A stretch of DNA of 64,000 nt from Xestospongia bergquistia. Taxonomy: Eukaryota; Porifera; Demospongiae; Haplosclerida; Petrosiidae. Positions 1 through 64,000 of the stretch are shown here, piece by piece. The translations under genes and the position numbers were made by a program. The stretch lies in assembly GCA_963965975.1 (NCBI GenBank), contig OZ014423.1:5916301-5980300 (forward strand). The letters are read 5' to 3'. The notes beneath the pieces were generated by a model. The model was not told the DNA's origin and searched no databases. It saw only the letters and a list, made by a program, of their open reading frames with translations. Each line of letters opens with the position of its first letter. The first letter of the stretch is position 1.

Positions 1-3000
1 CAGTGACACTATAGATACCTTATACTTCATTCATTAATTACTATACTAAAGGATAACTACGGTCAGTTATTGTATCTTAATGGTACAGATCATAACATGT
101 AATCACACTCACTCTGTCTCCTGGTTGTACTTGTTTCCCTCCTCCCAATTTATTCAACAAAAAATGTGCCACCTTCTGAGATCGAACAGCTAGTTTACCT
201 AGATGGGCATTAAATAGAACATTTAAATGTATGTAGGCATTAATTAGAATACTCACTATATGTACATGCTACAGAAACTTTGCCGTGACCATCTACTGTA
301 GAAATGGCAGGATGTTTGCCTAAAGTACTACTATGATGTTGAATAGCTGCTTCCAAATTACGATGCCAATCTTGACGACTCTGTTGCCAGAAACATGTAC
401 ACATGACAATATTTTACATGCAGCACTACTACCTCTAATGGCACCCCTGAAACTGGTTGCATTACAGGTCCAACAGGATGTGGAGCACATGGATCTTCAG
501 AAGATGAAGGTCCTATAGGCAGATATTAACAATATACTTAATACATCAAAGCTATGTTAATTCAAATAGAGAGAGTTTAGTGTACATGGACTGAGTTAAT
601 AGGTGTGTAAGACATAACACTATATATATATATATATATATTATTAATAATATGGGTACATATATATGTACATGTACATGTATTAGAACTGACGTTCTGT
701 TTCATCATCTCTAAAGTATTCCTCAATTGGTCGTCGGTTCTTTTTTGGTCTCTTCAACGTATTGAGTAACTGTTGAATCTTATGGGACACACCTCCTTTA
801 CCAGCACTCATATCTGATACAAAGGTAACATCTATTAATGTAATATATTAATACCTTCTGGTTGTCTTAAGGGCTGTTGCTGTTGTGGAACAGCTAAATG
901 CTGTCTTCTTGATGAAGAAGCAGGTTTAGGCATGGTAGGAGGTGGACTCTGTAAGAGGAAAAAGTGAGAGAGGAATAGACAAATAAAAGACAAGAGAAAG
1001 AAAGACAGATCAGAAAAAATTAAGACAAGAGAAATGGTTACATAAGTAATGGTCATTGTCTCTTACAGTAGTTGGTTGTTGTGGAGTTGCAGTACGACTA
1101 CCACCACCACTTTCAAGAGATGATGCATCAAAACTATGTGAAGGAGATATGGAGTACTCCTGTTTCATACCACCTGTGTTACGTCGAGAAGGCATTGGCA
1201 TATTATCATCAAGATCATGACGATTTCTCAGCAAAACTGCCTGCACCATTGCTGACCGTCCTTCTACAAGAGAAAATATCAACAAAATATTTCAAACATT
1301 AGCTTAAGTGTTTGTTTGTCTATCACAACTTTGTCTACATGTTGAAAGTTTGTCTGCAAAAATGCACATATACAAGCAGTGTGTTTGTGACAAACAGAGT
1401 CATGTTTATAGGAATGTAACCATTGTGTACATATTAAAGATCAGCACTGTCACTTGCTACTGTAACTAAATGTCATGTAGATATAATATATATATATTAG
1501 TACAAAGGAATGTACGGTTGTTTATCACAGTTTGTTTTCTAATCCATAGAAACACATAATTAAAGACAATTAAATCCATAAAAACATAGTTATTATAAAC
1601 ATTATGTTATATAATTATTAGAACATATATAATGTACTCACGGGAATCAATGTGTTGTTGTTGTTGCTGTTCAACATAGCTAGGTGGTTGAGGTGAACCT
1701 GATGAATTACTTCCTATAGAGCCAGTACCATCTCGTTCTAAAAGAAATATATGTAAATCATAATAAGGTCCATGACCTCTGATAATGATATTCATAGCTC
1801 CAATACAACTATGGAGTACACCATTGGGTTGTTTTATTCAATAAGACTAACACTGTTTGAGATACAAGATAAACATTTTTAAACAAACACTTTTAAACTC
1901 TATAATCTGTTTGTATATTTACATTGAAAACAGATATTGTCAGCTTAACCATAAGTTGACATCAAAATGACACATGATCATTATTATTACATGCTCAGCT
2001 TTAACTATCAGTTGACATCCAAATGACACATGTTTATTATTATTACACACTCAGCTTTAACTATCAAATGACATCAAAATGACACATGTTCATTATTATT
2101 ACACGCTCAGCTTTAACTATCAGTTGACATCAAAATGACACATGTCCATTATTATTACACACTCAGCTTTAACCATCAGTTGACATCAAGATGACACATG
2201 TTCATTATTATTACACACTCAGCTTTAACCATCAGTTGACATCAAAATGACACATGTTAGTTAATATTACACGCTCAGCTTTAACCATCAGTTGACATCA
2301 AAATGACACATGTTAGTTAATATTACATGCTGACCTGTATTAATATATGGAGCTATTAGTTTGGCTTTCTTCTTTTCAAATCCTTGTCTTGTTATATCCC
2401 CTAGAGAAAAATAAGAAGATTAATAATCTAATATAATAATATAATAAACAGACAATAAACGGATGAATAGATAGATTGGTAGATGTCTCGATGAATCAAA
2501 AAATGAATAGACAGACAGACAGTTTTGAGACAAGTACAAACTATAGACTTTATATAATCCACACATGGTACAATAATAGCATTACTTCCTGTGAGAACGT
2601 ACATATGCATACTATTGTATCTACAATAGTGAACATGATTATTTAGTCAAATAATAACTCGTGACTGATTGAGGTCTTATTAACATTGTAGTACTAGATC
2701 ATCTTAGACTATAGGATATTAATATTATTGTCAAATTACAATAATTTATTAACAACTATGTGACTTCATGATATTGAGTGTTTCCCACAACAGTGACATA
2801 TGATACAATTTATTATTACATTATTACCTCACTACACTACTCTCAAGTCAACATACTATTAACTGGACTGAGACCCATTCCAGTTTTAAATGGAATCAAC
2901 TTACACTACTAACTAGAATGAGACCCTTCTCCTGTATGTCACATCTAAAGGCATCAACATATTTATTATCTGTGGACTGAGTCCCGTTCCTATTCTGAGG

Positions 3001-3322
3001 AGTCATTTTAGACGAAAGTTGTCAATTTGTTATAGAATAGAAGTACTACACAAAAGCACAAGGCATTACATTGACTAGTAAACAAACAAGTAATGCCACC
3101 AGCTGCTTCAGCTATTATTAATTATAATACAATCGTTTAGACTTATTATTAAAGAAAGATTTCATTCTGCTTATCAAATAATACCAATTTTAGTAAACTA
3201 GGCACCTTTCCAGTACAAATTTAGGAGGAAGGGTGTCACTTACCATCGTTGAACTCTTCTTCTAAAACACGTATCTTTTCAAGGACATGTGGAGGAAGAT
3301 TAGAGATATCTAAGCTCGCCAT
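1..3322 (-). CDS. DIP2: Disco-interacting protein 2 (DIP2) homologue, 5' part, ten coding exons, continues past the left edge
   Basis: Spliced model on the minus strand: 3322-3244, 2400-2335, 1737-1642, 1263-1067, 948-855, 813-694, 512-433, 380-257, 198-113, 18-1. Every junction is GT-AG, all phases agree, and the total is 960 nt, or 320 codons. Residues 1-47 form a DMAP1-binding domain (LPPHVLEKIRVLEEEFNDG, then GDITRQGFEKKKAKLIAPYI). A low-complexity Ser/Pro/Gln region follows with two short polyglutamine runs and an MPMPSRR patch. Residues 186-201 (VSHKIQQLLNTLKRPK) match the diagnostic DIP2 segment. From about residue 245 the start of the first adenylate-forming (FAAL-like) domain is visible (NLEAAIQHHS, STVDGHGK, PGDRVSIVSL). 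DIP2 proteins are large cytosolic proteins with two such domains, linked to lipid (diacylglycerol) metabolism and neuronal or developmental roles in animals; that is family knowledge. The start ATG at 3322 directly opens the conserved domain. Exons 9 and 10 are short and the least certain. Confidence 0.92.
621..641. repeat. TA dinucleotide microsatellite in DIP2 intron 6
   Basis: About ten uninterrupted TA units lie within the 181-nt intron between the exons at 694-813 and 433-512. It is simple-sequence DNA with no sign of function. Confidence 0.9.
694..813 (-). other. DIP2 exon 6 with the signature KIQQLLNTLKRPK segment
   Basis: This 120-nt exon follows a 41-nt intron (814-854). It encodes the short basic segment VSHKIQQLLNTLKRPK followed by an acidic stretch (EEYFRDDETE). 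The segment is nearly identical to the one between the N-terminal region and the first adenylation-like domain in animal DIP2 proteins, and it is the strongest single piece of evidence for the gene assignment. Its donor is GTCAGT at 693-688; reading through without splicing meets a stop two codons later. Confidence 0.9.
1941..2331. repeat. 56-bp minisatellite, seven copies, in DIP2 intron 2
   Basis: Seven head-to-tail copies start at 1941, 1996, 2052, 2108, 2164, 2220 and 2276. The period is exactly 56 bp, except that the first copy is 55 bp. Each unit reads cagctttaac, then atcagttgacatcaaaatga, then cacatg and a variable ttattattac tract. Copies differ by only a few bases, except the two right-most, which share a 'ttagttaatattac' variant and so point to a recent duplication. 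The array stops three bases from the donor of exon 2 (GT at 2334-2333), so on the coding strand the intron begins almost directly with the repeat. Confidence 0.95.
2457..2525. repeat. Imperfect GATA/GACA low-complexity tract in DIP2 intron 1
   Basis: Interspersed 'tagatagatt', 'gaatagacag' and 'acagacagac' tetranucleotide runs lie just upstream (on the coding strand) of the exon 2 acceptor. It is degenerate simple sequence in the middle of an otherwise featureless AT-rich intron (2401-3243). Confidence 0.6.
2861..3000. repeat. Possible degenerate short tandem repeat in DIP2 intron 1
   Basis: A recurring 'actggactgagaccc-ttcc' element appears near 2862, 2912 ('actagaatgagaccc-ttct') and 2972 ('gtggactgagtcccgttcct'). 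Spacing is about 50 and 60 bp, with weaker similarity in between. This may be an old, decayed minisatellite. The remainder of the intron (to 3243) shows nothing else. Confidence 0.4.
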
Positions 3323-4133
3323 AGATTTGCTGTGTGTCTATATCAGTCACAAACTAGTTTCTAGGTTCTAGATCGACTGAAGTCAAGTAGGCTCATAGCA
3401 ACACTGTGCAATAGTTAGTTTACGGACGTGGACGATAATAAACTTCATTATTAATAACAATGAATAATAATGAGATTTGAGTACATGCAGCTTGGATTAT
3501 TTACTGAAATCTATTTATTATATACTCGAATTGTAATATATTAAATCAAGAAGTTGACATCCGTATCAAAATATAGTAGAGTTGGTGCATGCAAAGGTAT
3601 TTTGGTATTTAGTATAAAGCTATTGCTGTCTGTGATCACTTATGCTGTACAATCTTTCTTTCTGCTGCAGCAGTGATAATAAATTTATTCATTGATAATA
3701 ATAACTATCATAATTTGTTTTTATTCAACAGTACGTGATCAAGGAGTAAATATACTCTTGATATTACTTATAAATTATTGAAGTTTCTTTATATGTAATG
3801 CTGTATTGTAAATTGACGTACTGACAGTATTGGAGTTGGCACACGCAAAGATATTGACAATAGGTTTATTATTATTTTAAAATGTTTTAAAGAGAATATT
3901 GTTACAAAATTAATGCATGAACCTAATGTTGCAGCAAAATAAAAACAATATAGCAACAATACTTATTTAAAGTTTCTAGTGCAAGCTTAGCACAATATCA
4001 AAAACTAAAATGTTTTGTTTGTTAAAGTATATAGTTTGTTTCTAATAGCGTGTGGATTATATATATGTATATATATTTAGAGAGAGAGAATTGTCCGTTA
4101 AAACATGAGTCCATTTAAACAGGAGTGATTGTC
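3323..4133. other. Intergenic region: 3' side of the giant gene and promoter side of DIP2
   Basis: These 811 bp hold no open frame of note and no recognisable RNA gene. The right part (from 4133 down to roughly 3850) should be the 3' untranslated region of the giant transcript; it includes a TA-rich stretch (4058-4077) and a short GA run (4080-4089). The left part must contain the DIP2 promoter and 5' untranslated region. A weak direct similarity (gagttgg-caaag-tatt) exists between 3575-3601 and 3831-3857. I see no convincing TATA box. Confidence 0.6.
3865..3870 (-). terminator. Candidate polyadenylation signal AATAAA for the giant gene
   Basis: AATAAA on the minus strand lies about 265 nt past the stop codon at 4136-4134, followed by AT-rich sequence. 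A second AATAAA at 3689-3684 is an alternative. In DNA this AT-rich the hexamer occurs by chance, so the assignment rests on position only. Confidence 0.4.
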
Positions 4134-7100
4134 TCAGGGAAAGAATGCATCCTCTCCAGTGACATTGTAAGAGGTAGCATTAGTTGTGTCATTAGATTTG
4201 AAGATGAGATAGTCTAAATTGAGTGTAGATCTGTTGACTGTTTCACTAAATCTTAGAGTCAGCTGACCATTATCTAAATCAAAGTCAAAACCAGACAAAG
4301 ATGGTGGAGTGGTGTCTTCAACATAATCAGAAGCTTGAAGAGCATCATTTTGAGATATTTCATTGACTGAGTTCATGCTGGTGTCATTAATGGCATCTTT
4401 TGTGATGGCCAAGTAAGTCTTGGTTTTGTTAATAGCAAGTAATGGTCTTCTCTTTATTTCATTGAGGTCAGAATTATTGATGATCAATGATACGACGGTA
4501 TTTTCTATTCTAGTAACAGTTACATTGAGGTTTGTTAGTGTGTAGTGGGCACAAGAGTCATCAAGGAGTCTAGATGTAGTGTTTTGGAGACTGAAGGCAG
4601 TAGATACAAGAGTCCATGATAGCACAGACTCTGAGAAGGTAAGATTCATTGCTCCATTATCCATATCAAGTGTATAAGACACTAGAGTAGGACTAGTAGT
4701 ATCTGGTGTTAGAATACTAACAGAAATGGCTTCAGTGAGGTTCACCTGGACAACTGGGTTGCCACTGGTATCATGAATGCTTCCTTGATCAATGGCTAAA
4801 TATGTGTTAGTATCGTTAGTTGCTAAAAGTAACCTAGCTTTTAGTTCATTGAGATCTTCAACAGTTAGGTTCACTTCAATCCAGCTTTGTCTAACAGCAA
4901 TGACTGTTCCATTGTTAAGTCTATAGAATGAGGAAGCATTGCTAGAGTTCATACTGAGGAATGTTAGCCCTTCTGGTAATAGTGTTGTCTTATCAACTGC
5001 TTCAGTAAAGTTCAGTGTGATGATTCCCGAATCTAGATCCAAATGGAATTGGGCTAACTCTGGGTTTGTTGTATCTGAGATGAATTTATTAGTTTGAAGA
5101 GGATTGTCACTAGATATCATAAATAACATATTACCATTGTTGTCACTAACAGCTGTAGCATTAACGGTCAAATAGGTGTTGTTTGTGATATTATTGAGAC
5201 CTGATGCTAAGCTTGAGAGGAGTTTGATTTCATTCAGGTCATAGATAGAGAGTTGGATGATGATTTCAGGACCATCCATACTTACAACACTGCCTCCAGT
5301 GAGTTTATAGATGACACTGTCATTGGATACATTGCTGCTTTGTAAACGAAATCCTGTTACATCAATTTTAGAAGCATCAACAGTTTCTGTAAAAGTCAGA
5401 TGAATCTGGCCCTCATCTAAATCAAATAAGAACTCAATTAACATTGGTCGATGTATATCACCAATAACATTGCCAGCTTTCAGACTAGCATTGCCTGCTA
5501 TTGCTTCAACTGGTCTGCGTGATCGATCTCTTACAGCAAGATTGGTTAAAGCAAGGTAAGTGTTATCTGTTGATGTTCCAAGATCAGTGAGTTTCTTTAT
5601 TTCATTAAGATCATAATCACTCAATGTGATATTGATGATTGGCCCATGAGATGATGCTATGTCACTGAGATGGGATAGGGTATGATTTGACAAAGCATGA
5701 TCAATGGGTTCATTAAGAAGAGTTATTTGTGTAGTATTGAGGGAGTCAGCATCCACTGTTTCAGAGAATGTCAAGGTCAATAGTTCCAATGTTAGATCCA
5801 ATGTGAAGTTGACTAATGTTGGACTGGTTATGTCAGAGGTATACATGTTCACTTGTTCAGCAGAGACATCATTAATAATAGGTACAACTAAATTGTCACT
5901 CATGTCAAGGACAGTGTAGTTGTGTAATGTGAGCCATGTTGTGGTATTATCGAGGGCAATGCCCTCAGCTTTGATAGTATTCAGATCATCTGGAGTAAGT
6001 ACAAGAGTCAGAATAGTATCATCTTGTAGTGATAGTAGTTCTCCTCCAGTTAACTGATGTTGTTCTGATGGTATGGATGCAAATATAGTTGATTGGAGAG
6101 TTATTCCAGAGGCCTTGAAGCTGCTGGCATTCACTGTCTCAGAGAAAGTCAAGGTGATTTGACCTACATTCAAATCAAAGTCAAAAGATACTAATGTAGG
6201 ACTAGTGAAGTCAGCTGTAAAGTTAATGGCTTGGATTCCTGATATAGAGACTAGTGGATTACTATTCATGTCAATAATAAAGCCTTCCCCAAGATTGAGA
6301 TAAGCATTAGACATAGCTGTGTAGAGGCTAGTGTTTTGTTTGATTGTGTTCAAATCTTCTGGAGTAAGGAATAGTTTGAGTTGTGGGCCATTGGTACTGT
6401 TAATTATGAGGTCTTTAGGATCAAAGACAATGCTACCATTTGGTGCATTGAGGAATGTGAGCAGTGAAATATTAACAGAATTAGATTGTATTGCTTCATT
6501 GAAGTTTAGAGTAACTAGACCCTCATCTAAATCAAATAGGAACGTTTCTAATATGGGTAATAGTTGATCTGGATAGAACCCATCAGCAGGTAAAGTTTGT
6601 TCTTTGTTAACGACATTAGCCATATCCTTTATTGCTGAGTTTTCAATGACTAATTCAGTAGTCAACAGGTCAATTGCTAATGTGGTGTCTAGTTTGATGC
6701 GATTTAGGTCTTGTCGACTGAGAAAGATAGTTATGATGGTGGAATCATTTGTGGAGACATTGGATGTGTCTGTAAGTGTGACTGAAGTACTGTTAGTATC
6801 AGATTGTAAAGTGAATCTGGAGAGTATGAGAGTATTGTATGAGACAGTCTCATCAAATGTCAGTGTTAAATCATTAGTTGTTAGATTAAGAGTGAATGAA
6901 ACTAGTACTGGGCTGGTTGTATCTGGAATAAAAGTAGTTGCCAATTTAGCATCATCTGTTGGTATTTCTGTTAAGTTAAATCCAGCCATATCGTAGATAC
7001 CATCTGATAAGAAACTAATGTATGTGTTGTTATCTCTACTAGCCAGTCCTCTGATTTCTTTGAGGGCATTAAGGTCTTCAATAGTAATGTTCAATATTAC

Positions 7101-8855
7101 AATGGGGACATTATCAGTTGATAAATCACCACCGCTAATGGTATAGGTGAATTCAGACTCATTATTTGCTGATAGTAGAGTAATGGCTGAAGTGTTCATA
7201 GTTGATACATTAACTGATTCAGAGAATGTGAAAATGATTTGTCCAGCATCTAAATCAAAGGTAAAAGAGTCAAGGTATGGATGGGTATTATCTGGTAGGA
7301 CTTGATTGGCTTTTATTGTGTATCCATCTTGCTCATCAATAGGATTACCATAAAAGTCATATGCTGCTTCAGAATACAAGAAGAGGAAGGTATCATCAAC
7401 AAATGTAGCAATATCAGTTAGAGTTTTCAAACGATTGAAGTCAACATCATTAAGAATGATATCTACTTCCATTGTGTTCTTTACAGTGATACTACTTCCT
7501 CCAATGTTTTGTTCAAAGCTACCAATAGCAGATATTGGGACTCCACTTGTTAGTGGTACAATAGTGGTTGAGTCATTTCTATGTGCCATATTGTGGAACT
7601 CTACAAGAGAATACTGGAAGTAGCTAAGATTGATTGGTTCAGAGAAGGTTAGTTTGAGAACACCATCTCCAGTTGTTGCATCAAGCACAAATCCTGTTAG
7701 TTTTGGCTGTGTAATGTCAGAGGTATAGTCAGAAGCCTCTAGTGCATCAGGAGCATTAATAGCATCCATAAAGTTACCAGCAGTATCTTTGATAGCTGAT
7801 CCAGTTTGTACACTGAGGTAACAGTTACTAGTATTAGTACAGAGACCATAAGGAGCCTGGACTCGGATTCTGTTGAAGTCCTCTTCAGTTAGAGTGATAT
7901 TAATGATGTACCAGTCATAAGGACTGACAGAACCTCCACTTAACCTACGTCCAGGTGTATTGGTGAGGAAGTCTGGTACAGCTTGTACGAGGATTTCATT
8001 TTCAACAGCAAAGCTATTGTAGTCAATGGATTCAGTAAAAGTGAGACTGAGTTGACCAGAATCAGCATCAAATGAGAAAGAATCAATTTGAGGCTCTTCA
8101 TCATCAATGCTATATTGTTTAGCTTGTTCAGCAGACTCACTAGATATTTCAGTGGATGGATTATCAGCCATGTCTAGTACTGTGGCATTTTGAAGAGAAA
8201 TGTATGTGGATTCCTTACTAATGGCAAGGTTTCTGAGAGATTGGATGGTGACCACATCAATGAACTCCAGTTCAATGATAACATTGAGACCATTAGGAGT
8301 TGTGACATTGCCTCCAGTCAAAGTGTAATATTCACTGTTATTGGAACTGATGTTAGGCATAGATTGAAGTGTTATTGCTGTGAAGTTTACAGATTCAAAA
8401 TTAACAGGCTCGTCAAACACTAATGTTAGTGTTTGTGGCCTTCCACTAAAATCTAGATCAAAAGAATCCAGATCAGGTTGCGTTGTATCAGCTGTGAAGG
8501 AAAAGACTGGAATCCCATCACTGCCATTGGTTGGAATGAGATAATTTTCAGCTCTATCTCTAACAGTATCAGCAGTATATCTAAGGAATGTTGTGGTATT
8601 ATCAACTGCTAGAGATTCTTCGAGTTTTATTGCATGAAGATCTGTGGTCAAGAGTGTGATTTCAACATGGGTGAGATACCACATGACTGCCATTGATCCT
8701 TTGAGTTGGTATTCAGAGGATGAATTATACTCTGCATTCTGAATTGTCAATTCACTAACATTTAGACTAGTTGTGGCAACAGCTTCATTGAAATAAATAG
8801 TTAAGAGTCCTTGATTGAGATCAAAATCAAAAGATGTTATCTCTGGCATGATGCT
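4134..8855 (-). repeat. C-terminal block: domains 149-161, out of register, last domain half-length
   Basis: Twelve whole domains and one truncated domain end at the stop codon. The position-specific marks of an A half are missing. Domains 149 and 150, which should be A1 and A2, have no cysteines; a single C-x5-C pair is in domain 151 (near 7840); no domain has the DDV strand. Domains 150 and 152 carry strand insertions, and 152 is the longest domain seen here. Domain 160 has a lone cysteine (4551-4553) in an inserted loop. Many domains here are close to the overall consensus. Domain 161 stops in its middle at GEDAFFP. No membrane anchor or distinct C-terminal domain follows. Confidence 0.8.
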
Positions 8856-11800
8856 GTCATAAAATATTGAGGAAACTTTGAGTGCAGAGGTAGTAGGAAC
8901 AGAAACCACATAATTTCCACTCATATCTTGCACTGTGTCATTAGTGATTGATATATAAGCAAGGGATGTATCATTGAAGAATGGTGACATCTCCTTGATT
9001 CTATTAAGATCATAATCCAGCAATGTTATTGTGATGCTAGTTGAGTTCTCCAAAGTAACATCACCACCAGTCAATTGCAAAAACTCAGTCGGAGGAGATA
9101 CAGCTTGTTGGAGAGTGACGTTAGTGACCATAAAGGTATTTACATTGACTGTTTCTGAGAATACAAGTGTTAGCATACCACTGTTAAAGTCAAAAGTGGC
9201 ATCTGTCAGCGTTGGTTCTGTAACATCTTCAATGAAGTCACTAGCTAACACAGGAGAGGATAAGGCATTAATAGAATTGCCCGCCATGTCATCAATAGTA
9301 TTGTTATTTATAAATAGATAAGTGTTATTGAGGTTTGTTGCTATCTTAAAGTTGGCTTTAATGAAATTAAGATCATTGTCTGAAATTGAGACATTGATCG
9401 TCTTTTGGTTGTCATCAAGAGTCCTTGTTGGAAGGTTAAATTGATAGAATTCTGTCTCATTATTATTATCAGAGGCATACAAAGTAAGACCGGTCACATT
9501 CAGAGTACTAGTCTCAATTGCCTCAGTGAAGTTAAGTATTATAATACCAGTATTAAGATCAAAAATGAAGTTGAAAAGTTGTGGTCCTGTTTCATCTGGA
9601 ATGACTTCATCAGCTGAGTTGACATTTTGTTGATAGAGATTCATGTTCATGTCAACAACTACACCTTCACTTAAATTAAGGAATGTATTATTGATGTTAA
9701 TGGCAAGCATAGTGTAGACTTTGATAAAGTCAAGGTCTATTTGGTCCAGAGTGATAACAATCTCCGTACTGTCATTAACAGATGGTATACTATATTGAAG
9801 TGAATAGCTTTGTACTGGAGATAAGATACTGCTTTGAATTGTGACACCATTAATATCAAATGATGAAGCATTAACAGTTTCATCAAATGTCAGGAATATA
9901 AGACCTTCGTCTACATCTAGAACAAATGATGTAAGTACTGGTGGAGTTTTGTCAGCAGTATATTTAGATACTGGAAGAGCATCAGATGATAATCGCTCAA
10001 CAACTGAGTTATTGAAGGCATCTTTAACAAATGTAGATGTAAAGATGATATAGGTGTCATTACTAGAAGTAGCCAGATCTGTTAACCTCTTTATTTCATT
10101 AAGATCTTCAGCAGAAAGATTGATATAGAGCACAATATCATCAGTAGGTATCACAGTAGAGTTTCTAAGTGAGTACTTTCTAACTGTGACATTGGTATTG
10201 GACTCATTGGCTACATTTTGGAATGTGAGATCAATAATATTCAAAGAAGAATAGTCCATCACCTCTGAGAAATTTAAAGTGACAAGTGCATTGTTAATAT
10301 CTAGTTCAAATGACAGCAGTTCTGGTGAAGTGCTATCAGTTGTGAAGTTTGTAGCAATCAAAGCTGATGTATTTGATATTACTTGAACAGGATTGCCATT
10401 CATGTCTTGTATGGCATCAGAAGTTAAAGATAAATAAGTGTTAGTAAGATCACTTGCTAACAGACGCAATCTGTTAATACTATCAATGTCTCCCTTTTGT
10501 AAGGAAATCTGAACATATGTGCTGTTAATAGCAGAGGATTGAGAATAGATCAGTGAGTATGACTGATCTGAATTAGTTTCAAGATTGTGAAGAGTGAATT
10601 GCTCAGCATTAAGAATATTTGTATTTACTGTCTCATCAAATGTTAAATAGAGTATGCCATTGTTCATATCAAGATGGAAGGATTTCAAGATTGGACCTGT
10701 TGTGTCAGCTATGAAACTAACTGGTGTTACTGCATTGAAAACATTGATCTCTTCATTTGGATTGATAGCTAAATCAAACACTGTTGCATAGGCCATACTC
10801 AGATATGTGGTAGTGTTGGATGTGGCTAGGTTAGTGTCATGTTTGATAGTATTAAGATCATCAGTAGTGATATTGAGAATGAGAGTTTTGCCATCATTAG
10901 AGCGAGTGGATTCTCCTACATCTAGTCTTATCTGACTCTCAGTGGTGTTGTTATTAATGTTCAACAAAACAAGACCAGTTGCATTGAATGCTGTCAGATT
11001 AACCGTGTCAGAGAAAGAAAGATAAAGTTGGCCAAGATTCATGTCCAACTTGTACTCCACTAGTTCAGGAGGTTGCAGATCTGCTGTGAAATTAGTAACT
11101 TTGATTGCTTTACCATCTGTGATGGGAACAACATCAATTCCTCTAGTATCATCAATAAGAGAGGCACGGAATGTGAGATAGGTATCATTACTACCTCTAG
11201 CTACTCCAGTGTTGGATTTCAATTGGAATAAGTCATAGTGTGATAGCACAAGGAGGACTATGTAGCCATCTGAACTATTTGTATAGCTCTCTGAAGATGG
11301 TGAGAATGTACGTCCATCTTGGCGATATTTATCATGTTGAAGAGTTAAGGCTGTAGGGTCAAATGTGTCAGTTGCCACAACGTCACTGAAAGTGAGAATA
11401 ATTTCTCCTTGCAACTGATCATAGTCAAAAGAAATTATTTCAGGTCTAGTTTCATCTCTGACAAAGGTACCATTGGTAGGAGGCACAGCATCTACAGGGT
11501 TACCAGCTGTATCAGAGACTGTTGCCGCAAGGAAAGACAACTTAAAGTTGTTGGTATTAGTAGCAATATAAGAATTAGCTTTGATAGCAGTGATATCAGG
11601 TTTGAGAAGTTGTAGTGGTAGTATTTCCACTCCAGATATAATATCTGAGATCTCAACAATGCATCCCGTCAGTTTTACACTAGCAATAGGTGGACTGGTA
11701 CTGTTGTAGATTGTTATAGACCTACAGTCTGTAGTAGTTGGATTGACAGGTTCATCAAAGGTTAGCAGGATTTTGTCTTCATCAAGGTTCAATGTGAAAC

Positions 11801-14800
11801 CCTTGAAGTTAGGAGGAGTTGTATCGTCTGTATAGTTCTGTACTTGTATAGCCATGTCAATATTTATCTCTATGACTGCATTAGGAGTAAAAGCAGTATC
11901 AGTGATAGTAGTTGAACTCATTGCTAAGTATGTGTTGTTGAAATTCTTAGCAAAGATGGAGGCTTTCAGAGCATTGACATCTTCTTCTGAAAGATTGACG
12001 ACTATTTCTGGTCCATCAGGACTGTTAGTTTCACCTCCAGTCAAAGTGTAATAATAGGCAGAGTGTGTAATGTTAGAAGATGCTTGTATTGTAATGCCAG
12101 TTGGCTCCAAAGACTCTGCACTGACTGGTTCATTGAATGTGAGAGTCAAAGTATTTGTGTTCATATTCAGAGAGAAGTTAGTAAATTGTGGTTCAATACT
12201 ATCTGTTCCATAAAACATCACAGGATAACCTGGAAATTCTGGAACAACTGGTACAATAGAGTTGCCTACCATGTCCTCTACTAAGTCTGAAGTGAAAGAG
12301 ATGTAGCAATTTCCTCTATAAGTACAGAGATAGTTGTTGGCTTTAATAGTTGCAACATCATTAGATTGGAGGTAGAAATCAATGATGTTCTTGTCTGGGT
12401 CATTAGTATAACCTCCACTTAATGTGATATTAGCAAGGAGAGGATTGAAAATGTCTATCAAGGTGATGGTAGTGAAGTTAAATGAAGTGACATTCACTGT
12501 CTCAGAAAAAGAGAGTCTGATGATTTTTTCGTTTAGTTTGATAGATGTAAACTCTTTTAGTTCTGGTCTGGTTTGGTCATTAATAAAATTGTCAACTTGT
12601 ACTCCTTGTCCATTTGGTATGGCATCAATTGGCATATTGACCATGTCTAAAACAGCTGATTCCTCTAAAGTAAGGTAACAATTTGGTTTGGAATAGCAAA
12701 ATGTTTTGCGTTTGATCTCATTCAGATCATAGACACTGAGAGTGATTTCAACATCAGCAGCAGCATCATTCTGCTGTATGCTTGTAGTCAGAGTATGAGA
12801 TGATTCAGAGACAGTGATATTGTCCTGTAAAGTGAAATTAGATATTATTAATGTGCTGACATCAACTGTTTCATTAAAGTGTAGTGTCAGCAAGCCCTTG
12901 TTCATATCCAAATCAAAGGATAGCAAAGAAGGACGATCTAGATCAGGACCATATATGGAGACAGATAATGCTTTGTCTTTTATGATTTCTTTTACTGAGT
13001 TGCCTGCATGGTCAGAAATGAGTTTGGGTAAGACACTGAAGAATATTGTTTCATTTGAAGTAGCCAACATGTCAAGAGCTTTGATGCCATTCTTATCAAA
13101 GATGGTTAGCTCAAAGACAATAATTGTGCTATCATTGGACAGCAAGTAGCCATCAGTGAGTGCATAAGACTCTGCTGGAGTTGATGATTGATTGCTGATA
13201 AGTATAATACCTGATGGGTTGAGAGATGATGCATTGACAGTTTCTGAGAAGAGCAATGAGACCCTTCGAGTGGCCAAACTGAAATTGAAAGCTAAGAGTT
13301 CTGGTTTTGTAGTGTCAGAAATATATGAGTGAACTTGTTTTGCTGAAGTATTGTAGATTGGTAGTGCATCATTTTCAGCTACGTCATTAATGACATTTAC
13401 CTCTAATGAAATAAATGTTGTATTCTTATTAGTAGCAAGAAGTGTCAGTCTCTTTATTTCATTGAGTTCATTTGTAGATAGAACCACTTTCATTACTCGA
13501 CTACTAATCTGGGTGTATGAGCTTTCATTAAGTGTTAGAGTTTCAACTGAGTTGTTTCGTTGATTTTGTAGAGTGATTAGATCAAGAACAAATGATGAAT
13601 TGGTTATGTTTTCAGAGAATGTGAGCAATACAGTTCCTGAATCTAAGTCAAATAGGAACATGGTTAAGAATGGAGGTACAAGATCAGCAGTGTTGTTACT
13701 GGCATGTTGTGCTGGGAATGTAATGGGAACTACAGCTAATCCAGCCATGTCTGTTATTGCATCCTCTGTAATAGCAAGGTAGGTTGTGTTTGTATAGTGG
13801 CCAAGAGGAGGTCTCACTCGAATGGACTCTAAGTCAGAATTGTTAACTGTGATAGTTACAATTGTAGAATTGTGAAGACTAACGATTCCACTAGTCAATG
13901 TAAAAGAGGCTTCATCAGTGGTAGCATTGGCAGTAACTCTGATTGTGAATTGTTTAGGATCAAGAGAGTTAACATTAACTGTCTCAGAGAAAGTAAGAAT
14001 TATTAGCAAAGGTGGAACAGTATCTGCCATGTCTAGTCTGTAAGAGACTAGAATTGGTTTAGTAGTATCTTTTGAATATTTTTTAACTGGAAGTGGGTCT
14101 GTAATTGTCCCAACAGCATTACCTGATGTATCAGAAATCAAATCAGAAGTGATAGTGAGGAATGTGTTATTGGCATTTGTAGCAAGACTAGTCAATCTCT
14201 TGACTTCATTCAGGTCATCAGTAGAAATGGTCACAATTATTACTGGACCATCTGCTGAGGTTGTATAGGAGGTATTGGTCAAAGAGAACAAAGGCTGGAC
14301 TTCATTGTGAAGTGTAATCTGTGTAGCAGTCAATGTAGTGGAATTGACTGTTTCGCTGAAAGAGAGAGTAATCTCTCCTGCATCTAAATCAAAGTCAAAA
14401 CTTAACAAAACTGGTGCTTTGTTATCATCTGTAAAGTTGCTGACTTGTATTGCCTTTGTGATCTCTATTTCACTGACTGGATTGAAGTTCATATCAAAGA
14501 TTGTAGTATTGTCAAGTATGATATAAGTGTTGGATGTTCCAGTGAATAAGTTAGTCTCATTCTTGATAAAGTTAGCATCTTCAAAACTCAGAGTGAATGT
14601 CACAATATCTCTGTCATCACTAGTTAAATTGCCTCCTGTTAGTTGTCTTTGTGAAATGTACATACTTTGTCCACCTACTAAGGTAATGCCAGTTAAATTG
14701 AGTTCGAGAATACTGACTGTCTCAGAGAAGTACAAGGTCATGAGATCATTGGTGAGGTTAACATCAAAACTACGCAGTATTGGTCTTGTTGTATCCTCTG

Positions 14801-17800
14801 TATAGCAATCTGCTTTAACAGCATAAGCTTCAGTGGAAGTGATCTCTGCTATAGGATTGTCAGCGTTATCATGCAGCATGCCTTTTCCCCATCCAATGTA
14901 GGTAGAAGTGGCAGATACAGCCAGTGATCTGCGTCTTTTTACTTCATTGGCATCAACATGTGTTAGATATATGACTACAGTAGTGTCATTTAGGGAGGAT
15001 ATATTGCCTCCAGTGAGCATGTATTCTGAGTCAGGTGTAAGGTCTGTTGAACTGAACAGAATGAGTCTCGATGGTATTACAGATGTAACATTGATTGTCT
15101 CTGAGAATCGCAGTACAAGATATGGTGATCCATCCATATCTAGACAATAATCAAGTAACTCAGGTGGTATGATGTCCTCTTTAAGATCATAGGCCATTTG
15201 GGCATAGGAGTTATTAATAGGGACAATGGGATTGCCAGCCATGTCAGAGACAGTGAATGGCAGGAAAGAAATATAGGTATCATTGACACTGTTGCCAAGT
15301 TTTGTCATGGCTTTAAGGTTATCAGTGTCGTATTTTGTTAGTGTCACAGTGATAGTGACTCCAGTAAAGTTAGGTGAGAGAATACCACCTGTTAATGTGT
15401 AGTTCTCTGAGGCTTTTGATATGTTAGGGTAGTTTTGTAAAGTGATCTGATCCAACTTAAGGGAGGTGACATTAATAGCTTCACTAAAGACCAGTGTTAG
15501 AGTGCCACGATCAATAGAATCAACTTCCACATTCAAATTGATGGAGAATCGTATCAGTGTAGGATCAGTTCTATCAGTAGTGTAATTATGAGTCTGAATA
15601 GCCTCATCAAGATTAATAGCATTGAGAGCATTGTTAGCTACATCTTTGGCAGTGGACGACTGCAAAGAAATGAAGGTATTATTTCTGTTAGTTGCGAGGT
15701 AAGGCATCATTTTGAGTTGGTCAAGGTCAGTTTTGATGATGTTCACTACAATCTCATATCCATCTGCACTTGTTGAAGTACCTCCATTTAAAGTGTAACG
15801 ACTGGAAGGATCTGTAGCTCTTTCATTTTGGATGGTGATGTGCTGAGGTTGTAAAGTCTCTCTATCAATGACATCATCAAATGTCAGTATGAGGAGAGCG
15901 CTATCCATATCTAGAGTGAAGTTTAGGAGATTTGGTCGAGTGGTATCTCCAATGTAAGTAACTGCTTGAACAGGTGCATTAGAGGGGATACCAACAACAA
16001 GATTTTCAGCTTTATCTTGGATTGCTCCTTCAAAGAAAGACAAATAGGAAGTATCTTTGTTAATTGCTAGTTGTTGTAAGAGCTTAATAGAACGATAGTC
16101 TTCAGCACTGAGAATAATTTCAAGAATTTCATGAGTGGATGATGCATATCGAGTGCTACCACCAGTAAGATCAAATGTACCATCTCCAGACATGTTGCTA
16201 TGCATTGAGAAGTTTGTGAAGACAATGGTATCAGAGTCAACAGGTTCAGAGAAAGACAGAGTAATAATACCTTCATTCATATCAAGCTGAGTGTAAGCAT
16301 TTAACTCTGGTACAGTGTTATCTGGCACAAATATATTAACTTGTAATGAATTATTGGCAAAGATTGGAACAACAGGATTACCTATATTGTCTTCATTCAA
16401 GTACATATCGTCAACTAAACCTGATGTGATAGTAATGTAGGTTGAATTCTTTCCAGTAGCAAGGAGCTCTTCAGCTTTCAATCTGTATACATCAGCTGGT
16501 GATATAGTAAATTTCATGTATGGTAAATGAGCTTGAGTATGGAGTAGTTCACTGACAATGTTGTTCAAAGTAACTTTAACTGTAGTGTTTGTTTCAGTAG
16601 CTGTATTCTGGAATGTGATGTATCTCACTTCAAAGGTTGTATATCTAACAGTTTCATCAAAATAAAGGGTTATGTTTTCATACGTAAGATCTAAATCAAA
16701 ATGAATAAGTTTAGGTCTTGTGGTGTCTTTAGTGAGATTAAAAAGTTGTGAATTAGGCCTAATAACAGGCTCATCTAGTACTGCAGCAACTGGATTGCCA
16801 AAGGTATCATTAGCAAATGTACTGGTGAGTCGAATAAAACAGTCTGATGGACCATTAGTACATAATTCATCAAGAGCTTTAATTGCATTTAAGTCGTCAT
16901 TGGTGAGTGAGATATTAACATATGTGTTGTCTTCGCTGAGTACTTCACCACCTGTAAGTTGAACTTTGTACTCAAAAGAGCCAACAAAATCTTGAAGGGA
17001 AATGGCTGTAGGGTCTATGGTTGATGCATCAATGGTTTCTTCAAATCTGAGTGTCAAGAGACCATTGTCCAAATCAAATTGAACAAATTCTTCAAGAGTT
17101 GTAGGAGTGGTATCTGGAATATAGTCATCAGCCATGTGTGGTTGTGCTGAAGTAATTTCTATTATTTTATTCCCAGACATGTCTGCAACAAAGTTACTAT
17201 CAAAGGCAATGAAACAGGTTGATGCATTTGTGCACATTGGTAATCTAGTAACTTCATCTCGGTCAACTTTATGGAAGGTAACATGAAGGACATCAGTGTA
17301 ATCTGGGCTGTATTCACCTCCAATAAGATTATAGCTCAAAGTTGAGTCTGCTTCTTTGAACAGAGTTATGGCAGTAAGGTCTACTGATGTGGTGTTGATG
17401 GTCTCAGAAAATGAGAGAGTGAAGTTGCCATTATCAAAGTCAATAACAAAGGATACCAAATAGGGTAGTGTAGTGTCTTTAGTCAAACTAGCAACAGGTT
17501 TAGCAGATGTTGGATCAATTGGAATTAAGAGATTATCATTTCTGTCTTCAGCTGCAGTTGCCTCAATGGAAAGGTAAGTATCATTGTTACCTGTGGCAAG
17601 GTCATCAATTGCTTTGACTGCATTGAGGTCGGAGAGACTGAGATTAACAGTCACTACAGAGAAGCTGGTTCTGACATAGCTACTGGATTCAGTTATAGTA
17701 AATTCTGACGTAGAACTAACTGGATTGTTATGCAGTGTGATATCAGTTATGTTGATTGTGTCTGGATTAACAGTCTCAGAGAAGAAGAGAGTGAGTTCTC

Positions 17801-20800
17801 CCGTGTTTAGGTTAAGATTATAGTCATCTAAGATTGGTCTTGTCACATCTTCAAAGAAGGCTGTAGGATGTCTATCATATATACGATGAACATTCACCAC
17901 ATTGTTGTCACTCATGTCAAGGATGGTTGGTTTCATCAATGAAAGAACAGTAGTTTCAACAGAGATAGCTAAGTCAGTGTAGTCTTTGATGGTGTCTAGA
18001 TCTGTACGATTAATTTCAATTATTATCAGGTCATCATTGGGACCTTCCGAGTAGCTGGCATCAGTTAATTGGTATGAATTGACAATACCAGAAGCAGTTT
18101 TCCATAAAGTAATATGTGTGACTTGTAATGATGTGAAATTGACAGCTTCATCAAACAATAAGTATAGTTGACCAGCATTTAAAGAGATATTGTAGTCAAC
18201 AAGACGTGGTGGTGTTGTGTCCAGTGTAAATTCTGACACAGGTAAAGGTTCTGCAAATGATTGAATGGGATTGCCACTAGTATCATAAACTGTACCTTCC
18301 ACAAAATCAAGGAATGTGTTCTTATTGCTAGTCGCAAGTTTAGTGTCCAGTTTGATGGCATCTAAGTCTTTATCACTTAATGTTACTGTGAGGACAAGAT
18401 CATTCTGGGTAGATCCAACACTATTAGTGAGACTATAGTTTGTTTCTTGTAGAGTTGATATGTTAGTATCAACAAAATTAATGAGACTAATATTAAGCAA
18501 ATCTGCATGTACAACTTCATCAAAAGTCAGTTTTAGAATACCATTATCCAAGTCAAAGGAGAAGGACAAAAGCTTGGGTGGAGTCGTATCTCCATAGACA
18601 ATGTTAGCTTTTAGGCTTGAACTTCTAGTAATGGACTCTAGTGGATTTTTTGAGTAGTCATGAGTGGTAAGGTTAGTCACAGCAATGTATGTAGAGCTAT
18701 TGTCTACTGCAAGATTCAAAATTTTCTTAATGTTATTAGCGTCTTTAATTGTTGGAGTCATTGTGTAAATCGGTCTGTAGATGAGACCTGCTGGTTGGAT
18801 AGTACCAGTATTTTCCACTGTGTAGTAAAGATAGTCAGTTGCATTGACTTCCAAAGAAGAATTGACATTCTGAATTGTTATTTGAGTGAAGTCAAATAGC
18901 ATCTCATAGTCGATGACCTCAGAGAAAGTGAGAGTAAATATGCCAGGTGTACGGTCAAATTCAAATCCAGTCAATTTTGGTCTTGTTTCATCAAAGAGGA
19001 GGTCAGTAGATTCAATTGCATTGGAGATAGGAATAACTACAGTTGGATTATTACTGAGGTCAGCTACTACAGAAGACTTGACAGCAATGTAGGCTGATTG
19101 ACTATCAATGGTAAGTTGCCTGCGTATCTTAAGAGAGTTGAGATCATCGTCTGATAGTTGAATGGATACTTCAGAGCTGTAAGTTGGATTGATTACATAG
19201 CTATCTGAAGTAAGACTAATGTTTGAAGTGAACATATTGTATTCTCTTCTATTTTGAAGTGTTATAGCTGAGACATCTACAGAGGATCCATTAACTGTTT
19301 CACTGAAGGTAAGGTTGAGAAGACCAGTGTTCATATCGATTACAAAACTCAGCAGCTCAGTTGGTTTAAAATCTTGAGTGTATTTACTTACCTTGTTGAT
19401 TTCAGACAGGACAATTAGATCAAAATCAACTAGATCTTTCACTGTGCCTGTTGGAATATAGAGGTAAGTGTTGTTTTCATTGGTAGCAAGTTCTGTGTTG
19501 GCTTTGATCTCATTCATGTCTGCATTTGATAGCATAATATAAATGATTTTGCCATTGTTAGATTGATATATTGTACCATTACTAATCATGAAAGCAGAGC
19601 TGTTATCTGAGATGTTACTAGAAGGATAGATTATGAGGTTGTCAAGGATTAGTGTGGAGAGACGGACAGCTTCTGAAAAGGTGAGTGCTAAAGTACTTGT
19701 GTTCATGTTTAGAGAGAATTCTTCAAACTCTGGTGCATCAGTGTCCTCAGTAAAGTTGGATGCCTTCAGGGCCTTTTCATCTGTAATGGCTATAACATCA
19801 ACTCCATAAGGATCATCAGCAGCAAATGCATACATGGTGAGATAGGCTGTTTCATTGCTCACTGCCAGCCCTGGGGTGGATTTCAAATTGAAAAGATCAA
19901 CATCTCCAATAGTTACTTCAATGATATATCCATCATCAATACTTGAATTGCTTGAGTCAGTAAGAACATATTTCTTGTTGGCAGACTGTCCATCTTGTAT
20001 AGTCAGAGAAGTAACATCAAACGTGCTGGCATCGATGACATCATTAAATGTCAACAACATTTGACCAGTATTCACATCAAGACTGAAGAACATTAAAGTA
20101 GCTGCTGTTGTATCAGCAATCAAATCAGTTGCCTGAATATTAGCAGATGTTTCTGAGGAGATGTAGGCTGAATCCTGTACAAAATTGCTGTATGATTTGA
20201 GATAAGAGTTGTTTAAGTGAGAGGCTACATTTGGATTAGTCTTAATACTAATGAGTGCAGACTTTGACAAGTTAACAACAAGGACTTGAGATCCTGGGTC
20301 TGGAACTGGTTGTATAAAGCCACCATTGAGGTTTACAGTCATATTATCAGGATCTCCTACTAGCTCTAGTAAAGATAAATTGACCGAATTAACAAGGATT
20401 GTTTCAGAGAAAGAGATAAAGAGTTGATCTTTATTCAAATCGAGTGTAAATGAAGTAATATAAGGTGAAGTGGTATCATTGATATAATTGGATGCTTGAA
20501 GGGCATCAGTGACAGGGATTTCAGTGATACTATTAGGTTTTATGGCAAGATCTTGGATGGCAAATTCATCAATGCTAATAAATGTGTCTGCTTTGCTTTT
20601 AGCATATGTTAGTGAACGAAGTTTATTAAGATCTGCATCTGTTATATTGAAGACAATGATGTCAGAGGAAATATCTCCAGGGTTGCCGCCAGTGAGAGTA
20701 TAGTAGTCTGAAGCATTATCAGAACCTTGAATATGAATTCCAGTAACATCAAATATGCTAACATCTACTGGTTCTGAGAAGTATAATATTAATTGACCCA

Positions 20801-23800
20801 GTTCAGCATCAAAATCAAAGGATTCAAGATCAGGAGGGTTTGTATCTTCAATAAAGTTCATTGCAACAAGTCCAGGTGAACTTCCTGGAGTGAATGCTGT
20901 AACATTGTTACCTGACTGGTCCTTGATTAACTGATTAGTAAATGTAATGTAACAATTGCCTTGGCTGCTGCATACATATTGACGTTTTTGGATTTCCACT
21001 AAGTCTTCATGTGATAGAGTGATTTCAAGTACTGTTCCACTAGAGCTGTTTGTGTAAGTAGTTCCTTTTAGAGTGTAAGATTGCAATGGATCATCTGTGT
21101 ATAGAGTTTGGAGTGTCAGAGCAGTTGGATTAAAAGTGTCTGGATCAATCGTTTCTGAAAATGTAATAATCATAGTTCCATTATTAAGATTGAATTCTGT
21201 GAATTCCAAAACATGTGGATCACTATTGTCAAAGATGAGCATTTCGACACTTGTAAAGTCTTCTTCTTCATTAGAAAGTCCAGACATGTCTTCAATTGTG
21301 AAATTGGTTAAAGATATGAAACACTTCATTGCTCCAGTGCATATTCTGTCTCTTGTGAGAGCAATGAAGTCCTGATCAGAGATGTCAATAGTGATAACAG
21401 GCATACTGTTATCAGTGGAGGAGCTGGTGTTAAGAGTATATGATGGCCCAGAGACACTTGTACTAAGAGTAATACCTGCTACATTGAGTGAACTGATGTT
21501 GACAGTTTCTGAGAAAGAAAGAGTGAGTACACGTTGATTCATGTCAAGATTAAAGAGCACAAGCTGTGGAGGGATGGTATCATTGTTAAAACTGTTAGCC
21601 TGTTTAGCAGCTGATTGTGGGATTGTAACAACAGAATTGTTGTTCATATCAGTGAGTGCATATGCAGCAACAGCTAAGTAAGAATTATCTATGGAGGTGT
21701 AGAGATTGGTCAAAGCTTTGAGGTCATTGAGATCTTTACTGGTTAGTAACCACTCGATATATGTTCCAGGTGGGGATGTGGTGTTTCCACCACTAAGTCG
21801 AAGGGTCTCAGTAGCTTGACGATTTTTGTTTTGCAATATAAGACCCAAAGGATCAATGGAAGTTGGATCAACACTCTCTGAAAAATGCATGGTAAGAGTG
21901 CCAGTAGTTAACATAAAGTCAAAACTGACAAGCTGGGGTCTTGTCTTGTCTGGTTGAACTTCTATTGCTTTAATGCCACTGCCATCCAATATTGGAGTAG
22001 ATGGGTTTTCAGCACGATCTAATACAGCATCAGTCAAAAGAGTAAGATATGTATTGGCTGTGTTAGTGGCTAAGCCATCATTGGCTTTGATAATATCAAG
22101 ATCATTGTCTGAAAGAATGACATTAGTGATGGTTGTATCAATTCCATAGCTGACATCAGCTTCTTTGATTGGATGGAAAGTTGCTTCACCAGTAGTGTTG
22201 GCTTGCACTGTGATAAAGGTGATATTTAATGTGTTCAAAAGAACAGGTTCAGACCATGTCAATGCCAATAGTCCAGAATCAAGATCAAATGTAAAGTTGG
22301 CAAGGTGTGGATTGACCAAATCCACTGCATAAGATCTTACAATAAGGGAGTCACTGCTTGGTAGAACAGATAGTGGATTACCACTAGTATCATTCACTGC
22401 TCCTGCTAACACTGATAGATATGATGAGTTTCTTCCCAACAAGAAGTTGATGTCATTATTGATGTAATCTATAATGTTTTCAAAATCAGAGATTAGTACT
22501 TCAATTTCCAATGTGTCATCAGCAAGTTGTGTAATATTAGTAGAGCCAGTAAGTGATACTGCAGAAGCTGTTGCAATATCTGGTCCTGATTGTAGTTGGA
22601 AGTAGGTGACATTAACTGTAGAGACATCAATAGTTTCAGAGAATTGAACAGTGAGAATCATTGGACGTCGTATAGCATCAGTCATGGATAAATCAAAGGC
22701 AATGACTTCTGGCTCAGTTGAGTCTTCAATGAAGTCTGAAACTGCAAAAGCATTGGAAAATGGGATATCAATGATATTATTGTCACTTGTGTCTTTAATG
22801 AAAGAGCTGGTAAATGTAATAAGAGTAGTGTTTTTATCTTCTGCAAGATTTGTGACAAATTTAATGGCATTTAGGTCTGTTCGTCCAATCTCAATTACAA
22901 TAATGGTACCACTATTAGAGTTTGTGCTGGAGTTCAATGAAAGAGTGTAATTAAGACTATTGTCAGCTAGACTGTTAGTAATTGTCAGTTTTGTAATGTC
23001 TAATGTTGAGACGAGGACAGACTCAGAGAATGTCAATGTCAAGTTACCGCTGTCTAAATCAAAGTCAGCAGATACTAATTCTGGTTTAGTTTTATCAATC
23101 ACTAATGTTGATGGGTTTTTAGCTTCAGAGGTATTGATAGCTGATACTGGATTACCACTGTTGTCTACAATGGCTGTCGAATCAATGGATAAATAGGTAT
23201 TCGTTCTATTTGTGAGAACATTAGCGACAAGTCTGAGATAGTTGAGGTCATCTTCATCCATTCTAAAGTTAATAATAGGACCATCAGTGGATGAAAGAGT
23301 TCCATTAGTGAGGTTAAAACTGAAGGAGGTATTGATTGGAGTATTTAAGATTGTGAATGCAGGGAAGTAGATGGACTCTGCATTCACTGTCTCTGAGAAG
23401 GTCAGAGATATTAAGCCGTCATTGAGATCAACAGTATATGAATTAAGTTCAGGATTAGTGGTATCATTGATAAAGCCTGAACTAAATAAAGGAATGTTGG
23501 ACTCCCTTGCTTGCAGACCATTTTTAGAAGCATCCCTGATGGCATTTTCATCATAAAACAGTCTTGTGTTAAATTGTTCTGTTGCCAATGTAGTGATGGA
23601 CTTGATTTGGTTCAGATCAAAATCAGAAAGGTAAAGTTTGACGACAACATCATGATTGCTAACTTCTGTATCATTTACAAATGCTGTACCTTTAGTGAGT
23701 CTGTAAGCTTCATAGAATTTAGATGAAGTATTGGCAGTATTGGAAATTATGAACAGAGAGGTGTTTAATGATGAGACATTCACAGCCTCACTGAAAGTTA

Positions 23801-26800
23801 ACTCGAGAAGGCCCTCATTCAGATCAAATGTGAAGTACTGCAATAAAGGATTGACCATGTCTTGCACATGATCTGAGGCACCAAGGGCATCAGTTAAAGG
23901 AATGGCTTGCACTGGATTACCAGCCATATCATAGATAGTACTATTCAATAAAGAAATATATGTGTCACTGATTTGAGTAGCAAGTTGAGTGTGCTCCTGG
24001 ATTGTGTGAAGATCAGTCACAGTGAGGTAAAGTTGAAAGTTGACATCAGTCACATTTGGTACTGCCATTCCACCAGTTAGAGTGTACTCTTGAGAGGCTA
24101 ATGAGTTGCTGGCAGCATTAAGTAGAGTTATTCCAGATGGATCTAAGGATCTGATATTTACAGCTTCTGAGAACAGCAAGGACAGAGCAGCTGTGTTTGC
24201 ATTGTATGTAAAGTTTGTTAAAGTTGGAGGAGTGGTGTCTGCTGTATAATTGGTAGCTTTAATTATTTTTGGTAGAGTTCCTACACCTCCAGGTTGGGCA
24301 ATAACTAATGCAGTGAGTTTGAATACAGTTGTGTTAATATCAATAGCAAGCTCGTCTCTCTTTTTTATTTCATCTAGATCACTCTTGACAATAAAGAAGT
24401 CAATTATAAAACCAACAGGACTGCTTGTTTCTCCTTCTGTTAGTCGATATTGGTTAGTTGGTAGTGACTCAGCCTCAATTAATGTTTCATAAAGTGTGAT
24501 TTCACTAGCCATGAAGGTATCTGGATTGACTACATCATCAAATGTTAAAGATACAAAACCATTGTCCATATCGAGAGAGAAATCGATAAGTTCAGGTGCT
24601 GTGAGATCTTTAACATGAGTTACTACTTGAATGGCAACAGGTAAACTAGACTCATTTTTGGTTCCAATAAGCAGATTGCCAGCTGTATCAGTTACAGCTC
24701 CATCATCTATTTGAATGAAAGTAGTACTTTTGTCAAATCCAAGATTAAAATTCTTCTTGATTTCTGAGACATCATCATCAGTGAAACGAACAGTTAATAT
24801 ATTTGTAATTGGCCCTAGTTCAGGTACACCACCAGTGAATACTAATAATTCACCATTATATGCCTGTGATCGTAGTGTAAATTTACTTGCAATATATGTT
24901 TCAGCTAAGATAGGTTCAGAGAAGATTACTGTAAAGGTGTTGTCTTGTAACGAGAGTAGTGAAAATGAAGTAACTTCAGGTCGTATATAATCAGCAATGT
25001 AATCATGTGCCTGTATAGCAGAAATATTGTTCTCTGCAGCTTCAATACTATTGTCAGAGACATCCTCAATGAAAGATGAAGTAAATGTTAGCCATGTACT
25101 ATTGAGGTCAGTAGCAACCAGAAGGTTAGCTTGTAGGTTGACTACATCAGTTGGATCAAGTCTGAAGGAGATGACAGTACTAAGGCCTGATGTTATTGGT
25201 ATACCATCAGTTAGTGATACTGATGAAGAAGCATTGAAATTATCTTGTAGTACTGCAGCAGAAGGTACAAATTCGGAATGGTCAATGACTTCATTGAATG
25301 TTAGTGACATTATAGTATTGTTCATGTCTAGAGTGTAGTTGGTAAGTATCGGAGGAGAAGAATCATCAATGTATTTTGTTGCATGTTCTTTGTTATTGAA
25401 GGACATAGTATTAACAACTGGTACAAGAGAGTTATTGAAAGGATCTTTGACAAAAGTGTCTAATAATCGTACCCAACAAGACTGTCCATGGGCGCAGAGT
25501 GTAGCTTTTTGGAACTTGATTTGGTTTAAGTCATCATTGGTCAGCTTTATTGTCACTTCTGGTCCATCAGTTGTTGTGACTTCTCCACCTGTAAGAGTTA
25601 CAGTGATAGTTGGACTATCATACCATTCTGTTAGATTGAGGGAACTGATCTTAATAGATTGAACATCTACTGTCTCTGAGAATACCAATGTTATTAGGCC
25701 TTCATCGAGATCTATCAATTTGAAGTCAACTAGAGATGGTCTAACAGTATCTGTATAGAAATCATTAACCAAGGCTGGAAGGCTTGGTAATATCAGTTGA
25801 TTTTTGGATGTATCATTTGATAGTTGAGTGGTGAAGCTAATGTAGCAGTTGTTCTGAGTATTACAAATTGGCAATGTGTTGAGAATGTTAATGTCATCCT
25901 GAGTGAGCTGTATCACCACATCAGCAGTGTTTACCTCAGGTAGTGTTGCATTCGTTATGTTGAATAGGACTGTAGGATTAGCAGGATTAAGTAGAATGAT
26001 GTCATCAATACTAAAAGTATTAATGTCTACTGGTTCTTCAAAGAAAAGGGTTACCTCTTGGCTGGTTAAGTTGATATCAAAACGAAGGAATTCTAATGGT
26101 GATACATCTGGAGTATACAAAGACACCTGTTTAGCAGCTGTTGGCTGTACCCCAAAGTTGTAATTGTCTGAAATATCCTTCACTAATTGGTTAGTGATGG
26201 AAATGAAGGTGGTTCTATTGTCAATTGCTAGCTCTTGAAGTGCTTTGATTTTGTTAGCATCTGATCTGGACAGGGTGATTATTGCATTGGCAAAGTTGCT
26301 AACCTTTACTGTTGTGTTTTCAGGCTCTAGTTGAACATAAAATGTAACATTTGCAGTATCGTCTTGTATAGTAATTTGAGAGACATCAAATGTTGATATA
26401 TTGATTGTCTCTGTGAAGTTTAAAGTCAATATATTGCTGTTCATGTCTAAATCAAAGCTCACCAAACCTGGTCCAGTGACATCAAGCATTACAGCATCAG
26501 CTGGTAGTGGTGATGTAACAGCAGGACCAACATTGCCATAAACATCTTCAATGGTGTTATCTGTATATGTAATGAAAGTGAAACTAGCATTGATGGATAG
26601 AAGAGGCTCAGACTTTAGGCGATTGAGATCAGCATTATCTAGTTTTATCTTCATACTAGATCTTGGAATACCAGATGGTCTTGATGTATGCTGTAAAGTA
26701 TATTCAAACAGCGCAGCTGCCATAGAATTAGGTGAGACACTAATCTTGATGTTTGTCACATTGAAAGTGGAAGGATTAACAGCTTCTGAGAATGACACTT

Positions 26801-29800
26801 CAATAGTGCCTTCATCAAGATTAAGATCAAAAGCTCTCAGAACAGGGCCTGAAGTATCGTAAATGTAGTTGGTAACTCTTGTCACATCTTCTAGAGCCAC
26901 AATAGTATTATTACTCATATCTTGAAGTCCTTCATCACTAATGTTCAAGTATGTGGTATTCTCATTTGTGGCCAAATTATATGTCAAGTCTATTTTTTCC
27001 TTGTCAGCATCTGAGAGTGCAATAGTGACAATATAGTCATTGAGACCCAGTACTATGGAAGAGTTCAATGTGACTGAATCATTGCTGTCGCGAGAGTCAT
27101 CTTGTATAGAGAAATAATCAATGAGGAATGTATTAACATTGACAACTTCATTGAATGTTAAGATAAGTTTGTTGGCATTAAGGTCTAGTGTGAAATTTTG
27201 GAGTACAGGAGGTGTTACATCAACTGTAACATTTTCAGCAGCTGTAGTTGTGCTATTTATTTTGTTATTAGAAGCATCTTTGATAAATGCATCAGTGAAT
27301 GAAATGAAGGTGTTCTGTGGTTCTGTTGCAAGATTGGTTAATTTTTGAAGACTGTAAAGGTTTTCATTGTTGAGATAGATGGTAAAAACATCCAAGTTAC
27401 TCTCAACTCTTCCTTCTGTAAGCTGAACAGAGACTCCACTGTCATCAGGCGTGTTCTGAATTTGCACTGCTGAAGGAGTATATGTATTTGGGTTTACGTA
27501 TTCAGAGAAGGTGAGATTGAGAAGACCTTGATTCATGTCAACAACAAAATCAACTAGAGTGGGTGATGTTGTGTCTGGTTCAATGTTGTTGGCTTTTAAT
27601 GCATTGTTTTGTGCAATAGGAATGACTGGATTACCTCTCATGTCTGTAAACAATGTAGAATTTATGACAATAAAAGTGTTAGATTTCTTGGTGGCCAAAT
27701 CTGGTATGGATTTGAGAGTATTTAGATCATCAGGAGAGAGAAGAATGGTTACCTGTGGATCATTTCTACCTAATACAATACCACCAGACAATGTATGTTG
27801 TGAGGTATCAAACTCCAAGTCAGCAATACTTTGGAATGTGAGCCCAGCAGCTGTATATGAAGAGATCATGATTGTTTCATTAAATGTAAGTGTCAGTTTT
27901 CCATTATCCAAATCCAATTGATAAGATAGAAGTGATGGATTATTGGTATCATCTGTGAAATTTGATACTTGGATTGCTGTTTCTTTGGAAATAGGAACAA
28001 GAGAGTTAGAAGCTGAATCTTCACCTGCCAATGAGGTAATAGATAACCAAGTGTTGGATTTTGAAGTGGCAAGGTTAGTATTTTTCTTGATGTCATTTAG
28101 ATTGTCATTAGTTAGAGTAATATCTAGTGCAGCAGCACCATCTGGTGATCTTGAGAATGGTGCATTGTCTAACGTCAAGGAGTGGTTTGATATAGTTAAG
28201 TTCATGCCATTTTGAAGAGTGATTTCTGTTACATTGAATGATGCCAGCTGAATTGCATCAGTAAATGTAATGGAAAGAACTCCATTGTCTAAGTCAAATC
28301 TGAATCCAATAACTTCAGGTGAACTGTTGTCAGGAATAACTTCAGATGCCTGGAGTCCATTGCCATCAGTAATAGCAATTACATCTTTACCACGGTGGTC
28401 CTTAATACCATGTGCTCCCATTGTTAAGTATGTGTCATTGATATCTGAAGCAATTCCTTCAATGATCTTCAGTTCAATCAGTTCAAAGACATCAAGTATA
28501 ACTACAACAGTGTAATGATCATAAGTGGCAATACTTCCAAATTTTGTTAATTGATATGACTTCCCTTCAGAAGCAAGAGGGGCATTCTGGAAAGTGAAGG
28601 CATCTGCCTCAAATGTATTCAGGAGAATAACATCACTGAAAGTTAAGTTCAGCTGGCCACTATTGGTATCAAAAGTAAATGCAACAAGAGTAGCAGCTGT
28701 GATGTCTGAATTGACTTGAGAAGCTTTTACAACTGTTGTTGTGTTGATAGGATTATTGGATGTATCTGTAACAGCTTCAGACAATACTTGTAAGTAAGTA
28801 TTATCTTTGTTGGTGCCAAGACTTGTATTAAATTTAATGTATTGGACATCTGCTAATTCTAGTGCAACATTTAGATAGCTTGTTCCAATGAGGCCAGTTG
28901 TTCTTTCTACTTCTCCTCCACTGAGAATGAAGGGATAAACAGAGTCAGCATGTGAGAGAAGATACAACAAACTGTGGTTGAAGGAGTCATAGAGAACAGG
29001 TTCAGAAAAGGTTATGATAAGCTTCCTAATGTTCAAATCTAGAGTAAAGCCTTCTAATGCTGGTGGTGTATTGTCATCAAGAACTTCAGTAGCCTGGAAG
29101 GCATATGATGTGTTGATGGCTACTACTGAATTAGGTGTGGTTGCTGTATCAGTTAGTGCTAAAGAAGACATTGTCAGGAATGTGTCATTAATATCTGTAG
29201 CGTAGGGAGATGATTTTATGGCATCTCTGTCTTCTCTTGAGAGATTAATGGTTAGTTTGTCAGTGTTGTCATTGTCAGGTTTGCTGGAACTTAAAGTAAC
29301 AATGACTGTTCCATTATCATCAATATCCCTAGCACTTTGAAGACTGAATTCATTTGCTTGGAATGATGTTGGGTCAACAGCTTTATTGTAGGATAGAATG
29401 ATAAGGTTAGAGTCAAGATCTAATGTGAATGAAATTAGTTCAGGATCACTGGTGTCAGGTATATATCCAGTTGAAACCTTTCCAGGTGCACCATCATTGA
29501 TAGATATCACTGGATTACCTGCCAAATCTGATACAAGGTTGGATGTGAATGTGACATAGCATGTACCACGAGTGGAGCATACGTGAGCTGTTCTCTGGAT
29601 ATTGACTAGATCTACACTGTCAATTGAGAATGTGACATCAAGGCTGTTGTCTTGAGTTATCAAGGATCCGTTAGTGAGATCTACAGCATCATATGGTGGT
29701 GAAAAGAAGGTCTGAAGTTGAATTGCAGAGAAATTGAATGTAGAAATGTCTACAGTTTCTGAAAAAGAGAATGTGATTGAGCCTTCATCCATATCAATAT

Positions 29801-32800
29801 CAAAGCTTAGTAATGTAGGTGATGTAATGTCTTGAATGACAGAAGATGCCTGTAATATATCACTAATGTTGCGTTCAATGACCTCCATATCTACAAGGTC
29901 TCTTATTAGGTCTGATGTATGAGTCAAGTAGCAATCACTTATGTTTGAGCATAGAGCTAGTCGTTTGATCTCTCCAGCATCTTCTCTAGAAAGTTGGAGA
30001 ACAACTTGTGCAGTCAGAGTAGGTTCTGCTGTTGTATTGATAGTAAGGGTATAGTTCAAAGTACTATTAATAGAGTCATCAAAAAGAGTCAGAGCACTTG
30101 CATCAAGTGTTGCTGGATTAACAGTTTCATCGAATGTAAGGATGAGTATGTCAGAACTTAAATTCAGCTCAAAAGCTATAAGATATGGTTGATCTGCATC
30201 AAAGCCATAGAATGATACTCTGAGAGCATCATCATCTCTTACAGGTACCATGGCATTGCCAGTTGTGTCTTCAATTAATTGAGCTGTTGCTGAGAGGAAT
30301 GTGTCATTTTCTGAGGTGAGAAGATCGTCTAGTGCCTTGATACCATTCTCATCTTCTTTACTCAAATTTAAGATAATAATGTTGTTTGTTGTTTGTGTAG
30401 CATTCCCTCCAGTGAGGGTATACTCAGCAGTTGGATTGGATTGATCATTTTGGAAGGTAAGCTGTTCTGGTTCAAAAGAGGAGAGACGGACGGACTCAGA
30501 AAAGGTGAGTACAATCATCATGGTATTGATGTAAACATCGTATGAAGTTAAAGATGGTCGAGTAAAATCTGGTGTAAATTGAGTAACTTTAATAGCTCTG
30601 TTAGTTGGCACCAAAGATGATGGAGTACCTGTACTGCCTTTAATAAAGCCACTTAGTGCTGATATGTATGTTGTATCTTTTGATATAGCTAACTGTTTGT
30701 TGAATTTGATTGCATTAAGATCTGTGTCATCAATCTTAAGTAGTAGTACTTTGTCATTGTCATCATCTAAGAAAGTAGCATTGCCATCAGTTAGTCTGTA
30801 GTGTGCTGTACTATTTTCAAAGGCATTCTGAATAGTCAATAGTGTAAAGTCTGTAGTGTCTGGATCAAGAGATTGACTGAATGTCATAACAATTGTACCA
30901 ACATTCAGATCCAGGTTAAATTCCAGTAAGTCTGGTGCAGTTAAGTCAACATCTAATGTGGAGACTTTAAGGGAATTGTTATCACTAATTCCAATGCCAG
31001 CATTGCCTTCAATATCATAGAATGCTTTGTCTGGTATAAGAAGGTAGGTACTGTTGATGGAATTAAGGATTGGAGCATTAAGTCTGATTCCTGAGAAGTC
31101 AAACTCTGTTGTATTGACTTCAAGAATAGCAGTGTTCTTCATAATGTAAGTACCAGATGTCAGTGTGTAAGTTTGAACATCTTCATCATTGATATTCGAA
31201 GTACTAAGAAGTGTGATAGATGTCGGATCAAATGTACTGATGTTAATGGTTTCACTGAAATAGATTCTTATGATGAGTGGTAGCTGTCCATCAATCATTA
31301 TGACATCAAATGAATCAACCTTAGGTTTGCTTTCATCTACTAGATAGTCACATGCTTTTGCAGCCATGTCAGGTGATATAGAAGCAACTTTAATTCCAGC
31401 AGTGTCAGTAACAAAGCTAGAGGTAAAACTAAAGTAGGTTGTGTTGATATCACGTGCTAAGAGAAGGTTCTCTTTGATTGCATTCAGGTCTCCATTACTC
31501 ATATTTACCACAATTACAATTCCTGGTGCACTTGCTGTGATTCCACTAAAGAAAGTATGGGTATTGTTAGAGTCAGTAGAATCAAGAAGTGTTAGTTGAG
31601 TCATGTTAAGGCTGTTTGGATCAATAGGTTCATTAAATGTTAAAGTCAAGAGTCCTGTGTCTAGGTCAAAGGCTGTACAAAGCAGTGTTGGTGGTACAGA
31701 GTCTTGTATATAATTGTCAGCCTTAATAGCAGCCTCAGGAGGTATGGCAATGAGATTGATGGAGACAGTATCATTTATTAGATCTTCAGTTACTGAGATG
31801 TATGTGCTGTTAATGTTGAAGGCAAGACTTATTTGTGACTTGATTGCAATGGAGTCTTCTGTACTAAGTTGTATGACTATTATGGGGCCAACATCTGAAG
31901 ATGTATTACTTGTGCTCAGTTGATAATCAATTATTCCAGAAATATTATTAAGCAGTGTCAAAGCTAATGAATTGAATGTATCTGGAAGAACAGTCTCGGT
32001 AAATGTAAGAGTGATTGTATCTTGAGTGAGATCAATTTCAAACCCAGTAATAGCTGGTGCCGTTTGATCTTCAGTATAATTAGCAGTTTTAATAGCTTCC
32101 CCATTTGGAATTTCAGTAATTGAGTTGCCACTGTTGTCTTGAACACCATCCTTGAGGATTCTGATAAAAGTATTAGCAGTGCCTGTGGCCACATTCAAAC
32201 GAGCTTTAATTTCATTTAAGTCATCATTGGTTATGTTGATTTGTAGTACATGATCACCCACTAATTCAGATGTACTAGTTGATACACTGCCTCCAGTGAG
32301 GGTGTAGTAGGTAGAAGTATCTTCAGCAATAAAGGCATTTTGAATAATAATAGTAGACACATTTAGTGTGGTAGAGTTGACAGTTTCATCAAATGTGAGG
32401 ACCAGTAAACCAATGTTCATGTCAAGGGTGAAAGACAACAATTGTGGAGGCATTAAGTCCATTCGGAACACTGATGCATTCAAAGCATCTAATGGAGAAA
32501 TTGGAACAACAGGATTATTATTAGTGTCTCTGACAAGTGCTTGAGTGATTGATATAAAGGAGTTTGTTAAGCCTGTGGCTAAGTCTTGAAGTCGCTTGAT
32601 TTCATTTAAGTCAACATCAGTGAAGTTAATAGTGATGGATTGTGCTGATTCCACTTCAAAAACTATTCCTCCTGTCAGAGTATAGGAAGATCCAAAGGTT
32701 ATATTTGATTCATCATTTTGTAGAGTAATTTGAGTGATATCCAATGTTTGTACATCGACAACTTCAGAGAATAGTAATATTAACAGTTCATTGTGAAGAT

Positions 32801-35800
32801 CGATCGTGAAGTCCTTCAATTCTGGCAAAGTTGTGTCTGGAATTACATAATCGGCTGCAATAGCATCACTTGTTGTTACTCTTTCAACAGGATTTTCAAA
32901 GATATCCTGAATGGTGTCAGGTGTGAGGGTAATGTAAGTGGTAGTATTAGCAACAGCTAGTAATTTTCTTGATTTGATTGCATTTAAATCTGTGTCTGAA
33001 AATTTAAGTGTTATTTCAAAGCCATCATTGCTAGATGAACTGCCACCTGTAAGGCTGTAAGTGGCATTTTTAGGTGTGTCTGTCAAGCTACTTCTCAGAG
33101 TAATTAGGTCTCCATTAAGTGTAGAAACATCAATTACATCATCAAATGTGAGGAACATCTCCCCAGAGTCAAGATCTATTGCAAAATTAGTCAATGAAGG
33201 GCTCTGGTTGTCACCATTATATGAAGACACTAGTAATGCATTGTCACTACTTCGAGCTGTAGATAACAAACCAGCAAAGTCCAAGGCAGCATCATCAGCT
33301 ACAAAAATGTATGTGGTTGTTCCAGCTTTACCTGCACCAGGTCCTAGTTTAATGTTGGCAATATCATCTCTAGTCAAAGTGAATTTGATACGGGTCTTGT
33401 CAGCTGGGTTAATATACTCTGATTTTACTGCTTCTGAGAGGGATACTTGATTACCTGAGTCACGTTTTGATTGCAATGTGAAGTAGGAAAGATTCACTGG
33501 CAGTTGAACAGGTTCAGTAAATTGTACTGTGAGTGTAAAATCATTAAGACTGAAATCTTCAAAAAGTTGGAGTTGAGGAGAGATAAGGTCTTTGGCAAAA
33601 TTTCTGACATTGATTGGATTAGGAGTGCTCTCAAAAGAAAATCCTGATGCATCTTGAACTAGATTATCTTCAAATTTTATGTATGTTGAGTTTTTATTGA
33701 GTCCAATACACGTGGTGAAGTCATTATCATCATCACAAGATGACTTGATTTTATTGATTGTTGAGTCAGGTATATTGATTTTTATTATGGCTGTTGTGTC
33801 ACTTGTTACAACTGACGCTTCTCCAGCCTTGATTGTGTAAGTACTTGAGCTATCATTAGTGTTGCTGAAGATAAGAGAAGTGACTTGTAATGTGGAAGGA
33901 TTGACAGATTCATCAAATTCAATTGTTAATGTGTTGTTGTTGAAATCCACATCAAAGTGAATGACTTCTGGAGGTGAGTTGTCACTAATAATATTGTTAG
34001 GACTGAAATTATCAGATAGACTGTATTGTGGTTGTATGATTGCATTTCCAGATACATCTGTGGCAAAGTCTTCAGTAAATGTTACCCAACAGATGACAGG
34101 TACAGTACATAATATACCACTACCTTTGAGGAAATCGAGATCATTTCTGTTAAGATGTATATCTAGCACACTTCCATCAATTGTGACTGTACCTCCTGAA
34201 AGTGTTAGTAGAGGACTAAATGAAGCTGGACTATTTTGAAGTGATACTTGTCTGAGATTGACTGATGAACTTTTCAGTGGTTCAGAAAGGTTGAGTCGTA
34301 GAACACCTTCATTTTTGTCTAAGTACTCAAATTTTAAGAGGAATGGGCGAGTAGTGTCAGTAACAAACAATGTGACCAGCAAAATAGCTGGATTGTTTGG
34401 GTCTTGTTCAAATTGATTTCCAGCAACGTCTTCAACTAGACCTGTGGCTACATTGATGTAACAGTTGGTGGAGTTTGAGCAGAGGTCAGATCGAACATTG
34501 AGATTGAAAAGATCAGCTGGATTGAATTGTAGAGTTATTTGGTAGTCTGTGTCTAAGTTGGGCACACCACCAGTAAGCACAATACTTTCTGTAGCATTTT
34601 GGAAAGTATTCTGCAGTGTAATCCTAAGGGCATCAAAGGAAGTGAAGTTAACAGGTTCATCAAAAACTAAGGTAATAGAGTTGTTGACTAAACTAACATC
34701 AAAGGACAAGAGTACTGGAGATGCAGTGTCTTGGATTAATGATGTTACACGAATGGCAGTAGTAGAAGACACTGAAGTAGCATTGAAACCATATAAGTCT
34801 AGTGCAGAAGCTTCAAGTGCTGACAAGAATGTCAAATTGGCTAATGTACCAATGTTATCAGATGTTTTCAATGCTGCCAAATTATCAGCACTCAACTTTA
34901 GAACAATGGTCTTACTGTTCTTAGTAGTTAAAATTTCTCCACCGGTTAGTGGTATGGTGTCTGTTGGGTTAGACACATGGTTTTGAAGTGTGAATGTGTT
35001 AGGATTAAAAGAAGAAACATTCACTGTTTCTGAATAGGAGAGTTCCAATGTGTTATCACTTAAGTTCAAATTGAATGCTTGTAAACGTGGCCGGGACACA
35101 TCCTGGAATACATTACTTGCTTGTTCTGGGATCAACTCAGCATCACTAGGATTACCAAATATATCTAATATTGCACCAGCTGAGATAATAAGGAAAGTAT
35201 TGGAAGTGTTAGTAGCTAGATCCATCATCTTCTGAAGTTGTGTTAGATCATATGGTGTCAATTCAATAACTACAATTGGATTATTTGATGATATTACTTG
35301 AGCATCAGAGGATATTCTGTGACTTTCAGTGACATTAATAAGTCCATTTTGGAGTAGAATAGCTGTAGTGTTGAGTGTACTAACATCTACAGTTTCAGTG
35401 AATGTCAGAAGTAGGTTGCCTGCGTCTAAGTCAACAGAGAAAGCTAACAATTGAGCAGAAACTGTATCAACATTGATTTCAGTCACCTTGGAAACTTGAG
35501 GATCTAAAGCATTACCATATATATCACTGAGGAAGCCAGCAGATATATTGATGAAAGTGGAATTGATGAAACCAAACCCTGATAGTGCTTTGAGGTTGTT
35601 GAGGTCATCATTGCTAAGATTGATGATAAATGTGAAGTTGTCTATAACATCAATTGCGCTAGAATTCAAAGTGACTTGGGCATCAGTGAAGTCAAAGGTA
35701 TTTTGGAAAACTATATTCTGTAGTGAGCTACCAATGGAAGATTGATTAATAAGTTCGTCAAAACCAACTAAAATGGTCATGTTATCAAAATCAATTATGA

Positions 35801-38800
35801 AGTCTGTAATTACTGGTGAAGTCATATCATTGATGTAATTTATAGCACCTATTGCTGCATCAAGTGACACAGATTCAACTTGGTTGTTGCTGTAATCAGT
35901 AAAAAGCCCTGAGGTGAATGATATAAAAGTGCTGAGGTGATCAGCAGCTAATACTCCTGAAGCTTTGATGGTATTGAGGTCTGAATTTGTTAATTTCAGA
36001 GCAACAACTTTTGGTGAAACAAAATATGTAGAGCCACCAGTTAAAGTCAAGGTTTCACCTCCTTCTGATGCATTCTGAAGTTGTTGAATAGTGAGGTGTG
36101 ATGCATTAAGTGTAGTTAGATCAACTGCTTCAGTGAATGTTAGGAAGAAAGTCCCTTTATCAAGACTGAAGTCATATCGAACTAGTTGAGGAGCTGTTGT
36201 GTCATTAATTACAGAAGCAGCTTGTAGAGCATTATTTGTTGTTATAGCTATAACTTTGTTGCCACTTGTGTCACTAAAAGACCTTGTTGACAAAGCTAAG
36301 TAGGTATTATTAGTCGATGTGGCAAAGTTTGGCGTGCTTGTTATCAGAGCAAAGTCAGTGTCAACAAGACCAATTGTGATAACAGATGAATGCTGTATAG
36401 TGTATAATATACCAGAAGATAATGGAAGGCTACTAGTGACATTATTACCATTACTATCTTGAAGTGTAATACCAGTTGGATCAATAGTATTGATGTCAAT
36501 AGTCTCTGAGAAGGTGAGGATAAGAGTAGCTTGATTAAGGTCCAAGTGATAGAATTGTAGTTCAGGTCTTATGTCATCAGGTGTAAGTGTAGTGGCTGGA
36601 ATAGCAGAGTCACTTGGTGTTGAGAATACTGGATTAAAGGCACTATCAGTAGCTGTGTCTTCAGTGATACTAATGAAAGTATTGTTAGCTGTAGCACCTC
36701 TTTGAAGAAGTGATTTAATTCCATTAAAGTCGTCATAAGCAAAGGTAATAGAAACAACAAAGCCTGTTCCTACTCTGCTGAAGGTCGTATCTGAGGTCAA
36801 AGTGTAGCTTTCTCCTTCTGAGATGTTACGAGCATTCTGAATGGTTATTCCAGTGACATTGAAAGTTTCTGGATTGATAACATCATCAAATGTTAATGTC
36901 AGTTCTCCTGAATTAACATCAAGACTAAAGTCTTCTAATGATGGTCTTGTTTTGTCTGGTGTAATGTCAGTAGCCTGGATGGCTTTGCCATCTGTAACAG
37001 CTATGATATCTTCATTGAAGGGATCATCAACTGTATCAGCTTGAACAGTTATGTATGTTGTATTAACATGATTACCAATCTCACCTACAGATTTGATGTT
37101 GTAAAGATCGGAATTCAGAGTTACTGTTATGACATAGCCAGAACCAGATAAAGTCATACTGGAGTTGGTCAGCCGATAAGATGAACCTTCTGCTCGGTTG
37201 ATGGAAGATTGAAGAACAACACCAGATGGATTGAAAGTAGAAGGTACAATCACGTCATTGAATGTGAGGACTAAAGTACCAGTGTTGATCATGCTGAGAG
37301 TAAAGCTAGTTAATGTAGCCTTGACAGTGTCTGCTGTGAAAGTTTGTACTTTTGTTGGACCATACTCACCAGCATTTTTGTTGCCAGATGTATCAGATAT
37401 AGATTCAGAGGCAATTCTGATGTAAGTACTTGAAGTGTCCTTTGCAACAATTCCATGAGTTTTGATTGTTAGAATATCTGCTTGTGAAAGAGCAATATTT
37501 ATAATATGATTCACTCCAATACTACTTGATTGTATAGTGCTTGTTGTTAAAGAAATAGCAGCAGCTACTGGTGATGTTGAAGCAACTAACTTGATGCCCA
37601 TGACATTAACAGAGCTGAGATCAATCGGTTCATTGAACGTCAGTGTCAAAATATCATCAATGAGATCCAGATCAAAATCAACAAAACCAGGCTCTGTTTC
37701 ATCAGCATTAAAAATTCCTTGTACTGGAGCTTCAGTAGGTATTGCTGTCACATAATTAGGGTTTAGAGCAAGATCTTTTATGGTAATATTCTCCATTGTG
37801 AGAAAAACAGTCTCAGTAGTGACTAAGGAACTATTCTTCAAAGCATTAGCTTCAGATGGTGATAACAAGATTGTGATTGTAGTTCCTGAAGGACTAGTAG
37901 TGAAGCTGGCAGGAAAATTAATTTCTTCAGATGAATTTTGTGAAGGAAGAATAGTCAAACCTGCTCCATTAAATGTGCTGGAATCAACTGCTTCTGTGAA
38001 AGTTAGAACAAGTATGCTAGAGTCAAGATCTAAGGTGAAGTTTTGGAGAGATGGTGGCATTGCATCCAAAATGAATGTTTGTGCAATAAGTGATGCTTTT
38101 GAAGCTGTTTGAACAGAATTTTCAGCTGGATCTTTGATAGCTCCCACAGTGACTGAAATGTAACAGTTACCTCTCCAGGTACAGATGTTGATATCTGTTT
38201 GTATAGCTGCTATATCATTCATACTTAATTGAATAGCTAATGTATTGCCAGCAGAGGTAGCAATGCCTCCTGTTAGTGGATATATACTTAGAGAGTCACT
38301 GGAGAAGAGTGATCTTAATTGAAACCTTCCTGGTACATATGAGCTTGCATTAACTGGTTCATTGAAAGATAACTGGATTTTTCCAAGTCCAAGGTCCATT
38401 ACCAAAAAGCTTTCTAACACAGGTGGTGATGAGTCAAGAGTAAAGTTAGTGACAGAAACAGACTCATTGACTGCATTAATCTCAAATGTATCCTGGAATG
38501 CTCCATTTTCATAAGAGATGAAACAGTTGATACTATTATCACAGAGAGGATATTCCTTGATGTTGTTCAAGTCTTCAAAATATAAAGTAACAATGATAGA
38601 TGTAACTTGGTTGAATTCATTGACGTCACTAGCTGTAGATGTACCACTGAAACTAAAAACTGACTCTGGAGAAGTAGCAGCATCTTGAAGACTGAACAAA
38701 TTGAAATTGATAGTTGAGCCAACAATTGTTTTGTCAAAGTTAAGAGTGATCACACCTGTATCCATGTCAAAATCAAATTGACTAACTGAAGGTGGTAGAT

Positions 38801-41800
38801 TACCACTGATGACATTAGATGCTTGGAGTGTGGTAGGTACAATGGATCGACCGACTGTGTCTGTTGCAGCAGTAGCACTGACTTTGATGTAAGTATTGGA
38901 AGTTGTAGTGGCAATGTCTGTGTATGTTAAGATAGTTTCACGTAAAGCAAAAGAGAGATCAAGTTCAATAATAGCAGCATTCTCAGTAATTGGAGTATTT
39001 ATACTGGAAAGATTGAATGATCGAGTTGGACTTGGTCCAGCATCATTTTGTAAGATGAACTCAGTTAAAACAAGTGAAGATGCTAATATTGGTTCTGAGA
39101 AAGTCAGTGTTATTGGTTGTCCAGGATTCATGTTAACTGTGAATCCTAACAATTTAGGATTAGTGGTGTCGCCTACAAATCCTGAAGCCCGTAGTGCTGA
39201 AGTACTTAATATAGCAAGGGAAGGATGGCCTGAAGTATCCTTAATTAATCCTTCTGCTAATGACACAAAAGTTGAATCTAAGTCTTCAGCTAGTCCATCA
39301 ACAGCTTTGATGCCATTTACATCAACTACGTTTATAGGAAGATAGACAATTGTTGGAGATGTTTTGGTGGCAGAACCACCTTGAAACTGATAAGATGTTG
39401 TTTTAGAAGTTTTACTACTTTGAATAGTAAGATGAGTTGCATCAAATGTACTGATATCCACTGGTTGATCAAAGACCAATGTGAGGTTTTCAGTTTCAAT
39501 ATTTAAGAAGAAGCTGACAAGAGATGGTGGATAGATATCATTTGGAAGTGGTGGAGTGACTTGTTGTGCATTATTTGATGGAATGGCTTCAACTCCAACT
39601 CCTGATATATCTTGAATGGCAGCTGAAGTCAAAGTAAGGAATGTAGCATTTTCAACAACTGCTAAATTGTTGACAGTTTGAATCCCAATGAGGTCATCAT
39701 TGGAGATGTTGATGGACAGAATGAAGTTGTATTTTGTGGTTATAGCACTAGTCGTCAGTGAATAGGAACTGCCAGTATCATCTGAAGTATTTTGCAGACG
39801 TATTTCATTGAAATTGATTGAGGAAGAATTAACTGGTTCTGAAAATGTGAGAGTAAGAACAATAGGAGCAGTACTACCATCAGCAAAGGCAAATGTAAAT
39901 GACTGTAGCTCTGGTCCAATTGTGTCTCTGAATACAACTAGTGCTTGCTTGTCTGTTATTATTTCTATAGGATTTCCTTGAAGATCTGTCACAGCACCTG
40001 CTGTCATATTGAGGAATGTGGTAGTTTCTGATAATCCTATAGCACCCAAAAGTTTGATGTTGTTAATGTCATCTGGTGAAAGACTGATTACTAACATTCG
40101 TCCAGAGATTGTGAAGTTCCCACTATTAAGTGTGTATGATGCAGTTGGAGGAATGGAGTTCAGTAGTGTTATTAGATCTAGACTGAAATTGTTTGCCCTA
40201 ATTGCTTCAGTGAAGTTCATAACTATTTCACCACTGTTCATGTCAAAAGAGAAAGAATCTAACAATGGAGATGTTTCATCAGAAGTGACTGTTTCGGGTG
40301 TTAAACCACTCACAGATCCAGAAGGATTACCAAGAATATCTTCAATAAGCCCAGATACAGTGTTAATGGCAATGGTTTCAAGATTAGGTTCAGAATTAAC
40401 ACCATTGAGATCTGATTCTGGGATTGTAAATTCAATTACAAAACCATTTTGAGAAGAAGATTCTAGTTCTCCAAGCTTAGTTAGTATATTTCCATTAGCT
40501 GGATTGATGATAGTAATAACTGATGTGTTAAGAGTGGACACATTGGCAAACTCATCAAAAGTTAGTTTTAATATACCAGAGTTTAGATCAATACTGTATG
40601 ACACTATTTGGGGTCCAGCAGTATCATTAATGACATTAACAGCAACAATATAAACAGAAGGAGTGGTAATGTTCAGTGAGAAACCAGCATAGTCTGTTAT
40701 AAGGTCTGTTTCAATTGATACAAAGGTGTTGACTTTAGAAGTAGCAATATTTGGATTGAGCTTCAAAATTTCAAGTTGTGCTTGAGCAATTCGTAGCTCT
40801 GTTACAGAGGAGCCAGATTCAATCACAGCTTCAGCATTCAATGGATCAAGATTAATGTCAGCATCTATTATGTTTAATCTGTTTCGTATTGTAATTAGTT
40901 CAACAATGTTAGGAGCAGTAACAGTTTCGGAGAACTCAATCAGCAGAACTCCCTTTTGAAGGTCAAGCACAATATTCTCTATGAATGGTGCTACAAGATC
41001 AGCTTCAAAATCAGAGACAAGTAAAGCATCTGTGCTTGGAATTGGTACAAGTGAATTACCGGCTGTGTCTCTGAAAGCCCCACTTGCTAGAGAAAGAAAT
41101 GTGTTGTCGAAATTATCAGCAAGTGTACGATCCATTTTGAGGCCATTCAGATCAGCTTCTGAAATATTCAAGACAATGACTGTATGTGGTGTGCTCAGGC
41201 TTGTCAGGCCACCTACAAAGTTGTATGAGCTAACATTTCTTTCAGATGTATTTGAAGCTGACTGGATGGTGACTAGATTTGGTGTATAAGAGTTAATATC
41301 CATTATTTCAGAGAAATAGAGGAGCATTACAGCATCATCAAAACTGAAAGTGAAATTGAGCAAAGTGGGAGGTGTTCTGTCAGAAATAAACATGTCTACT
41401 TTCTGAGCTGGAGTGATAATTCCAATGGAATTGCTACCACGATCATCAATAACAGCTCCAGTAGCCATTGTAAGGAATGTGTTGGATGCACTAGTAGCTA
41501 GTGTTGGACGTAGACGAAGCTGATCCACATCAATGGGAAGAAGAGGCAAAGATATTATGAAGCCATCAGAACTGGTAGTAGTACCACCAGTTAGTGCATA
41601 GCTATTGGTTTCATTAGTTCCGCTTTCAGCACCATGAAGAGTGATAGCAGTGGAATCAAATGTGCTAGCAATAACAACATCATCAAAGGTGAGGATCAGT
41701 GTATTGGTATTCATGTCCAGAGTGAACTGTGAAAGAGAAGCTGCAGTGGCATCTGTAAGTGGAGCTGATTGAACTTGATATCTTGTTGGTGGAAATGTAG

Positions 41801-44800
41801 CTACTATATCATTGCCACTAAAATCTGAAACAGCTCCAGTTTTGAAAGAGAGGTAGGAGTTTGTGATTAAAGTTGCAATGTTGGTATTATTCTCAAGTAT
41901 GATTAAGTCATTGCTGGAGAAAGCTATTCTCAGTGTTCTGTACTGAGTATCAGCTGAACTGAATGAGGCAGTTCCTCCAGTTAAATTAAATGTAATGCCA
42001 CCAGTAGAGTGTGAATGGAATGACCACAAGTCAGGCATAAAGCTGTCTGGATCAACAGGCTCAGAAAATTTCACATCAAAATAGTTTCCATTAAAGTCTA
42101 AAGATGAAAACTGTACAAACTGTGGGGAGGTTACGTCAACAGCTACATTAGCAGCTTGAAGAGCATTGATACCATCTATTCTTGGGGACACTTGGTTATC
42201 GAAGATATCCTTGGCAGTTGCATTGCTAATTGTAATATAGGTATTATTGATATTTTTAGCAAGATTAGCAGTTGCTTTAAGAGCAAAAATGTCATCATTA
42301 CTAAGAGTGAAGGTTTTCGATATCACACGATCAAGAGAGCTGTCTGTTGTTGCTAATTTATATGATATAGTTTGAAGAGGAGAGTTTTGAATAACTATAT
42401 TTTGAAGCAATATTAAATCAACTATCTCATTGAATGTTAAGCTGATTGTGCCAGCTTCTAGATCAAGCTCAAACCTCTCTAACAAGGGAGGTGTTGTATC
42501 AGGAACAAAGGTGACAGGTATATTTTTGAAATTGAATCCTGAATCCCCATATGGCTGAACAGGATTTCCTGCAAAATCAGTAATAAAAGTCTCATCAAAA
42601 GATGGAAAACATGTGAATTGAGATTCACATCGACCAGGGACAGCATGCAATGCATTAAGATCACTTCTAGTGAGCTTGATAACTAATGTTTCTGTTGAGC
42701 TGTCAATAACTTCACCATTGGTTAGTGTAAATGATGATGCTAGGGTCAAGGAACCAAAGTTGATTGATTGTCCATACATTGTCTCACTGAATTTCAATTT
42801 GAGAGTTCCAGCATCTAAATCAAGCTCAGTAAACTCAATGTATACAGGAGTGTTGATGTCCATTCCAATGTTACTAGCCTGGAGAGCTTTAGGTACCTCT
42901 CTTGCAGAGGCTTCATTACCAAGTGTATCAGTAATGAGGGTTTGTTGATGTGTCATATAACAGTCTGAGGTTTGGTTGCAGATCTCTTGACCCTTGAGTC
43001 CATTAAGATCATTAGTAGATAATATGAGTGTCAGGACAGTGTCAAGATTTGATAGAGTAGGGGCTGAAGTAGTGGTGATATTGTAGTAGTTGGCAGTATT
43101 GCTGTTATTGCCTTGTAAGGTAATGTGATCTGCTTTGAATGTAGTAACATTGACTTGCTCACTGAATTGTATGGTCAGATTTCCAGTGTTCAAATCTAGA
43201 GTAAAAGATACAATCACTGGACCTACAGTATCTTGGTAGACTGCAAATGCTGGGAACAATTCAGTCTTTCTAATAGGCTCAATAGAATTACCAGATGTAT
43301 CTTGAGCCAATGATTTAGTTATGCTGATAAATGTGTTGGTTTTTGATGAAGCAAACTGTTCAGTCTTTGCTTGTTCTTTGAGATAGCTAGCATCTGCTGC
43401 ACTTAAGGAAAGATTGAAGACAGCAGCATTATTTTGAGGAACTGTTCCACCTGTGAGGTTATAGACTATGTCAACTAACTCAAGACCAGAGAATAGTGTG
43501 ATTTCTGTTGGTTTGAAAGTACTGATATTAATAGCTTCTGAAAACCTCAGTTGCAAGAGGTTACCAGCCAAATCTAAAACAAAAGATTGAAGTCTTGGTG
43601 GACTGCTATCATTACCTACAAAGCTAGCTTGTAGAGATGATTCAGGTGGTATGGCAATGATTACATTACCAGATGTATCACTGGCAAATGACTCATTAAT
43701 GGCAATATATGTGTCCAGAATAGATGTTCCGAGATTCCTATCAGATTTGATGGCACTTGCATCAGTTCCAATCAAGTGTATCTCAATGACACTGCCACTG
43801 GGTGATACAATGGTGCTTGATGCAGTTAATGTGTAGAATGAAGTTGGCATGAGAGATTGGCTATTCTGGATTGTCAGTCCACTAAAAATAATACTGTTGA
43901 CATCAATAGCTTCAGAAAATGTCATAGCTAAGATTTCTGTACTTAGATCAAGGCTAAAGCTTTCAAGCATTGGTCTAATTGTATCTTGAATTATGATACC
44001 AGAAGATGATGAGATGACTAAATCAGTCACGGTGTTGTTGAATATGTCACTTATTGATCCACTTTCTAAGCCAATGAAGGTATTGAAAGTACTGGTAGCA
44101 ATGGATTTATCAGCTTTGAGTGCATTCAAATCAAGTTCTCCAATTCTTATAGTGACAACATTACCAAATATAGCATCTACAGTACTATTAGTAAAGGAGA
44201 TATTAGTAGAGGATGATGTTGCATTGTTAAAGATTGTGATGGCATTGACATCTACTGTGTTGAGGAATTCGTCAAATGTTATTATTAAGCTACTTGTGTT
44301 GAGATCAAGGACAAATGATTCTATGTTTGGAGGAATGAGGTCATTGATAAATTTTGAAGCTTGTTGAGCAGATCCATCAGCAATTACTTCTGAGCTTCTT
44401 CCTTGAATATCTTTTACTAGATTGGCAGAAATGGTAATGTAAGTATTGTTGATAGTGGTTGCAAGGTTAGAATCGGATTTGAGTGAATTTGCATCACTAC
44501 TTGAGAGTTTTATTCTCATTACAGCTCCACTATCACTTGTAACTGAGCTGTTCAAGAGAGTATATGTGAAAGAGGCTGTCTTGTCATCTTGAATGGTGAT
44601 TCCAGTGATGTCAGAAAGACTGCTAACATTAACAGGCTTGGACCATGTCAAAACCAACATATTAAGGCCAAGATCTAGCTCAAAACGTTCCAGTATTGGA
44701 TTGGAAGTATCCAAAATGACGTTGTCAGCTTGTAATGCATTAGTGGCAGATATTGGTTTGATTGGGTTGTTGTTCATATCAGAGACAGCAAATACTGACA

Positions 44801-47800
44801 CTGACAAGTATGTGTTCATGACCATGTCTCCAAAGTTAGTAGAGAACTGTTTAAGGATAGGAATAGGTAATCTAAGCTCGGCAATTTGTGAAATATCGTT
44901 GCTGACAAACTGACTATCAGTGAGGGATACTGTGGTTGTCAGTCCTAGATTGACATTCTGTTTGTTATGAAGTCTTATTTCATTTACATCAAAGTTAGGT
45001 ATGTTCACTACTTCATTAAATGTTAAAAGAAGTGCACCACGATCTCTATCAAGAACAAATTGTAGTAATTCAGGCCTTTTACCATCAGGTACAAAGGTGG
45101 ATACCTTACGGCCATCACCATCTTGAACTGGAACAAGATTATTAAGTGAAGTATCTTGAATAACAGATGATGAGAGTGTCACATAAGTATTAGCTGCAGA
45201 TGTAGCTACTCCAGTATTCTTTTTAATGCCATTAAGATCTGTTGTAGAGAGTGTGATGCTCAATGAAGCTCCTGATATGGCAATACTTCCTCCAGTCAAT
45301 CTATATGTTTTGCCAGGAGTAGCTGTTGGTAAATTCTGTAGAAGAATACCTGATATGTTAACTGAACCATCTAAAATGAAGTCTGTGAAAGTAAAAGTCA
45401 TAATACCATCATCCATGTCCAATGTGAAAGACTGAAATTCTGGTGGAGCACTGTCAAATATGACATCAGTTGCTTTCAAAGCCTTTCCATTAGTTATAGC
45501 AGTATTGTCATCACCAGCTGGTCCATCAATTGTACTTGCTGTGATGGTAATGTAAGTGTTGTCTCTGACAGTACCAAATTGAGAGTTTTCTCTGATTGGT
45601 AAAGCATCTGAATTCAAATTCACTTCTACTACATAGCCATAAGAAGATGAAGTTTGACTGGCTGTAGTAAGACTGTAGAATGCATTTGGTGAGCGGAATG
45701 GTTGATCTTGAATAGTTATCCCAGTTGGGTCAAAAGTTAATGGATCAACTACATCGGAGAATGTTAGTGTTAGTTTACCTGTTTCAAGATTAAGAACAAA
45801 AGATTTAAGCAGAGGAGCTGTTGTGTCATCAATAAACCCAGATGCTTTGAGTAATGATATAGGCACAAATGTGTTATCTGCAACATCTGTGAATGCATTG
45901 TCAGAAATTGAGAGGAATGTATCATCAATGCTAGAGGCAATGTTTGCTAGTGACTTCAAGGCAGTGATATCAGATGGGTCAAGTTTCACAGTAATAGTTA
46001 CAACTGATCCAATGGACACAGCAGTGACATTACCATTAGAGAGGGACACAGAAGGAGTTCCACCAGCTCCTGTGAAACTAAATTTAGTGAAGTCAATAAG
46101 ATTTGTTTTAATTGGCTCATTGAATGTAAGAATAAAGTTGTCATCATTTAAATTGAAGCTAAATCCTGACAAAGATGGTGCTGATCTGTCTTGTTCAAAT
46201 ATTTCCACTTGTAGTGCTTGATCTGTTGGTATATTTGTCACACTATTTGGTACTAGAGCAAGATCTGAGGTTGTGGTGGATTTCATAGAAAGGTAAGTAT
46301 TACTTTGGTCTGTGACAAATCCTGAGTTTTTGATAAGATTGAGATCTTCATTTGATAGGTCAACAACAATTATGTTTCCAGCTGAACTCTTGGTAGCACT
46401 TGATGTGAGAATGATGCCATCAGTGGCATTCATACTGCTTTGGAGAGAAATTCCAGTAACATTGAAACCTATTCCAGAGACAGGCTCCGAGAATGTGAGA
46501 TGAATCTGACCTTCATCTAGATTTAGAGTGAAATTCAAAAGTCTTGGTGAAATGTCATCATAAATAAATTCATTAACAAGAACTCCAGTTATAACTTCTT
46601 GAATAGCATTGCCAGTAACATCAGAGAAAGAACTAGAAGTCAGAGTAATATAGCAGTTTCCTCTTGATGTACAGAGGTAGGGATTCAATCGAATAGCAGC
46701 CATATCATCAGATGTTAGAGTTATGGTGACAGTAATGTTATTGTCAGATATAGAGCCAGCAGTCAGACTGTATCTGCTTACATCATTACCAGAATCAAAT
46801 AGGTTTTGGAGAGTGATTCCTGAGGCATTAAAGGAAGAGGTATCAATGGTTTCTGAGAATGTTATGGTCAAAGTACCAGCTGCCCTGTTGAATTGAGCAA
46901 ATGTTTCAAGAACTGGAGATGTTGTATCTTGAGTCAGAGAAACTGGAAGACCTATTGTTAAATTGAGTGATGGTTCACCAAATGTGTCTCTGAAGGCATC
47001 ATTGTCATGAGTTATGAAGCAGTTAAATGCATTTGTACATATCTCCAGTGCTTTAATATTATTAAGGTCATCTTCGCTAATTCCTATAACCATATTGACA
47101 AAGTTATTGATTCTGTTAAGCGAACTGGATTGCAATGTGTAGAAGGATATAGGGTTGACAGAAGAAGATTGGAGTGTGAATGCTGCTGCAGTGACAGAGC
47201 TTTCTTGAACAGGCTCACTGCCAACAATAGTAAGAATGCCTTGATTCATATCAAGTTGTGCTTCAGATAAAGATGGTGGTTGAGTGTCTGGAATAACTTG
47301 ACTGGCTTGTATAGCACTAGTGATTGGTACACCAACCAAGCTATCACCATTAGAATCCAAAACAGCTCCACTTGTTACACTGAGATATGTGTTTTCAATC
47401 ACAGTAGCAATGGCTGGTTGTTGTTGCAGTTCACTTTTGTCAGTTAGATTAAGAGTGAGTTCTAAAACAGCTCCTGCAGCAGGAGTTATGGCAATTGGTT
47501 GTCTGAATTTGAAGCTTACAGCACTAACTGCAGGTGCACTCAGCAAAGTAAATTGCTCAATTCTGAGTGTTGATGCTAATACTGTTTCAGAGAAAGTCAA
47601 AATAAGTGGATCATTAGAGCTGAGACTTAACTCAAAACCAAGCAAAGTTGGTCTTTCTACATTTGCAGTGAAGTTTTGGGCTTGTAATGCACTACTAGAT
47701 AATATAGGAAGAACTGCAAGATCATCAGAGTCTAGCATTACTCCTCTCTTCAAGGAGAGATAAGTACTATCTCTGTCAATGGCTAATATTGCATCAGCTT

Positions 47801-50800
47801 GTATTGAATTGACATCATCTGATGACAATATCACAAGTATGGTTACGTTGTTGATGGTTGTGGCATTACCAGAAGTTAGAGTATAAGAACTACCACTTCC
47901 AGTTCCTGTGCTTTGTAGTGTGATAGTTTGTGGATCAAAAGAGTTCAATGATACTGATTCAGAGAATGTCATTGCCATTGTTCCAGTATTTAAATTAAGA
48001 ATGAAGCCATTAAGCTGAGGAGGAGTGATGTCTCCAGGCTCATTGGAAGCAATCTGAGCATCAGAGTTTGGTACTGCAACAACAGAATTCCCTTGCATGT
48101 CACTGGCAAATGTATCTGGGAAGGATATATATGTTGTGTCTCTTGTTCTAGCTAATTGATCGAGTAATGGGTCTGTCAGAATAAAAAGAAGTTCATTGTC
48201 ATTTATAGGAATGTGGATTACATTGCTATGAATTAGAAGTGGAGAAGTGGAGACAAATGTATAAGTTTGTACATCAACATTGATGCTAGCAGCAGATTGT
48301 AAAGTCAGCTGTGTTGGTGTGACAGAAAAGGCATTGATTACTTCAGTAAAGGTAAGAGAGAGAGTGACACGACCATCATGGTTGCCAAAAGTAAATGAGA
48401 TAAGTTCAGGTTTTACAGAGTCTGGAGTGAATTGGTTCACCTGCTTAGCTGAGCCATTTACAATAGGAGAGTTGTAGTTGTCATACAAGTCTTGAATAAG
48501 AGTATCATCGATGACGATGTAAGTATTTGTATTTGATGTTGCTGTGTAAGGGGTGGCCTTGATTCCACTCAGATCTTCTGCAGTTAGATTTACTTGTATG
48601 GTGGTGGTATTCACTTGGCTTGATGATGAAAGTGAAGATAACGTGAAAGAATTAATGCTTGAAGATCCATTTTGTATTGTAATTGCCGAAGAGGAAACTG
48701 TCTTTCCTTTAATTGCTTCTGAGAACACAAGGGTAAGGATTCCATCATTCATGTCTAGATTGAACGTGTTTAAAGATGGAGGTGTTTGGTCTGGAACAAA
48801 AACATTGACAGAAAGGGCATCTTCTCCACTTACAGCTTCTATCTTGTTACCAAATATATCTGAGATGAGTTCTTCAGTGAAGGTGATGTATGTGTTGTTT
48901 CTTCCATTAAGGTTTTCAATCAAAGCAGCTGCTTGATCATTGTTGAGCGTTATGATAATGATGATAACAACAGTTGTGGTGTTGTCCACTGTATAGCCTG
49001 TCACAGAAAATTGAGACTGTGGCTCAGTAGAAGAGTTTGTGATAGTTATAACTGTAGCATCAAGAGTACTAGAGTCAACAGGTTCATTGAAACTGAGTCT
49101 TATTTCTCCCGCATCAAGATCTAATGTGAGGAATGAAATGGCAGGAGCAGATGTATCTGGTACTACTTCAACAGCAATAGCACTTCCATTGAATGCTCCA
49201 GGAAGAGGATGGTTATTGCTGTCATAAGTGATACCGTCATTGAAAATAGCAAATGTTGAACCATTCAAACCAAGAAAAGAATGAACCTTAAGTGCATTGA
49301 TATCACTTCTTATAAGTTGTAAGGTAATCAGGTCTGTTAGATTATTAAGTGTAGTAACAGGTACTTGCTTCAGTTCTGAGAAGGTATATAAGTCATTCAA
49401 AGTGTAGATGGTATTAGCTGTTTGTAAAGCAATACTGGTTAAGTTGAATGATTCAGCATCAATAACTTCTGAAAAAGATATCCTTATTTCACCACTATCT
49501 AGATCCAAAATGAACTTGCTCACAGCTGGAGCTAAAAGATCACCTTCAAAGTTTGTTGCATCAAGAGCTTCCATGGCAGAAATTGGGTTAACAGCACTTC
49601 CACCAAAGTCAGCAATAGCAGTACTTCTAATTACTAAATAGATGTTATGAATACCAGTTGCCAGGTCCATCATTTGCTTTAGCTTGTTCAAGTCATAGTT
49701 AGTCAGAAGTATATCAAGCTGATACAAGGAGTGAGAAGATTGTTCTGCAATACCTCCAGTTAGAGTAACACTCATAAAACTGAGACCTGTTGCATTAGGT
49801 GAGTTCTGAAGTGTTATTCCTGAAGCATTGAGGGAAGCTGGATCAAGCGGCTCATTTGACAATATACTTAAGATGCCAGTAGTGAGGTTGAAGGTAAATG
49901 CTGTAATATTTGGTGAGGTAGAATCAGTAACAAAGCTTGTTGCTTTTATAGCAGGTATAGTAGTGGCAGTAACAGAAGATCCATCACTAGCTAGTGTAAC
50001 TGTGTTGTCTGCTGCAATATAAGTGTCATCAATATTGGTTGCCAAACCAATTCTGTGCTTGAGACGAATGAGATCATAGTCAGTAATTGTTGCTGTAATG
50101 ACAAACCCAAGTGACAAGGTTGAGATACTCACACCACCAGTCAAAGGGTATGTCTCACTGGGTGTTGTCATGTGATTTTGGATAGTTATACCCAAAGGAT
50201 TATAGACCATAGGACGAATGATGTCATCATAGGTAAGTAAAAGCAGCCCTGCCTCCATGTTGATCTCGAACTCTTTAAGCCTGGGAGGTTGAGTGTCTAG
50301 ATGGAAAAATGTAGGTTGAACTGGTACAGTCAGACCAGCAACTGGACTTCCAGCAGTATCATAGAATGTATTGTTACTGAAGTAAAGGAAAGTACTGCTC
50401 TTATCAGCTCCTACAATAACTGAGCCATTCTTAAGAGTGAACTGATCATTGAGTGAGAGTGTAATAATGAGATTTCTGGGATCAGCTGGGTCTAAATCTG
50501 CTGTAGCATCTGATATGTTGAGAATATCTCCACCATCAACTGCAGATTGAATAATGATGGAAGAATAATCAATTGATAGAATGCTAATAGGCTCAGAAAA
50601 CTTCAGAGTTAGTGTGGCAGTTTCTCTATTAAATGTTTGGAATGTCTCAAATGTTGGAGTTGTTGTGTCATCTTCAAATGAAGATACTAAAAGAGGATTA
50701 ACACCATCTGTTCTCATTTGTGCTGTGTTGCCAAATATGTCAGATATCAAGGATCCATCATTTGTGAGGAATGTAGTAGCAGGTGAAACAGCAATGAAAG

Positions 50801-53800
50801 GGTCTCCTTTGATAGAGAGACGATCTATATTAGTTAAAGTGATAGTGACTACTGTTCCAGAAATAGAAGTGCTTGAAGACCCTGTAAGTGTATATGTTGA
50901 TGTTGCTGAGTAAGCATCTTGAAAAGTAAGGCCAGTTGGATCAAAAGTAGAAGCATCAAAGCTTTCATCAAATGTAAGTCTAACGAAGCCTGATTCCAAC
51001 AGAAGATCAAACGCTGTCACAATAGGTCCAGTAGCATCTGATATTAGTATCAATGGATAATGCTTTGAATTGGATTCTATGGTGTTACTTATAGCTGATA
51101 TGTTGTTTCCAAATGCATCTGATACAAATCCAGCTGGGAAACGAATGTAACAGTCAGTTCGCCTGGTACAAAGATTATCATTGAGTTTTTCTTGCTTAAG
51201 TGCATTCAAATCTGTCATTGAGAATCCTATTTCGATCTCATTACTGCTTCCACTTGTAACTGTACCACCAGAAAGTGTGTACATTGTAAAATCAACACCC
51301 TCTCCATTAGGATTATTCTGAAGTCTAAGCTGTGAGAACTGAATGGATGTGGCATCAACAGTCTCAGAGAAATTGAGCACAATTTTTCCGGAATCAAAGT
51401 CCATTGCAACAAATTGTTCAAATATAGGTGGCTGAATATCTTCAGTGAAATTAGCTGCTTGAAGATTTGATAGTGGTAGAACTGGATTGCCAGCTGTGTC
51501 TGACACATATCCATTTTGTCCTACTAGAAAGCAATCTTCAATAGAGGTACATATAGCAAGAGCATTCAGTTGATCAACATCACTATCAGAAAGTGTAATC
51601 ACTAGAGTGCGACCAGTTCTCATAGTATTAACAGGTACACTAAATGTGAAGTTGGATGTAGACCCACTTGCATTATGAACAGATAAAAGGCTCATATCAA
51701 GACTGGTTGGATCAACAACTTCGTTAAAAGTGATTGTGATGGTGTATCTGTGAAGATCAATGGAGAAGGAGGTTGTATTTGGTCTAATTTGATCATAAAT
51801 ATATATGCTAGCTTTCTGAGCATTGTTGATGGAAATGGCAGGAGCTAGATTACTGAGGACATCTTCGGCCACTGAAGGCATAAGAGAAATGTAAGTATTG
51901 TTTATACCAGTTGCTAATTGAGATCTGATGTTCAATTCATCAATGTCAACATTGTTGAGTGTGATCACAACAACAGAGTAATTGTATAGTTGATAGTCAG
52001 TGGATGTAATTGCAACGTATTGAATAGCATCCTGTTCTGCATTCTGGAGCATTATAAGTGATGTATTAAAGGTTCCTTGTTTAATTGTTTCAGCAAATGT
52101 TAATGTCAATTCTCCATTGTTTAAGTCTAGTTTGAATGAGTTCAACTGTGGTCCCGAATTATCAACAACAACATTGTCAGCTTTTCTTGGTGAGCTGATA
52201 GCAACTGCACTGTTTCCACCATAGTCAATAGCAGTGCTTCCAAGAATGGTGATGTAGGTGTTGTTAGAATCTGATCCAAAAGTCATTGCTGCTCTGAGTG
52301 GATTCAAATCATCAAGACCAAGCTGTATAACAACTAAGCTAGCACTGTCACTAATAACATCACTAGAAGGTGAGAGTGGGAATGCTGGAGTTAGAAGTGA
52401 ACTGTTGTGGAGTGTAATTCTTGTGACATCAAAAAGATCAACATGTATAGCTTCAGAATAGGTAAGCAATAACTGTCCCGTATTCATGTTGACTTCATAG
52501 CTTTCCAATGTAGGTACTGAAGTATCTGCAACAACATTATATGCAGGTACAGCCTCATGAACTGACATGATGGCATTACCAAACATATCTTCAACAGCTC
52601 CATAGCTAACGTTTAAGAAGGTATTGGTAACATTTGTTCCAAGGAAGATATTTGAACGCAAAGCATCAAAGTCTGCAGTTCCTAATGTAAAGGTGATGGT
52701 TCGAGAATTATCAGGTGATGTTGTGGTTACATTGCTGAGAGGGACGTTGTAGTGAGCAAATGCTAATGATTCTTGGAAAGAAAATAAGTCTAGTTGAAGA
52801 GTGTTTACTCTTATAACTTCACTGAAAGTTAAGATAAGAGAACCATCAGTGAGATCAAGAATGAAAGATGAAAGAATAGGACTTGTAATGTCTGGAATTA
52901 CCTCACTAGCTTGCTTAGGATCGGTGTTAGGAATTTCAGCCATTCCATTCATTCCAGGTACAACATCAATTGCAGCATCAGCAGCAGCACTGAGGTAAGT
53001 GTTACCAGTTTCAGTAGCAAAGTTTTCATTTTGCTGCAGTGTATCAAGCACCAGATCATGAAGACTCACAGTTATGACTCTTGAATTTTCAGTGTTTAAA
53101 ACTTCAGAAGAAACTGAAAGCCCTATATTGATTGCGTTGTCAGCATTTTGTAGTGTTAATCGATCTGGAAGTACAGTTGTATACAGAACTATCTCAGAGA
53201 ATGTAAGTATAAGGGTACCCTCATCTAAGTCAAGTGTGAAGGAGTCAATTTCAGGTTTTTTGGCATCAGATGTTAATGTAATGACTTGTTTGGTGACAGT
53301 TGTTAGACGATTACCAAATGCATCAGTTGCAAAGCTGCTTGTTAGAGAAATGTATGTTGATGTTTCTGATACAGCAAGACTTGGGTTATTCTTGATAGTA
53401 TCAAGAGTGTCATTGGATAGCCTAATGGAGATTTCCGGCCCATTCATTGATAAAATGTCACCTCCATTTAAGACAACTGTATGTGTTGGGTCAACACTGT
53501 TTTCCTGGATAGTTGCTTGATCCAATTCAATAGAACGTGTCAGGATGGTTTCACCAAAGAACAAACGAATTTGTCCATTATCTAAATCAAGTTGAAGAAA
53601 ACTATCCAATTCAGGTGCTTGTGTATCAGCTATAACATCTGATGCTTGGACTGGTTCAGGGCTAGTAACAATACCACCCAAGCTATCTACAAAGCTTCCA
53701 TTTCCCAAAAATATGAAAGTATCAATGATAGAATTTCCAATTTTTTCTTCAGCTTTAAGACCATTAAGGTCATTGGGGGATAATGTGAGGAGAACTGCTA

Positions 53801-56800
53801 AACCTGATTCTTTAGTAGCAGCCATACCACCAGACAATGGGAATGTAACTGAACCAGTAGCATCTTGAAGTGAAATATATGAAGGATTGTAAGAACCTGC
53901 ATCAACAGCTTGATTGAATGAAAGAGTTAGCTCTCCAGAGTCCATGTCAAGGGTGAACGAAGCTAGTTGGGTACCATTACCTCCACCAATAAAATCAGTA
54001 GCTTTCAAGCCATTTCCATTTGTAATAGGAATGATACTGTTACCATAGAAGTCTTTGACTGTGTTAGAAGTGAGAGTGATAAAAGTGTTGTCAACTCTTG
54101 TTGCTAAGCCAGGAGTAGCTGTTAAACCAAAACGATCACTGGCAGATAGTGTGACTTCAAGCACAAGCCCATTTGAACTGTCTGTAATGCTACCAGATGA
54201 TAATGTAATGCTGGCATTTCCACTAGCATCTGCAGCATCTTGAATGGTAATACCAGAAGCATTGAAAGTGGATACATTAGCAATATCATCAAAAGTAAGT
54301 GTAAGAAGACCATTAAAAATATCTAGAGTAAATGATGACAGTGCTATAGCTTTTGTATCAGATGTATAAGCATCTACTTGTCTTCTTGATATAGGCAAGA
54401 GAGATTGTCCACCTGTGTCTTGCACTGCAATACTAGATACAGATAGGTAAGAATCATCAATAGAAGTTGCAATAGTTCCATTATATTTGAAGCTGAGTAA
54501 GTCATTACTGGAAAAGTAAATGGTTACAATTGTTTTTTGCTGTTTAGATGTAATAGTACCATCAGTTAAAGTGTATGACACACCATTGACCTCTGATGAG
54601 TGTAAAGTAAAGCCCAATACAATCAGATTATCTGTATCAATAGGTTCAGAGAAAGTTAGCAGAAAAGCATTTTGGCTCATGTCTAAGTGAACAGAATCAA
54701 GAGTTGGTGCTAAAGTGTCTTGTGTGTAGTCATTGACACCTTTTCCAGTTACTTGTTGAGCACTGTTGCCAGTAGGAGAGAGATCAATGACAGTTGTAGC
54801 ATCAATAGTAATGAAAGTAGTGGTTTTGTCTTTAGCAAAAGATGAGGCCTTGATGGCATTAATGTCTGTAGAAGTGAGATTGAGGACTACTACATTGCTG
54901 AAAAGGGCTGAAGACCGAGTACCTCCAGTGAGACGATAACTAGGAATACCACTTGAGCTGCCAGCTATGGATATACCACTAGGATTAAATTCACGATTGT
55001 CAACAATTTCATCAAAAGTTAAAGTAAGAATACCAGTGTTCATATCCAAATCAAAAGACTCTAACAGAGGACCTATGTTGTCACCAACAAAGTTCTGTGC
55101 TAGCAGTCCAGTTGTTACAGGTAATACATTGTTGTCAAACATGTCCGAGATGGCATTAGATGTAATTGTTATGTAGCATGTGCCTTTTCTGGCACACAAG
55201 AAGGCGTTTTGTTTCAGATCAATAGCATCAGCTGTTGATAATGTAATAGTGATGGTGGTTGTGCTGCTGGAAATAGTTCCACCAGTCAGTACCTTTGTGT
55301 CTTCAGGAGACTCATAAAATGACTGCAAAGTGATACCACCAAAATTAAGAGAAGATGCATTTACTGTTTCTGAGAAATTAAGAGTAAGTTCAGCTCTAGA
55401 TAAATCAAATGATGCAAATGTTAGCAGTGTTGGGTTAGTTGTGTCTGAAGTGTATCCTATGACTTTGATGCCATTGTTAGCATGACGGGAGATGACATTA
55501 TTACCAAAAGCATCAGTTACTAATGTTGAAGAATATGAAATGTAACAAGATTCAATCTCCAAACATATCTCCCTAAGTTTAATAGTGTTAAGATCTGTCT
55601 CTCCAATTTCTATCTCTAACACATTAGAAGGTGTACTGATAGCAATGCTGTTAGTTAGAGGATAGTTAGCAGTAGCACTAGCAAAAGCATTCTGGAAAGT
55701 TAACTGGTCATCTCTAAAAGAGTTTGGATTGATAACTTCATCAAAACTGAGGATTAGTCTACCAGCATCCATGTCAATATCAAATCTGACAAGATTTGGC
55801 ATTATGGTGTCCTCACCAACGCTGGCAGCTTGTTTTGCATTTTCAGCAGTAATAGGAGTAATGTTGTGGTCATACAAATCTTTAACTAAGGTGCTAGGGA
55901 AGGAGATGAAGGTGTTGTTTACAGAAAGACCAAGATTGATCATGCTTGAAAGATTGAAATAGTCAGCATAAGTTAAGTTGATATGAATGCTTGAAGAGTC
56001 AATATTAATATAGTTTCCTCCGGTGAGTGTGTACAACTCAGTGGAACCATTGGCAGCATTTTGCAATGTTATCACAGATGCATTGAATGTAGCAATGGCA
56101 ATGGTCTCTGAGAAGCTGAGAATGAGAGTTTGGGTATCAAGATTGAAATTAAACAGGATCAATTCTGGAGCAGAAGTATCAGGTATAAATTCAGAAACTT
56201 GTTTAGCTTTTGTTGACAGGATAGGAACAACAGGATTGTTAGCAACATCACTAATAGCAGAGGCAGTCAAAGAAAGGTATGTGTCATTGATGGATGTTGC
56301 AAGAAGTGAGTTACGATTGATCTTGTCAAAGTCTGTTGGTATTAATGTTATAATCAATTTATTTCCAGATGCCTCTACTGTGTCTACTCCTCCACTGAGC
56401 ACTAAAGCTACTGAACTATCATTGGCAGAATTTTGAAGTGTGATTTGAGAAGCATTATAAGTATTTGGATCTACTTGTTCATCAAATGTAAGAATGATTT
56501 GTCCCTCATCAAGGTCAAATGTGAAGAATTCAAATTGTGGAGAGGTCAGATCAACTGAATGTTTCTTGGCTTGTAGTCCATTCTCATTTGAAATAGCTAT
56601 TAGTGGGAAGCCTAGTATGTCTTCGACACCATCAGATGTGACAGATATAAAAGTAGAGTTGATTGTTTTGGCAAGCAGTTTAAAAGTCTGAATAATGTTG
56701 AAGTCAGAATTGGTAATATTGACTTGCACAATGGTGGCATCAGCACGAATGAAATTTCCACCAGTTAAGGTGTAATTCTCTCCTATACCGTTTGCTGATT

Positions 56801-59800
56801 CCTGCAGTGTAAAGGCTGTTGTATTGAGTGTTTCGATGTCAACAACTTCAGAAAATTCAAAAATTAGAACTGCTCCTGGTCTGTCTCCAGCTGCCAAGTA
56901 GCTAAAGGCAACTAATTTGGGATTAGCTGTGTCTGGGACAACATTTGTTGCTCCACGAGGTGAAGCTGGATCTATTCCAATAAAATTGTTTCCAGCACCA
57001 TCTTCAAATACAAGTGGAGTAATTACAATGAAAGTATCAGAAGTATCAGTTGCAATAGAATTATTTATTTTGAGGAATTTTGCATCAGCATCAGAAAGAG
57101 AAATGACAAGATCTGTTCCTATAAGATCTATAGTGCCACCAGTTAATTGATATGTAACAGTAGGTGACACATCATTGTTGACCAAAGTAATAAATGATAA
57201 GTTTACAGTCTGAAGGTTGATAGGTTCATTCAGATCCAATGTTAGTTTGCTGGTATTAAGGTCCAATGTAAATTCATTTAGTAATGTGGATTGTGAATCT
57301 GGTGTAAATACTGACACTTGAAGTGCATTTTGTTTTGAAATAGCAGATAGTTCATTGAAGTAGATGTCAGTAGCTCCTCCTAATTGGACGCTAAGATATG
57401 TGTTGTTTCTGTCAGTAGCAATATTAAGATTTAATTTCAGCGCATTTAAATCAGTTTGGTTAAGAGATAAAATGATTGTAGTATTGTCAAAGTTGGTGAT
57501 GGGTTGAATACCCAGTGCCAATGATAAACTCTCATTTGGGCTATTTGATTGTTCACTTTGAAGTGTGAATAATGGTCCATTGATTGATGAAGGAACGACA
57601 TGCTCATTAAAATGGAGGTATAAAGTACTTGAATCAATATCAAGATCAAATCCAATAAGACTGGGTGGTGTTCCATCAACAAAGAATGAGCCTGCTTTCA
57701 GTGCTTGATTAGAAGAAATGGCCTCAGCTGGAATGTTTTCAGTATCCTGTATAACACCAGAAGAGAGAGATATGTATGTATCATCAACTGAGCGGGCAAT
57801 GTCATCATTCAAACTAAGTGTATTAATGTCTTCATCAAGAATAATAACATCAATCACTTGTCCATTAGTGCTGTTGAGTGTACCTCCATTCAAAGCTACT
57901 GATACTGTAGTTAATGCTATAGTAGGACCATTCTGTATTGTGATAGCATTGGGATTGATAGTTGCGGCCAGCACTGTCTCATCAAATGTCAAACTTAATC
58001 GACCATTGTTGAGATCCAGAGAGAAGTTTGTTAGCTTAGGAGGTGTAATGTCTGGTAGATGATCAAAGGCTTGTAGTGCATTAGATGAAAGAAGTGGTTG
58101 TAGGAGAAGACCAGCCATGTCTTCAATGGTCTCATTAGATGCAATAAGGAAGGTGTTATTCTTAGTGATACCCAGATTCAGAATACTTTTAATTCTTTCT
58201 AAGTCTTCCTTCAATAAAGTAATATCAAAACTGATGGCTGGATCTGTTGAGCTAATGCTACCACCTGATAATGTCACTGTTTGTGTAGCATTATTAAATT
58301 TAGAGTTCTGAAATGCAATTCCATTAATGTTCAAGCTTGAGACATTCACAACTTCAGAGAAAGTGAGAGACAGGAGTCCAGAGTCAATGTCTAGAGTATA
58401 AAAGTTGAGTTGTGGATTGGTTGTATCATCAGTAAAATTTGATGCTTGTAATGCATCATTGGATGATATAGAAGTAATAGGTAGAGTACCAGGTTCCTTG
58501 AATGCAGACGAATCAAATGATAAGAAAGTTGAGTTTATTGATGTAGCAAGAAGCTTGTTTGCTTGAACAGCACTCAGATCTGTCTGTGATAATTGGAATT
58601 CAAACTCAAATGCACTCTCTGTGGACAATATTATTGTTGTAGTGAGATCATAGAAGCCTCCTGATTCAGAATTATCAACTGTACTCTGCAGGGTAACACC
58701 TGTAGGCTGAAATTGAGTAATATCTACTACATCAGTGAATGTGAGTCTGAATATGCCAGAATCAAGGTCAAATGTGAATGAATTCAGTTCTCCTGATTGG
58801 AAGTCTTGAACAAATGTTTGCACAAGTTTGGCATTAGTAGACAGAACTGGTGTCAGATAATTACCAGAGACATCACGCATGGCCAGTGATGTTGCAGTAA
58901 TGTAGGTAGTGGGCTTAGATTGGGCAATTGTGTCAGAAGTTTTGATAGCAATAATGTCGTTCTTACTGAGACTAATTTGGACTCTTGTTTTGTCTCCACC
59001 TACATAAGTAGCATTACCACTGGTGAGTGTAACATTATCCCCACCATTTATTTCACTTTGTAGAGTGAATTGGTTGTATCTAATTGAAGTGATATCTACA
59101 GGCTCATTGAATTGTAATTCTAATATATTTGAGCCAAGATTTAAAGAAGTGAAAGTAGACAGTTGAACATCCATCATATCAGGTGAAAAAGAGGCAGCCT
59201 GAGTAGCATTGACACCATTTATTAATGATGCACTGCTTGTACCAAACACATCTAATACAAATCCCGCCTGTATTGTTAGATAGGTGTTTGATTTGTTTGT
59301 TGCAAGACCTTCAGTTGATTTCAGTGTGTTAAGATCGTTACTTAAAAGTCGAACGTTCACAATAACAACAGTACCAGATACAAGGATAGTACCACCAGAA
59401 AGTGTGAGGCTAATATTTGATGTAGAATCATTTTGGATGGTAATGAATGTACGTTGAAGACTGCTTGAAATAACTGGTTCATTGAAAGTGAAGCTGAGTT
59501 CACCAGAGTTCATGTCCAGGCTGAAATATTTGACAACAGGACCAGTTGTATCATCAACAGTGGAATCAGCTCGTAATATAATAGTATCAACAGGATTGTT
59601 GTTCATGTCAAGAATAGCTCCTTCTGCTAAGTTAAGGTAACAGTTGGACAAAGTGGTACAGATTTTGTTGTTCTGTTTAATTGCAGTAAGATCGTCACTG
59701 TTGAGCTCTACAATGATTTCTGTACCATCTTGACTGCTGGTAATACCTCCTGTTAATGTTTGAGTAACAGATAAAGGAACAAAATCTTGTATAGAAGAGC

Positions 59801-62800
59801 CTGTTAGATTAAGAGAAGAAGCACGAACTGTCTCTGAAAATTGTAGGGTCATAGTTCCAGCATTAAGGTCAAGAACTACAAATGCTTCTAACATTGGATT
59901 GACAGTGTCTTCTCCATACTGATCAATAATCAAAGCATCACCATCTTCTCTAGGTATCACTTTATTGTTGCTATAGTCACTGACTAAATCTTCAGTAAAG
60001 ACTATGTAGCAGTCTGAGATATTTGTGCAGAGATCAAGTCTAAATATCTCATTTAGATCAGGTTCGGTCAGTGTGATGTTTATTGCTGATGCAATGGTTG
60101 AATGACGTGAAACAATTCCACCAGTGAGGTTGTACTTTGCATCTGTAGCTATTAAACTATCTTGAAGTCTTAACTCTGATAGAAACACAGTATTGGGATC
60201 AACTGACTCATTGAAGAACAACTCAAGAATGCCAGTTGTGAGGTTAATGTGGAACATAGTTATTTCGGGTTTGTTTGTGTCAGGGATGATATTTGTTGGG
60301 TTTAGGGAATCTGAAACAGGTATTAGTTTATTTCCATTGCCTGATACATCACTAATGGCATTCTCCAGCAGTCGTAGATAAATAATCTTGCTAGAAATGA
60401 TTTTGACTGTATTTAGATCTGTTGATTCAAGAGTGATGGTCAATTCTGTGATGGAATCAGAGGCAGAAGTGTCTGCCATTAGTAGCACAGAGAACACAAT
60501 ATCTGACATGTTATTTGAATCAGATATTTGTACTGATCTTGCATCAAATGTACTGCTGTTGATAGGTTCATCAAATGTCAGATTGAGGACACCATTGTCT
60601 AGATCAATTACATATTCTCTCAGAATTGGTGGTAACTCATCAGGTGTAATAGTTGATGATTTTATTGGTGAGTCAAAGGTGATTTCTTTAATGCCATTCT
60701 CAAATGTGTCAAATATTGTAGCATTTGGAACAACCAAATATGTATTGTTGACATTGGTTCCCAAATCTGGTGTATCTTTAAGGAAGTTAATGTCATCCTC
60801 TAGGAGTTTAATTGTGACAATATCACCAAATATGTTTGCAGATATATTTCCACCTGTAAGCGTTAGAATTTCAGTTGGGTCAACGATGCCAGGTGCTGGA
60901 GTAATAGATAGTTTTGTCACATTAAGTGAGTCAATATCCACAGCTTCAGTGAACATTAAAATCAGCTCTGAGGTGTTCAAATTAAGCTGGAACTCTTTTA
61001 GAGATGGAGGAGTAGTATCAGGAAATAATGCCCCAGCTGACAATCCTTGCAAAAATTCCATAATATTGTTTCGACTGATGTCTTGGATAGCACCTTCATT
61101 CATGAAAATAAATGTACTTGATGTATCATCAGCCAAGTTCTCAGCAAATTTGATGGCATTAGCATCTTCCAAACTCAGTTGAATTTGAATGATTTCTAAA
61201 TCTATGGATCCTTCAACTACTGAGCTAGTTGAGATAACATATGAAGATGTTGGGGCAACTGGTAGGTTTTGTAAAGTAATGAGTGTTACATTTAGACTGT
61301 CAACTGACATGATCTCATCGAATGTAAGAGACAGTATAGCAGTACCTAAATCCAGAGTAAAGTTAAGCAAGATCGGTGCTGCATTATCAACAATAACATT
61401 TATTGCTTGAAGAGCATCATCTGGTTGTACAGGGGTAACTGTATTGTTTGATAAGTCTTCTATTCCATATGCTGTTATAGAGAGGAATGTTTGATTGACA
61501 GTCTGTCCAAGGGTTAGCGATCGTTTGATTTGGTTTAGGTTAGCCAGAGTGAGAGAGATATTCAAAACATCGGAATTGGTTTGATTAAATGGAGTGCTAC
61601 CAATGATAATGCTGTCATCAACATTACTGATATTTCTTGCATCTTGTAATGTTAGTGCAGAGATATTAATGGAATTTGTAAGAACAACTTCTGAGAATGT
61701 CAATGATAAAACATTGGCATCAAGATCTAAAATGAAGGATGAAAGCTCAGGAGATGTGGTGTCTGGAATAAAGGTGTCAACTCTAAGTCCTGAATCAGAT
61801 CGTATTTGTACAATGCTATTACCTGCAAGGTCAGCAACAGCAGATGAAAAGAGAGTGAGGTAAGTATTGGTTGCACTGGTAGCTAAGTTAGTTAGTAACT
61901 TGATGGCATTAAGATCAGTTAAAGAGAGTTTAAGTGACACTGAGTAATGGTCAATGTCAAGATTCCCTCTAGTCAATGTGTGTTTAATGAGACTCGAAGT
62001 TTCTGTTGACTGAAGAACAATTTGAGATGCATTAAAGGATTCAGCATTGATCGTCTCTGAGAAAGTGAAGTTGAGGAGACCGGTGTCCATGTCCAAAGAA
62101 AATGAGGTAAGTGTTGGATTGGTAGTGTCAGCAATGACATCAGATACCTTAAATGCATCAGTATCTGTTACAGCTATCACTGGATTACCGAAAAAGTCAA
62201 GAACAGCATTACCATTTAACACAACATATGTGTTATTTGGAGAGGACCCAAAGTTGTCTGTAGTCCGCAGGATATGCATATCATTAATTGTGAGTGAAAG
62301 AGATAGAGTGTGACTATCTACAGAGGCTACTACTGAGCCTTGAGATAAAGTGAGAGTCTCTACAGTGAAATTGGAAATATTTGAAATGTTCATTATATTT
62401 TGTAGAGTAATAAACCCAAAGTTCAAACTGTCAGCACTAACAGTATCATCAAATGTAAGATTGAGTTTATCATTCTTCAAGTCAAGGATTGCATCTGTGA
62501 GTTGTGGATTAGCTGTATCAGGGATTAATTTTGTGACTTGACGTGCCTTACCATCAGTGATAGATCGGACATCATTGCCAAGATAGTCGTCAATATAATC
62601 AGCTCTCATCAGGAGGTAAGTGTTAGATTTGTTCTTTGCAAGGCCTTCAATTGAATTGAGACCAAGCACATCCAAATCAGAAAGACGGATATCAACCACA
62701 TGTCCGCTAGGACTAGTAGAGACACTATCAGATGATAGTGTGAAGATTTTCTCTTGATTAGCAGTCTTGCTGCTTTGAATGCGAAGGGAAGGTGAATTCT

Positions 62801-64000: not shown

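Follow-up and report, generated by a model that had tools for sequence, protein, structure and literature searches.

A single gene of the sponge Xestospongia bergquistia, here called gene A, probably encodes a secreted filament in which 335 beta-sandwich domains follow one another in tandem (about 41,540 residues, about 4.5 MDa) and which grew by the copying of blocks of 23 domains. The window, that is the whole stretch of 64,000 nucleotides under analysis, corresponds to bases 5,916,301-5,980,300 of contig C13 (OZ014423.1), within an assembly of 146 Mb in 21 contigs. A reading frame ending at the window edge was considered and rejected: the frame is open beyond the right edge, and the array of domains extends to about window coordinate 128,000. 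On the minus strand, window coordinates 4137-128798 give 41,554 codons with neither a stop nor an N, where base composition would lead one to expect 2,602 stops. The other five frames of the same stretch contain 1,244-5,264 stops, and their longest open runs do not exceed 266 codons. A 264-codon antisense frame within gene A (window 60388-61182, plus strand) is probably a by-product of codon use, since the matching frame is generally stop-poor (1,244 stops). At the 5′ end of the gene, an ATG opens a hydrophobic start, which is followed by a 223-base intron with a GTGAGT donor and an AG acceptor, and all these parts join in frame; the splice sites and the signal peptide were assigned by eye. 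Including this likely signal-peptide exon, the product has about 41,558 residues, and it is acidic, with a pI of 4.07. TRF detected no DNA tandem repeats in the coding part of gene A, and Rfam gave no match within the window. A scan for bacterial-type promoters at window 3300-4300, which is uninformative for animal DNA, returned 6 sites against 6.2 expected. No description of the protein was found in open PMC papers, and an automated annotation may exist. The exon and its neighbour within the window are the following:

4134-64000, minus strand: the portion of gene A's giant exon that lies in the window (the full exon, stop codon included, spans 4134-128767 and measures 124,634 bases)
1-3322, minus strand: DIP2-like gene (DMAP_binding exon, 44.1 bits against a cut-off of 27), starting about 0.8 kb past the gene A stop
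1940-2331: 56-bp tandem repeat in an intron of the DIP2-like gene, 7 copies, 92% matches (TRF)

When cut with a profile built from its own sequence, gene A yields 335 domains, 334 of them above 15 bits, with a median length of 124 residues (range 115-142). How regular is their order? The mean pair scores at lags of 23, 46, 69, 92 and 115 domains are 148.2, 144.1, 142.4, 138.5 and 138.6, against a baseline of 109.1 (sd 7.4) across lags 1-129. Likeness at a fixed spacing thus exceeds that between neighbours at lag 23 and its multiples, and the tree and the register agree; periods of 22, 24 or others were rejected by the lag test and the tree, in which only 23 and 46 stand out. The unit is also repeated without gain or loss of domains. 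When windows of 11 domains are slid along the array, the 23 register scores highest in 52 of 55 (the exceptions being the first and the last two), and no slip occurs between about domains 6 and 322, the register failing at both ends. The signal carried by a single domain is faint: the best partner lies at a multiple of 23 for 149 of the 335. Profiles blind to cysteine and to a domain's own unit nevertheless assign the correct phase to 158 of the 335, against 7-22 in 20 shuffles. The preliminary description had claimed a strict 23-domain repeat over the whole of 4134-64000; this stands for domains A175-A322 and fails for the last 12 domains, at window 4137-8507. The lengths that it gave for five complete super-units were reproduced exactly, counting from the domain type that it labelled B1:

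8508-63665, minus strand: domains A175-A322, the complete in-window domains that hold the 23 register (register test)
47307-55829, minus strand: super-unit A196-A218, 2841 residues
38823-47306, minus strand: super-unit A219-A241, 2828 residues
30219-38822, minus strand: super-unit A242-A264, 2868 residues
21600-30218, minus strand: super-unit A265-A287, 2873 residues
12963-21599, minus strand: super-unit A288-A310, 2879 residues
4137-8507, minus strand: C-terminal tail A323-A334, outside the 23 register
4137-4334, minus strand: A334, the final domain, of which only the first half (66 residues, profile columns 2-61) precedes the stop codon

Each half of the block opens with two domains bearing a C-x5-C pair in a loop, which is probably a disulphide staple. 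Counted from the right edge of the window, the cysteine-pair domains are numbers 11, 12, 23, 24, 34, 35, 46, 47, 57, 58, 69, 70, 80, 81, 92, 93, 103, 104, 115, 116, 126, 127, 138 and 139. They include all twelve places at which the first description had put its types A1 (11, 34, 57, 80, 103 and 126) and B1 (23, 46, 69, 92, 115 and 138). Over the core of the array (A006-A321, n = 316), the C91/C97 pair occupies 54 of the 54 places of phases 0, 1, 12 and 13, and only one of the 262 other domains, A146. A322/A323 are without the pair due there, and A324 has one. Beyond the window, domain A134 has cysteines at columns 60, 66, 72 and 77 and is unique within its phase. The cysteine-pair domains of the window are these:

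59571-60299, minus strand: A184/A185, phases 0/1
55101-55829, minus strand: A196/A197, phases 12/13
51057-51812, minus strand: A207/A208, phases 0/1
46578-47306, minus strand: A219/A220, phases 12/13
42519-43250, minus strand: A230/A231, phases 0/1
38085-38822, minus strand: A242/A243, phases 12/13
34002-34748, minus strand: A253/A254, phases 0/1
29475-30218, minus strand: A265/A266, phases 12/13
25383-26126, minus strand: A276/A277, phases 0/1
20865-21599, minus strand: A288/A289, phases 12/13
16746-17495, minus strand: A299/A300, phases 0/1
12222-12962, minus strand: A311/A312, phases 12/13

Trees of the domains point the same way. It had been predicted that domain n would group with domain n+23, and in the tree of A175-A322 (148 domains) the phase labels indeed fit with 94 changes, where shuffled labels require 124.2 ± 2.6; for A006-A322 (317 domains) the figures are 171 and 264.7 ± 3.6. 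Among 17 assumed periods tried on the tree, 23 and its double 46 alone stand out, and labelling by unit gives no clustering (255 changes against 247.7 ± 3.9 shuffled). Clustering with immediate neighbours, the outcome named in advance as contrary, is seen in a single one of 113 sister pairs, and 39 of the 113 are separated by a multiple of 23. Short tandem duplication of single domains was rejected, since neighbours do not group in the tree. Copies in the same position do share variants, as had been noticed: D31, D107, D113, T118 and G120 in phase 16, P32 in phases 3/15, and R94 in phase 13. In-phase likeness at lags of 23, 46, 69 and further, phase-specific residues and the cysteine ladder are what the copying of 23-domain blocks would produce, so the view that the protein grew by duplicating such blocks, not single domains, is upheld with two refinements, which concern half-blocks and age.

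As for age, the 13 complete units compared in register show 29-34% identity, 31.1% on average; out of register the average is 27.5% and the maximum 29.2%. Their tree is star-like, with terminal branches of 0.84-1.07 and internal ones of 0.05-0.11, and identity is flat with distance (31.0-32.5% in sampled pairs from lag 23 to lag 299). From the low identity, the shape of the tree and this flatness, the blocks seem to have been copied in an old burst and not homogenised since; the order of duplication is not recoverable from units so diverged in a star-like tree. As for half-blocks, phases 0, 1, 3, 4 and 5 resemble phases 12, 13, 15, 16 and 17 (centred scores 32, 44, 11, 19 and 4, those for phases 0, 1, 12 and 13 including their cysteines), and phases 2 and 6-10 are unlike their counterparts in the other half. 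These resemblances support a 23-block made of two related halves of 12 + 11 domains, in which half-block copying would have preceded block copying. A half-block may be pictured as a conserved head of about six domains, the cysteine pair coming first, with five or six more domains behind it as a freer spacer.

What kind of domain is this? Among the 25 of 29 families listed for a scan of 90 domains, no Pfam family other than Big_5 (PF13205) was matched by two or more members; 6 of 44 members match Big_5 at E <= 1, and 15 of the 90 at E <= 0.1, the best at 5.6e-5. The consensus of the gene A domain reaches 19.4 bits against Big_5, below the curated cut-off of 23.6, with consensus positions 22-115 aligned on profile positions 22-96 of 105. 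A Big_5 scan of the genome gave four matches, two of them in gene A and none above the cut-off. Profile searches of solved structures found no match (best E 0.23 and 0.22), the best PHROGs match had an E of 0.22, and seven NCBIfam families matched one member each, with nothing repeated. Searches of phages, plasmids and IMG/VR found no relatives; none were found in bacterial and archaeal genomes with exact short peptide patterns, which are insensitive for so diverged a family. The domain shows alternating hydrophobic columns, and its D7, E31, D80 and D108 columns are acidic in 99, 97, 93 and 99% of 459 domains. We read it as a beta-sandwich family of its own, remotely like the Ig-type Big_5, in which the four nearly invariant acidic positions may be calcium sites.

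Gene A is not alone. A divergent neighbour, gene B, carries the same domain family, and the start codons of the two genes lie 893 bases apart on opposite strands. Its 128 profile hits amount to 127 domains, the first being a half: B056, taken as a 42-residue partial domain, was rejected as such and forms one domain with B057, which the profile had split because of a Ser-Gly insertion. Ser-Gly-rich insertions stand mid-domain in B057, B090, B097 and B109, with longer runs at residues 7083, 11246 and 12148 of the gene B frame. With the B056 piece dropped, the lag peaks of gene B fall at 36 (24.4), 18 (13.3), 72 (10.3), 54 (9.8), 95 (6.3) and 109 (5.8), for an sd of 5.1 across lags 1-109. Its cysteine pairs at B000, B024, B042, B061, B079 and B097 match the gene A head types 0, 12, 0, 12, 0 and 12; the first step is 24 domains and the last four are 18, and the next expected place is without a pair. 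Together, the lag peaks and the alternating heads indicate that the block of gene B is one of 18 + 18 domains, related to the 23-block of gene A. Within the genome, all listed matches of four protein searches, which scored the best 150 of 611, 150 of 529, 125 of 339 and 150 of 371 candidates, lie on C13 between 5.68 and 6.09 Mb, and the family frames among these matches have 41,554, 16,020, 13,759, 2,361 and 2,995 codons. In the 13,759-codon frame, cysteine-pair domains may recur about 31 domains apart, on hits picked among others of similar score. The 13,759- and 2,361-codon frames sum to 16,120, close to gene B. In the same genome, fibrillar-collagen C-terminal matches exceed their cut-offs and mark it as that of an animal, as do matches to the Wnt family; innexin matches are weak, passing only with neighbours in frame. 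The features of C13 outside the window are as follows:

6046226-6094276 (window coordinates 129926-177976), plus strand: gene B, encoding 16,016 residues with a hydrophobic start and lying head to head with gene A
directly after gene B: PRELI-family gene (50.0 bits against a cut-off of 27)
about 5682472-5719545, 5722484-5728363 and 5805869-5808250, minus strand: three more family frames (13,759, 2,361 and 2,995 codons)

Both products are probably secreted, as is argued by their hydrophobic starts and by an excess of sequons: 1007 in gene A against 749 ± 23 shuffled, and 474 in gene B against 279 ± 13.5. Serine and threonine are in excess only at position +2 from asparagine. In the column-95 loop, a sequon is present in 144 of 389 ordinary domains and in none of 70 cysteine-pair domains, an absence which is partly by construction because C97 replaces the threonine or serine of the sequon. 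The filament that we favour would then have arisen from a 23-domain block of two related halves, copied repeatedly, with the block order retained since. Calcium at the acidic positions might stiffen the chain, and if a domain spans about 4.75 nm as in the MpAFP repeat, the product of gene A would be a rod of about 1.6 micrometres with a repeat of about 110 nm. This would be an acidic, glycosylated rod whose periodic nodes are less glycosylated and disulphide-stapled, and the regularly spaced cysteine-pair domains might serve as sites of binding or cross-linking, in the manner of the titin ruler.

Could so long a frame be an assembly artefact, a contaminant or a dead gene? Its unusual length invites the question, but the 334 kb joined contain no N, the frame is never interrupted by a stop, and the units are too different to be assembly copies (29-34% identity). 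The contig also bears animal genes, namely the DMAP_binding and PRELI neighbours and, at 0.22 Mb from gene B, a Wnt gene, one of three places (C6, C9 and C13) where Wnt family matches exceed the cut-off, and we hold any such explanation to be extremely improbable. The register might also reflect selection on position, the domains converging to fixed roles without any block copying, and it is true that in-register identity exceeds the background by only a few percent (31.1 against 27.5%). Yet the exact spacing of 23 with no slip across about 316 domains, the phase-specific residues common to units at many columns, and the strict alternation of both cysteine-pair head types in the blocks of gene B are hard to obtain without common descent, and convergence of this kind seems quite unlikely. 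A different question is whether the product is a free structural filament or a cell-surface molecule of adhesion or recognition, membrane-tethered or proteoglycan-like. The N-glycosylation would suit the latter, as would the Ser-Gly runs of gene B, since runs of this kind are able to carry glycosaminoglycans. However, gene A ends in ...SYNVTGEDAFFP and gene B in ...GNPIQGCREL, neither with a hydrophobic tail, and the flanks are without a further coding exon of the domain family, which was the sole object of that search. A surface molecule is conceivable, if somewhat doubtful, and a secreted filament remains our preferred reading.

The ends of the two genes raise the matter of their history, which is compatible with such a filament and adds to it. 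A334 comprises only the front half of a domain, with 66 residues; the mature start of gene B, if cut before Q23, corresponds to a rear half of 60 residues (first aligned column 69), and their sum of 126 amounts to one domain. Genes A and B may once have formed a single gene of about 57,500 residues, until an inversion of the segment made of the promoter and A cut it within one domain. Such an event would explain both the split domain and the head-to-head order, leaving the broken end of A beside the DIP2-like gene and the broken start of B beside the promoter of A. The common domain family and the distance of 893 bases between the start codons agree with it, as does the absence of leftover domain pieces from the 14.1 kb past the A stop, the A-B gap and the 26 kb past B (best 4.7 bits), which is expected of a breakpoint and not of a nonsense change. 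Furthermore, B000/B001 are a cysteine pair, and in the joined chain they would be domains 334/335, which lie exactly 23 places beyond A311/A312. Against this, random halves would sum to within 115-142 in roughly one case in five, the content of B000-B005 suits phase 0 over the phase 12 due by strict counting (z 3.3 against 2.1), A323-A333 are out of register, and the next single cysteine pair (B010) and the following pair (B024) are off by one. We consider the inversion an even question. A bolder version makes the locus the relic of a chain gene of about 57,500 residues broken in this way, the half-domains of A and B pairing so that two secreted polypeptides form one rod about two micrometres long, along which cysteine-pair nodes recur at fixed intervals; this is speculative, and we give it little credence.

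Among known proteins, titin offers a close parallel in architecture. It contains six 7-domain and eleven 11-domain super-repeats, which are described as matching the 43 nm myosin spacing and setting filament length (PMC11040099), and its theoretical length is given as 38,138 residues, with a largest exon of 17,106 bp (PMC12198301). As in titin, a very long chain of domains, here probably beta-sandwich-like, is ordered in super-repeats, about fourteen 23-domain units in gene A and 18 + 18 domains in gene B. Unlike titin, gene A has a single exon of 124.6 kb and encodes 41,558 residues; titin is cytoplasmic and sarcomeric, whereas the hydrophobic start of gene A (by eye) and its excess of sequons suggest a place outside the cell. 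Among the matches listed for three stretches of gene A of about 2000 residues and 90 single domains (25 of 29 families listed), none to an Ig, FN3 or kinase family exceeded the cut-off, and the Pfam scans contained no cadherin or Calx-beta among the matches listed. Cadherins and sponge aggregation factors are, like the filament proposed for gene A, extracellular and acidic with repeated domains. The algal PKZILLA-1, with about 45,000 residues, is longer than the gene A product.

It is established that bacterial adhesins contain tandem Ig-like extender domains which calcium stiffens (PMC4083281, PMC7493085). MpAFP, with about 120 repeats of 104 residues, forms a calcium-stiffened rod of about 0.6 micrometre, and its four-repeat structure of about 190 Å is the source of the 4.75 nm per domain used above (PMC4083281). 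The extenders of RTX adhesins (MpAFP, MhLap and AhLap, as well as SiiE, PMC5466336) resemble gene A in their conserved acidic residues and in their long tandem arrays of domains, which in gene A are probably Ig-like. Contrary to gene A, whose repeats are about 30% identical, MpAFP has identical repeats, and RTX adhesins are exported by the type I route of Gram-negative bacteria, whereas gene A lies on an animal contig and has an intron and a hydrophobic start. Their calcium sits in the linkers between extenders; gene A shows conserved acidic positions, which may be calcium sites. What likens the domain to Big_5 is a recurrence of weak matches that cover most of its length; the consensus stays below the curated cut-off, and the domain differs by an extra DLN-x-IK segment and by the C-x5-C loop.

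By analogy with titin, we propose that the super-repeats of gene A may act as a ruler or in cross-linking. If expressed as read, gene A would give an animal protein exceeding the theoretical maximum of titin, encoded in one coding exon of 124.6 kb. It would also represent an ancient super-repeat whose count held over about 316 domains even as identity fell to about 31%, and a titin-like super-repeat order that evolved in another domain family, probably outside the cell. Since its neighbours in the cluster use other lengths, what fixes the length of a super-repeat would thus become testable.
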